A stretch of DNA of 64,000 bases from Polytrichum commune (taxonomy: Eukaryota > Streptophyta > Polytrichopsida > Polytrichales > Polytrichaceae), in contig OX485807.1 in assembly GCA_950295325.1 (NCBI GenBank), positions 45,682,796 to 45,746,795 of the forward strand. Reading direction: 5' to 3'. Below, one piece after another: positions 1 to 64,000 of the stretch. The number at the start of each line of letters is the position of its first letter. Position 1 is the stretch's first letter. The notes under the pieces are model-generated. The model worked only from the letters and a program-made list of their open reading frames with translations, did not search any database and was not told the origin of the DNA. The translations under genes were made by a program, and so were the position numbers.

Positions 1-2129
1 AATAGTTGCCTCCCATTAAAATTATAATTCATTCACAATGTTAAAATTTTATTAAAAAGTCCAAAAAGTTGGGTAGTTTGACCTATGGTACTTGTATTAA
101 AAAAAAATCATATAATTAGTTTTTTAATGCAATTATATGCTTCAAAATATATTCATTTCCTATATATAATTACATTTTTGGATTCCTTGTTAGAAGGGCT
201 ACAAGGGTTTCCTACATTAAAACAAATTGTATCACTCAATATTGGACTAAAACGCATTATAAGTGATTATAATCAGGACCATATAATACGGGAGTTGCGT
301 ACCCGGGCTTAGAGCACGCACTAATTTTCTTGAATTATACGGTAAATGAGCATGTATGCATGATTTTAGTATCACTCAACAAAGAATTCAGGATTTGGTG
401 ACAACCACACTAGTTGGGATAATTAGTGTAGTAGGAAACATGGTTCTTGAATGCACCTGCATTTTGAACCGGGGGGTCAGTACAACACAACAAGATGGAC
501 AAGAGCCCAGTCCAATCTACATAATTCATAGATTTCACCACAATTCTTACTAATGTAGGGCTACAAAAACGAATGTCTGACTCAATGTTCAAGGGGATTA
601 AAGGTCTTGGACCTTGTCGATGCTAGAGGGAGCATGCCACGTTGGTGGGAGCAATTCAATATGGAACATGAATCTTGAATTTAATTCCTCGATTATAAAA
701 CTAGATATTAATAAGTATTTTAAGTAGTTGAGCATAATTCTTATAATAGATGACATCACTTTTTGTTGAGTCATGACTGTAATCAAGAGAGAAATTCAAC
801 ACATCTTAGCATGGAGTTTTTAACACCATATGATTCGAGCATGAGTTTTGGAACATTGATTTAAGGTGTGTTCAAAACTGACCCTACACTCATCGTGTTC
901 AAATTGTGTTCAATTTAGTAAATAATCTTTGGAGGCCAATTTTGAAAAATGGTCACATTTACCTATTTTGAAGTGCACACTCCCAAGATAAATCAATTTT
1001 GTCTAGACCGGGGGGCGCCTTGGTGGCGGACAACCAGCAAGTATGTTCAAAAGAAAGTAAAAATTGAAGAACCTTGTTTACAAGTCCCTTCCTCAGTTGA
1101 TGAGCTTTGTTCATGTGCCCCTCAATAGATTCAAGAATAAAGACTCCGAATGCTAGAATCGAATCCGAGTGCTTTAAACTTAATATGAAGTAAAGGCAAC
1201 TCATAAACTGAGTAATGTTATGCACACAAAAGATTCGCCAAACATTGGCCTGCATTCTAGTGATGTTCTAGACGTGCACCACCCGTCGGAGAAGGCAGAG
1301 AAGGGAGATGAAGTTTGTACAAAGTTCATGTTGCACCCAACCTTAATAATTTCAAGACTAGCAAGGCATGATTCATGATTCCTCGTCCACTCCAGCCGCA
1401 CCCAGACAAGCAGCTGGAATCTCTGGAGTCACTAAACATTTCTGAAAGCGAGTGGTTCTCAGTTCGAGGTGCATTAGTAACCAAGAGAGGAAACGCCGCG
1501 TAAGCAGCCCTGACAGGGTGGGAGGAGAAATTTTCGATACTCGAATTTTGAGACAGCACTAAAACACTCGATTCCAAACGCAAGACTGACAAACGTAAGA
1601 GTGAGTGACAAACGCAAATACGTTGACACGAACCCCTTGGATACCAATGAATATGAATACATTACAATGATGAGGAGAAGCTGGGGGATGATAGAGATTA
1701 TAATTAGTGAAACCGTAGTTCGTCTGAATATTTGTATTAAATAAAACACTATTCCAACTTCCAAGCCAAGAAAACAGAGGATACTGATGAATCTTGAGAG
1801 TCCCCTCTCTTCTTGGACACTGTTTGTAAGTTCATTACCTGAAGAGAAGGCAAACGAGGACAAGAAACCTCTGGTTCTCTTGTTTGATGATTCCACAACC
1901 AAATGGCGTGCGACCTACTTCTGACCACGCAGCTGGGACAACACCGCACCACAAAAAAGGAAATGAACAATGAAGATAGGTCGAGAGAGAGGAGTGCACC
2001 TAGATCCGGTATTCTGCAAATCCTGCTACATACATGGCCGACGAATTTGTTCGGTGGTAGCTGCTGGACTCAAACTATCCACTTAACTAGCAACCACCTA
2101 ATCCAGAGCAAATGTTCAATGCCCACAAG

Positions 2130-2990
2130 AATGTTAAAATTGGTACGGTGAATAAGAATATAGTTTTACGATGCGCAAGGCACCGGAATGGGAAGGAAAT
2201 CTGTGGGAGCTCACGTGAACCCCTGCTAGCACCGCTCCTTCTAAAACCATGAACCCATTCCCCGCCTTTCAAGATTCCTTGTAAGTTACACATACAGACC
2301 CATTCATCCTGAGTATACTCTGTTTAATTATAGAAGTGACTATGAAGGACACAGGAAGCAGCGATCGCTTTCGATCTCTACCGCGACACTCCTGAGATGA
2401 ATCATGTGCGTCTAGTGAGGGGATGTGCTTCGTTGGCGGAGAGGCAGCACTTGAGAGTGTCCGGAAGAAATAAAAATTTGAAGAACCTCTGTTTTCGAGT
2501 TCCTTCCAGTCAAGCACACCGCCTTGATTGGGAAGCATCGTCATTATGTAGCACCAAAAAAATGGGCAAACAATCGCCTGCATCCTCGTGATATTCTATT
2601 AATGCATAACGTTGTGCTGGACAAACGTAAGCGTGCCAAGCCAAGAAAACAGAGGATCCTCGAATTTGAGAGTTCGCTCAAACACTCCTTGCCAGACACT
2701 AGTTGTAAATTGATTCCCTGAAGACGACACTGAAAACGGATACAAGAAACCGCTCGCTCTCTCGTTTGATTATTCTTCACCCTGGTCAACGTAATTCCTA
2801 ACACACGGCTGAAAGAAAACACCAGAAAGAAAATACCGAAACAAATGAAGACAACACCGGAAGCAAAAGGCGTGTAACACCACAAACAACACACCATTGA
2901 GCAAGGAAGATAGTTTGAAAGGATCGCACCTGGAATCGGAGTGGTACAAATGCGGCTACGGAACAACTAACGAACTCGTTTGATGGTGGC
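2130..2990. repeat. Dispersed repeat, copy 1 (about 0.85 kb, unknown family)
   Basis: This segment resembles 4,620-4,803 plus 6,241-6,540, and 60,890-61,930. Partial matches lie at 1,740-2,000 and 53,810-54,240. Shared landmarks are a 'gtgaataagaatat' start, the phrase 'cctctgctaacaccc' and 'gaatcatgtgcgcctagtg', and a 'gaagaacctctg' block. No long conserved reading frame is kept between copies, so I regard it as a non-coding dispersed repeat or an old gene-derived fragment. The family was not identified. Confidence 0.6.
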
Positions 2991-4793
2991 TGGAGATGCT
3001 TTCCCAGCTCACCGTCTGCTTGATCCCTCAAGCTTCTGTTTATGCTTCTTTCAAAGTGTGCACTGACTCCTCCAACTTGCTCAGCGTATCAGGCAATGAG
3101 ACTTGCGAGAGTAGAGGATGTAGGCAACCTTCGCTTCAATCTAATGATGCATCACACATGAATTTGCTACTTCATCATCAGAAATACTTAGTGTTGCTTC
3201 TTCGTGCAGTGCTGTGGAGAATTTGGCCGGTAATGCGATTCTAGATTCTGATTTTCTAGACTTTAGATTCTGGTTTCTAGATTCACGGCTTAGATGCATC
3301 GTCCGACTGTGAAACATGTATCTCTTTGCGGATCTTCTTGTGTTTCTTCACCTCAATACAATCAAAGTGAACAAAGAATCGAAAACAAATTTAAAGATTT
3401 TTTGCCCAGGATAGTGCAAAACGAGTTATCCCTTTGATGACAAACTTTCCAAATACTTAATCTTCACTTCCGAGGCATAATTTCACTCAATGTTGGTTGT
3501 GAAGTTTTCATAGACAAGTTTTGAGGTTAAAATGAAATTCATTCATAGGATCTTGTAACATGGGAGACGAGTTGTTTCAAGGGGGGAAATGGAGCATAAA
3601 TAACCCTGTGAATTAGTAGATGATAACAACTAAAGGAAGGGATGCACAAGAAAATGCCATATTTTATCCTTTCAAAAAGATCTTTGATTAATCAAATTCT
3701 TGGGAAATGAACGGAATGCTTGTGTGTACCACTAGATGGGAACAACTCATAGTAGCAACTCTATTGGTTTGAAGGTATGAAGGTACATACAAGAGACACA
3801 TAGATTTTAAGGAGGCATGTAAGATAGACGCAATGGGAGGAAGGTAAATGAAGCCCAGTACGAACAACCAAAACTAGGAAATCCAATTCCGAGTCCATCC
3901 TGGTAACCCTAGATTTAGTAGGTTTAGATTCATATATAAGCTAGTAGGTGGGAAGAATATTAAAGGTAAGGTATGCAAGAGGAGGTGAAGAGCAAAAGAA
4001 GGTTTGGTAAGAGCGACCTATCTATAGCTACCAAGGGGTAGATGAAAGACTCATTAATTTAACAAAAAACTACATTTGGGTGCAAGCATGGTAAAGTGGA
4101 CCAAAGCATTACACCATTTATGGTCACTTACTATTTATAGTTACAAAGTGCTATAAATATCTATTGAAAATGTAACAAAGTCATTTCTGTTCTATAATGT
4201 CCAAACAATGGGAGAAACTAACCGCTATTTGGAGTAATGTTCTATTTAGTGTCACTTACTATTTGGAGTAAAGAAATGCTATATCATTTTGCTATTAATA
4301 TAATTTTGTTACCAAGTGAAGATGTTAATGTTATATAATGTCCAAACAAACAATTTGACCTTCGCTAGCAAAAAATGCGATACACAGTAAATAGTTATAG
4401 CATTGCATTATTCCAAATAGTAAGTGGCATTATTCCAAATAGTTATAGCATTGCATTATTCAGTGCAGTTACGGATGAACCAGTTGAGATTGAGAAGTAA
4501 CCATTTGAAGGTCAAGACTCCGGGAAAATTGCTGATTATATTAGAAGAATCTATAGAATATGCCTCAAATCAATAAAGAAAAACCGGAACCGGTTGTCAA
4601 CATGTAACTGGTTGGACTTGGAATCATCAGGATCTTGACAGGTTATGCCCAAAATTCTCCCAGCCACTGCAGAAGAGGTACTTGTATGATAGTCACGGTG
4701 AATAAGAATATAAGTCGGTATGAATAAGAATATGTATAGTTTCACGGAGCGCCAAGAGTGGAGAGGAAATCAGTTGGAGCTCAGCTGACCTCT

Positions 4794-4803
4794 GCTAACA
4801 CCC
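4794..4803. repeat. Target-site duplication, left (GCTAACACCC)
   Basis: The 10-mer GCTAACACCC sits directly before the left end of the 4,804-6,240 element and recurs directly after it at 6,241-6,250. It is present once, uninterrupted, at 61,066-61,075 in the duplicate copy. That is an empty site and confirms the insertion boundaries. Confidence 0.85.
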
Positions 4804-6240
4804 AGGGTTGTCTATCGCGACGTCATGACGGTGTCGTGCCGTCATGTCGTATCGTGTCGTGACGGACCCCTCCGTCACGACACAATAGGGTCCACGTAGG
4901 GTCAACATAGGGGGAACGGACTAGGGTGGGTAAAATACTTACCTTCTTGCCAAGGTGGCGTCCTATGTGGCAGAAAACGCCGACGTGGTCGTGGATATGC
5001 CTAGCGCCAGGTAAATCATTTTGCCATTTTGTTTACCATTTTGTTAAAATCAAAGTAGTAAAAAACGACTAAGGAGGGTGTGGGGCGGACGGGGGACGAG
5101 GGTGGGGCGGACGGGGGTGGGGGGGGGGGGAACGGAGCGGACGGGGTCGGGAACGGGGGCGGGAACGGAGCGGACGGGGTTGGGAACGGGGGCGGACGGG
5201 GGGGAACGGGAGCGGACGGGGTCGGGAACGGGGGCGGACGGGGGGAACGGGAGCGGACTGGGGGGGGGGAACGGAGCGGACGGGGTCGGGAACGGAGCGG
5301 ACGGGGTCGGGAACGGAGCGGACGGGGTCGGGAACGGAGCGGACGGGGGGGGGGAACGGAGCGGACGGGGTCGGGAACGGAGCGGACGGGGTCGGGAACG
5401 GGGGCGGACGGGGTCGGGAACGGGGGCGGACGGGGGGGAACGGGAGTGGACGGAGGGGGGGGGGAATTTAAAAAAAAAAAAAATGGGGCGGACGGGGTTG
5501 GGAACGGGGGCGGACGGGGGCGGACGGGGTCAGGAACGGGGGCGGACGGGGTCAGGAATGGGGGCGGACGGGGGGGAACGGGGCGTACGGGGTTGGGAAC
5601 GGAGCGGACGGGGTTGGGAACGGGGGCGGACGGGGTCGGGAACGGGGGTGGACGGGGGGGAACGGGAGCGGACGGAGGGGGGGGGAAATTTTTTTTTTAA
5701 AAATGGGGCGGACGGGGAAGGGGGAAGAAAAAAAAAAACTGGGGCGGACGGGGGAGCGGACTGAGGGGCGGACGGGGGGGAACGGGGCGTACGGGGTTGG
5801 GAACGGGGGCGGACGGGGTCGGGAACGGGGGCGGACGGAGGGGGGGGAAATTTTTTTTTAAATGGGGCGGACGGGGAAGGGGGGGTGGGGGAAAAAAAAA
5901 AAAAAAAAACTGGGGCGGACGGGGGGAATGGGGCATACGGGGTTGGGAACGGAGCGGACGGGGTCGGGAACAAGGGCGGACGGGGGGGCGGACGGGGGGG
6001 CGGACGGGCTCTAGTAAATTTTTCCCCACTTTACCTTTACTTTGCTGACATGTCATCACACGTGGACATTGTAAATCCTACGTGTCCGAATTGGGTTAAT
6101 GTAATTACACAAAAAAATCGGTAAAATTCAAGTCCGTCAGGATAAAGACAGCATCCGGCATAATGTCGTGACGGATACGTGTCGTGACGGCACGACATTA
6201 TGCCGGGATTACCCTCCGTCACGACACAATAGACAACCCT
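4804..6240. mobile_element. Non-autonomous MULE-like DNA transposon
   Basis: The element has imperfect terminal inverted repeats beginning AGGGTTGTCTAT at both ends. These are rich in the motif GTCGTGACGG/CCGTCACGAC and extend about 75 bp. A 10-bp target duplication (GCTAACACCC) flanks it, and the unoccupied target survives at 61,066-61,075. Long TIRs with a 9-10 bp duplication are typical of Mutator-like elements. No transposase is encoded; the interior is almost entirely a G-rich minisatellite. Assignment to MULE rests on target length and TIR style, not on a protein. Confidence 0.75.
5060..6010. repeat. G-rich minisatellite (GGGGCGGACGGGG units)
   Basis: About 950 bp consist of variants of gaacggggGCGGACGGGGtcgg in units of roughly 20 bp, broken three times by A- or T-tracts of 8-17 bases ('aaatttaaaaaa', 'aaattttttttt'). 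Many runs of four or more G lie close together, so this strand could form G-quadruplexes. Several long open frames cross it in all phases because the units lack stop codons; I do not treat these as genes. Confidence 0.9.
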
Positions 6241-6250
6241 GCTAACACCC
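6241..6250. repeat. Target-site duplication, right (GCTAACACCC)
   Basis: Right-hand partner of 4,794-4,803, directly abutting the element end 'gacaaccct'. The sequence after it, 'ctcctcccaaaaccataaacccc', continues the host repeat exactly as in the empty copy at 61,076. Confidence 0.85.
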
Positions 6251-6886
6251 CTCCTCCCAAAACCATAAACCCCGAATTCCTAATCTTTCAACATGACTTG
6301 TAAGTTACTAACGGGTTTATCCTGGGTATACTCTCTGTTCAATTGCAGAAGTGACTATGAACAATCTGTTTGGCCACTGACGGAGAAAGGCGATCACCAG
6401 GGTCACAACTTTAACGGCGGACACAATTGAGATTTATGCAACACAAAATTGCAATGAAGACGGACACAGGAAAGGCGTCGCCCCTTACTCTTTGTGCCTC
6501 GAAACTCTTAAGATGAATCATGTGTGCTTAGATGTGTATTGTGGAGCATATTTTGGATCATACCTACATTTAATATTTCATAATGAGTACACCGATAAAA
6601 TAAGGTTATCTAAGATATCATTTTGATTCCGTAATGGACATGTATGGTTGTTGTCATAAGTGTTGAACTTAAGATTAAGGATTCATGAAAAGGACAACAA
6701 AAATCAACTGAAATGATTCCAATTTTCTTCCTCACACTTATCGTTCAATTGCGTACTAATAGAACTAAAAATGTATTGCATACCAATTGTATAGCTTTAC
6801 ATATGACACAAAATATGGCCAACATTACACAATAACATGGCTACATGAAAAAGGAACGTTTAGAATTAGAATTGGACATAATAAAA

Positions 6887-6894
6887 TATATGTA
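6887..6894. repeat. 8-bp direct repeat TATATGTA flanking the Harbinger element (left)
   Basis: TATATGTA abuts the GGGGATCGCT end at 6,895 and recurs at 15,052-15,059 directly after the matching inverted end. The bases immediately next to the termini (GTA on the left, TAT on the right) rule out a simple 3-bp duplication with these boundaries. Confidence 0.7.
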
Positions 6895-7280
6895 GGGGAT
6901 CGCTATTTCCACACCTTTTTTGGCTAGATTCACACCTTTTTGCTGGTTCGGTTGGCGTTGCACTGAGGCGCTACATATAAGATTCTTCATGGTGCATCCG
7001 GACCGTTGATCCACCAAGGCCCATCCAAGGGCCTCAATGATCCTAGGTGGCGGTGGGGTGGGGGGCGGGGTGGGGCCGTGGGCCTCATGTCTTTTTTGGG
7101 GAGGTCGGATTTAGGGTGGTGTCGGGCATAGTGGCTAGGCGGGCCCAGTGGCTAGGCCTACTTATTATATAACTAGTTAGTTAGCCTTACTCTACTTACT
7201 AAATGACTAGTTGGTTAGCCTTACTCTACTTACTAAATGACTAGTTGGTTAGCCTTACTCTACTTACTAAATAACTAGTT
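6895..7280 (+). repeat. Harbinger left terminal inverted repeat with subterminal tandem units
   Basis: About 375-385 bp matching the reverse complement of 14,676-15,051 almost base for base. The inner part (about 7,170-7,285) has three tandem copies of a ~34-bp unit containing ACTAGTTGGTTAGCC and TTACTCTACTTACTAAAT; the right end has two. A 23-bp stretch is present only on the right. Such long TIRs are unusual for plant Harbinger elements, whose TIRs are usually tens of bases. Confidence 0.85.
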
Positions 7281-8872
7281 GGTAAGCCTCTCCAATACTT
7301 TAACGCATCAAAGCTTAACTTCAAGACTTGCACATATACCACTCAAATATACATGTCCAATTAAGGAGGGGGCCGCACCCGGCGTCTCCATGCTTGGACC
7401 GGGTCTGTAACCGGTGGAGAAAAGCTAATGGAGCCCGCACATCATGTGCACAAAACCGGGCCCGTTTGGTGTGTGTCAGACCCTGTCCCCGCACGGTTCC
7501 TGCCGGAAACGGTGTCGTGGCTGCCTTTAGTGTTGGTTTCCCAACGCAGCCAGATACCAGCGTTATGAACAAGTCCATGGATGATGCGGATGAATTGTGG
7601 TGTCGCGGGATGAAGGTCATCCACAGCGCGTCTGCTGCACGGCGTCTCCAGGGGTCCGTTGCTTCCCCGGTTTGGGATTCGGCATTTGCTGCTGCTCGCG
7701 TGCGTGCTGCGGAGAACGTTTGGGGTCTGGTTTTGCTGTTGTTGACGATCGCGCTGCATCCGGGGAATGGGTGTGTGGCTGGAGAGGGAGGGAGGGCCGG
7801 GGATGGGAGGCGAACGCAGTTGAGGCGGGGTATTGGCTTTTGTTGCGTGGAGAGCACGCGGTCAACGACCGGCGCCGGCTGGAGGCGCCTGTGCGGAGCG
7901 AAGGATATGTGTAGGCGCGAAGTGTGAAGTCGAGGTTGGTGGCGAAGGTGAACCCCGGGCGGGAGCAAGTCTTGCCGCGACTCGCAGCAGCCGACAGCGG
8001 TGGAGCGGCAGAGGGAACTCTTCCAGTAACGCGGGGCTTTGTGTAGCGCAGCCGTTGCAGCCTGCGGCGTGCAACCCACTCTCCGAATTGCAGCTTCTCT
8101 GCTCCCTGTCCAGTGCCACATTCGCAGCAACATATTTCTTGCCTCCCCTCGCGCCTTCCATATGTGCCGAGCTGCAATGTGCCTAACAGATTGCGATCGC
8201 TGATGTGTGCAGGTGGAAACTTATTAAGAGCTACTCCTCTTTTCCTGTGTGATGTGCGGTCCCAGCTGTATGCTGCTACCAGCCACCACACACATATTCC
8301 AGACAGTATGCATTTGTGTCTCACATTGGCCGCATACCATTGTGAACCATGTACACCCCAATTCAATACATGGTGCAACGTTCATAGCTTCCCGTCCTTG
8401 GGTCAAATTTTAATTTGTTCGGTGTTTCTCGGCGCCTACATCAATTAAGAATAAAAACATATTTTGAGCAATACTCCACTTCAATTCTTCCGTGTTTGTG
8501 TGTGCCGTCCAGGTTCTTGTCTGTAATTGAAAATGCCATGGTTTTCTCTGTGCATGCCGATGTCGCTAGTGTGTGCTGATGTTCTTGCGACTGGGGCTGC
8601 ACTGCCAAATGCAGAGTCAATGTTTCCTCCACAACACCCATTTTTTTGTCTGAATGTGCATCGATTCACTGTCATTCCCAACTTTTCTACACTGTGTGGA
8701 CGGAATTTGTGCCCTGCAGTTGGCATATATTGTCACGACTTGTTCTCTTTGCTGGATTTAATGCCCCTGTGTACACGCATCCAGATTTTGTGTGTGAAGC
8801 CTTATTCCAATTCCTTTGCAGAGCACTGCCTTGTTAGTTTTCCGTCTGCGTAAATTGGGTGGGTTGTTTGCG
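7281..8872. other. Harbinger interior, left: no recognised gene
   Basis: GC-rich, with overlapping open frames on both strands (for example about 7,320-8,378 minus), none resembling a known family. It probably holds the promoter and leader of the SANT-like gene. Candidate splice acceptors 'gtgtgcag' (about 8,212) and 'cctttgcag' (about 8,820) lie upstream of the start at 8,873, so a leader intron is possible. Confidence 0.4.
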
Positions 8873-9991
8873 ATGGACGACATTGTTCGGTTGGAGGACA
8901 ACTCCCAGTCTTTATCCAACACTTTGCCATTCGAGACAGATTTTGAGTTGCCAACTGAGCTGGTCGACGATGAGGTGCCGGTATCATTTGTTGGGGGACC
9001 TTCCAGAGGTGGAATTCGAGCTGGGGGTAGGTCAAGGACATCTCGCTCAACACCATTGTCATCTCAAACACAGGCTGCGGCATCTCAAAAGGTTCGGGGA
9101 CCCAATTGGACGGAGGCCGAGATGCTCGTGCTCATCGGCCAAAAGCGAATTGAGTGGGATGGGAGGCACAACTGCAATCAGCCTTCCTTGGCAAAATTTG
9201 TGTATGGAACCACCGCTTGGAAACTTGTGTTGGCAGGTTGCATGAGTGTTGCTAGTTTTAGAGCTAGGGATACCGACCAGATCACCAACAAATGGGACGG
9301 TTTAATCAAAGATTACAAGAAGCTAAAGGACTACATAGATGGGACAGGCTCCGCCAACTGGTGGGGCATGAGTAGGGAGGAAAAGAAGCAATTGTCAAAG
9401 ACTAGGAAGATGCCACTTGAGTTTAGCGAAGCTATGTATGTAGAGATGGAAGGTTTTGTGGGTAGACGGCAGATATTTGGGCGTGCAGCAGATGTCGTAG
9501 ACTCCGATAGAGCGCCGACACCCGTGGGCAGGCAGTTTGGGCGTTCCACTCCTTCTCCGCGGGAGGCGGGTTCTGTGGGAGTTGGGAGTCCAATCGCCAG
9601 CACGACGGCTGCGTCCGAGTCTCCCTCCGCGACAACACCTGGACATGACACACCTGGATCGACAGGACGGAAGAGGAAGGCAGTTGGCACGGACAACCTG
9701 GTGGACTTCGTGAAGGACTTTAACCATGAGTACCTGGCACGTGTTGAGGCGCAAGACTCCGAAAAACGCACATGGAGGAGTGATGTTCTAGCATTTGACA
9801 CAGCCAAGGAGGCTAGACTCACACGAAAGGAGTCATTGGCTGCCGATATGGAACAAAAGTTTTACGACTTGGAGGTGGAGAGGACACGGAATTTGGGGAA
9901 CATGACAACGGCTTTACTTATGCTGGCATCGTCTATGGACACACTTACCAGGTTCTCTTTTGCACCTACAACTATTTCAATTGAACTCTAA
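8873..9991 (+). CDS. Harbinger ORF1: SANT/trihelix-like DNA-binding protein
   Basis: 372 residues. I chose ATG 8,873 (MDDIVRLEDN) because the open frame upstream of it has no family-like content. Residues ~75-190 form a trihelix/Myb-SANT-like domain: it opens with RGPNWTEAEMLVLI, and the spaced tryptophans and DQITNKWDGLIKDYKKLKDY are typical. A Ser/Thr/Pro-rich linker with GRKRKAVG (possible nuclear localisation signal) follows, then a charged helical C-terminus. In PIF/Harbinger elements this partner protein binds the termini and brings the nuclease into the nucleus. Here it is intact and converges on the transposase gene. The DNA-binding role comes from the family, not from data on this copy. 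Confidence 0.85.
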   Translation: MDDIVRLEDNSQSLSNTLPFETDFELPTELVDDEVPVSFVGGPSRGGIRAGGRSRTSRSTPLSSQTQAAASQKVRGPNWTEAEMLVLIGQKRIEWDGRHNCNQPSLAKFVYGTTAWKLVLAGCMSVASFRARDTDQITNKWDGLIKDYKKLKDYIDGTGSANWWGMSREEKKQLSKTRKMPLEFSEAMYVEMEGFVGRRQIFGRAADVVDSDRAPTPVGRQFGRSTPSPREAGSVGVGSPIASTTAASESPSATTPGHDTPGSTGRKRKAVGTDNLVDFVKDFNHEYLARVEAQDSEKRTWRSDVLAFDTAKEARLTRKESLAADMEQKFYDLEVERTRNLGNMTTALLMLASSMDTLTRFSFAPTTISIEL

Positions 9992-10005
9992 ATCCATTCT
10001 CTCTC

Positions 10006-11738
10006 CTACCTACGTGCATGTCCAATGTGGTTGGCATTGTGTGTCCTCACCATGTAGTCCACAAGATCCTCCCTTGCCATGTGACCTTCCAATAGAGCCC
10101 TCTCCTCGCTAACTAGTCCCATAGGTCGCGGTGGTTGGAATGCCTCCTCTTCCTCTCGTGGCGACGACTCGATGTCGTCCATGGGTGGAAGATGGCAGTC
10201 CACCAAAATTTGGTCCAGCGTCCTATCCTTGCTTGCGAGCAGGATGTTATGTAATACACAACATGAATGCACTACCGTAGGGAGGAAGTCGAGTTTCAAA
10301 GACGATTTAGTTCCAATCTCTTTGAATCTCGCCTTCAGAATGCCGAAGGCTCTTTCAACACTCATTCGTGTCGAAGAGTGTTTTTTGTTGAACCACAACT
10401 CCTCCCTGGACAGGGGCACACCCATGGGACCCATTTTGAAAGGTGTAATGCACCAGCTCAGCAATGGGTACCCACGGTCTGCCACGATGTAGGGCGGGAA
10501 TGGCAAACCCGCGGGCCAGCTTAGAGGGTCGTCGTGGAAGCCACCCATCACACCCTGCTCAACTTTGCGATAAAGCTCTGAACTCTTAAAGTGCGCAGAG
10601 TCGTGGAGAGATCCTGGTGGTCCTGTGTTGACTGAGGTGAAGTAACACCGGTCCTGCTATCAACCACTCCTTGTAGCAATATAGAAAAAGACTTGTTCCG
10701 GTTGCGGTGGTCTGCCGCCACAACCGTGTTAGATGGCGCAGCGATATAGATGTGGGGGCCATCGATGGCCCCAATACAGTTAGGCAATCCTTGCTTTGAC
10801 TGGAATGCCGTGGCGACCTTCACCAGCCTCCTCCCAACCGGCCACGCTACTAGATGCCCAAAGTTGGCGCTCAAGGCTGAACACACCTGCCTCAGGATCT
10901 CGCTAACCGTAGATTTCCCCAATGCAGCTTTGTCCGCCACCAACGGAATTGCCACGCCGTGCATAAGCTTGTATAATGTAACTACCAATTTTTTCTCCAC
11001 ACCTATAGGTTGTCGCCAGTGAGTTTGTTGCCCTTGGATGTATGGTCTAAGGTCATGAACCAACCTGTCAAAAGTCCGCCTCCTCATGCGCAAAATGTCG
11101 TAAAACATATCAGGTGTGTATATGTTGAAGAGGTACTCCTCAAACCAACACGTAGATCTAGGTTTTACGTACCATCTTGCATCCAGCATGCCTACATGCC
11201 AAGCAAGCAAGTCCAAAACTTGCTTGACATGTGGGTGTTCCAATCCTTCCTCTTGGGTTTCTTGCCGTGTAAATGCCATGTGTGCCGTGTCATGAACACT
11301 CTCTTCCAGCCCTCTCCTCAACTTCTTCATGTGCGCCAATACACCTGCTCTTGCATCTGTAGATGTTATGTACATCGACATCATGACTACACATATGTCG
11401 ATGCATGCTAGTAATGTGTGTATAGCCGTAGGAAAATCCAATGTTGGTATTGATGTTGTTGTCTCTGGGTGATGCAGGGGAATGGTGCCACCTTCATCAG
11501 TTGGAGGAGAAGGTGGTGTCCACATGTTCGCTGACGGACCAAGAGGCGGAGACCAACCTCCCGGAAGAGGAATGCCACGAAGGCCGGGAAAGGGTGTCGT
11601 GACGGACGATGCCGGGACATCTCGCTCCCGGGGAACAAGAGGCGGGCACCGAGTAAGCGGAGGGTCCGGTTCGGACTCGGATTGAGAGCATGGGGTAGCT
11701 GTTGTAATAGGTGTCTTGCATAACACAAGTTGGCTCAC
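10006..11738 (-). pseudogene. Harbinger ORF2: DDE nuclease transposase, broken by one frameshift
   Basis: The upstream frame (11,738 to about 10,645) and the downstream frame (about 10,643 to 10,006) form one DDE_Tnp_4-type nuclease. In order I see a helix-turn-helix-like region (LGKSTVSEILRQVC), the first Asp in CIGAIDGPHIYI, VVDSRTG, then after the frame change GPPGSLHDS, the second Asp in YIVADRGYPLL, and the Glu in SVERAFGILKARF followed by CCVLHNIL. The PGS-x-HD motif reads correctly only after a 1-nt shift near 10,643, so one indel (or a sequencing error) separates the halves. The N-terminal ~180 residues of the long frame may include non-coding leader. All three catalytic residues remain; the only clear lesion is the frameshift. 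Confidence 0.85.
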
Positions 11739-14675
11739 ACATTAGGAAACAATGCAAACATTTAAATTTTGTGGATTGGCATACACAAGGCACATGTGGA
11801 ATCAAACATGTTGGCATTCCCACATAGATTGACATAGAGGTAGCATGTAGGAATGACATGGAGTCGTGTGGTTACATGCAATCATCTAAACCAATACATG
11901 ATCTCACTTGTTTATGGGCTCAAATGGATCTTGCGAATTATGTTGTGGTATGGTGTGAATTTGGACAAAAAACATAGGCACGGTAGTGCAAGTACCTTAT
12001 GATGGAGACTCCGAATGGCAAGCCCAGCTGCTGCTAGTCTCTCCCTCATTGCCTCGAAAGGCCCTGACACAGTTACAAGAGGTATGCTTTGAGGCAAAAT
12101 ATCATGTGTATTGGCGTCATCCCGAACCATGAACAATAAAGAGCGCCCTAGCTCGTGCGACTCCAACTCCACTTCGGAGTCGAATCGAACCATTAGGTGC
12201 CATAGACTCGTGCAATCTTCCTACAACTCGTACTTGCAGTACATCTCCACAAGAGGGAGCAACTGCATGCACGTGGAGCGTATATCGTGGTGTGAAGGAA
12301 CAGGTAAATTCACATGTCGGCGCCACACTAGTTGCCCTGTGCAAGGCGTCCATGATGGAGCACAATATCAACAACACACGACAAGGACATATTGAAACAC
12401 CCCTAAACGCCAACCCAAAATCACCACACCACATGCCAAAGCTTGGACTGAGTTCACAAACCCAATTTTGAATGCCGAAATTCGGCCCCATGTCGGATCG
12501 AGTGCGCGTAGTAAGCATAGCAGAGCAGCTTGTATCCTATCCAGAAATCCTCCAACCTACACATAAAATTCTCGCGGTCAACAAACCAAAACTGCCTGTA
12601 CAGTGGCCTCTGTGACCAATATGCCAACATGCCCGAGAACGTATGCTCGAATGGACATAAGGGAACCGGAGCAATGCGGCTCGTGCTGCTGGATGGCGAT
12701 CAGGGCACGGTGTCTGGAACGCATGTAATTATTTTGTGCTTATACCTGAAGTCTGGAATGCGGTGGGAGGTTTGTGGCTGCTAGGCACCCAATGGACAGG
12801 GAGACCTCGTGTTGGAGGAATTATCGTGGAAGGAAATGCAATTGTGTGGAATCCAGGCAGGTCGACAAATGAACACAATTTCTTGTAGCCTGGACGTAAC
12901 TCGGTGCCGTGGACGCACAACCAGGTATTGGTGAATGGGTGCAGGCAAAAAAAATATTGCGATCTCCACGGAATGTGCACACAGGAATAGAGTGTGTGGA
13001 AGCACTGTCGACCGCAAGAGAATGGGGCATGAGGCAAACGAAAGGCAAGCCTGGACCAATTCGAGATGGAACAATTGTGAAGCACACAATTGACGAAGAC
13101 AGAAAGACATAGGGCAGAACAGAGTGGAGTGCCCACATGTTGATGGGCTGAGGGAAAATGCGGTAGGGGAGGACGTCAGGCCCTCGAATTAACAACAACA
13201 CCATCCTGTCAGAATTGCGCACTGAACACAATCGAATGGCTGCACAAAGCAATAGGGACTCACAAGAACTCTGCCCCCAAGAACTGCAGCCCAGCTGCGA
13301 CCGGCAATCACAGACAATCACAACACGCAGACCAGACAATCGTTGGCACAAAGTGGAAACTATGCCGAAAAGGCAGACTGTGGCTCTGGTGCAATACAGC
13401 GGAAATAAATGTAAAGCGGATGAATGGAACATGATATTTATGTGATGTGCTGAAATGCACTTCAGAGAAGAGGTACATGCGGCAGCAGCCGTGAAAATGA
13501 GCAGAAGGCGGAAGACACAAACAGCGCACACAAATTTCCAACAAATTCGCGGAATTTCGCACAAATGTGCAATTTGGGCACGTTCTGTCATTGTTGAAGG
13601 CGCCGCACAAGCTGGAGTCCCCGAGTACCCCCACCCACAGAGGCCCCTCCTGCCGGTTTCGCAATGTCCACACCAGGCCTTTGGGTCGCAGCCACACCTC
13701 TGCCGCCGCTGGTGTCCGGTGGGGCCAACTGCATCCGAAGCCTTTGGGGTTGCAGCAGAGTCGCAACGACTTGAAGAATGAAGGGAGCAAACCTCCATAA
13801 CCTGCGCAGCCATGTGCCTGTCCTAAGCGCCGCGACCGCAAGCGGAGAGCCTGCACCCCGAAATTGCCATAGCAGCCAGGACGCGCAGCGGCAGGGGATG
13901 GCACAGAGGGAGCGAGGGTTCGGAGTGCTCGGATTGCACTGCTGCATCTAAGGAGGAGGGCATGGCATACGGAATGAGTGTGATGCCACAGACAAGCTGT
14001 GTGCGGGAGAGAGCGTGGGTAGCTCGCCCTCCGGACGCATGACGCAGCGGGCACACGTCGCGACGAGGAGCCATCAAACCCTATGCGCGCACAAGTTCTT
14101 CCACATGAACGAACTAGGCGCTATCAAGCGCCCGAGGGGGGGGTGCGTTGCCAAACAGTATGTCTTTGAAGCCACAGACGCGGAGGGTCACATGCAGGGG
14201 CTACACAGATCAACAATTCTCCGCACACAAGTCGGGAGAACGCTCCGACATCCACACAGAAATGCCCCATCACCAACACCCAGCTGTGGCAGCAAGCAGG
14301 AAACACCCTCAACTCACCCAAACTCGAGCTCTCGGAGCTCAGTGTCGATAGCGCGGGGAGTAGCATCGCCCATGGTGCTCCGCTGGGATCGTGGAGCGTG
14401 CGGGGAGAGTAGCAGGGCCGTGCGGTGGACGGCAAGCAGACGAGCATGGGAGACCGTATTCTGAGCGAGCGGGGATGGGGACTTCACGTCGGAGACGACA
14501 GTGTTTCGGTGGATGAAAGTCCGGGGGCTTCCGGCCCCTACCCACCCGGTGCGGGGCACCGTCATGGACCCGTCCGCCGGCACGGGCTGGGTCACTACCC
14601 GAATTGAAAGTTCCCGGCATCCACTTTTTAACCTGGGTCCCGGCCCAGGACCGCTGTGTGCGGCTAGGCCCTAAG
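11739..14675. other. Harbinger interior, right: no recognised gene
   Basis: About 2.9 kb of moderately GC-rich sequence with overlapping open frames on both strands (the longest about 12,821-13,813 minus). None shows a family motif or biased composition that would support translation. It may contain leader exons of the minus-strand transposase or captured host DNA; I cannot tell which. Confidence 0.4.
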
Positions 14676-15051
14676 ACTAGTTATTTAGTAAGTAGAGTAA
14701 GGCTAACCAACTAGTCATTTAGTAAGTAGAGTAAGGCTAACTAACTAGTTATATAATAAGTAGGCCTAGCCACTGGGCCCGCCTAGCCAACTATGCCCGA
14801 CACCACCCTAAATCCGACCTCCCCAAAAAAGACATGAGGCCCACGGCCCCACCCCGCCTTGGTGGCAAGCACCACCCCCGCCCCCCACCCCACCGCCACC
14901 TAGGATCATTGAGGCCCTTGGATGGGCCTTGGTGGATCAACGGTCCGGATGCACCATGAAGAATCTTATATGTAGCGCCTCAGTGCAACGCCAACCGAAC
15001 CAGCAAAGAGGTGTAAATCTAGCCAAAAAAGGTGTGGAAATAGCGATCCCC
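14676..15051 (-). repeat. Harbinger right terminal inverted repeat
   Basis: Reverse complement of the left end, differing by a few substitutions and a ~23-bp insertion ('cttggtggcaagcaccacccccg' region near 14,858). Two copies of the 34-bp subterminal unit lie at 14,680-14,760. The element ends with ...CGATCCCC at 15,051. Confidence 0.85.
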
Positions 15052-15059
15052 TATATGTA
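15052..15059. repeat. 8-bp direct repeat TATATGTA flanking the Harbinger element (right)
   Basis: Identical to 6,887-6,894. The sequence then resumes 'ttgccattgatgtggcc', which matches the duplicate copy at 63,597. Confidence 0.7.
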
Positions 15060-16599
15060 TTGCCATTGATGTGGCCCAAACAAGTCCTATGACCTCTCTA
15101 CTCTTCTCATAAGGATTATCTATTATTGGTTAGTATATAATAATATATAATATCTTTCTTAATAAATCCTATGACCTATCTACTTATATATTTAAATTTT
15201 ATTAAATAAATCATAATAAATCATAATAAACATCGAGATCCAATGCGACATAGTCCTCAACTCCTTTGTCCCAAAAGTAGTACCCCAATCATGAATGGAC
15301 CCCATTAAGGTAAGAGGGTGGAGGCACCTATTAGATGCTAAGTATGCAAAACCGAACTCATCCAAATGGCTTAGAAATGTGATGTGGCCAAATGGTTGTG
15401 TAATAGTATTTTGAAAAGATTTATGCTCACAATATTACATACCCATATACCTATCCGTTGAGAATTTATAATCCGGCATTCCTAACTTAATCGTCAGTAG
15501 TTGTCTTGGTATATAGCTTCTAGAAGTGACAATGTCTTAGAACTTCTTTCATGATACAATTTTTTTGTAAATGTTCCACCTCTATAATACATCCAAATTA
15601 AGGTAAATAAGTAGGTAACATTACTTTCTTATTGATTTTTAAAGAAATTACATGTTGGTACAGTCTAACCTAGCTAATACGACACTCGTTTATACGACAC
15701 CCTCGATATTACAACACATTTTTGCGAGACCAAACTTTTTAGTTCAAAACTCCCTCTTTTATGCAACTACGACACTTGATAATGCAACATTTAGAATTAC
15801 CTTTTTGTCATATTAAAGAGGTAGTTAATGCTAAAATTGTTTCCATCTAAGTTATGTACATCTAAAACACATCTATTTTTACTTGGGAACTACTTGGGAA
15901 CTTTACTTATCATTGGGAACTTAATGAGAATTAGGGTTTGTAGTTTAGAATGAACATGGTTAGGGTTAGAGTGGCCTCCTACCTACTAGTATATTGCCTT
16001 GTCCACGGGTGATATAATATCACTAATTCCTGATGCTAAACATCATGCATCATTATTGTCTAGTTACTTATTACATAACCCTTTATATTTTGGTGTTAAT
16101 GAAATTATTAGTTTTCAGAAGTTAGTAGGGAATTTAAATAAAATGGCAGTTGCTAACTTGGGTAGGCAACACTAAAGATCTTTGGACTCTTATTTCAAGA
16201 GTTCTTGAGAATATTTTTATTTGTTTAAAGTTATAAGTTATTATTTCATACCATCTATAGTGCTTAAACTCGTTGTATATATATTTTTAGACCAAATTAC
16301 TTATGTTTTAGAGCAACCAACAAGAAGAAAAAGTTCAATGGATGCAAAAAAGATCAAATTCACAATAACCAAGATATAAAGAGCTCAATCTCAAGTCTTA
16401 AGCATGTAGTCAAGAAATCAAGACAAGATCCTATGCCACAACCGTGGAATAAGACAAGCCACAAGCACAAGGCTTGAGGTAGATACAAGAAGTTGAAGTC
16501 TAAGCAAGTAGCCAAGAAATTTTGTGACACACCACATTTTCATGACTTTTCCAAAGGTCACAACAATATAGTGTGAAGACAAAATCCATACCACTGTAG
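15060..16599. other. AT-rich spacer, no gene
   Basis: 15,060-15,310 is the tail of the left segmental duplication. The rest is AT-rich with short frames only. I see no gene, RNA or element boundary before the tandem repeats at 16,600. Confidence 0.5.
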
Positions 16600-17620
16600 A
16601 AGAGAGAATTAATGCATATTAAAAATTAAATTGAAACCGGAGTTCTTTGGACTTTGTATGAAATTTTTGGAGATTGAGGGCTTGAGGTTTGCACACATAT
16701 TTTACAATATTAGTATAGAATGGCAAAGCTCATATAAGCATAGTAGAAAGAATTTCATCATTATTGAAAAGAAAGAAAATCCAAAATCGGAGTTCGTTTG
16801 CACTTTGTATGAAATACTAGAGTTTCAAGGCTTGAGGTCAGCTCTAGTGTTGAATTTTTTTTGTATAAATGTAGAGGAGAGAATTTCATCAATATTTTTG
16901 AAAAATCAAAGTTTGTTTGCAAATTCTATGAAAATTTGGAGATTGAGGGCTTGAGATCAACACTAGTACCACACAATATTAATGTTGAATGACAGAGCTC
17001 ATTTAAATGTAGAAGAGCCATCAATATTGTAATTTTAAAAATGGAAATTGGAGTTCATTTGCACTTTGTCTACAATTCTGAATATTGAGGGCTTGAGGTG
17101 GGCATTAGTATTGCATAGTACGAGTCTTGAATGACAAAGCTCATATATGTAGAGGAGAAAATTTCATTCATATCGGAAATTTTTAAATTGGAGTTTGTTT
17201 GCATTATGTATGAATTCTAAAGGTTGAGGTTGAGGTTGAGGTTGAGGTTGGTACTAGAATTGCATAGTACTAGTGTTGAAATACAAAACTTATATAAATT
17301 TAGGGGAGAAAATTTCATCAATATTTTAATAAGAAGAATTGAAATCGGAGTTCGTTTGCAAATTGTATGAAAATGTGGAGGGCTTGAGGTTGGCACTATT
17401 ACTACTCATCACTAGTGATGAATTACAAAGCTCATATAATTGTAGAAGACAAAAATTTATCAATATTGGAAATAAGAAAAATTGAAATCGTAGTTTGTTT
17501 GCATTTCGTATAAATTTTGGAGATTGAGGGTTGAGGTTGGTAATAGTACTATATATCCAGTGTTGAATGACAAAGCTTATACAAATGTAGAAAGGGGAAT
17601 TTATTCAATATTGTAGAGAA
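16600..17620. repeat. Diverged ~145-bp tandem repeat, about seven units
   Basis: Units share 'gaaat.ggagttcgtttgcactttgtatgaa', 'ggagattgagggcttgaggt', 'ttgaatgacaaagctcatataaatgtaga' and 'agagaatttcatcaatatt' in the same order, starting near 16,630, 16,785, 16,905, 17,035, 17,180, 17,340 and 17,485. Divergence between units is high, so this is an old satellite-like array, not a coding repeat. It ends about 110 bp before the left end of the giant transposon. Confidence 0.75.
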
Positions 17621-17728
17621 ATTAATATTATACAAACTAGCATTTAAGTATATTTGGACAAACTACTTGTCCAAAAAAATAAAGGATGTGCAGTTGTGGG
17701 GACTAAAACATCCAACAACTACAACAAA

Positions 17729-17756
17729 CACTATATTCGTTAAATTGAGACTTTCT
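17729..17756 (+). repeat. Terminal inverted repeat, outer left end
   Basis: Starts CACTATATTCGTTAAATTGA and continues gactttc. The next ~500 bp also align with 24,432-24,786 at roughly 90% by eye. The CACTA start recalls En/Spm elements, but the encoded transposase is not of that family as far as I can tell. Confidence 0.8.
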
Positions 17757-18257
17757 CTAGTCTCAAATTAATATATGGATCAAACAACATTCCGTGTTCC
17801 GAAACTATATTGCGAACAATCTCAAATATATTATATGTTCTAATATCCCAAATCTATTATGTGTGGACATAAGCACATATGGTAGAGCACTCAACACCAA
17901 CTTCATCAACAAAAACACTTTGGGTAGAGCACTCCAAACTAGTTTCATCCAATAAACATATAAAATGGTTTATATTATTAGCATGGTCAATAAAATATAG
18001 ACATTGCAACATACAAAGTGCATGCAATAAATGCATTTTTCTTCAATGGACAATTTAGTCCCAAACTTAATAAAAAAATGAACTTCACATTTGTATTGAA
18101 ATATAGTAAATGGATATTCATCCAACCCCAAACAATATAGCATTCGCAAGTTCTACCCAAACTTTGCCCCAAGTTTGAGGAGCACACATATGTGTAATTT
18201 ATATTCGTCGAATTACATATTACACTATAATCATGCTAACACAATCCTACCAACTTC
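17757..18257. other. Left subterminal region of the outer element
   Basis: Non-coding, AT-rich, homologous to 24,460-24,786 plus 26,554-26,733 of the inner copy. It lies beyond the stop codon of T1 and so includes its 3' UTR and polyadenylation region. I see no subterminal palindromes here, unlike the right end. Confidence 0.6.
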
Positions 18258-21200
18258 TCATTTAACGTGGGTTGCTTCTTCTGCGATCCGAGCAAGGTTG
18301 TCTTTTGCAAAAGTTATGTACTTTTGAGGGATGGACACCGATCCACTATGATTTTTCCGTGGTTTCCATGCTATGAATATGGAATCTGTATCTATCCAAG
18401 ATGGACCATGCTCAGAATCCACCTTCCACCGAAAGTTAGGGTTTGTATCCCAGCCTGTATAATGCCGAACAACATCTTCATTCCGTGATGTCGGTCGGTA
18501 GTACTCTACTTGTATTTGTCGAAAATGAGGGCTGGAAGTTACAAAATTTGGTTTGGACAAAGCTCTTGCCACCCACACTGGCTTTGCATATGTCTCATCT
18601 CCAGGACGCAAAATGAGCATATAACCTTCATGACAATCCACTGCAATGCGGAAAGATGGTGGCGGACGACTACTAGCAGGCCCCACGTAATGGTCGTCCA
18701 CATCAAACTCCTCTCGAACCTCTCCATTTCCCAAAAGACTAGCCTCCGAAGCTTGTACATTGACACGTGTTTGTGGCCAAAACCCATGCCTTAAAGTAAG
18801 GGGTGTATCTTGATGAAGGTTTGCCAAAGCGCCACGAACACGTGTCCAATATTGTATCCAACTTCCGTAACGAAGCCAACACGATCCACCAACATCCGCT
18901 ACCCTCAAACTCTCCCAATATTGTATGAAGCCTGATATGCCTTTACAAATGTCCTCCAAATTCTTCATGGGTATTGGTTTGCAAGGCTTAGGCTCTCCGT
19001 CAGGCAACATCGTCCTTCCTTCCCCATCAACACGCCATACAAGGAGACCCTCCGGTGGGCTCCAGTCTTGTGATGTGCACAACAACTTGTATTGCATGGC
19101 GGGGACACCATCGTCACGCACGTAGAACCGAAATTGTTGTGCCTTCGTATGCCCGATCAATCGGTGAGCTCCGCTTCGAATATACGGTTCTATAAATGCC
19201 TTGAAGTCTGGAACCTCCTCAATCATATGTGGGATGACGGGAATGTTCTCCAAATCCATGTACGACTTCATCAACAATGGGATTGTTGGAAAATCCTCCT
19301 CGCGCAACTTCATGCTCCACCGCCCAAAGGACGCATCAATATCATCGTGCGTGTGGCCTACCAATAGAAAGGACACAAAAACCTCCTTGAAAATGCCTTT
19401 CGCAACCAACAACAACCAATATGCAAATACATATCTGCTTTTATTGTCCTTCGCACAATTGTCCGATTGGACACGCAGAGTTGGGGGCAAATTCTTGGCA
19501 ATCACATCTTCACTTGGTGGCTCCGGCAATGAGTGCACGCATACATCTCTTCCATCCAAGACCGTTTCATATAGAGGTGTTGATCCCGAGTTTTCAAATA
19601 GCAATCTTGATGAATAGGACGGCGGTTTCTCCAAATCACGTAAAAGCTTTGCAAATGACCCTATCGTGTGGTTTGAATCCCCCGGATACAAATCAAGAGC
19701 ATAATGAGCATACTTGACATCTCCATGCCCATGTGCAATCATTCCTGCAAAGGCAACCCAATGGTTTAATATTCAACTATAACACCAAAAAATTCACATG
19801 GTGTACATGTATGGCCCCAAGTACAAACCTAAACGCACAAATTTGTGTTTAGGTAATGCAATGCAATTGTTATCAAAATCACCTGTAACCGAAACAGGAA
19901 GCTTAAAAAGGCCGTCCGTGGCTTTTATTCGATTTGCAAAACATGGTGAGGCTGTTTTGGCATGGTCCATTTTGTCATGGATGATTGTAAGGACTTCCAA
20001 AGGCCTGGAGATGGACAAAGCTCTATTTGTGTAGTAATCATTACGGTGTGCCTCTTGCATGTTCACATGCTTGAAATAGTTCATTTGATGTGCGGCATAG
20101 GACTCTGTCCCCATCGTGTGTGCATCTCGAAGGCGTTTCAACTTCTCACATTTGGAACAACGGGCAAATTTGTCGCCTCGTCTTTTTGTGATGTATTCGC
20201 TAAAGTGAGATTTTTTTATAGCACTCAGTTTCGACAACGAAATAGGGTCCAACCCGGCCTTCTCGCCAACTGCGTTTACGTCCAACAATATGTCTTTCCA
20301 TTTCGTGCCTGTAGGAAGAACCTTCTCCACAACCTTTTCACCGGTTGCGAGTGTCCGTGTTTTGTGCGGCATTGCATCGGCAAGGGGGACAATGATGGTT
20401 GCCAGAGTGGCTGTTGCTTGTCTCGTTGCTTCTCTTGGTTTCTTTAAGCCCGTGTTCCCATGGTGACGGGCACGGCGGCCTTCATTGGCATACGCGGCTT
20501 GTCTATAAAATTCCGCTTTCGACACACCGTGAATGGTGTACCATACCGTACAACACACGTCTATGCTCTCAAGGGTGATGACCTTGCGACCCGCTCCGTT
20601 CACATGTATCGCCCTATGGACATCAAGTTTTTTGGTGGATCTTAGACGGAAATCTCCAAGCCACATTTCTTCACGGATGGCCTTCAATTTATCTCTTGGG
20701 AACAATTGGCAACAACGATGTACACAACAATCCTTCGTAGCAACTTCTCTAATAGACTCCTCACAGAGCAACCTTTGACGTTTACACTTATTTGCAGACA
20801 GAGTAGGACGTGTCAATGTTTCGTACTTCCGAAGGCCTTTGCGTGGCCGAATGTTTGCTTGGAGCTCCTGTTGGATTTGGACGTGTCGTCGCTCATGGTC
20901 GCGCAAGCTAACCCCCTCAATTGTCACATTCCTCAACGGCCACCTTCGCAACGAGAACCTATGAGTTGGATTGACTTCCGAATGTACAAGTGATTCTAAT
21001 ATAACAACTCCAACGTCCTCGGTGCCAAGGGAGTGTTCATCAATGCAATCTTGTGGATGTGTGTTACGACAAATACCCTCCGCCACAGCAACTCCACTGT
21101 CATTAACAAGTACCACATCCAAATTCACCCATGAAGCTCGTGAAAGCCCCGCACATTCCACAATGGGGCAAAAAGGGTCAGATGGCGAAGGACTCCCCAA

Positions 21201-21326
21201 ATGACCTTCATCTGCACTGTCATCAAAACTATCCTCCCCGACAATGTCTAGCTCATCCCCAGACAGAGATTGGGTGCTGCCCATGTCTTCAGAGAAGGAA
21301 TCCCCTCTTCCACCAACTCCCTCCAT
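18258..21326 (-). CDS. T1: DUF7869-type DDE/D transposase-like protein, two exons, intact
   Basis: Exons 21,326-19,883 and 19,744-18,258 are joined across a 138-bp GT-AG intron (phase 1) into 976 residues. I chose ATG 21,326 (MEGVGGRGDS) because a splice-acceptor-like 'tgtgtag' lies just upstream. An acidic N-terminus is followed by a Cys/His-rich segment (~200-270, CCVHRCCQLF... and DVCCTVWYTIHGVS), then CSKCEKLKRLRDAH (~405). Candidate catalytic acidic residues are in IHDKMDH (D451/D454), SDNCAKDNKSR (D576) and GHTHDDID (D615/D618), the DNC...GHT-x-D-x-CD/D-x-D layout of DUF7869 RNase-H-like proteins. It probably cuts and joins DNA at the CACTA ends. The Sola group is another possible relative; I cannot decide without a search. 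Confidence 0.8.
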
Positions 21327-21527
21327 TGCGCCTACACAAATGCACATGAAACCTCAACAAACATGGACACAACGTAAGGGTCCAAAAAAATCAAATATTG
21401 GAAAATGCAAAACATCACGATAAATGGGGACACTGAGGATCAAGACATTTGCAACACAAATGCAATGTGAGCTCCCAATACTATGCGCCAGTCCGCAAAA
21501 TGTTCCACAAAATATTTTGGGTGGGAG
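21327..21527 (-). promoter_or_regulatory. T1 5' leader between start codon and palindrome array
   Basis: A conserved 'tgtgtag' acceptor-like site lies 5 bp before the T1 ATG on the minus strand (about 21,332-21,338), and an equivalent 'tgtgtgtaggcag' precedes the T2 ATG. With a TATA box about 1.57 kb further upstream, this suggests that a long 5'-UTR intron containing the palindrome array is spliced out. The donor was not identified with confidence. Confidence 0.45.
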
Positions 21528-22625
21528 TTTGGGTCGGCCGACCTAAACCCTGTGGCACCATGGATTGAGGGCCATCCACACCTTGCCCGTGGGATAGGGT
21601 CGGGTTCCGGTCGACCGACTCAAACCTTGTACAATGATGGGTTGAGGGCCATTTAGAATTCCATCACGCTGTGGGGAAAATTTTGGGTCGACCGACCCAA
21701 TCCTTGTCATGGTCAACTACAACCTCCGAAACTGGGGAAGGGGTTGGGTCGACCGACCCAATCTTTGACGGGGTTAATCCACCCACACTGGATAGGGGTT
21801 TGGGTCGGTCGACCCAAACTTTCACAGGCTAAATCCATCCACACTGGGAAGGGGTTTGGGTCGACCGACCCAAACTTTCACAGGGTAAACCCACCACACT
21901 CGGAAGGGGTTTGGGTCGGTCGACCCAAACTTTCACAGGGTAAGTCCACCCACACTGGGAAAGGGTTTGGGTCGGTCGACCCAAACTTTCACAGTGTAAA
22001 TCCACCCACACTGGGATGAGGTTTGGGTCGCTCGACCCAAACATTACATATGATGGGATAAGGTTCCTACTCTGTCCGTCCAAACCTTCTGAGTACCTTG
22101 GGTAAGGGCCATTAACAATTCGTTCACGATGTGCGAAAAAGTTTGGGTCGACCGACCCAAACCTTCTGAAAGGTTTTACGATAAACGCCCATAGTGGGGT
22201 AGGGGTTTGGGTCGACCGACCCAAATCTCAGAAGGGTCAGACTAGACCCCCCCCCCCAACACTAGTGAAGGGGTTTGGGTCGACCGACCCAAACCTCACA
22301 AGGGTCAGACTAGACCCCCCCCCCCAAACACTAGTGAAGGGGTTTGGGTCGACCGACCCAAACCTCACAAGGGTCAGACTAGACCCCCCCCCCAACACTA
22401 GTGAAGGGGTTTGGGTCGATCGACCCAAACCTCACAAGGGTCAGGCTAGACCCCCCCCCCAACACTAGTGAAGGGGTTTGGGTCGACCGACCCAAACTTC
22501 ACAAGGGTGAGACTAGAACCCGCCCACACTAGTGGAGGGGTTTGGGTCGATCGACCCAAACCTCAGAATGGTCAGACTAGAACCCGCCCACACTAGTGGA
22601 GGGGTTTGGGTCGACCGACCCAAAC
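21528..22625. repeat. Palindrome array 1, upstream of T1
   Basis: About 17 copies of the 20-bp palindrome TTTGGGTCGNNCGACCCAAA are spaced 55-70 bp apart. Examples start near 21,809, 21,857, 21,910, 22,141, 22,206, 22,271, 22,343, 22,477 and 22,606. The centre varies (AC, AT, GT, CT) while the 9-bp arms stay fixed, apart from some decayed copies at the gene-proximal edge (21,531-21,760). Spacer units are of two types: 'cacactgggaaggggt' in the first half and 'actagtgaaggggt' plus C-runs of 8-13 in the second. The array is probably transcribed as T1 leader intron. Confidence 0.9.
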
Positions 22626-22893
22626 CTCACAAGGGTCAGACTGAAACCCGCCAACACTAGTGTCGACCAACGTATAATACAGCGTATAATGCGGCGTATA
22701 ATGCAGCGGATATTGAGAGGTGTGTGGAATTTCATCTCATTGCAAAGTTCACTGCGGACTTGCATGCTGTGAATAGGTCCTCATGAACAACAGCGTGAAC
22801 GAACCTCGAAGTACAGCTCCGACTAAGAGTTCTCTCTACGAATTCAGGAGTGGGAGAAGAGCAAAAAAGAACCAACTTTTGGGGGGTGCGCCC
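22626..22893 (-). other. T1 upstream leader
   Basis: The minus-strand 5' leader between the TATA box and array 1; 22,780-22,890 is homologous to 31,615-31,730 upstream of T2. It includes short inverted 'gcgtataatgc' repeats at 22,670-22,710. No open frame is conserved between copies. Confidence 0.5.
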
Positions 22894-22901
22894 CTTTATA
22901 C
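22894..22901 (-). promoter_or_regulatory. Probable TATA box of T1
   Basis: The minus strand reads ggtggataGTATAAAGgggcgc. The same GTATAAAG with matching surroundings (ggaggcgggta...) lies at 31,731-31,738 upstream of T2, at a similar distance from its array. Conservation of the box and context between the two copies supports a core promoter. Confidence 0.6.
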
Positions 22902-24427
22902 TATCCACCTCCACTTGCCCGACTTCCTCATTGGATGCCTTTCCCGCCTTGTTATTTCAAACCTCCTGACAGAATTCCCCGTTTTCTGTTTATTGTAGAA
23001 AATGCGCATCTTTCAATGCCCCTCTCATACCCCAGCCGTCATATGTCTTAGTCTATGATATTTAATCTTTTTTTGGTTTTGTGTGTATATGACATACGAC
23101 ATTGGGAGGAAGGGTGGCGGCCACATTAATTTTTTCAAGTGTCACAACGGTATATTTTAACCAATATGTATACCCAACCACAACTCCATTCAATGCTTTC
23201 AAGTGCAAACCTATTTAGGTGGGGTTGGGGCCATTTGGAGGTTGCAATTATGAGAGAGTTTCCAAGGCTTGAGGCCATTGTCATGATGAATAAAATTATT
23301 TATTTGTCTCCCCTAAACCCTAAACCCTAGAACATTGCGGCTCTGTTATCTCGCATGGAAGTGTGGCAATGATAAACGTATGTGGACGTTGTTAAGGGGA
23401 TACTAACTAGCAATGTCGCTTTTTGGTTCAATCTTTTAATGTTATTTCAATCCATCCTCAAGTTCACTTCAAGTTTACTAATGTGTGTGACCAAAACATC
23501 CAAAGTTGGACCCTAAACCCTTATAACATCCACAACATGAAATACGTATTGACAAAATACAAAACCAATTAGTATATCATGTTTAAACGTCCCAAATAAC
23601 ATATTAACATGATCAAGATTGTATTTACTATAACCTTCCTATTAGACTCTTCTTCATATTATGCAAACAATATCTGTTATATCTTTCTCCATTATCCAAT
23701 ACATGTGGAGGGAACAATGAATAAGAACATGATTGCGTGAATGGCTTCATTTGATGTTGTGCTTCTCTTATTTACTTTTGCATCACATTCCATATATTAA
23801 ATACATCATGAACCATGGTTTATTGGCGACTATGTGATTCCCTAAAGTGAGCAAAACATCCAAAGTTGAACCCCTTACCCCTAATAACATCCACAACATT
23901 TCATGTTATTTGAATAAACACAAGACCATTCACTATATCACGTTTAAACGTCCGTAATAACAAATAAACATAATCAAGATCGTCTTTTCTATTACCTTCC
24001 AGTAAAAACCTATTCTCACCAGTAAGTCAATGTTATATGTTAATATTGGATAGATTAATATGTTATAAACCTAACTCCTAAACCCTAAACCCTAAACCCT
24101 AAATACAAAAATTCGTAGTTGTTCACTGCTACCTCCACATACAAACAACATGAACTTTATCTTGCGCCATTATGTAATATACGTGGAGGGAACATTCAAT
24201 AACAACATGATTGCGTCAAAGGGCTTCATTTGATGTTGTGGTTCTCCGATTTACTTTTATATCACATTCGAAGTACATATATCACGATCCATGGTTTATT
24301 GGCGACTATGTGATTCATTCAAGTGAGTATGTAAGGGATTTACTAAAAACTTGAGCATGTTAGCATTTCGACATAAGGATCATGCAATTCCAAACCCTGA
24401 GAAAATGCTCTTGGGGAAGGTATACAT
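22902..24427. other. Intergenic spacer of the outer element, left half
   Basis: No gene. It has patchy homology with 31,740-33,250 of the inner copy, for example 'tgtgtgaccaaaacatccaaagttggaccctaaaccc' against 32,705-32,745. CCCTAAA telomere-like tracts occur at 23,311-23,330 and 24,068-24,103. The spacer is cut at 24,427/24,431 by the inner element and resumes at 42,574. Confidence 0.6.
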
Positions 24428-24431
24428 TTAA
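24428..24431. repeat. TTAA flank of the inner element (left)
   Basis: TTAA directly precedes the CACTA end at 24,432. The inner right end at 42,569 is followed by TTAT and the outer right end at 52,495 by TTAA. The data suggest a 4-bp TTAA-like (or 3-bp TTA) target preference, but the duplication is not perfect for either nested pairing. Confidence 0.45.
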
Positions 24432-24459
24432 CACTATATTCGTTAAATTGAGACTTTCT
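24432..24459 (+). repeat. Terminal inverted repeat, inner left end
   Basis: Same sequence as 17,729-17,756 and the reverse complement of the ends at 42,542-42,569 and 52,468-52,495. Confidence 0.8.
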
Positions 24460-24786
24460 CTAGTCTCAAATTAATATATGGATCAAAGAACTTGAAGAGG
24501 CCCGAAACTATATTGTCAACAATCTCAATTATATTATATGTTCTAATATCCCAAATCTATGATGTGCGGACATAAGCACATATGGTAGAGCACTCGACAC
24601 CAACTTCATCAACAAAAACACATTGGGTAGAGCACTTCAAACAAGTTTCACCCAAAAATATATATAAAATGATTTCTATTATTAGCATGTTCAATAGAAT
24701 ATAGACATTGCAACATACAAAGTGCATGTAATAAATGCATGTTTCTTCATTCGAGAATATAGTCCCAAGCATAATAATAAGATGAA

Positions 24787-26553
24787 TGTGAGCCCAAAAG
24801 GGTGCCCACATTTAGTCTTAGACCCTTGAAACGTTAGTTGATGCACTTTGAAGTAGCATGTTACTTCACAAAAATATAAAAAGAGTGAAATGTTAGTCTT
24901 AGAAGTACCATGTTGTAAGAGGCTAGGATGTAAGTTGTTATTGTGTTTTTACCTTCGGAAGGATTTGAGTGAATGAGGATAGGTAAGGAGAACTTGGATT
25001 GAGTAGTTAGTGAGTAGGCTAGTACAAATGGATGGAGACAACCAAAGTGACTCAAGAGGCAAGTGCATTCGAATTGGGATGAATGGAGGATCACATGGAG
25101 CGCACAAGTGGACCACCTCATCATGGCCACTTAATGGGGAAGGCCCAAGGAAGAATGCAAGGTGGAGGATAAGCAAATTCTCAAAGCACCAATCAAATCA
25201 CGAGTTAAGCATCGTGGTTTGAATTAAGTGGTGAGCGACGATTTGGGAAAGTAAGGGGAGAAAGTTATGGCGGCGGAAAGCGAAGGAGGCTAAGTTTGGG
25301 TTGAAGCATCCCAAGTTTGGTAAAGTGTGGTAGGTAGAAAGCCAAGGCTAGTTAAATGTTCGAATTAGGATCCTTGTTGATCATTTGAGGGAGGAAGGCT
25401 TAGAAGATAGGATTGGCGCCTACTAAGTAGGAGGAAATCTCAAGGGCTTATCGTGAGCCTTGAGGGTGCTCACCCCCTCAAGCTTACTATATAATCCCTC
25501 ATTCTTCCCTCACTCATCCTCTCTTTCCTTTGTGCTCCAAGGCACCCCACGAGTTATAAGTGTGGGTGTGGGAAGCCATATTGGAGCACATGTGTGTGCT
25601 TAGTTTTTAGTTTGAGAGCCAAGGCTTGTTAGCCTTGAAGAGGGCTTGACCTCTTGGTAGAATTAGTGTTGACGTGAAGGATTTTAAAGTTAATTCATGA
25701 TTCCAATTTGTGGTACTTAAAGTTCATGTTTTGAATACACGTGGTTGCAAGTTCCATGTTTAAGAGTTGAGCACTTGATGTTGTGATGAATGCAAAAATA
25801 TACTTGTGTGGATTAGTTAGTCTTAGTGAAGTTAGGAAATTCTCTCTCCCCCTCTCCTCTCTAGGATTTTAGGATTTTAGGATTAGAGAAGAATTGTATG
25901 ATTAGAAAGGGGTTGTTAGTAGAATTAGGGAAATTAGGTAGGAAGATTAGTTAAGGGCTTGAATAATTAGTGAGGTAGTTGGGTATTACAACTATAAAGT
26001 TGTGGGTTCATGAAGGAGCTGGGTTTATGAAGGAGCTGGGTTTGTTTAGTTAGAAAGTAAAGAGCTGGGTTTATGAAGGAGCTGGGTTTGTTTAGTTAGA
26101 AGCTAAGAAGCTGGGTTTATGAAGGAGCTGGGTTTATGAAGGAGTTAGGTTTATGTAATTAGAAAGTAAAGAGATGGGTTCATGAAGGAGCTTAGTAGAT
26201 AGCCTACCTAATTAGCTCATAGACAAGTAGTTAGTTACATTATGCTAGTTAGTGTTATGTGTGGCTTTCACAAGTAAATGTATTTGAGATTGACTATAGA
26301 GAATAGTGTTTTTTTTAACACTTGCATCCTCTCTTTAAAAATAAACCACGTGCACAAATTAATGGAGAATGTGGAGCACTCTCGCGATGGCAAGACAAAG
26401 GAAGCAAAGACCAAAGTTAAATCCAAGACCACTTGAAGGGTGAACCTTGCACTATGGACTCATCCAAGTCCAAATCCAATACCGCGGAGGAATGTGAGCC
26501 CAAACCCACTACTCGGACTACGGACGCTTAAGGGTGGGGGGTTTGGCCTCACA
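24787..26553. mobile_element. Solo LTR of a retrotransposon (1.77 kb)
   Basis: It begins TGTGAGCCC and ends GGCCTCACA (TG...CA with short inverted ends) and is flanked by the 5-bp duplication ATGAA (24,782-24,786 and 26,554-26,558). The corresponding place in the outer copy (about 18,080) has no insertion, which confirms the boundaries. A TATA-like 'ttactatataatccc' at about 25,487 followed by a CT-rich start region fits an LTR promoter. No gag-pol and no second LTR are present, so internal sequences were lost by LTR-LTR recombination. The gypsy/copia class cannot be decided. Confidence 0.85.
26010..26190. repeat. Short tandem repeats inside the LTR
   Basis: Irregular repeats of 'gaaggagctgggttta' and 'tgtttagttagaaagtaaaga' units near the 3' part of the solo LTR. 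Confidence 0.6.
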
Positions 26554-26733
26554 ATGAACTTCAATTGCAGCTTGAAATATAGTAAATGGATATTCATCCA
26601 ACTCCAAACAATATAGTATTCGTAAGTTCTACCCAAACTCTGCCCCAATTTTGAAGAGCACACATATGTGTAATTTATATTGCTATAATTACGTATTAAA
26701 CTATAATCATGCTAACACAATCCTACCAACTTC

Positions 26734-29700
26734 TCATTCAACGTGGGTTGCTTCTTCTGCAATCCGAGCAAGGTTGTCTTTTGCAAAAGTTATGTACTTT
26801 TGAGGGATGGACACTGATCCACTATGGTGTTTCCGTGGTTTCCATGCTATGAATATGGAATCTGTATCTACCCAAGATGGACCGTGCTCAGAATCCACCT
26901 TCCACCGAAAGTTAGGGTTTGTATCCCAGCCTGTATAATGCCGAATCACATCTTCATTCCTTGCTGTCGGTCGATAGTACTCCACTTGTATTTGTCGAAA
27001 ATGAGGGCTGGAAGTTACAAAATTGGGATTGGACAAAGCTCTTGCCACCCACACTGGCTTCGCATATGTCTCGTCTCCAGGACGCAAAATGAGCATATAA
27101 CCTTCATGACAATCCACTGCAATGCGGAAAGATGGTGGGGGACGACTACTAGCAGGCCCCACGTAATGGTCGTCCACATCAAACTCCTCTCGAACCTCTC
27201 CATTTCCCAAAAGACTAGGCTCTGAAGCTTGTACATCGACTCGTGTTTGTGGCCAAAATCCATGCCTCAAAGTATGAGGGCTATCTTGGTGGAGGTCTGC
27301 CAAGGCGGCACGAACACGTGTCCAATAATGTATCCAACTCCCATAACGATGCCAACATGATCCGCCAACATCCGCTATTTTCAAACTCTCCCAATATTGT
27401 ATGAAGCCTGATATACCTTTCAAAATATCCTCCAAATTCTTCATGGCTATTGGCTTACAAGGCCTAGGCTCCCCATCCGGTAACATGGTCTTTCCATCCG
27501 CATCCACGCGCCACACAAGAAGACCCTCCGGCGGGCTCCAGTCTTGTGACGTGCACAACAACTTGTATTGCATGGCCGGGACACCATCGTCACGCATATA
27601 GAAGCGGAATTGTTGTGCCTTCGTATGCCCGATCAATCGGTGAGCTCCACTTCGAATATAAGGTTCTATAAATGCCTTGAAGTCTGGCACCTCCTCAATC
27701 ATATGGGGGATGACGGGAACGTTCTCCAAATCCATGTACGACTTCATCAATAATGGAATTGTAGGGAAATCCTCCTCCCGCAACTTCATGCTCCACCGCC
27801 CAAAAGATGCATCAATATCATCGTGCGTGTGGCCTACCAATAGGAAGGACACAAAAACCTCCTTGAAAATGCCTTTCGCAACCAACAACGACCAATATGC
27901 AAATACATATCTGCTTTTATTGTCCTTGGCACAATTGTCCAATTGGACACGCAAAGTTGGAGGCAACTTCTTGGCAATCACGGGTTCATTGGGTGGCTCG
28001 GGCAACGAATGCAAGCATACATCTTTTCCATCCAACACCGCTTCATATAAAGGTGTTGAACCCGTGTTCTCAAATAACAATCCTGAAGAATAGGCTGGTG
28101 GTTTCTCTAAATCACGTAAAAGCCTTGCAAATGATCCTATCGTGTGGTTTGAATCCGTTGGATACAAATCAAGAGCATAATGAGCAAATTTGACATCACC
28201 GTGTCCATGTGCAATCATTCCTGCAATGCCAACCCAACGTGATTAGCATCTATGTATGAATAAACCATTATGAAGGAATCCATGTTCTCCAGTACATCAC
28301 GGAATAAAATACAACAACATTTAGGGTATGTCATGACATTGTTTCGAAGTTCACCTGTAACCGATACAGGCAACTTGAAAAACCCATCCGTGGCCTTGAT
28401 TCGATTTGCAAAACATGGGGAGGCTGTTTTGGCATGGTCCATTTTGTCATGGATGACCGTAAGAACCTCCAAGGGCCTGGAGATGGACAAAGCTCTATTT
28501 GTGTAGTAATCATTACGGTGTGCCTCTTGCATGTTCACGTGCTTGAAATAGTTCAATTGATGCGCTGCATATGACTCGGTGCCCATCGTGTGTGCATCCC
28601 GGAGGCGCTTCAACTTCTCGCAATTAGAGCACCTGGCAAATTTGTCCCCTCGTCTTTTTGTAATGTATTCGCTAAAGTTTTGTTTCTTGATTGCACTCAA
28701 TTTTGACAATGAAATTGGCTCCAACCCAATCTTCTCGCCAACTGCATTAACGTCCAACAATATGTCTTTCCATTTTGTGCCTGTGGGAAGAACTTTCTCC
28801 ACAACCTTTTCACCGGTTGTGAGTGTGCGTGTTTTGTGCGGCATTGCATCGGCAAGAGGGACAATGATGGTTGCTAGAGTGGCCGTTGCTTGCCTTGTTG
28901 CTTCCCTAGGCTTCTTTAAACCCACGTTACCATGGTGACGGGACCGGCGGCCTTCCTTGGCATAAGCAGCTTGTCTATAAAAGTCCGATTTCGACACACC
29001 GTGAATGGTGTACCATGCCTTACAACACACGTCTATGCTTTCAATGGTGATGACCTTGCGACCCGTCCCATTCACATGTATCGCCCTATGGACATCAAGT
29101 TTTCTTGTGGATCTTAGACGGAAATCTCCAAGCCACATTTCTTCGCGGATGGCCTTCAATTTATCCCTTGGAAACAATTGGCAACAACGATGCACACAAC
29201 AATCCTTTGTGGCAACTTCTCTAATGGACTCCTCCCCGAGCAACCTTTGACGTTTACAATCAGTTGCAGACGGAGCAGGACGTGCCAATGTATCGTACTT
29301 TCTTTGACCCTTGCGCGGCCGCATGTTTGATTGCACCTCCTTTTCGATTTGCATGTGTCGTTGCTCATGTTCACGCAAGCTAACTCCATCAATTGTGACA
29401 TTCCTCAATGGCCACCTGCGGAGGGAGAACCTATGAGTGGGATCCACCTCGGAATGAACGACCGACTCCAATATGACAACCCCAACGTCCTCCGTGCCAA
29501 GCGGGTTTTCATCAATGCAATCTTGCGGATGGGTGTTACGGCAAATCCCCTCCGCCACAACAACTCCACTATCGTTAAGAAGTATCACCTCCAAATTCAC
29601 CCACGAAGCCCTTGAAAGTCCCGTACATTCAACAATGGGACACTGCGGTACGGAAGACGAAGGTAAATCCAAATGATCTTCATCCGCACTGTCAGCCATA

Positions 29701-29798
29701 GTAGCCTCCCCGACAATGTCTAGGTCATCATCAGATGCAGATGGCCAAGTGGCCATGTCATCAGATGACCAATCCCCTATTTCACTAAACCCATCCAT
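26734..29798 (-). CDS. T2: DUF7869-type DDE/D transposase-like protein, two exons, intact
   Basis: Exons 29,798-28,355 and 28,220-26,734 are joined across a 134-bp GT-AG intron at the same phase-1 position as T1. Exon lengths (1,444 and 1,487 bp) and product length (976 residues) are identical to T1, with no stop or frameshift. I chose ATG 29,798 (MDGFSEIGDW); an acceptor-like 'gtgtaggcag' lies directly before it. The candidate acidic motifs IHDKMDH, DNCAKDNKSR and GHTHDDID are all kept. Protein identity to T1 is above 90% by eye, with most changes conservative. Array 2 and a TATA box lie upstream, as for T1. Both copies could be functional, or one could supply the other. Confidence 0.8.
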
Positions 29799-30008
29799 TC
29801 TGCCTACACACATGAACATTGAACATTGTCTTAAAATCACAAAAATTGTAGGTTCAAATCGAAGAACAAAAAAACCATCATATATAAACAAAATTGCAAA
29901 TACTCAGTGCTCATACAAGTTCATATGACTGCTATGCCATTGGGCTTGTAAAGGTTTCGGAAGGCCAGTGGCCACACCGGCACCCAGATCCCAACCACAC
30001 TTAGAGGC

Positions 30009-31516
30009 TGGGTTTGGGTCGAGCGACCCAAACCTTTTGGGAGGATGGGTTCAGGCTCAATACAGAGAGCACCCACACTTAGGCGCTGGATTTGGGTCGA
30101 GCGACCCAAACCTTCTGGCAGGATGGGTTTAGGCTCACTACAGACAGCATCCACACTTAGGGGCTGGGTTTGGGTCGAGCGACCCAAACCTTTTGGCAGA
30201 ATGGGTTTTGGGTCACGACAGGGAGCACCCACACTTAGAGGGCTGGGTTTGGGTCGAGCGACCCAAACCTTTTTGCAGGATGGGTTCAGGCTCACAACAG
30301 TGAGCACCCACAGTGTAGGGCTAGGTTTGGGTCGATCGACCCAAACCATGAGGCAGGATGGGTTCAGGCTCACAACAATGAGCACCCACACTGTAGGGCT
30401 GGGTTTGGGTCGATCGACCCAAACCTTGAGGCAGGATGGGTTCAGGCTCACAACAAAGAGCACCCACACTGTAAGGCTGGGTTTGGGTCGACCGACCCAA
30501 ACCATGAGGCAGGATGGGTTCAGGCTCACAACAGTGAGCACCCACACTGTAGGGCTGGGTTTGGGTCGATCGACCCAAACCATGAGGCAGGATGGGTTCA
30601 GGCTCACAACAGTGAGCACCCACACTGTAGGGCTGGGTTTGGGTCGATCGAACCAAACCATGAGGCAGGATGGGTTCAGGCTCACAACAGAGAGCACCCA
30701 CACTGTAAGGCTGGGTTTGGGTCGACCGACCCAAACCATGAGGCAGGATGGGTTCAAGTTCAGAACAGTGAGCACCCACACTGTAGGGCTGGGTTTGGGT
30801 CGATCGACCCAAACCATGAGGCAGGATGGGTTCAGGCTCACAACAGAGAGCACCCACACTGTAGGGCTGGGTTTGGGTCGATCGACCCAAACCATGAGGC
30901 AGGATGGGTTCAGGCTCACAACAGAGAGCACCCACACTGTAGGGCTGGGTTTGGGTCGATCGACCCAAACCATGAGGCAGGATGGGTTCAGGCTCACAAC
31001 AGAGAGCACCCACACTGTAAGGCTGGGTTTGGGTCGACCGACCCAAACCATGAGGCAGGATGGGTTCAGGCTCACAACAGTGAGCACCCACACTGTAGGG
31101 CTGGGTTTGGGTCGATCGACCCAAACCATGAGGCAGGATGGGTTCAGGCTCACAACAGTGAGCACCCACACTGTAGGGCTGGGTTTGGGTCGATCGACCC
31201 AAACCTTGAGGCAGGATGGGTTCTGGCTCAATACAGAGAGCACCCACACTGTAAGGCTGGGTTTGGGTCGACCGACCCAAACCATGAGGCAGGATGGGTT
31301 CAGGCTCACAACAGTGAGCACCCACACTGTAGGGCTGGGTTTGGGTCGATCGACCCAAACCATGAGGCAGGATGGGTTCAGGCTCACAACAGTGAGCACC
31401 CACACTGTAGGGCTGGGTTTGGGTCGATCGACCCAAACCTTGAGGCAGGATGGGTTCTGGCTCAATACAGAGAGCACCCACACTGTAAGGCTGGGTTTGG
31501 GTCGACCGACCCAAAC
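30009..31516. repeat. Palindrome array 2, upstream of T2 (78-bp units)
   Basis: About 20 tandem units of 78 bp, each with one TTTGGGTCGNNCGACCCAAA palindrome followed by 'catgaggcaggatgggttcaggctcacaacagtgagcacccacactgtagggctgg'. The first four units (30,009-30,270) are older variants with centre AG. Later units have centre AT or AC in a repeating AC-AT-AT order, marking a three-unit (234-bp) higher-order repeat at 31,021-31,516. One unit (about 30,640) has a damaged arm (CGAACCAAA). Because 78 is a multiple of three, the array gives long open frames on both strands that are not genes. By analogy with P it probably lies in a leader intron. Confidence 0.95.
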
Positions 31517-31730
31517 AATTCCGCAAAATCCGCCTATTTATTCAGGTGATGCTCTATTAATCTATTTATAACCTATTTGGGACAACTGAACTCATAGATG
31601 CTTGTTGTAATTAGCTGCTCATGAATGGAAGCGTATACAAACCGTGTATTACAGCTCCAACTTAGAGAGCTTGCAGCAATCTCAGGATTGGGACATGAAA
31701 GAAAGAACCAGCATTTGGGGGGGTTGGGCT
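31517..31730 (-). other. T2 upstream leader
   Basis: Minus-strand leader between the TATA box and array 2, homologous to 22,780-22,893. No conserved frame. Confidence 0.5.
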
Positions 31731-31738
31731 CTTTATAC
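31731..31738 (-). promoter_or_regulatory. Probable TATA box of T2
   Basis: The minus strand reads gcgggtaGTATAAAGagccc, the counterpart of 22,894-22,901. Distance to the edge of array 2 is about 215 bp, against about 270 bp in the outer copy. Confidence 0.6.
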
Positions 31739-33640
31739 TACCCGCCTCCGCTTTGGGCATCCTCTTTGGATGCCTTTCCCACCTGGTCTCCTTTGGATGT
31801 TAATTCAAACCTTCTGACTCAATTTCCCGCTTCTTGTCAATAATAGAGAATGTATATTTAGCTTGGCTCTTCGTTGCCCCAACCACCAAATGAATAATTC
31901 AACATATATTTAAAGTTGTTACCACCCTAACTTGGTCAACACTATTCTTCAACTCTTTCATAATTAGTTTTATACATGAATACACCACCACCTTCCCTAT
32001 TGCCATCTCCTTTCTCCTTTTATCATTGTTGTATATTTTTCTCACATCCTTACTAATACTAAATCCCTATATGTAACTTCCATATATCACCATAGTGGAT
32101 ATTTAGTGTTTGAGTTTACATTTAATGTTACTTACTCTCATAGGGTTAGTAATGGGAAGTGTATGCGTTCGTTTTAAGTGTATCAAACACTAACTATCAT
32201 ATAACTAAAAAGGATATAAAGGTTTTGATACACTACATATGAACGCATACACTGAATACCAATAACCCTATGACAATATGTAAGATTATATCTATTAAGG
32301 GGTTTTACTCTACTTGTAGTCAAACATTATGGTATATTTCAAACAATATATTGACAAAAGATGTGCATGTATTATAAAACTTCATATACTAAAAGTCACT
32401 AAATATAATAGTTAATGCTATTATTTAGACTCTCACATGAGGACTTATATTTTGAAAACAAATAATTAATGCCATGACAAACTTGAATAATTTGGCCAAC
32501 TTTCAATTTCTGCTAATTAAAAGAACATATGTTGTGTTGTAATGTGTGCACCCAATATTGCTTCATCCTCAAGACTCCAAGTGTGACAATAACCTAGTAC
32601 CTATGTGGAAGTCATTAATGGAACCCTAAACCACAAATGACATTTGGCACGTTCAATCTTCCAAGGATGTTTGAACCTATCGTGAAGTCCCTTGAACTCT
32701 ACCAATGTGTGTGAGCAAAACATGCAAAGTTCAAAAGGTATGTCCTCATATCATTCACAACATGAAATCTACCTTAAATTAATATATAATATTTCACTAT
32801 TCCAAATAACATGTTAACATGAACAACATCCTATCCATTATAATCTAGTTCTTATGCTTTTCTTACCAGGTGACAAGGTTATAGGTTAATATTGTATCAC
32901 CTACTTGTGAGCACAATATCGTTTATTTCCTTTAGTGCGTTCATTCGTGAAAAACCACACATCCATCTTTCACGTTTGTGAATTAGGATGTTGTGATGAC
33001 AATATACATTTGTATTGGAAACTACAAGCACCAAGGCCCATGTCATTTGACCTATGTGCCATCCAGTTATGGTTTGTGTTGTTTAAGGTTTAGGGTTTAG
33101 GGTTCAGGCATCATCAAACATCAAACTGAATGTTTAAATGACTTCATATGATATGTGAACTCCATGGGGTTGCAGTAGATACATTTGTAATCATTTGTTT
33201 CTCCCATGTACTTCAAATGTGAACTTCTAAGTACATATATTAATGTTCACTCTAATGCTACTTGTTAGGGTATCCATTATAGACTAGAGCATTGTCCTCT
33301 ACCAACAACCATCATATAAATTACAATACATAATCCTAAACTGTTAACCATGTGAATGGTTACCATATTTATATTATTGCACCGTGTAATTGCCTTTGTG
33401 GATTGCAATATAATTATGACTTACTCCTCTTAGACTTTGTAACACTCTCATATGATTCCATAAATTACATTATTCATACACCAAAACGATAATGGCTACA
33501 TTCAACGATGTTATCAATTCCAACGGGTGATCATTCAATTGAATACCATTAAAATATGAGTTGGTGATGGTGTTAATTTTGTGGAATACCTTAGTCCACG
33601 TAGGTTTTTGACTGGTATTGAATTGCCGCTAATGAATAGC
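31739..33640. other. Intergenic spacer between T2 and P1 promoters
   Basis: AT-rich, no gene. Partly homologous to 22,900-24,400. It has a TTTAGGG-type tract at 33,085-33,108 and a loose inverted pair at 32,150-32,275 ('agggttagtaatgggaagtgtatgcgttc' against 'gaacgcatacactgaataccaataaccct'). Confidence 0.5.
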
Positions 33641-34486
33641 GGGTTAGAAGGCCGGGGCCGGGCGGCCAAGAGAGGCGCCGGCCCTCCTATGTCCCGCACC
33701 TAGGGGCAAGGACAACCAGGAAGGCAATCTCCCTAGGGTGGCAGGTGTCAACACCACAAGCCTCGCGGGCAACCACCTAAACCAAGGAGGTGTCGACACC
33801 TGGCAAGGTGTTGGCCCGCGAGGCTTCTGAGCCGTTGATGGGCCCGGCGCAATCTAATGGCCTGGATTCGAGGGTTTAGGGTGACCCCTTCCGCTCTCTC
33901 CTTCTCTCCCCTCCTCTTTTTTCTTTCTCTCTTTTTCTTCCTCTCTTCCTCCGCGCCAAGCGCCGCTCTTGGAAACGCCGCCGCCGCTTTCCATAGCGCC
34001 GCGCCAAGCGCTTCCTCTCGCACCTTTTGCTTTTGTCTTGGTCGCGCCGCTTCCCTTCATTCTTCTTTCTCCTTCATTCCTCTCCTCCTCTCTGATGCTT
34101 CTCCTCCTCTTCTCTCATTCTATTCCTCGTGTTATTGTCTTCCTCTTCTTATTCTCTCTTCTTGGTCCAGAGTGTTAGCTTTGAGTGAGTTCGGAGCGGT
34201 TTATTGTGTTGAACTCCTTACTTGTTTTGTAAAATTCATGCATGGAGTGATTTTAGGTTGAGTAGAAGTGAGCACGGTCGAGTGTGATAGAAAGGTAGAG
34301 GTCTTTCAAATTAGGCCTGAGTTTGCAAGAATCAGGGGGTTTGTGAGAAAGTTTTAGGGTGCTTGAGAGATTCATTGTGTTTCTGAGATCTTTGTGAGAG
34401 TTGTTCTTTAGTGCCACAACAGAGTTTCTGAGTCTGGTTGTAAGAAGCAGATTGTGAGAGCAGCTTTCAAGAGTTTGAAAGACAAG
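33641..34486 (+). promoter_or_regulatory. P1 promoter and 5' leader exon
   Basis: A GC-rich block (33,641-33,850) is followed by a pyrimidine-rich leader (33,890-34,170, 'ctctccttctctcccc') and a non-coding exon ending at the donor ACAAG|GTAAGC (34,486/34,487). P2 has a matching CT-rich leader containing the same 'gcgccaagc' motif. No clear TATA box. A 134-codon frame at 33,857-34,261 in the leader is not shared with P2 and I do not call it a gene. Confidence 0.5.
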
Positions 34487-35256
34487 GTAAGCAATTTGCA
34501 TCAGTGCACACAATTTGCATCATTCCCTTTAGGTTCTTGTTACATATACAATGCATAAGCATTGTATATGTTGCCCAAGCATTAAACATGCATCTGGAAA
34601 CACAGTAGTTTGGGGAGACGACCCAAACTCATATTAAAATATAATAAATATTTGAATTGCAGCCTAAAATGAACTAAATGTTTGGGTCGTTCGACCCAAA
34701 CATTGCAGCCTCTTGTTTGGGTCGAGCGACCCAAACATTGGAGCCTCATTATGTTTGGGTCGCTCGACCCAAACATTACAGGGAGAAGAACTAAAGCACA
34801 TTGTAAAATAAAAGAGAAATTTGAAAATTAAGTAATTGTTTGGGTCGTTCGACCCAAACATTGCAGTCTGAAATGAATGGGTTGAGCTACCTAAATTTGC
34901 AGCCTAACATATTTGGGTCGCTCGACCCAAACATTACAGGGAGAAGAACTAAACCACATTGTAAAATATAAAAGAACTTCCAAAATTAAGTAATTGTTTG
35001 GGTCGTTCGACCCAAACATTGCAGTCTGAAATGAATGTGTTGAGATACCTAAATTTGCAGCCTCATCATGTTTGGGTCGCTCGACCCAAACATTACAGGG
35101 TGACCACCTAAACCACACTTTAAAATCTAAAAGATCTTTTAAAACGACTTTGAAAATTAAGTAAATGTTTGGGTCAATCCTCCAAATGTTAAATGCACAT
35201 TGCAATACTTTGGGTCGATCGACCGAAACTCACAGTTTCGATTTCTTGGATTGCAG
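34487..35256 (+). promoter_or_regulatory. P1 5'-UTR intron loaded with palindromes
   Basis: The intron runs from GTAAGC to 'cttggattgcag' and is followed at once by the P1 ATG. It contains seven perfect TTTGGGTCGNNCGACCCAAA sites (starting 34,681, 34,716, 34,754, 34,839, 34,912, 34,997 and 35,071; centres TT, AG, CT) and three variants. TTTGGGGAGACGACCCAAA at 34,608 and TTTGGGTCGATCGACCGAAA at 35,209 recur as the same kinds of variant at the same places in P2. Confidence 0.75.
34543..34570. other. Perfect 12-bp inverted repeat with ATAA loop in the P1 leader intron
   Basis: Arms CATATACAATGC and GCATTGTATATG with an ATAA loop. P2 keeps the right arm exactly and the left arm with two changes at 44,621-44,648. 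It could be an RNA hairpin or a protein site distinct from the main palindrome. Confidence 0.6.
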
Positions 35257-36582
35257 ATGGCCCCTAAAAAGAGACCAGGTGAAAGGTGGTTCATGCTCGC
35301 GCCAGACCACCTTTGGCAGGAGTATGAAACTCCACAGGACGATTCTTACGTCCCAAAAGATGGCGTCGTTTTGGCATGGTCCGTTCAGGTGGTGAAGGCA
35401 TCCATGTTCAAGCTGCTATTCGTGGTGAAGGTGGGGACCCACGAGCAGCACACCTGGGCAACGCTGACGGGATGGGAGGTTGCGTCCGTCCAGTCTCTCG
35501 GGGACTACGTAGACGTGATACTGGAGAACTCCGCCGTGCAGAACGTCCACATGTTCATGCACCAGTTCTCCGAGCCCTTCGACCCCCTGTACGCCAAGGA
35601 GACTTGCGTCGACCCTGAAACCATAAAACCGGAGGCCATATTCATAGATGGTAGTGTAACGAACACGAAGGTTGCGAGCAGGTTCACAAAGTTAAAACAG
35701 GCTATCACGGTTCTCAACAAGGCGCTGCAAAGCAAACCCAAGACGCAGCAGCCTGTGAGGCGGAAGGCAACGACGGAAGAAGGCGCAGGGTCCTCAAGAC
35801 CACAAACTGTGAGGAAACCGCGGGCGGTCCCTGCAGACTCGAGACGGACGAGCACTACAACAACGCCGGCTGACAGCGAGACGCCAACGCCATCAGGAAG
35901 CCGTCAGACGACCCCTTCCAAGAGGGGAAGAGAGTCATCGGGGATGACTGACGAGCCTGTTTCCCCGGAGCTCCGGATGCCGAAGCCTGGCCAAGAGGTG
36001 GATGCAGGCGAAATACAAAAAATAAACAACAACTTCGAGACAAAATGCCTGCACTGCTTCTTCATGGGCAGGGACTTCAAATTCGAGGTCAACATTGCGC
36101 AGTGCCACCTTGCGCCACCAGAGAAGTGCGTCCGAGCCAAGGAGGACGCCTACGTCGACTGGATGGTCGCTCAAATCTTGGGCGGGCAGTTCAAGGACGA
36201 CAGGCAGACAATTGTTGTCATGCCACAAGGGCTGAAAAGAATGCCGACGCCTGAGATGTGGCCGGCAATCTCTAAAGGAGACTTCTGGCTGATTGACGGG
36301 CAGCACAGTGTGGAGGCCTCGAAAAAAATCCAGCTGATGACCGAGTGGGACGACCCGAACAACCAGAAGGAGAAGCTAAAAGTTTGGAAGGTTTTGGTGG
36401 TTTGGTCGGACAACGAGACGGTCCTCAGCGACATCTCCAGGTTCTTCAACATGGGGAACAAAAAGAGGGCCTATCAGGCATCGTGGATCAGAAACATCAT
36501 GGCCTCGAGGGAGGTGTGGGAGTTTTATGGAAGGCCTCCCAAGGAAAGGGAGAATGCTAAAGACAAGAACCCCAAATGGGAG
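35257..36582 (+). CDS. P1 exon 1: N-terminal module with ParB/DGQHR-like domain
   Basis: 442 codons starting MAPKKRPGERWF directly after a splice acceptor. Residues ~1-165 are a globular module I do not recognise. Residues ~165-240 are a basic Ser/Thr/Pro-rich linker with PSKRGRE (possible nuclear signal). Four cysteines kept in both copies (C264-x2-C267, C283, C291) could bind zinc. FWLIDGQHSVEASKKIQ (343-359) resembles the ParB/sulfiredoxin and DGQHR signature (I-D-G-x-H-R-x-x-A), where the loop binds nucleotide or phosphate; here Arg is replaced by Ser. In bacteria such domains bind or cut DNA around palindromic sites, which is suggestive given the palindromes nearby. The ParB call rests on the motif alone. 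Confidence 0.6.
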
Positions 36583-36731
36583 GTGAGTATGTTTGGGTCG
36601 ATCGACCCAAACTCCTACATTGTTTTGTTGTCATCGCCAGGTTCATAGTTTGGGTCGTTCGACCCAAACTGCTGTTGCATTTGTTTTTCCATTATGTGTT
36701 GTCTAACATGTGCTAATGTCTTCCTGTGCAG
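36583..36731 (+). promoter_or_regulatory. P1 intron 1 with two palindromes
   Basis: 149-bp GT-AG intron (GTGAGT...GTGCAG). Palindromes at 36,592-36,611 (centre AT) and 36,649-36,668 (centre TT). The first begins 9 bp after the donor. Confidence 0.8.
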
Positions 36732-38063
36732 GACTTCAAATATCAAATGATCAATAAATTCTCCTCGATCGACAATGCTAGCCACAAGCAGAAAAAGTAT
36801 AACGAGCTGAGAGGAGAAATCTATTTGATCACAGCGTCCGATTCCGTATGGGCAAGATGGAAGAGTGTTTTTGAAAAACACGAGACGGGGGACCTCATGG
36901 ACCCCGACACCGGCATGCTCTTCAACCAGACTACGCGCTTCAAGCAAATGAAGCCTCTGGTGAGGGAGTTCTTCAGAGCGCTTCAAGGTCTCTCCGAGAC
37001 AGAGATGGGAAAAGCGGCGTCCCACATCCTACACGTGGAGACGACGGCGAAGAGATGCTGGGTCCACCCTAAGATCGTCTTCACCAAACCCAAGATCTTC
37101 GTCCCTTCATGCTACACAATGAAGGAATGGACGGAGAACAGGAAGAAGAAGACGACCATCGTCCAGGAGCTGCACAAGCTTGTGCCAGAGAAGAAGCTCA
37201 TCGTGGACGGAGAGGTCGACGAGGCGCACTGGAGGGCCTTCAAAGCCGAATATAAGTTTACCAGTGCGTCCATGGCGGCACTCATGAGGGAGGCGGGAGA
37301 CGACTTCCTCAGATCCAAGCTCGTGAAGGGGGGGAGGAACCGGGCGCTTCCCGAACACTCAGTGCGGGCCTTCTCCAACTTCATAAAGGAGAAGAAGATC
37401 GTCAGTTTCGAAGGCGATGCGCAATTCAACATGGTCACTGTCGAACCTCTCAGGATCCAGGGTTGGCCGGGTTCTGAGTCAAGGAAGGCGATCAGGACTA
37501 GAGCCGGGGACCGCTTCCCCTTCGGAATGATAGACTTCAGGAACATCCCTGGAGCCTCATTCGAGGGGACTATGAGCACCCCTTTTTACGATCCTTTCTT
37601 GTCGAAGTTCGTGGACTACGCCAGCCCCAAATTCAGGGAGGTCGACGTCTGGCTCTGGATTGTCGAGGACAGAAGGGCAGAGCAGGTTTACGAGATCGTG
37701 CGCAAATTGCAGCCGGAGTATGCTGTCTCGAAATCTCACTACGTTGCTGCACCGGCGGAGGGGGCGTACAGCACGCTGAAAGACAAGAAGACGAAGATCG
37801 TCAACGTGCTGTGTTTGTACTTCGTGTACAAAGCTGAGCTGCTTAAGGTGCCAAACCATCCCATAGCCAGGATGGAAAAGCTCTTCCAAGTCCAAGAAGG
37901 GTTGGGTACCAGCAGGAGCTTATATGACGAGGCGAAGTACGCCAACTACCCCGCGGATGAGCTGCGCATGGAGTTCTACCTGCGGATGATGAGGACCCTC
38001 ACGAAGAGAGGGGACTGCATCTTCAACGTTTTCGGGGGGTCCAAACCGATTTTTGCAGCCATG
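36732..38063 (+). CDS. P1 exon 2: N6-adenine/N4-cytosine methyltransferase-like module
   Basis: 444 codons (residues 443-886). The end, RGDCIFNVFGGSKPIFAAM (868-886), preceded by YPADELRMEFYLRMM, resembles the C-terminal motif of beta-class DNA methyltransferases (H-P-x-x-K-P-x-x-L...G-D-x-V-L-D-x-F-x-G-S-G-x-T). GMIDFRNIP (~708-715) sits where DPPY would be, about 165 residues earlier, as expected for that class. Both motifs are degenerate (DFRN for DPPY, GGSKP for GSGTT), so methyl transfer is unlikely and the fold may serve only to bind DNA. ParB-methyltransferase fusions are common in phages and bacteria, which supports reading exons 1-2 together. This is inference by motif layout. Confidence 0.5.
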
Positions 38064-38238
38064 GTAAGCAGAAAACCCAGAAGTCCCTATACGTTCGGTT
38101 TGGGTCGAGCGACCCAAACTAGGGCCATGCATAGTTTGGGTCGAGCGACCCAAACTAACTATTCTTATTTTGTTTGGAAGTCATTTTCCATTATATGTTC
38201 ATTTGGTGTTACTAATAGTATTGATTTTGATTGTGCAG
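38064..38238 (+). promoter_or_regulatory. P1 intron 2 with two palindromes
   Basis: GTAAGC...TTGTGCAG; palindromes at 38,099-38,118 and 38,135-38,154, both with centre AG. If exon 3 is a separate gene this would be its promoter instead. Confidence 0.7.
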
Positions 38239-39722
38239 ATGTCTGGGTTGAACATCTACTCCTATGTAGAGGATGCCGATGTTCAATTCTACAGGACCCA
38301 AAAGGCGCTGGCCAAGAGAATGGACATCCTCGACTGGATACCCGGATCCTACGTCGAAGAGATCGTCGAGGGGGGCGAGAATCCTTTGGATATTGCGAGG
38401 CGAATCAACCCGGGTGAATTCGCCATGCGGGCCCCCGTTCAATTGCCAGAGCCGCTCATCGGGTTGCATCCGGGCAATCCGTCTATGGGAGCAGGTGGCA
38501 GGGTTGGGGAGGAGGGGGAGGAAAACGAGGAGGAGGCGGAGGAGGAAGCAGAGAAAGTGGAGGGGGAGGTGGAGGAAGGGGCAACAGGATTCACTCAAGA
38601 ATCCGAGGCCCCTCAGCGGAAGAAGGCCATGCGGCCTGCCACGCCGCAGAGCAGGCTGGTGCCCGCGTTGACGGTGGACGACGCCAAGGATATGTACTCG
38701 AGGGACGCGACGGCCACCTTCAGGGAGCGTAGAAGGATGAAGGGGAAGAAGCTGTACGGGGACTATGCGGTGGAGGAGACGATCGCAATAAGCTCCGAGG
38801 ACGAGGACGACATGGAACTCGCCAAGAAGCTGAGGTCTGATCCTGCCTCCCCCAGAGCGTTCGCCGGGAATGTGAGGGTGAAACCGGAGGTCCTCACCGT
38901 GGAGGAGGCAAACGCAAAAATGCTCCGAGACGAGGAGCAGCGTGTGCGACTGCAGAGGGCTGCCGCCGAGGAACCCTCTGTCCGCAACGAAGTCGCGGAG
39001 TTGAGGGCTCTCCTGTTGGAGCAGGAGCGGCAAAGGGCGATGTCCCAAACTCCGTCCCAAGCGGACCTCATCACGCAAGTGATCCAGGGCATGCTGGCGC
39101 AGGGATTGGTGATGGCTCCCCCGAGTTCATTCCCTCACTTGCCCGCAGGCTTCCCTCCACAGGATATCCGCCCGCGGCCGGCGTTGGAGCATTCCTTCAG
39201 CTTCGCGGATTTGCTGCAGCCGCACGCCCGTCCTTACGCGCCTGTGCAGCAGGTGGATGATCCAAACCTTTGGCGCGTCCCCGGAGCGTCCAGCTCGTTG
39301 GCACCCCCCCCCCCCCGCTCCGGCCTCCCATCCTCTTGCCCCCACACCACCAGCGGGACGACCCCCACATGTTTGGGTCGTCCGACCCAAACAGTGCCGA
39401 CGTTGCAGCGTCGCAGAGCGACCCTCGCCAAGCAGCAGGGTTTGGGTCGGCCGACCCAAACCCCGTCCCCCATCAGACCCCGGTCGACGAGCCTATGCTA
39501 GATGTTGAAGGCCCGCAAGGGCCTGGTGATACCTCTACTCCTAACCCAGTCGATGAACCAATGCATGATGCGCATGCGGAGGTTGGGTTGGGACAAAGGC
39601 CTGACAGTCAGCCTTTGCAGGAGCAGGTTGCGGCTGACGGCGTCGTTGGAGGCGGCGGTGACAGAGGTGGGGCAGCGCACGCGATGCCGGCATCAACGTC
39701 GTCAAGGCACGACCAAGGCGAG
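38239..39722 (+). CDS. P1 exon 3: acidic, coiled-coil and proline-rich linker; frameshifted
   Basis: Starts MSGLNIYSYVED. An acidic run (E-rich, about 38,505-38,580) is followed by a conserved block. ETIAISSEDEDD fits a SUMO-interacting motif ([VI]-x-[VI] plus acidic residues), and EVAELRALLLEQERQRA is a predicted short coiled coil. The last third is Pro/Gly-rich and contains two palindromes in frame (39,372-39,391 and 39,441-39,460) encoding FGSSDPN and FGSADPN. The frame changes at the C-run 39,304-39,316 (codons before it in phase 1, after it in phase 0); P2 shows the intact frame. It ends QGE|GTAATG. Confidence 0.65.
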
Positions 39723-40224
39723 GTAATGCACTGACCCCACTCAGTTTGGGTCGGCCGACCCAAACTTCCTGGGTCTTTGACTTCTTGCCTTGGTCGTGTC
39801 CCCTAGCTAGGACGAACTTAGGCCCCCCCCGGCACTCGCGCCCTTCGTCACCCCCAGCGACCATTCGTTCGTCCACCTACCCCCGGCTTTGCAACGAAGT
39901 CTTCATCACGGCGGCCCGTCTCTTCAATTTTTTCTAGATGTAGAAGTAGGCTAGTTTGAACGCATCGTTCAACGCGGCTCCCCCAATCAAGATGTACATA
40001 GAGCATTGTATATAATATAATCACCATTTTTGACTCCTATATACTTGTATATTGTGTTTGAATGTATTTTGTATGCTCTTGTATCCCTTGTATCCCTTGT
40101 TGCACCCCCTCCAAAATGAATCAAATGCTTTTGTGTTTGCACCGAGAACGCTCGTTTCCTTAATGCTTCGTTTGGACATAGCATGACATAAGTCGCCCCC
40201 GTTTTCTCTCGCTCGTATCCGCAG
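39723..40224 (+). promoter_or_regulatory. P1 intron 3 with one palindrome
   Basis: 502-bp intron (GTAATG...TCCGCAG) with a palindrome at 39,745-39,764, 22 bp after the donor. P2 has the same palindrome at the same place (49,740), but its donor is mutated. Confidence 0.65.
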
Positions 40225-41037
40225 GGCTCGGAGCATAGCGTAGCGGCTCCCCGACGCTCTTCCCCAAGGAGCGGAGAGGGCAGCGCGGCGGCGCCCCCGG
40301 TTTTACCCGCCCCGCCCCCGCTGCCGAAGAAACGATTCCTGGTGTTAGACCTGAACGGGGTCCTCGTCCAATGCGTTCATTGCCCTAGGACCCCCACGGT
40401 GCCCTTTTGCAAGCCCGAGGACGCTAATTACGACGGGCCGCCCACGTTCATAAAGAGCAAACTAGTTCACCTCCGCCCGTGGCTTCGGACCTTCCTCCAG
40501 ATCGCCCAACAACGATGGTGGGTGGTCGTGTGGAGCTCCATGACGGCCGAGAACACCAATGCGGTCGTGGAGTTCATCTTCAAGGGCATCGAGCCCCCCT
40601 GCATGGTCCTAGCACAGGAAGCCTGTAGAATATTGTACACACAGGACGGCAAAGTCGTCAAAAAACCAAACAACCCCGCTTCCCCCCAATACCTCAAGGT
40701 CTTGAAGCCCATTTTTTGGGACCAACGACCGTCCTTGATAGGCGTCCCCTACGACGTCCGCCCCACCCGCGAGAACACGCTCATGGTGGACGACAGCGCC
40801 GCAAAGAACATGTTGAACCCGACGGCCAACTTCATAGTGTGCCCTACGTGGACGGTCGAGAAGGTCCGGGACCGATTTTTGTTAGACCTTAGTAAATACC
40901 TCCAGGCGCTCTGGGGAAGCGGACTTCCCGTAAACAATTTTGTTAGGAATAATCCCATAGGCGAGAGATACTTGGATCCACGAGACCATTTGTACAGAGA
41001 GTTGTTATCTCACGCGAAATTTAACAAGCTCATTTGA
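40225..41037 (+). CDS. P1 exon 4: FCP1/NIF-type HAD phosphatase domain
   Basis: 270 codons and a TGA. A Pro/Ser linker leads to RFLVLDLNGVLVQC (D1423, N1425), the HAD nucleophile motif, with N in place of the usual second Asp. VVVWSSMTAENT (motif II), a motif III lysine region (~VLKPIFWDQR) and TLMVDDSAAKN (motif IV Asp pair) follow. The layout is that of the NIF/FCP1 family, which removes phosphate from RNA polymerase II tails and other proteins. The DLNG variant also occurs in some plant relatives as I recall, so loss of activity cannot be assumed. It may tether the ParB-like module to the transcription machinery. It ends YRELLSHAKFNKLI; the end is conserved with P2, so I consider the stop real. 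Confidence 0.78.
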   Translation, partial: GSEHSVAAPRRSSPRSGEGSAAAPPVLPAPPPLPKKRFLVLDLNGVLVQCVHCPRTPTVPFCKPEDANYDGPPTFIKSKLVHLRPWLRTFLQIAQQRWWVVVWSSMTAENTNAVVEFIFKGIEPPCMVLAQEACRILYTQDGKVVKKPNNPASPQYLKVLKPIFWDQRPSLIGVPYDVRPTRENTLMVDDSAAKNMLNPTANFIVCPTWTVEKVRDRFLLDLSKYLQALWGSGLPVNNFVRNNPIGERYLDPRDHLYRELLSHAKFNKLI

Positions 41038-41180
41038 GACAGTACGTGTGTTTGTATGTGTGTGTGTGTATATGCGCCTACCCATTTTGTGTAATTTACG
41101 CTTCATATGTATCTTGATTTTCACGCGCTCTATCTCCCCCTTTTTCCTTGGGTTTTGTTTTGTTTTAATTTTGGCTCCAG

Positions 41181-42005
41181 CGTTTGGAGCCCTCGATTGA
41201 CGTCGTCAGCGAGTCAGACTTGGGGAGCTTCTTCTACGAGACCGTTTACGACGCCGCGTCAACCATCGACTACTCCAAGGAGCCTCTTGACGCCGGCGTC
41301 GTCGATAGCCCCCCACCCAAGCAAATCTTCCGGCGATCTGCGTCCCCGTCACCGCTCAAAGGCATAAATCGCAAATGCGTCCGGACATCCCCCTCTCGGC
41401 CCGGCGGCAGTAGTACACCTCAACGGCGGCTGCGGATGGACGCTCGGCCTACGAAGAGTGGAACCCTTCCTATTCCTTTGCGGGATGCCTTGCCCCTCCT
41501 CGCCAACTCCGACGGGAACGCCCCCGGTGACAAGGTGAACCCCCCCCCCCCCCCAAAAAAAACATGGTTATCCGCGCATTACAATCATTTTGCACTTAAA
41601 AAATGAATGTGTGACACGTTTGGGTCTTCCTCCCTAAACTAACACATGTGTTCTTGCGTTGACGCGTTGCAGGTTGCTCCCACCCGTAAACCTATGCGGT
41701 CTAGTGCGTCCCTCGAGTTGGAGCGTTTCTACTCCATGACCAGAAATGCAAGACAGTCCACTTCATCGTATTCGAATTCTTCGTCGTATAATTCGGGCGG
41801 CCGACGGAATACAAAATGTGTTATTGATGGCGTTCACCCCAAGAATGGCTATAGTCGCGGGGCGGAGATTTTCAGGAATGTTGAAGCAATGCGAGCAAAA
41901 GAAGCTGCAGCAAAAGAAAAAGAGGCAAAAGAAAAAGAGGCAAAAGAAAAAGAGGCAAAAGAAAAAAAAAAGCAAAAGAAAATGAAGCAAAAGAAAAAGA
42001 GGTAG
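41181..42005 (+). CDS. Q1: small basic two-exon reading frame at the right end
   Basis: Exons 41,181-41,534 (118 codons) and 41,673-42,005 (110 codons) are joined by a phase-0 GT-AG intron. The first exon follows a pyrimidine-rich acceptor 'ggctccag' and starts RLEPSIDVVSES without ATG, so a start must come from an unseen exon or from alternative splicing out of P exon 4 (a phase-0 GAGAAG|GTCCGG is possible). The product is Ser/Pro-rich with SPSRPGGS, then FYSMTRNARQSTSSYSNSS, and ends in AKEKE repeats. An extra A in a poly-A run near 41,970 puts the last ~15 codons out of frame relative to Q2. No family recognised. Protein similarity to Q2 is about 95%. Confidence 0.5.
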
Positions 42006-42541
42006 TATCCGAGGCTAGATAGGCCATAGTAGGCGTAGGGTTTTGGGCCATAGGCAAGAACATTTTGGGTCGCACTATCCAATGCATGTGTGGTGTTAGC
42101 ATGATATGCATTTTACATGCCACACTTTGTATGTTTTTTTTTTGCAATAATACAAGTTAGACATGATTTCCCCTTCCATATGGTCTAAGGTTTGGATTGC
42201 CCTACCTAAACCATCACAAATATGAGTTTGGAATATTTTGTATGCAATATTATATTGGTTAACATATTAACCCTTCAATAAGATCTATGGTTTGGATTGC
42301 CCTACCTAAACCATATTCATACAAGCTCTAATATTTTGTGTGCAATAATATGAATGTTTTAAGGTTTCCCCTTAAATGTGGTCTAAGATTTGGATTGCCC
42401 ACCCTAAACCATCACAAATATGAGTTATTTATGGGGTTCTTGGTCTAAACACCTGCTTCAAAGTGTTCGCATCTTACAACTTTCTCCAATATGTGTTCCA
42501 TTTATCCTTGTTCTTATTTATGTGAATGTCTCAAAATGCCC
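42006..42541. repeat. Right subterminal region with three ~100-bp repeats, inner copy
   Basis: Three imperfect palindromes of form GGTTTGG...CCTAAACC lie at 42,189-42,212, 42,289-42,312 and 42,387-42,410, each inside a ~100-bp unit with 'gtctaag' before and 'catcacaaatatgag' or similar after. A decayed TTTTGGGTCG...CCAA site is at 42,063. They look like distant derivatives of the main palindrome and could be end-recognition repeats. Confidence 0.6.
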
Positions 42542-42569
42542 AAAAAGTCTCAATTTAACGAATATAGTG
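42542..42569 (-). repeat. Terminal inverted repeat, inner right end
   Basis: Ends ...TCAATTTAACGAATATAGTG, the reverse complement of the left ends; followed by TTAT. Confidence 0.8.
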
Positions 42570-43490
42570 TTATTTAGCAAACACATTCAAATATCCTAAA
42601 TTTCCGAATTTCATGTTGGGGGACGGGGGTTATATTTTTTATTCATTGCATATTGTGTGAGTTCTTGGCATCATTGGTAAAGTCTAAATGTCAACGATTA
42701 CATCGTTAAATGTCACGCAATTGTATTATTTTTCTAACTTGCTCAAACAAAAGAGAAACCAATGATTTCAACTTGTTTGGGAAATTTAGGTTATGGTGTC
42801 ATGTGAGTAGGGGTTAAGTCTTAGTTTTAGGATAACGTTGCGTTGTAAAAATGCATTAGTTGTATAAATGGTTTCATTTTGTAGAATACCGCATTTGATG
42901 TGCACCTTATGGGGCATTCCCACTTGACATTAGTTAGAAGTAGTATTAGTCTAAATGCGGTTTTAGTTATCTAGGTTTCACACATATGGCTCTTTTTAGT
43001 GCCGAGCCTAGGTGGCAAATGATGTGGCATGGCTTAAAAGTGGAGGTTTTAAGCCTCAACCACCGACGCTCCCATCGGTACCTAAACATTAGGCAAGAAT
43101 ATAGGAATTTTAAAAGTGTCGCCTCCCACCCTTGTGATTGGTTGCTTTTTAGTCTTAGCTATGAGGGCACGAGGAGCTTCATTAACAAAAACCGATGGTA
43201 AGATAGGTGAGTAGTAAGGCATTTGGGGATGGGACAAAAACTACCCAACATTCATTGCTTGGTAGATAAAACCATGAACATGTGTGAAAGCTACTTAACT
43301 AAAACCTACTTGAAAATCTCCGGAGCAAGTTCTTGTAGGTGCATTGGGATAGTTGGATGCCTCCGCTATAACCGAGGGAGCTTTACCCGGTCTTTATAAA
43401 ATAGTGAGGGTCTTAACTAAAGTCAAGTGGGAATGCCCCATTAGGGTACTCCAAAGTGTCTTGAAAATACTAATGCCCGCTAAGGGTTTA
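42570..43490. other. Intergenic spacer of the outer element, right half
   Basis: No gene. It is the continuation of the outer spacer after the nested insertion. Short open frames (for example 42,986-43,201) are unsupported. Confidence 0.5.
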
Positions 43491-44568
43491 CAGTTTGGCT
43501 TTAGGATTTAGGGTTCCCCGTAATCCTAATTCCGTTGGTGCCCTAATCCCGTTGGCACCCTATTCGTGCGGTTGGGGGCCAATTCCCGAGGCATACAAAA
43601 CCCCAGCCGTCACAACTTTTCGCTCTTTCTCTCTCTCTCCGCGCCAAGCATTCGCTCCGCGCCTCTTGTGGAAGCGCCGCCTCTCCTGAAGCGCCGCTTT
43701 CGCGAAGCGCCGCTTTCGCGAAGCGCCGTGGCGATTCAGGGTGGCGATTTTCTTCTCTTCCCTCCCTTCTTGTTGCTTTGGCGCCTACTGATTCTTCTCC
43801 TTCCCTCCCTTCTCTTGCTGTAGAAGTTAGGAAGTGTTTGCAATAGAACAGAAACCTAAGGAGAGAGTTTTAGAGTGCGTGAGAGTTAGTAGAGTGATTG
43901 TTGTAGAGTGAAGTAAGTAGAAGATTGTTGAAGGGTTTTCCAACATTCTAAGCTTGCGGGTTTTGGAGGCTGTATTGTAGTTGGAGAGTTTGTGAGATTT
44001 AGGAGTTCTATAAGATAATCAGGAGGTGTTTGAGAGATACAAAAGTCATTTGAGAGAGTCAGTCATTGTTTTGAGAGATTCACTTGTTCTTAGGGATTCA
44101 GAGGTTGTTTGAAACACTCAATTGTTGTTTGAGAGATACAAAAGTCATTTGAGAGAGTCAGTCATTGTTTTGAGAGATTCACTTGTTCTTAGGGATTCAG
44201 AGGTTGTTTGAAACACTCAATTGTTGTTTGAGAGATACAAAAGTCATTTGAGAGAGTCAGTCATTGTTTTGAGAGATTCACTTGTTCTTAGGGATTCAGA
44301 GGTTGTTTGAAACACTCAATTGTTGTTTGAGAGATATCTAAGTCATTTGAGAGAGTCAGTTATTGTTTTGAGAGATTCACTTGTTCTTAGAGATTCAGAG
44401 GTTGTTTGAAGTATTGAATTGTTGTTTGAGAGATTCAAAAGAGATCTAGGAGTTGTATGAGAGATTGTGGATTTGTGTGAGAGGTTACATTCAACTGTTT
44501 CTGTGTTATTGGAAGAAGAACACCTGTTCTAAAGCAACAGTTTACAACAACTGCTACATACAACAAAG
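43491..44568 (+). promoter_or_regulatory. P2 promoter and 5' leader exon
   Basis: A CT-rich leader with 'gcgccaagc' and repeated 'gaagcgccg' (43,620-43,760), like the P1 leader, runs to the donor AAAG|GTATTT (44,568/44,569). It contains the 98-bp tandem repeats at 44,030-44,430, which P1 lacks. Confidence 0.5.
44030..44430. repeat. 98-bp tandem repeat, four units, in the P2 leader
   Basis: Units 'gagagatacaaaagtcatttgagagagtcagtcattg...gaaacactcaattgttgttt' start near 44,030, 44,128, 44,226 and 44,324. The first three are nearly identical and the fourth slightly diverged. Not related to the 20-bp palindrome. Confidence 0.85.
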
Positions 44569-45098
44569 GTATTTTCTTTTATTATATGCAATAAGTGTTT
44601 GTCAATTGAAGGTATTGTAGCATACACAACGCATAAGCATTGTATATGCTACGTGCCAACTTTTAAAAATTACATTAAAATAGGAAAGTTTGGGGAGACG
44701 ACCCAAACACGGCCACAGGTTTGGGTCGGTCGACCCAAACACAGCCTCTTGTTTGGGTCGACCGACCCAAACACAAAACAAAGCATCATGTTTGGGCCGA
44801 ACGACCCAAACAACGTCTTCTAATTATAAACTCATAAAGAAATCCATGATTTTTGCATCAATATAAAATTCACATCCACTAAAAAATAATAATCAAGGAA
44901 TGTATCAAGGAAAAGTATCAAGTAATCCTGCATGTCACAAACAATATAAAATGCAAATCCACCCAATAATCAAAACATTCTTATTATCAATACAAATGAT
45001 GCTGAAATATATAAATATACAATCCACCTAAACCTATTCATGTCGTAGATGTTTGGGTCGAACGACCGAAACTAACATTGCACATTATTTTCTTACAG
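44569..45098 (+). promoter_or_regulatory. P2 5'-UTR intron with palindromes
   Basis: GTATTT...TTCTTACAG directly before the P2 ATG. Sites: variant TTTGGGGAGACGACCCAAA at 44,689, perfect at 44,720 and 44,752, one-base variant at 44,791 (TTTGGGCCG), and at 45,052 the variant TTTGGGTCGAACGACCGAAA, 47 bp before the ATG (P1: 48 bp). It also holds the inverted repeat 44,621-44,648. Confidence 0.7.
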
Positions 45099-46424
45099 AT
45101 GGCTCCAAAGAAAAGACCCGGCGAAAGGTGGTTCATGCCTGCGCCGGACATGTTGTGGCAGGAGCACGAAACCCCGCAGGATGACACCTATTCCCCTAAG
45201 GACGGGCTTGTCCTCGCGTGGTCTATACAAGTGGTTAAGGGTTCGCAATACAAAATGATTTTTGTTGTGAAGGTTGGGACCGTGGAGAAGCACACATGGG
45301 CTACTCTTACGGGGTGGGAGGTGGCATCGGTTCAGTCTCTTGGAGACTACGTGGATGTCATCCTCGAGAACAACGCTGTCCAGAACGCGCATATGTTTAT
45401 GCACCAGTTCTCCGAACCCTTTGACGCTATCTATGCAAAAGAAACATGTGTAGAACCAGACGTCATCAAACCGGAGTCCATATTCATCGATAACAGTACA
45501 TCGAACACAAAGGTGTCGAGCAGATTCACGAAACTAAAGCATGCAATCAGCGTGCTCAACAAAGCCCTGCAGAGCAAAACCAAGTCTTAGCAACCCGTGA
45601 GGCGGAAAGCAACCACAGAGGAAGGAGCAGGGTCGTCAAGACCTCAATCGGTGAGGAAGCCGCGACCAGTACCGGCTGACTCGCGGAGGACCACTCCCTC
45701 CCAAACACCTGCGGATAGCGAGACGCCTACACCTTCTGGGAGCCGTCAAACAACTCCATCCAAGAGGGGGAGAGAGTCATCTGTGATGACTGACGAGCCA
45801 GTCTCACCGGAGTTGCGCATGCCGAAGCCCGGCGAAGAGGTGGATGCAGGGGAGCTGCAGAAAATCGTGAACAATTTCACGACGAAATGCTCCCACTGTT
45901 TTTTCATGGGCAGGGATTTTAAGTTCGACGTGAACATCAGCCAGTGCCATCTAGCGCCACCGGAGAAGTGTGTCCGGGCAAAGGAGGACGCCTACGTTGA
46001 CTGGATAATCGCGCAGATCGTTTGCGAGCAGTTTAAAGACGACAGGCAAACGATAGTAGTGATGCCACAGGGTCTCAAGAAAATGCCTACACCTGAAATG
46101 TGGCCCACAATTCAGAAGGGCGATTTTTGGCTCATAGACGGCCAACACAGCGTGGAGGCATCCAAGAAAATCCAACTCATGAATGAGTGGGATGATCCGA
46201 ACAATCAGAAGGAAAAGCTGAAGGTTTGGAAGGCACTGGTGGTGTGGTCTGACGACGAGACCAAGCTCAGCGACATCTCCCGGTACTTCAATATGGGAAA
46301 TAAGAAGAGGGCCTACCAAGCTTCCTGGATAAGGAATATCATGGCCTCGCGGGAGGTGTGGGAGTTCTATGGTAGGCCTCCCAAGGAGAGGGAGAATGCG
46401 AAGGACAAGAATCCCAAATGGGAG
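45099..46424 (+). CDS. P2 exon 1: ParB-like module with a premature TAG
   Basis: Equivalent to P1 exon 1; starts MAPKKRPGERWFMPAP. The stop at residue 164 (45,588) lies in the linker after the N-terminal module, so a truncated ~163-residue protein could still be made, with possible re-initiation not supported by any nearby ATG context. The ParB-like loop FWLIDGQHSVEASKKIQ is identical to P1, and the four cysteines (CSHC...QCHLAPPEKC) are kept. Confidence 0.6.
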
Positions 46425-46636
46425 GTGAGTATTGTTTAGGTCGACCGACCCAAACTCCTGATGCAGCCTTGTTTATTTAGTTTGGGTCGACCGACCCAAA
46501 CTCTTGATGCAGCTAGTTTATTTAGTTTGGGTCGATCGACCCAAACTCTTGTTGTAGATGTTGGTCATGATATGGGTTGGAAATCACATGTACATATCTA
46601 ACACGCATTCAAATGTTCTGTTTTGTGGACGTGCAG
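46425..46636 (+). promoter_or_regulatory. P2 intron 1 with three palindromes
   Basis: Sites at 46,435 (one substitution, TTTAGGTCG), 46,481 (centre AC) and 46,526 (centre AT), spaced 46 bp. P1 has two sites in this intron. Confidence 0.8.
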
Positions 46637-47968
46637 GATTTCAAATACCAAATGATCAACAAATTCTCCTCCATTGATAATTCGAGCCACAAGCAAAAGA
46701 AATACAGCGACCTCAAGGGGGAGATTTACTTGATTACAGCATCTGACTCAGTTTGGAGGAAGTGGAAAACCGTGTTTGAAAAGCACGAGACGGGGGATTT
46801 GATCGACCCCGACACTGGCATTTTCTTCAGCCAAACCTCGCGCTTCAAGCAGATGAAGCCTCTCGTGAGAGAGTTCTTTAGAACTCTTCAAGGGCTGTCA
46901 GAGACGGAGGTGGAGAAGGCGGCATCTCACATCCTGCACGTGGCACCCACGGCGAAGAGGTGTTGGGTGCACCCGAAGATTGTCTTCCAAAAGCCCAAAT
47001 CCTTCGTTCCTTCATGCTACACCATGAAGGAATGGACGGAGAACAGGAAAAAGAAGACGACTATCGTGCAGGAGCTGCATAAACTAGTGCCAGAGAGAAA
47101 TATTGTCGTGGACGGCGAGGTCCATGAGGCTAACTGGAGAGCATTCAAAGCTGAATATAAGTTCACCAGTGCCTCCATGGCGGCTCTAATAAGGGAAGCG
47201 GGGGACGACTTCTTGCGGGCCAAGATGGTGAAGGGTGGGAAGAACCGGGCGCTTCCGGATCACACAACGCGTGCGTTCTCGAACTTCATCAAGGAGAAGA
47301 AGATTGTCCAGTTTGAAGGGGAAGCGTACTTCAACCTTGTCACCGCCGACCCGTTGAAAATTCAGGGCTGGCCAGGTCAAGACGCCAGAATGGCGATAAG
47401 GACGAAAGCAAGGGACCGCTTTCCTTTTGGGATGATTGATTTCAGGAATATTCCTGGAAGCTCATTTGAGGGCACGATGAGCACCCTCTTCTATGACCCC
47501 TTCCTATCTAAGTTCGTCGATTATGCAAGCCCTAAGTTCAGGGAGGTAGATATCTGGCTTTGGATAGTCGAGGATAGGAGGGCGGAGCAGGTGTACGAGC
47601 TTGTCCGGAAACTGCAGCCGGAGTATGCAGTCTCCAAGTCTCACTACATCGCCGCACCGGCGGAGGGAGCTTACACGACGTTGAGGGACAAGAAGACCAA
47701 GTTCGTCAACGTCTTGTGTTTGTACTTCGTGTACAAAGCGGAGTTGCTGAAGGTGCCGAACCACCCTATATCCCGGATGGACAAACTCTTCCAAGTTCCA
47801 GAAGGGTTGGGTGTCAACAAGTGCCTCTACGACGAGGCTAAATACGCGAACTATCCTTTAGATGAGCTGCGGATGGAATTTTACGTGAGAATGATGAGGA
47901 CGCTGACGAGGAGAGGGGATTGCATCTTCAACGTCTTCGGAGGCTCTAAACCTATCTATGCTGCCATG
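46637..47968 (+). CDS. P2 exon 2: methyltransferase-like module, intact
   Basis: 444 codons without gap relative to P1. The DFRNIP segment and the terminal RGDCIFNVFGGSKPIYAAM are kept almost unchanged, while variable residues cluster around 'LVTADPLKIQGWPGQD'. Conservation of the degenerate motifs in both copies implies they are the normal state of this family, not decay. Confidence 0.5.
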
Positions 47969-48231
47969 GTAAGCGACTTTCTATAACTCGTGCGCAGTTT
48001 GGGTCGATCGACCCAAACTAGGCTCTGTGTTGGTTTGGGTCGATCGACCCAAACTAGGCTCTTTGTTGGTTTGGGTCGATCGACCCAAACTAGTCTCTTT
48101 GTTGGTTTGGTCGATCGACCCAAACTAGGCTCTTTGTTGGTTTGGGTCGATCGACCCAAACTACACATTGTACTTGGTCTTGTTTATGTCCCTCGCCTAA
48201 TTCTAATGTCTATATAACTTGGATTGTGTAG
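47969..48231 (+). promoter_or_regulatory. P2 intron 2 with five palindromes
   Basis: A mini-array of ~36-bp units 'actaggctctttgttgg' plus palindrome at 47,998, 48,034, 48,070, 48,106 (one G missing) and 48,141, all with centre AT. P1 has two sites here with centre AG, so the number and centre changed together, consistent with local unequal exchange. Confidence 0.85.
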
Positions 48232-49716
48232 ATGTCGGGGCTGAGTATATACTCCTACATAGAGGATGGCGATCTGCCATTTTACAGGACGCAGAGATCG
48301 TTGGCGAAGAAGATGGACATCCTCGATTGGATCCCGGGTAGCTACGTCGACGAGGTTGTTCAGGGGGGCGAAAACCCTCTTGATAGGGTGAGGCGGATCA
48401 ACCCGGAAGAAATGGCCATGAGGGCCACAACCCAAGAACCCGAACCTCTTGTCGGGTTGCATCCGGGCAATCCGTCCCGCACAGAAGGTGGCGATGTCGA
48501 GGAGGAGGAGGAAGAAGAGGAGCACGAGGAGGCGGAGAAGGAAGGCGACGTGGAGGAAGGGGCAACGGGCTTCACGCAAGAATCCGAAGCCCCTCAACGG
48601 AAGAAGGCGATGCGGGCGGCAACCCCGCAGAGTAAGCTCGTGCCCGTCCTAACGGTGGACGATGCACGGGACATGTACTCCAGGGACGCGACTGCCACGT
48701 TCAGGGAGAGGAGGAAGATGAAGGGGAAGAAGCTGTATGGCAACTACTCCGTGGAGGAGACCATTGCCATAAGCAGCGAGGACGACGATGACATTGAGCT
48801 CGCCAAACGGCTAAGATCAGATCCCCCGTCCCCGACAGCGTTCGCTGGCATGGTTAGGGTGAAGCCCGAGGTCCTGACTGTGGAGGAGGCGAACGAGAAG
48901 ATGAGGAGGGACGAGGAGCAGCGAGTCCGCCTGCAGAAGGCTGCCGCGGAAGAACCCTCAATGCGGAACGAGGTAGCAGAGCTAAGGGCTCTCCTGTTGG
49001 AGCAGGAACGACAGAGGGCGATGGCCCAACCTCCGTCCCACGCCGAATTGATATCACAAGTGATACAAGGAATGTGGGCGCAAGGTTTGGTGGTGGCTCC
49101 CTCCAGCTCCTTCCCGCACTTGCCCCCCGGCTTCCCTCCGCAGAGCATCCCTCAGCAGCCTGTGCCGCAATCGTCTTTCAGCTTCCAGCACTTGATGCGG
49201 CCCCACCAAGTTCCGTACGCGCCGGTCCAGCAAGTGGATGACCCCAACATCTGGCGCGTCTCTGGAGCCTCCTCCCCTTTGGGCCCTCCACCACTTCGGC
49301 CCCCGATAGTCATGGCGCCCCCTCACCAATCGGACGACCCCAGGATGTTTGGGTCGACCGACCCAAACCCACCATCCACTGGAGTGTCCGAAGGGCCCTC
49401 TCCAGATGCAGGACAGTTTGGGTCGCCCGACCCAAACCCCGTTGCAGCGCAGTCCTCCCTTGACCAACATGGGTGTCAACTAGACACGGCCATGCTAGAT
49501 GTTGAAGGCTTGCAAGGGCCTGGTGATACCTCTACTCCTAACCAAATCGATGAACCCATGCATGATGCAAATGCGGAGATTGGTTTAGGACAAGGGCCTG
49601 ATGCCGATCGTTTGCAGGAGAAGGTTCCTGACGTCGTCGGAGAAGGCGGTGGCGAGAGAGGCGGGGCAGCGGGGACGGTGGAGGCTTCCACATCGTCGAG
49701 ACATGACCAGGGCGAG
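48232..49716 (+). CDS. P2 exon 3: acidic/coiled-coil/proline-rich region, open frame
   Basis: 495 codons, starting MSGLSIYSYIEDGD, continuous through the C-rich stretch where P1 is shifted. Without splicing the frame reads three more codons to TGA at 49,726-49,728. TIAISSEDDDD (~1,062-1,072) is the SUMO-interacting-like motif, and MRNEVAELRALLLEQERQRA the coiled coil. In-frame palindromes at 49,348-49,367 and 49,417-49,436 encode FGSTDPN and FGSPDPN, at the same sites as in P1 but with different centres (AC and CC). Confidence 0.7.
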
Positions 49717-50207
49717 ATAATACACTGAGCCCTCCCCAGTTTGGGTCGACCGACCCAAACTTCCTGGGTCATTGTCTTGTTGGCGTGGTCGTGTCCCCCT
49801 TGCTAGGAGGAAATGCACACCCCCTGCCCCCCATGCTCTACACTTGCTCCCCCTCCCCCCAACGTGCCCCCCCGCGATCCCCTTCGTCTCACCTGCACTC
49901 GACTATGCTCGACCTTGGCGGCGCGCAACCAATTTTGTAGATGTAGAATTAGGATAGTGTGAATGCCCTCGTTCACCGCGGTCCCCCCCCCCCAATCAAA
50001 TTGTACATAGAGATTTGTAAAAATAAAATTATTATTTTTGGCGCCCATATGTTTGCATCCGTGTCCCAATGTATGTTGTTCCCCTTGTATGTTTTTGTTG
50101 CCACCAATGGTCCAATTCTTCTTGTGTTTGCACAAAATTTCCGTTCTGCTTGAGATGGACATAGCATAACATAGTCCTCGTCCGCCTTCTCTCGCTCGTC
50201 GCCGCAG
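49717..50207 (+). promoter_or_regulatory. P2 intron 3, donor mutated, one palindrome
   Basis: Begins AT (GAG|ATAATA) where P1 has GAG|GTAATG; the acceptor GCCGCAG is intact. Palindrome at 49,740-49,759 (centre AC). Confidence 0.65.
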
Positions 50208-51020
50208 GGTTCGGAGCATAGCGTCGCAGCTCCCCACCGATCCTCTCCGAGGAGTGTGGAGGACAACGCGGTGGTCCCCCCGATTTTGCCCTCGCCACCT
50301 TCGCCTCCCAAGACCCGGTTCCTGGTGCTAGACCTCAACGGGGTCCTTGTCCAGTGCGTGCATTGTCCGAGGGTCCCCACGGTGCCTTTCTGCAAGCCCG
50401 AGGACGCCAACTACGATGGTCCCCCCGCGTACATCAAAAGCAAGCTAGTGTACCTCCGCCCGTGGCTTCGGCGCTTCCTGCAGGTCGCCCTATCCAAATG
50501 GTGGGTGATCGTGTGGAGCTCCATGAAGTCCGAGAACACCCAGGCCGTCGTGGAGTTCATCTTCAAGGGACTCCAACCCCCGTGCTTGGTCCTAGGACAG
50601 GACTCTTGTAGAACGTTATACACCCCCGAGGGCAGGGTTGTGAAAAAGCCCAACAACCCCGCCGTAAACCAATTTCTTAAGGTCTTGAAGCCAGTCGTAT
50701 GGGACCAGCGTCCGACCATGGTCGGCTGTCCCTACGACGTTCGCCCCACCCGTGACAACACGTTGATGGTGGACGACAGCGCTTCCAAAAACATTTTGAA
50801 CCCGACCTCGAACTTCATAGTTTGCCCCACGTGGACGGTCGAGAAGGTCCGAGACCGCTTTTTGTTAGACCTACTTAAGTACATTCAAACGCTCGTGGGG
50901 AGCGGACTACCCGTGCCCCAGTTCCTTAGTTGTAATCCGATAGGCGAAAGATACATGGATCCGAAGGACTATATGTACAGAGAGTTGTACGCTCACGCGA
51001 AATATAATAAACTCATTTGA
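50208..51020 (+). CDS. P2 exon 4: FCP1/NIF-type HAD phosphatase domain
   Basis: 270 codons aligning without gaps to P1 exon 4. RFLVLDLNGVLVQC, VIVWSSMKSENT and TLMVDDSASKN are all kept, including the Asn variant of the nucleophile motif. An ATG at 50,256 (MEDNAVVPP) could start a free phosphatase of 254 residues if the exon is not spliced to exon 3, which is relevant because the upstream donor is lost in this copy. Confidence 0.75.
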   Translation, partial: GSEHSVAAPHRSSPRSVEDNAVVPPILPSPPSPPKTRFLVLDLNGVLVQCVHCPRVPTVPFCKPEDANYDGPPAYIKSKLVYLRPWLRRFLQVALSKWWVIVWSSMKSENTQAVVEFIFKGLQPPCLVLGQDSCRTLYTPEGRVVKKPNNPAVNQFLKVLKPVVWDQRPTMVGCPYDVRPTRDNTLMVDDSASKNILNPTSNFIVCPTWTVEKVRDRFLLDLLKYIQTLVGSGLPVPQFLSCNPIGERYMDPKDYMYRELYAHAKYNKLI

Positions 51021-51139
51021 GATACTACATGGTGTGCCATTGTGTGTGATATATTATGCCTCAATTGTATATCGATTTTCACATGCTCCCCCCTCCCCCC
51101 CTCCCCTTGGGTTTTGTTTTGTTTCCTTTTTTGCGCCAG

Positions 51140-51949
51140 CGTTTGGAGCCCTCGATTGAGATCGTCAACGAATCAAACTTGGGGAGCTTCTTCTACGAGA
51201 CCGTCTACGATGCCGCGTCCACCATCGACTACTCCAAGGAGCCTATCGACGCCGGCGTCGTCGATAGCCCCCCACCCAAGCAAATCTTCCGGCCATCTCC
51301 GTCCCCGTCGCCGCTCAAGGGCATAAATCGCAAATGCGTCCGGACGTCCCCCTCTCGGCCCGGCGGCAGTATTACACCTCAACGGCGGCTGCGGATGGAC
51401 GCTCGGCCCACGAAGAGTGGCACCCTTCCTATCCCTTTGCGGGATGCCTTGCCCCTCCTCGCCAACTCCGACGGGAACGCCCCCGGTGACAAGGTGAACC
51501 CCCCCCCCCCCTCCAAAAAAACATGGTTAACCACGCATTACAATCATCCCGCACTTAAAAAATGAACGTGTGACACGTTTGGGTCTTCCTCCCTTAACTA
51601 ACACGTGTGTTCTTGCATTCACGCGTTGCAGGTTGCTCCCGCCCGTAAACCTATGCGGGATGATCCGTCCGTCGAGTTGGAGCGTTTCTACTCCATGACC
51701 AGAAATGCAAGACAGTCCACTTCATCGTATTCAAATTCTTCGTCGTATAATTCGGGCGGCCGACGGAATACAAAATGTGTTATTGATGGCGTTCACCCCA
51801 AGAATGGCTATAGTCGCGGGGCGGAGATTTTCAGGAATGTTGAAGCAATGCGAGCAAAAGAAGCTGCAGCAAAAGAAAAAGAGGCAAAAGAAAAAGAGGC
51901 AAAAGAAAAAAAAGCAAAAGAAAAAGAGGTAGTATCCGAGGCTAGATAG
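51140..51949 (+). CDS. Q2: small basic two-exon reading frame at the right end
   Basis: Exons 51,140-51,493 and 51,632-51,949, phase-0 GT-AG intron; the product ends AKEKKAKEKEVVSEAR. This copy shows the unshifted C-terminus. As in Q1 there is no ATG at the start of the first exon. The intron holds a decayed palindrome (TTTGGGTCTTCCTCCC) at about 51,578. Confidence 0.5.
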
Positions 51950-52467
51950 GCCATAGTAGGCGTAGGGTTTTGGGCCATAGGCAAGAACATTTTGGGTCGC
52001 ACTATCCAATGCATGTGTGGTGTTAGCATGATATGCATTTTACATGCCACACTTTGTATGTTTTTTTTTGCAATAATACAAGTTAGACATGATTTCCCCT
52101 TCCATATGGTCTAAGGTTTGGATTGCCCTACCTAAACCATCACAAATATGAGTTTGGAATATTTTGTATGCAATATTATATTGGTTAACATATTAACCCT
52201 TCAATAAGATCTATGGTTTGGATTGCCCTACCTAAACCATATTCATACAAGCTCTAATATTTTGTGTGCAATAATATGAATGTTTTAAGGTTTCCCCTTA
52301 AATGTGGTCTAAGATTTGGATTGCCCACCCTAAACCATCACAAATATGAGTTATTTATGGGGTTCTTGGTCTAAACACCTGCTTCAAAGTGTTCGTATCT
52401 TACAACTTTCTCCAATATGTGTTCCATTTATCCTTGTTCTTATTTATGTGAATGTCTCAAAATGCCC
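51950..52467. repeat. Right subterminal region with three ~100-bp repeats, outer copy
   Basis: Imperfect palindromes at 52,115-52,138, 52,215-52,238 and 52,313-52,336. The whole region is about 99% identical to 42,006-42,541, much closer than P1 is to P2 upstream. Confidence 0.65.
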
Positions 52468-52495
52468 AAAAAGTCTCAATTTAACGAATATAGTG
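52468..52495 (-). repeat. Terminal inverted repeat, outer right end
   Basis: Ends ...TCAATTTAACGAATATAGTG; followed by TTAA and then 'caacaaaacaataac' host sequence. Confidence 0.8.
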
Positions 52496-55400
52496 TTAAC
52501 AACAAAACAATAACAATAACATAACAACCAAAAATTAAAATGTTTGTTTTCCATGTTCGCCAACTACCATATTTGTGTAGTTTTGTAATCTAGTGTACGT
52601 CATAATGACAGTTATATATGTGCAAAATTCATGCATAAATCCAAATTTACTTAAATAATAGTTCAATTCCTTGCTTGTGAGCCAATAAGAAAATATTTGA
52701 AATAAAAAGCAATTGGCAACCAACCCCTAAAGTGGTTCAAACGCCACCAAAAATGAAAAAAATGAAAAAGAAAACTATTTCATTGGGACCTTTATGTTAG
52801 CCGGAAAAAAGGTTTGAAATCAGATATGTAATGCCAAAGTAAATTTCAAGTGGTCCAAAGAATTGATAAAAATTCCCCAGCTACAACCACTAGGGCACTT
52901 GAGGAATCCAAATACAAATCATAAAACATAAGCTCTTGAGCTTAAACATATTAATGTATAGTACTAGGGTTGAGCTCCTAAGCTCACAAGGCTACTTCAA
53001 TCCTTGGGACCCTTATGTGAGCCAAGAAGCAAATACTTGAAAGTAATAATCAATGAAAGCTTGACTCTACAATGGTCCAAATAAAATAAAAACCCCTCAA
53101 ATTGCAACTAGGGGGGGGGGGACAATTAAGGGATCCAAAAACAAATAATAAAATTTGTTCCTAGTTATACGTGAAAAGTATAGAGACTCAGAATAGTGCA
53201 ATGTCTTTGCTAATGGGTAGCCAAAGCTTGCAGCACCCACCAAAGTAGTATCAAGATGGGCTTTGTCTTGCCTCCCATTCCAGATGACCCCTTCTTGGAG
53301 AACAATTTGAAGGTGATTATGAAGGGTACATTTGATGAGGTTATTACTCAATTGTCAGAGTTTTGTCTTGTGAACACTGATTGAAGCCAAGTATTTAGGA
53401 ATCACCCAAAGTGGCTTGCCTGATTTCAAGTGATGCAAACCAACCGACACTATGCAACGCATGTTGCTATTTTTGGTTTCCAAGTTTTGGGGAAAAATCT
53501 AGTGTTCAACCCAGACCACGACCAAGAAATGCAAGACTTGGAAATTACATCTATTCTGCCCCAACAAGTGGAGAATGAATTGGAGACGTGATTGTTTGAA
53601 ATTTTCTTAAGATTGTTGTTGTTACGATATAACATTCTCAAGTATTCATGCGTGGCTGGAGCTTAGGATTTTAAAATTCAATGAGAGAGCGAAGTTCAGT
53701 GGTTATAGGGGTTGGTGTGGCCTTTAAAATAGTCCCCCATAAAAGCGGGCATGCCCCAAAATGTTGGTAAGAGAGACTTGCTTATGCTCATGATCTAGCT
53801 TTCTCTCCTCTCTCTCTACCTGGACACTCTGGAGATGAAGCATGGTGCGCCTAGTGCAGGGTATCTGCCCATTGGCAGTGAGCCAGCAAGTTAGAGTGTC
53901 CAGAACAATAAAATTTTGAAATACCTCTGTTTTCATGTTCCTTCGAGTCTAGGGTCACACCTTCATGTGGAATCATCATAATTCTTTAACACAAAATAAA
54001 TCGGCAAACGATCGCCTGCATCCTGGTGATGTTTCTAATAATGCATAAAATTGAGCTGGAAAAACGTGACTATTCCAAGGAAACAGAGGATCTTCAAATT
54101 TAAGAGCTCCCACTCTCCTCAAACACTACGATGTAACTTCATTACCTGAAGAAGACACTGACAACGGAGGCAATAGATCGCACCCTCTCTCGTTTGATGA
54201 TGCTTCATCTTGGTAAACCTACTTTCAAACACGCAGCTGAAAAAGAATACCAGAAACAAATTGAATATCGAAAACAAATCGCAACACCAGAAATAAAACA
54301 CAACAAAATTGTGAGCATCTAAGTATGCAATATATATCGTAGAAGCTCATATAGTTATTGTTTCTAAGTCTACTATCAAGCGATCAATAGGATGTAATGT
54401 TTGTTTGTTGTTGGTTCCTTTTCAACACTAACATAAGTCAATCTCCATGTTTCATGGGTGGTCAATCAAGTCAATTGGATCCCTATATTTTACCAATCGA
54501 ATACCGAACTTTTTATATATCTTATAAAGCCTAGTAGCGAGCCTATCATAAAAGTACAAATGTTGTACGTTTTTAAAGGCCCTCCATCCATGTACATAAG
54601 TACGTACTCTTATAATTTTTGTAGCATATGTATACGTACTATGGCAAAGTTCAAGTTAACACCCCTTTTTTGCACTCACATACAATTGTACGTGTTGAGT
54701 AGTACAATGCACCCCCCGAGCATTTGACTCCATAATTAAAGCAAAAACCATGAAATATTTAAAAGACTATGATGCTCACTTGACAATATTTTGTATGCCC
54801 ATAAAGTAAGAAAGAAGAAAGAAAGATGACTCCGATGTTGCCAATGGCATCAACTATGGTGTTACTGCATTTTCGAGTTGGCCTAAGTCTATATGTAATC
54901 CCCAAACATGCATTCCTTGAATTCGATGGGCCCCAACGACAACTACCTCTTTTTCGAAGATGAACACTTTGAACGGGCATGGACAAGCTAGCCGACACCT
55001 ATCTCCCCCAAGGGCAAGCCTCTAGATTGAATGATTGGTTGAAGATATCTAGTTCCCTATATACCCCACTATGATTGGGTGGATAATAGGTGGTAGGGTG
55101 CACCAAAAATCAAGTGCTAGGAAGCTCATCCATGTGATCACTATTATGGCCTTAGGCAACTTAACCTCATAATTCCTACGAGATCCGGGTTTAGGCCTTA
55201 AATTTAAGCCACCCTACCTATGTAGTATGTATAGTTGAGTATAGGAGTATATTTGCGAAGGGTATATATTAGGAGCAGAATATGTAACTCTATGTGCAAT
55301 TTATGTTTGGTTGGATGTCAAATATTTGGATATCAAATAGTTGATTCAACTTTTCGAGGGTTCAAACATATAGACATAGGATGGTCAAACATAGGATTTT

Positions 55401-56690
55401 CACATAATAGATTCCCCATTTGCATTTGAGTCGAAGTTCTTGCTTCTTTCAATTTTCTTTCCAATGATTTTTGAGCCTTTGAAAAGTAGTTAAGATTCAA
55501 TGTTTCATCACATTAAGAAGCTCTGAGAGCAATGAGCGGAAGAACCACCCGCCAGTTACAGCTGCACCGGTTGTGTTTGACAAATAACTGGTTGAAAGTC
55601 TTCAGGGTAATCACTCATCATTTTAGGGAATCTACAGAACATACCTCATTTCTATATTATAGAAAAAACGAAAAGATGACAACATATAGCCGGTTGGACT
55701 TGTAGACACTAGGATCTCGATGCATCATGCTCAAGAATTCAAGCTCTTAACTCACTTGGAAAGGCCTTCATTAATCGAGTCTTCCTAGATTATAAATCCT
55801 TCTCCTGTGGACTTCAGCATTGGTAATGGTAAATATGGTGGGTGGATGTACTGTGGGAAGTTCTCATGCATTTGTTGAAAGTTACCATGTCATTTACAGC
55901 CACACTATGTAGCGACCATAACAATTCCACATCAAAAATAGTGTAGCCCACAGCTAAAGCATATCTGTTAATAATAGAGACATGCCACTGTGAGTTTGGG
56001 ATACAAAGGGAAAGTAGCAACATCATGAGGTAACATGACATGATAAAGACTGAAACTTCATAATTCCTACCATGCACGATTGTAGTCGTTGGATCCTCAT
56101 TGCAAAAATCGATTTTAGTAACTTTGAAGATCCCAAAGAGCTATAAAAATTGTAGAACAACGTGCGATAAAAAATAGGGTCTAATATAATCATTGTAGAT
56201 AAATTTTGTCAAATACTTACATATAATATGGGGGTTTTTAAATAATGAAAAAAAGATTACATGTAAAATACCATCACACCTTTATTTTGAAAAACACCAT
56301 ACCTTATAATCTTTTCTGCAAGGTAAATAGCCCCCTAATAAATAGGTCCGGAACGCACGTGTATGCAAAATATAAGAGGGAGTGAACCCCCCGAGACGAA
56401 GGAATATATCCAAGTACACATTGGTAAGTGGATTTGAAACATTAAACTGATCAATGAAGACCAACCTACAAAGAGCCTGATGTGCTATATATCTGACAGC
56501 TTTATGTTGAGTCATTTGAAAGAGAGACAAACGTAGTATATGTCAACTATTTGCACCTAATCACATGACTAAAACTCTCCACACTTTGATCCTGTAAAGA
56601 CCTAACCTAAGATTCTTGTAAATCCACTACATTTCAGTCTTATGCAAAGAACATATTAGGTATCCATTGTCTTGGGGTTGCAAAAGTCTT
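52496..56690. other. Right host flank, no recognised gene
   Basis: AT-rich. It includes a partial dispersed-repeat copy at 53,810-54,240. Open frames are short, with no motif or splice support. Confidence 0.5.
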
Positions 56691-56696
56691 GGACAT

Positions 56697-57626
56697 TTAG
56701 AGCATCTCTGCCATCATCTCCAAAATGAGAGCATATGGGGTATTTGTGAGAACATACACCCCTGAGTTGCGTACATGAAAACCTCTGCTGTGCACGATCC
56801 TCAATTCCTTGATCAATTCCTCCACATAAGATTTCCAGTTGGATATGATGTCTTCATCATCATTCCTAATAATTGATTGGTTTCTTGGAGGAAGGACTTG
56901 TATTTTCTTTCCTATCAAAGGTAGCATTTTCTTCATCCACATTTTTTTTTGGCATGGAAACTCAAGTAAACTTGTCAAAATCTCAGCAACATCACCACCA
57001 TTCATGGAGTGTGGGAGGGTGGCAGCTTCTCCCTCGAACCTTGGCACATTCTCTTGTGAACCTATCACTATCAAGCCATGAGGGAAGTCATCAAATTTTT
57101 AATTCAATAAGGACAATATTCTCGAAACATATGAGCAGGAACTCCTTTTATCATAGAGGCAAGTCACCCTAATTCATATTTAGCAACATCCAACCATATT
57201 GTAACCTAGTTTAACTTGTACATTTCAAGGTAGATGGTGAACAACGCTCACATTTCAAGTAGGATGAAGATGCCTAACTAAAATGCCACACGGTTAGAAG
57301 TTCAAAGCAAAACCTGCATCCAATAGACTTTACATGATATGCCCATGCCCAACCCACTGATTTCGAAACATGTGCATCAATGTTTAGTTAATTTTCTTTG
57401 CTTCTTGCATTAGTCAAATAAAGCTAAAGGCATAGAGAAAGCCTCACTTACGGGAGGAACTTGCTACACAAATTTGATGTCCCTCCTCCACCATGGCATG
57501 GCCTCCACTAACTTGTTCAACCATTTCCACTTCCTCTTCCTTGATTTCTTGGAACAACTCCATTTGTTCAATTTTCGATGCATAGCCAAGTTCCATGACT
57601 TCATCAAAGCTCAAGAACCTCTCCAT
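56697..57626 (-). CDS. Possible small gene or gene fragment, two exons, unrecognised
   Basis: A minus-strand frame from 57,626 (MERFLSFDEVMELGYASKIE, acidic, helical) meets a good donor CCC|GTAAGT near 57,452. A second frame, 57,090-56,700, has protein-like composition (LIVIGSQENVPRFEGEA ... WKSYVEELIKELRIVHSRGF). The joining acceptor was not found with confidence and no family is recognised. It may be a decayed host gene. Confidence 0.25.
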
Positions 57627-58339
57627 GGTTGGTCTGGATCAAGCAGTACACTGAACAAGCATGACAATATAATCAAGAGAAAACTTCGATGAAACAGATG
57701 GAAGATGAGTACCTTTCAATTCATGCACTTTGCCCCGCGAAATTGAATCTATTTCCATGCCACATCCACTTTATCACTGCTTTCGACCAACCATTGTGTG
57801 ATAAGTGTGAAATATGGCTTTGCCACTTGAGATAATTTATCTTGTACCGAATTTGGTAAGGTTTTGGGTCACGCATCAATTTTCAAGGAATTGAAACCTT
57901 GCATACCCTCACTGGTTACGAATGCACAAAGTTATGAAAAACACAGAACAAACTCACATTCAACATGCACACATGTGAGTGGAAGATTCAGGCACTGATA
58001 AATGTTGCACTGAAATTTTGAGCTAAGAATACACGAATTTTCAACCCAAGCACCGAGCTCGACAAGTCGTTTCAACTGGCACATCCCTGCAATCATTTTA
58101 CATCCCTCAAACACTGTACTGATTAGTGAGGATGGGCTAAGTAGTGCATGTGGGAAATTAGTGATGGTGATACTAAGGTTCTTTACGCTATGTAATTAGT
58201 TCCACCAAATGATCTAGAAGGCATTGTTCATATCCTAACACTATTCACAATGTTCATATTATTCATACCAACGTGAGTTTCTTCCCATAAAGGTAAGATG
58301 ATGGAGGCCTTTGTCAAATGCTAAATACAGAAATAGAAC

Positions 58340-61300
58340 TCAACCACAAGGTTGAGTAATGTTATGCTGACAAGCATGTGTAAATTGCATGTAATTTGTT
58401 TTCATCACTCTACAAACACCTTCGAGCACGCATTATTTTTCTTGAATTATATGATAAATGAGCATGTATTCATGAATTTAGTATCACTCAATAAAGAATT
58501 CGGCCTTCGCTTTATATTCGGACTTGATAAATTAGTGCATGTTTTGGGAATTGGTAATAACCCCACTAGTTGGGATAATCAGTGTAGTAGGAAACATGGT
58601 TCTTGGATACACATCTATTTTGAAACGGGGGTTCATTAGAACATAATATGATGGGCAAGAGCCCAATCCAATCTACAAAACTCATAGATTTCACCGCGAT
58701 TCTTACTAATGTAGGGCTACAAAAACAAAGGTCTGACTCAATGTTCAAGGGGATTAATAATCCAAGACCTTATCCATGCTAGAGGGAGCAATTCAAAATC
58801 AAACATGAATCTTGAATTTCATTCCTCCATCATAAAACTACAACGAGATATAAATAAGTGTTTTAAGCACTTGAGCATAATTCTTATAATAGATGACATC
58901 ACTATTAGTTGAGTCATGTTTGTAATCAAGAGAGGAATTTGAAACATTTTAGCATGAAGATTTTAACACCATATGATTAGAGCATGAATTTTAGAATGTT
59001 GATTATAGGTGTGTTCGAAACTGACCCTACACTCTCATCATGTTCAAACTGTGTGCAATTTAGGAAACAATCTTTGGAGGTCGATTTTGGAAAATGATCA
59101 CATTACCTATTTCGAACTACACACTCCTGAGATAAATCAAATCCGTCTAGAGCGGGGGGCTGCCTCCGTGGTGGAAAGCCAACAAGAGTGTCCGGAAGGG
59201 AGTAAAAATTGAAGAACCTTTGTTTTCAACTTCCTTCCAAAGCATTACAAAACCTTTGTTTGTTTCTGCTCATTATAGAGCATAACTTTGTGGGAAAAGA
59301 AGGGTAGAGATGGCCAATGTATTTTAGCATGTCATAATGCATTGTGTCTATTATAACACGTATAATACACATTTTTCAAGAAGCTATCCAAAAAAGTTTA
59401 TGCACGACACCCATGGACAGTGCCCTTAAACTCAACATTGCACTCCTTGAATCTAGACATTCTCCTTATACAAAAACTTCCGAAATTCTATTGGTCTAAA
59501 CAATCTAGACTCTAACTAACATGCAATAAAACCAATGAAAAAAAGTACAGTTTAAATGTTATAAACCATCTATAATTCTTAATTGTAGGTCATCCATCCC
59601 CCATATTTGATTAATTATAAAAAAGATAACATAAGTAGTGCGTTGCACACCAAAATGCAAATGGTATTAGTATACATTTGATATCATATGTCCAATAAAG
59701 TTCACATGGTTTCATCAACCTAGGTTGACATGACATATGTTCCAAACACTTACTCCTTCACTTCCGAGGCCTATGAAAAGGTTGGTTCAATTGCATTTCA
59801 CTCAATGTTGGTTGTGAAATTTTCATGGACAAGTTTTGAGGTTAAAACGAAATTCATTAGTAGGATCTTGAAACATGGGAGATGAGCTATTTCAAGGGGG
59901 GAAATGAAGCATGAATAATTCTATAGATTTGTAGATGATAAAAACAAAAGGAAGGGATGCACATATTTCATCCTCCCAAAAAGACCTTTGACAAATCAAA
60001 TTCTTGGGAAATGAGTGGAATGCTTGCGTGTACCACTAGATGGGAACAACTCATAGTAGCAACCCTATTGATTTAAAGGTAAGAAGGTATATACAAGAGA
60101 CACCTAGAATTAAAGGATGCATGTAAGATAGACGCAACATGAGGAAGGTAAATGAAGCCCGGTACGAATGACCGAAATTGGGAAACCCAGTACCAAGTCC
60201 ATCCTAGTAACCCTAGGCTCGGTAGGTTTAGATTCATATATAAGTTGGTAGGTGAACAAATCGTTAAAGGTAAGATATTAAAGAGGAGGTGAAGAGTAAA
60301 AGGAGATTTGGTAAGAGCGACCTATCTACTAGGGGGTAGATAAAAGATTCATTAATAGAATACTACACTTGGGTGCAAGCATGGTAAAGTGGACCAAAGC
60401 GTTACATTGTTTATGGTATTTAGTGTCACATACTATTTGGAGTTACGTAGTGCTATAACTATTTATTAAGAATGTAAAATTTTACCAAGTAAAGTCATTT
60501 ATGTTCTATAATGTCCAAACAACGGGAGAAACTAGTTGCTACACTAAATATTCTATTTAGTGTCACTTACTATTTGGAATAAAGAAACACTATATATTTT
60601 TGTTATTAAAATAATTTTGTTACCAAGTGAAGATATTAATGTTGTATAATGTCCAAACAAACAATCTGACCTTTGCTGGCAAAATTGAGATATAGAGTAC
60701 ATAGTTATAGCATTGCATTGTTCCAAATAGTAAGTGGCACTAAATACAATATTCAGTGTAGTTACATGTAAACCGGTTGAAGGTCAAGACTCCAGGAAAA
60801 TTGCTGATTATATTAGAAGAATCTATAGAATATGCCTCAAATCAATAACGAAAAACCGGAACCGGTTGTCAACATGTAACTGGTTGGACTTGGAATCATC
60901 AGGATCTTGACAGGTTATGCCCAAAATTCTCCCAGCCACTGCAGAAGAGGTACTTGTACGATAGTCACGGTGAATAAGAATATAAGTCGGCGTGAATAAG
61001 AATATGTATAGTTTCACGGAGCGCCAAGAGTGGAAAGGAAATCGGTTGGAGCTCAGCTGACCTCTGCTAACACCCCCCCTCCCAAAACCATAAACCCCAA
61101 ATTCCCCATCTTTCAACATTACTTGTAAGTTACTAACGGGTTTATCGTGGGTATACTCTGTTCAATTGCAGAAGTGACTATGAACAATCTGTTTGGCCAC
61201 TGACGGAGAAAGGCGATCACCAAGGTCACAACTTTAACGTCGGACGTCACAATTGAGATTTTTGTAACACAAATTGCAATCAAGACGGACACAGGAAAGG

Positions 61301-63800
61301 CGCGGTCCCTCACTCTCTCTGCTTCGACACTCCTGACATGAATCATGTGCGCCTAGTGCGGGGGATCCGCCTCGTTAACGGAGAGCCAGCACTCCAGAAT
61401 GTTCCGGAAGAACTAAGAATTTTGAAGAACCTCTGCTTTCAAGTTCCTTCGCGTCTCACATAACGCCTTTGGTTTGGAATCATCGGGATTATGTAAAAAG
61501 AAATCGAGACAGAAGAAATCGGCAGTAGACAGCCTGCATCCTACTGATGTAAGAGTAATGCACAAGTGTAAGAGTAATGTAACCAGTCAAGATGTAAGAG
61601 TACTGGTTCGAGTCAAGAAAACGTGGGAGGATCCTCCAATTCGAGAGACTCCCTCCTTGGACACTAGCTGTAAGTTTAGTTTAAGCTCAAGAAGGTACTG
61701 AAAACGGAGACACGAAACCGCCGCCAAACTCGTGTGATGATGCCTCATGCAACTGAAATACACAGCAGCTGGTCCAAATAACACTCCCAAAAATGGAAGT
61801 GAACAATGGAAAAAGGAAGTGGACAATGGAGATACAGTAGTTTGAGAGGATCGCACCTTGACTCGGAACTGTAGTAATGGTCGACACTTCGTACAAGGCC
61901 AACGAACTCGTTGGATGCTCACTAGAGATGTGTATTACTCGTGGTAGACGACCTCAACGTCAGAGAGGTGTGTCTTCGAGTGTGCAACCAGTCTGTCTCC
62001 TCCGAATTGCTCAGGTTATCAGGAACTGAGGCGTGCTAAGGTAGAGGATTCCACCTTCACTTCATTCTAATGATGCATCGCCAATGAATTCGCCCCAAAG
62101 ATCAAAAATTGTGAGATTGCAAGGTTGTCTCAAGCTTCAGCAGAAACCACTTCAGTAGTCGGGAAAGGGTAGCCCAGATATGTAACCAGCAAACCGATAC
62201 GGGCGATGAAGATAATTATGATCATGGAAAGCCGCTTTTTCACTGTTCAAACCTTGTGACTTATATTATTTATTGATTTGTAATTTTGTAAGTTCCTTTA
62301 ATGAGCAATGAGGACCGCCAGGATTGACAAATAGGAGTACGAATGCGGCAGAAGGGTCCCACTCGAATCTTTATTGCTTAAACTCGTTGTATATGTTTTT
62401 AAGCTCATATTGCTTATGTTTTTGTACTCCCTATAATAAGTTGGACTTGGGAGATTCGAGTGGGACGCTTGTGCTGAATTTACAGCTCCAACTTATAGCT
62501 CCAAACAAATACAAATATTCTCAAGAACTCTTGAAATAGGAGTTTGAAGATCTATAGTGGCGGATGTTAAGTTCCCCCCACGAACTTTTCAGGGGAGGAA
62601 TATTCTATCAGGGACATCCGCCCGTCAAAGTTTTTGGACCCGACCGAAAATTGTTGCCCGCCCGCCCGACTTCGAAAAAATTATTGTCCTTGCATTCTTG
62701 AAGGCCACTTATCCACAAATCCCATATTGAGTGCACTTCATTTTCAAGGTCCCAAATCCAATATATATGTTCACTTCCATTGAATAAATAAGCAATTGAT
62801 TGGATTTCATTTTCAAAGAGAAGCCGCCAATAAAGCATGTAATTAACTTGGAAGTAAAAATATTACGAAATCCTCATTAGCACTGAGGTTATAATTTTTG
62901 TGACTTACAATTTAAAAGAACTTTGTCATTCTAAAATGGAACTAAAATTAATGACTTAATGCATACACCACAAAACCTCGCCCGTTGGGGCGAGAGGATA
63001 TGCACGCCGCATGGACACCATTTACCACACTTTACGAATACCCACCGGGCCTATTCACGGTTGGGGTACTACTTTTGGCCGTCTAACGGAAAACGGACTT
63101 TTTTGGATAACTCCACATGTTTGGTATGCTTAGATTTGTATTGTGAAGCATATTTTGGATCATACCTACATTTCATACTCCATATCGAGTACACTGACAA
63201 AGTTAATTTAGAAGGAATAGGGTCATCTAAGATATCCTTTTGATTCCTTAAAGGACATTCAGGAGTGTTGTCTTAATTGTTCACCTTAGGATCAAGGAAT
63301 GAAAAGGACAACAAGAATCAATCGAAACGATCCCAATTTTTTTCCTCACACTCATCGTTCAAGTATGTACCAATAGAACCAAATATGTGTTGAATAGCAA
63401 TTGCCCAACTTTACATGTGGCACCAAACATGTCCAAATATATATATATACTCACGGCCACACGTAAAAGGAACGTCTAGTATTAGAATTGGACAAAAAAA
63501 TTTATATGAATGGACACATGATACTTTTACCAAGGTACCAAGATACATAACAGGAAATAATTGACCACCAATGCACACCTAAATAGCAAAAAAATGCCAT
63601 TGATGTGGCCTAGGGTTTAGGGTTTAGGTTGATTATTAAATAATAATAATAATATTTCTTGATAAAGCTTATGAATTATCTACTTATTTATGTAAATTTT
63701 ATTGATCAAATAATAGTAAATCATGATAAAAACCAAGATCAATGCGACAAAGTCCTTAAGTTCTTTGTCCCAAAAGTAGTGCCCCAACCGTGAATGGCCC
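58340..63800. repeat. Right copy of the segmental duplication
   Basis: Direct-orientation counterpart of 1-6,894 plus 15,052-15,310. It lacks the MULE-like element (empty site 61,066-61,075), lacks the Harbinger element, and has its own extra sequence at 61,340-63,110 (including a full dispersed-repeat copy to 61,930). A TTTAGGG-type tract lies at 63,611-63,628. No gene recognised. Confidence 0.75.
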
Positions 63801-64000
63801 CCACCGTTTTTAACACAACAGCACCACCAACACCACCAAACACCTCAGTAAATCGTAGTACGAAATGGTCCAAACTCACATACCCATCTCCCCCACATAT
63901 AACCCATACTACCAATATCCCACCAATTAACAATCAAAACATATGCCTACCCCTCAAATACCAACCACAATTATGTTATTACACAGATGAATCATTCATA

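Follow-up and report, generated by a model that had tools for sequence, protein, structure and literature searches.

Family-specific palindromes in large nested DNA transposons of Polytrichum commune, and a transposon-encoded ParB-fold protein as their candidate reader

Large DNA transposons of Polytrichum commune carry a 22-bp palindrome at fixed places around their T and P genes, and in the copies examined the palindrome is specific to the transposon family. P is probably a ParB-fold protein that binds the palindrome of its own family. In the window (the whole stretch of 64,000 nt that was analyzed), 57 exact copies of TTTGGGTCGNNCGACCCAAA were found by pattern count. When up to one, two and three mismatches were allowed, the numbers were 64, 66 and 69, respectively, whereas 0.05 chance copies are expected with up to three mismatches. 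Thus, the many near-identical copies described in an earlier note were confirmed. All 57 exact sites are located inside two nested transposon copies, in the span 21799-49759, and none was found outside. The single "giant element" of the earlier note is in fact two nested copies of one element type of ~17-18 kb. The features of both copies are listed in Table 1.

Table 1. Features of the two nested transposon copies (positions in the window).
Feature	Position	Strand	Description
Outer DNA transposon copy	17727..52497		TIR AACACTATATTCGTTAAATTGAGAC..., TSD AACA; interrupted by inner copy
T gene, outer copy	18258..21353	-	Two long open frames; DUF7869, PF25273 E 1.2e-40
T leader array, outer copy	21528..22624		13 exact sites and four carrying 1-3 mismatches, mostly 55-77 bp apart
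Inner DNA transposon copy	24430..42571		18.1 kb, TSD ATTT; within outer copy
T gene, inner copy	26734..29903	-	Two long open frames; DUF7869, PF25273 E 9e-43
T leader array, inner copy	30013..31515		19 exact sites and one single-mismatch site; 78-bp period
P leader sites, inner copy	34681..35228		7 exact sites and one with 1 mismatch
P exon 1, inner copy	35263..36591	+	Predicted ParB-fold region ~residues 270-395, motif DGQHS
P intron 2 sites, inner copy	36592..36668		2 exact sites
P exon 2, inner copy	36726..38069	+	Model weakly methyltransferase-like
P intron 3 sites, inner copy	38099..38154		2 exact sites
P exon 3 region, inner copy	38239..39734	+	Two overlapping frames
NIF-like phosphatase gene, inner copy	40192..41037	+	PF03031 E 3.8e-15; without sites
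P leader sites, outer copy	44720..45071		2 exact sites and two with 1 mismatch
P exon 1, outer copy	45105..46436	+	One in-frame stop, 45588-45590
P intron 2 sites, outer copy	46435..46545		2 exact sites and one with 1 mismatch
P exon 2, outer copy	46631..47974	+	
P intron 3 sites, outer copy	47998..48160		4 exact sites and one with 2 mismatches
P exon 3, outer copy	48232..49728	+	Single open frame
NIF-like gene, outer copy	50175..51020	+	77% amino acid identity to inner NIF-like gene

The inner copy possesses 33 exact sites and the outer copy 24. In the inner and outer copies, respectively, they are distributed over the T leader (19 and 13), the P leader (7 and 2), intron 2 (2 and 2), intron 3 (2 and 4), exon 3 (2 and 2) and the region beyond exon 3 (1 and 1). 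The last three sites of each copy are at 39372, 39441 and, past the exon, 39745 in the inner copy, and at 49348, 49417 and, past the exon, 49740 in the outer copy. In the inner P exon 3, the match to the outer copy changes frame near 39350. According to the site listing for the window, P exon 1, P exon 2 and the inner NIF gene contain no palindromes, and none of the listed palindromes falls in the outer NIF interval. In its main pieces, the inner copy aligns with a copy at C1:606-629 kb at 95-100% identity. Target-site duplications of 4 bp (AACA, ATTT, AAGT and ATAA) were found in the 4 copies whose two TIRs were both recognized; for another copy (C1:1172 kb), just one TIR was recognized when up to two substitutions were allowed. 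A 4-bp target-site duplication is a trait of the Sola superfamily, and membership of the elements in this superfamily is taken as a lead only.

The conserved block of the palindrome is GTTTGGGTCG-NN-CGACCCAAAC. In 265 pooled sites, the arms are 92-100% identical across 20 positions, as compared with 29-54% outside; the search pattern comprised the 18 inner positions of the arms, and up to three mismatches were allowed. The two outermost positions (G, 92% conserved; C, 95%) were absent from the pattern. The next bases out are conserved in 52% and 42% of the sites. Thus, of the 20-bp palindrome originally proposed, the strong constraint on the arms stands, but the unit is really 22 bp. Furthermore, the centre does not vary freely, as had been supposed: it is A-N or N-T (7 of the 16 dinucleotides) in 161 of 171 exact sites, and no central CG, CA/TG or TA was seen in these sites. 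The two sites within P exon 3 and the one beyond it were compared among six copies, and pairwise identity was 98.9% in the arms, 82.8% in the rest and 55.6% in the centres. Between the inner and outer copies, 60/60 arm positions, 3/6 centre positions and 372/531 of the remaining positions are identical at these sites. Among 75 variant sites of this palindrome (F1), one arm was changed in 66 and both arms were changed differently in 9, and the identical change in both arms was never observed. The arm conservation, the variant sites and the exon 3 sites all give the constrained dyad the look of a dimer-binding site, in agreement with the earlier note.

Genome-wide, the F1 palindrome has 9,731 exact sites (control, 0) and 12,519 sites with up to one mismatch. 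Two further palindromes were found with related P genes. The F2 palindrome, TTTACGGACG-NN-CGTCCGTAAA, has 1,147 exact sites (control, 0) and occurs at matching places in eleven P genes of a second family, which are 35-38% identical in exon 2. The F3 palindrome, CCCACGGGTG-NN-CACCCGTGGG, has 853 exact sites (control, 0) and accompanies one P gene of a third family, 30% identical in exon 2. Since this P gene was located by following F3 sites, it is not an independent draw. In the DNA examined (~2 kb around exon 2 for 14 of the 22 genes), all 22 P genes (10 F1-type, 11 F2-type and 1 F3-type) carry only the palindrome of their own family. Two palindrome types were never found together in the 36 sources with F1, F2 or F3. 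In T leaders, the three palindromes sort by T class. Among the F2 clusters listed on C1, six of seven have a listed F2-type P exon no more than 7.3 kb away, and the remaining one has no listed P nearby. No P homologue was detected in the 10 kb upstream of one T-692 leader; as T and P sites are more than 13 kb apart in a case on C1, the P gene of this leader may be further off. Leaders of five other DUF7869 genes (L049-L052, L054) possess no such palindrome array. The F3 sites at C1:34013799-34015301 were rejected as brackets of P exon 2, since what lies there is an acidic exon that contains a palindrome in frame, and exon 2 is upstream.

These data bear on two explanations that do not involve a protein reader of the transposon. 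The palindromes could act as RNA hairpins or DNA cruciforms, in splicing, in RNA processing or as small-RNA decoys. Many sites are indeed in introns and leaders, and the F3 arms change together (35 T/A, 13 C/G and 2 mixed among 50 listed sites), which fits pairing and a symmetric dimer equally. However, the F1 variants described above do not change in both arms alike, centre preferences vary by family, and some sites lie within a coding exon; we consider this explanation very improbable. The Rfam search gave no match. Alternatively, the arrays might be a functionless minisatellite by-product of the tandem duplication of a short unit. Many sites are in tandem, with periods near 32, 47, 56, 64 and 78 bp. 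However, the identical 22 bp stand in differing flanks with sharp boundaries, the sites outside arrays, around exon 3, are better conserved than their surroundings, and relatives have a different palindrome at the same places. We therefore give hardly any credence to the by-product explanation.

The earlier note had placed the sites exclusively in this element type and had linked that to their numbers inside and outside elements genome-wide. The association with transposons held: each of the seven F1 clusters examined at the beginning of C1 is in or beside transposon DNA. The restriction to one element type did not, because four of these seven fall within or next to DNA of a different element type, M, which by eye is MULE-like (SWIM finger, E 0.076, below the cut-off). 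M elements account for 19 of the 100 listed F1 sites. An upper bound on the M share from a flank pattern was dropped, as among these 100 sites the pattern recognizes 13 of the 19 in M and also two T-P sites. No F1-type P or T was detected in the M elements carrying F1 sites. Their P' region matched phrog_3008 (E 5e-5) and, below the cut-off and with frames joined by guess, PF01555 (E 4e-4). In a profile comparison of P' with P, only a short DG-H motif was matched (probability 1.7%), and homology of the whole proteins is not claimed. P exon 2 gave no match to an M frame.

F1 sites in M elements would also be explained by a host reader, in which case the transposons would exploit transcription factors of the host for activation or insulation. 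However, three families of the same architecture carry three palindromes at the same places without mixing in any of the 36 sources, so that several host proteins would each need to match one family. The transposon association of all the inspected clusters also argues against a host DNA-binding protein, and we regard such a reader as rather unlikely.

P was analyzed by structure prediction. For the P exon 1 model, the first 14 Foldseek matches in the PDB were all ParB, Noc or KorB (E 0.0037 to 0.11), and the next match was unrelated (E 0.46). These E values place the likeness at the fold level only. The prediction thus supports a ParB-like fold for part of P, as the earlier note had proposed. 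In the model, 318 of 443 residues are below pLDDT 50, as is the region after residue 398, and no helix-turn-helix is resolved; among 16 exon 2 sequences, 4 had a weak match to phrog_6826 (HTH), the best with E 0.11. The GERR CTP-binding box is a canonical ParB feature. In the alignment, P's ParB-like region lacks this box and has DGQHS or NGQHT. The only HMM match to ParB was a weak one, phrog_1033 (E 0.0099), with an F2 protein. For the P exon 2 model (pLDDT 58), adenine methyltransferases, alone or in complexes, made up the first 11 structure matches; their E values were 0.02-0.07, and none was as low as 0.001. Thus, P exon 2 may have a degenerate adenine-methyltransferase-like fold. DFRNIPG (in place of DPPY/W) and NVFGGSK were read by eye as what we take to be methyltransferase motifs, and no methyltransferase HMM matched P. 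None of the P pieces scanned had a Pfam match above the cut-off, including DUF1985 and DUF287, the VANC domains. A search of viral contigs for P exon 2 relatives gave 48 pattern matches, of which none was confirmed. PDB sequence matches of P to an engineered cytochrome (31 residues, E 4e-4) and to Cas1 (E 0.068) were not taken as real, and when PDB sequences were searched further with profiles and pieces of P, there was nothing below E 0.4.

Another candidate reader is T, the DUF7869 protein, for which the palindromes would be transposition enhancer or self-repressor sites. T occurs with all three palindromes, and the T leader holds the densest arrays. Because T and P differ together between families, sequence alone does not separate the two as reader. 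However, the sites are internal, the exact ones nearest to the termini being ~4.1 kb away on the T side and ~2.7 kb away on the P side; they also cluster around the P exons, and the shared 25-bp TIR would be a more natural transposase site. We consider T an unlikely reader.

Over these alternatives, we favor P. The palindromes would be bound by a symmetric dimer of a transposon-encoded protein, and the ParB-fold protein P would be the most likely reader. F1, F2 and F3 each have their own P and their own palindrome, and the places of the sites (T leader array, P leader, P introns and end of P exon 3) are kept. P bound to arrays across the element interior may autoregulate T and P. Bound P may also mark or shield the element DNA against host silencing, by analogy with VANC in VANDAL elements. 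A broader version is more tentative and somewhat less likely than not: a recognition code in which the ParB-methyltransferase-fold protein of each lineage would be matched to its own ~22-bp palindrome. By binding, by spreading or through a non-canonical base mark, the protein would label all copies of the lineage as "self" and so shield them from silencing. M elements would have acquired one of the palindromes and would share the protection.

VANC proteins are anti-silencing factors of Arabidopsis VANDAL elements (PMC5735166, PMC10398659). VANC21 motifs form tandem arrays in the VANC21 and VANB21 introns and upstream of VANA21 (PMC5735166). The VANC-like anatomy suggested earlier was borne out, because here too the genes of the element have element-specific motif repeats in their introns and upstream of them. 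In both systems, related families have different motifs and one family's motif is also present in an unrelated transposon, which for VANC6 is AT9TSD1 of Arabidopsis (PMC5735166). In contrast, VANC motifs are 8-9 bp and arrayed in one orientation (PMC5735166), and the site here is a 22-bp dyad. Moreover, neither DUF1985 nor DUF287 was matched by P, and the domain matched by T is DUF7869. VANC proteins bind their motif and remove methylation, activities that are hypothetical for P.

Sola1-1_Ec32 of Ectocarpus is also a large DNA transposon (21.5 kb, as compared with 17-18 kb here), with ParB and DNA methyltransferase accessory proteins (PMC12477816, citing Iyer 2011 and Petroll 2025). It resembles the present elements in a ParB-like protein, possibly with a methyltransferase-like part, on the strand opposite the transposase (here, T - and P +). 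In PMC12477816, binding and marking of the own element by ParB-methyltransferase proteins of algal transposons are suggested, whereas candidate, family-specific target sites were found here. The methyltransferase likeness of P is a weak model match, and a NIF-like phosphatase gene is added here.

The bacterial systems ParB-parS, Noc-NBS and KorB-OB resemble our elements in a ParB-type fold, predicted here, and in that the supposed reader is encoded by the very element in which several palindromic sites occur. The parS site is 16 bp long and has no spacer. The 22-bp site here has a two-base spacer, the GERR box is absent, and the element is a eukaryotic transposon for which no partition role is implied. 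CACTA (En/Spm) elements are likewise plant transposons with many short sites for an element-encoded protein (a candidate one here). Their TNPA sites are subterminal, whereas the exact sites here are at least 2.7 kb from both ends; subterminal transposase sites were therefore rejected. We found no report of such a family-specific target code in the literature, which does not prove its absence.

ParB-methyltransferase proteins in algal transposons, with suggested self-binding, were known before (PMC12477816). What is new here is a set of candidate targets, namely three palindromes of which each protein family has its own at unchanged positions, and this makes the self-marking idea directly testable. 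The F1-F3 palindromes and P proteins would provide naturally matched pairs for sequence-specific chromatin tools. The findings also suggest a separate origin of VANC-like self-recognition, based on a DNA-binding fold of the prokaryotic type.

The window contained 57 exact copies of TTTGGGTCGNNCGACCCAAA, 64 at up to one mismatch and 69 at up to three mismatches, against 0.05 expected at the last threshold, so the palindrome network described in the earlier note is real. The supposed single giant element turned out to be a DNA transposon present as two copies, one nested in the other, each with the inverted repeat AACACTATATTCGTTAAATTGAGAC at either end and its own 4-bp target duplication. On contig C1 of the same genome, two more copies had both terminal repeats matched (target duplications AAGT and ATAA), and a third had a match at a single end only. 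In each window copy, T (minus strand) has two open frames, one of which matches DUF7869 (E 1.2e-40, outer; 9e-43, inner), P (plus strand) has three or more exons, and there is also a NIF-like phosphatase gene (E 3.8e-15 in the copy tested). In the outer copy, P exon 1 contains an in-frame stop; in the inner copy, the match to exon 3 changes frame near 39350. All 57 exact sites of this palindrome (F1) lie in transposon DNA (inner copy, 33; outer copy, 24): 32 in T leaders, nine in P leaders, four in intron 2, six in intron 3, four in exon 3 and two directly past exon 3. Other features are listed in the table. In proteins of several element types, an acidic run comes after a hydrophobic core (IAISSEDEDD, VLELSDEDED, VICLDSDDN, VFVLSDSEDD); compared by eye, these stretches resemble SUMO-interacting motifs.

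Features of the window (plain coordinates) and of the compared loci (L numbers)
Feature	Position	Remarks
Outer transposon copy	17727-52497	Target duplication AACA
Inner transposon copy	24430-42571	Target duplication ATTT
NIF/FCP1-like phosphatase, third transposon gene	40192-41037; 50175-51020
The same, adjoining F2-type P	L024:5238-5966	PF03031 E 3.4e-13
Inner T leader array	30000-31530
Inner P leader sites	34681-35090	CATTGCAG or CATTACAG after 6 of 7 exact sites; resembles 3' splice acceptor
Hydrophobic core and acidic run	38239-39734; 48232-49728; L024:6364-7758; L056; L022:6084-6734	By eye
Direct repeats flanking nested elements	308-4803; 58420-61075	Separated by 56-58 kb, identity 79-83%; may be related repeats or a duplication
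Separate element	6885-15061	186-bp inverted repeats (98%); Myb/SANT-like open frame (PF13837 E 1.9e-5, below cut-off); further frames PIF/Harbinger transposase-like by eye
Element type M	L009-L012; L022-L023	Transposase MULE-like by eye; paired gene ParB-like and N6/N4 methyltransferase-like
F5 palindrome array, GGTGTCTCGGTACCGAGACACC	L011:131-1947	Adjoining open frame methyltransferase-like by eye, no Pfam match

Arm positions were 92-100% identical among 265 pooled F1 sites from the loci compared (at most three mismatches to 18 arm bases), a figure inflated at those 18 bases by site selection. Since the outermost G and C were conserved in 92% and 95% although they lay outside the search pattern, and the next bases out in 52% and 42%, the F1 unit is GTTTGGGTCG-NN-CGACCCAAAC. 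In eight arrays, arm identity was 0.975-1.000 versus 0.63-0.90 in the flanks; that the arrays are only a minisatellite by-product is the least probable reading. Three sites in and after P exon 3, set on the outer copy, were compared in six copies. Pairwise identity was 98.9% in the arms, 55.6% in the centres and 82.8% in the rest; between the inner and outer copies, 60/60, 3/6 and 372/531 positions were identical, respectively. Equal conservation was reached in only 8 of 20,000 random draws of three blocks. Thus, the palindrome DNA in this region is constrained more than its context. Contrary to the earlier note, the central bases do not vary freely: 161 of 171 F1 centres were A-N or N-T, and CG, CA/TG and TA were absent from 185 F1 sites. 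In the inner T leader array, spacer CpG observed/expected was 0.03 with palindromes masked. The two half-site CpG positions of 260 F1 sites showed 8/520 changes each, compared with 33 and 22 where variation was greatest; because array copies are non-independent and sites were picked by similarity, this pattern only hints at protection from methylation.

Five 10-kb stretches at arbitrary places (L024-L028) were analyzed. L027 contained an F1-type P gene and eight exact F1 sites; L025, L026 and L028 had no F1 sites. L024 also had none; its P gene was only 36.8% identical to the window P in exon 2 and 42% in part of exon 1, and TTTACGGACG-NN-CGTCCGTAAA (F2) was detected within the P introns and near the end of exon 3. 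In ten further L024-type P genes (74-100% identical), picked on protein similarity alone, F2 adjoined exon 2 in all ten, and F1 was found in all four F1-type P genes (91-97% identity with the window query). T leaders, retrieved according to T class, contained F1, F2 and, in the T-692/689/677 class, F3, a third palindrome (CCCACGGGYG-NN-CRCCCGTGGG). The F3-type P, found via F3 sites, has NGQHT in exon 1; over 203 residues of exon 2, it shares 30% identity with the window P (E 3e-17 to 3e-19, depending on the search set). Its F3 sites are in the leader, intron 2, exon 3 and past exon 3. Within the sequence examined, which was about 2 kb for 14 of these genes, 10 F1, 11 F2 and one F3 P genes had their own palindrome only, and no two of F1, F2 and F3 occurred together in the 36 sources having any of the three (at most two substitutions). 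Genome-wide, F2 occurred 1,147 times and F3 853 times (controls, 0). On C1, six of the seven listed F2 clusters had a listed F2-type P exon no more than 7.3 kb away; the seventh did not. P exon 2-like sequences are abundant, with 1,242 first-look candidates for the F1 query (90 scored) and 1,185 for the F2 query (92 scored). Centres were only CG, CA/TG or TA in the 19 F2 sites examined and only AA, TT or AT in 50 listed F3 sites. Both F3 arms change together in the latter (35 T/A, 13 C/G, 2 mixed), which counts in favour of hairpins; none of 75 variant F1 sites had the same change in both arms, a result that speaks against them, and hairpins are very improbable. The family switch strengthens the earlier interpretation, which is partly supported, its observation standing with corrections.

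The genome (407.8 Mb) contained 9,731 exact F1 sites (reversed-pattern control, 0) and 12,519 at up to one mismatch. It also gave 58 matches of light-harvesting type, so the host is a photosynthetic organism. The 100 listed sites extend as far as C1:2.16 Mb and fall into seven clusters, each of which was inspected: three (81 sites) are in T-P elements, and four (19 sites) are in or beside DNA of M, a different transposon type. Thus, confinement to the element holds within the window, but not in the genome. In L022/L023, M has a transposase-like gene that weakly matches SWIM (E 0.076), together with a second gene that is both ParB-like and methyltransferase-like; this second gene is also present in L011/L012. 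In L009, M transposase exons flank F1 sites on both sides; L010 has a palindrome array with short M-like frames only. The M transposase exon gave 3,376 first-look candidates genome-wide (93 scored). Another palindrome, F4 (core CCCTGTGCG....CGCACAGGG; 493 exact sites genome-wide, control 0), was detected in three of the four M-associated clusters, L009 being without it. The M-array-type flank pattern has 895 matches (both strands) and recovers 13 of the 19 M sites together with two T-P sites; on this count, M looks like a minority carrier of F1 sites, its share being an estimate, not a bound. Similarly, VANC6 motifs occur in the unrelated transposon AT9TSD1 (PMC5735166).

P structures were modeled with AlphaFold2 and compared with the PDB by Foldseek. 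The exon 1 model (12 sequences) was poor overall (pLDDT 45), with 63-88 by block over residues 271-390. The first 14 places were all Noc, KorB and ParB (E 0.0037-0.11), followed by an unrelated structure (0.46); the proposed ParB likeness of P is therefore supported at the fold level by this model. For exon 2 (16 sequences, pLDDT 58), the first 11 matches were adenine methyltransferases or their complexes, all weak (best E 0.021, every value above 0.001), and no HMM support for a methyltransferase in exon 2 was obtained. The M-element gene matched phrog_3008 (E 5e-5) and, below cut-off and with frames joined by guess, PF01555 (E 4e-4). On this basis, P is preferred to T and to host proteins as the putative reader. 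A host reader could account for the F1 sites in M elements and gains slightly from the M share being an estimate, but is unlikely.

The dyads are constrained and family-specific, and their places around T and P are conserved. The VANC system is the closest working precedent (PMC5735166); the closest precedent for the protein is provided by the ParB-methyltransferase accessory proteins known from algal transposons (PMC12477816). From sequence comparison and structural models, the best explanation is probably that element-encoded P reads its family's own palindrome. A P dimer would bind these sites, and the binding may autoregulate T and P and shield or mark the element.
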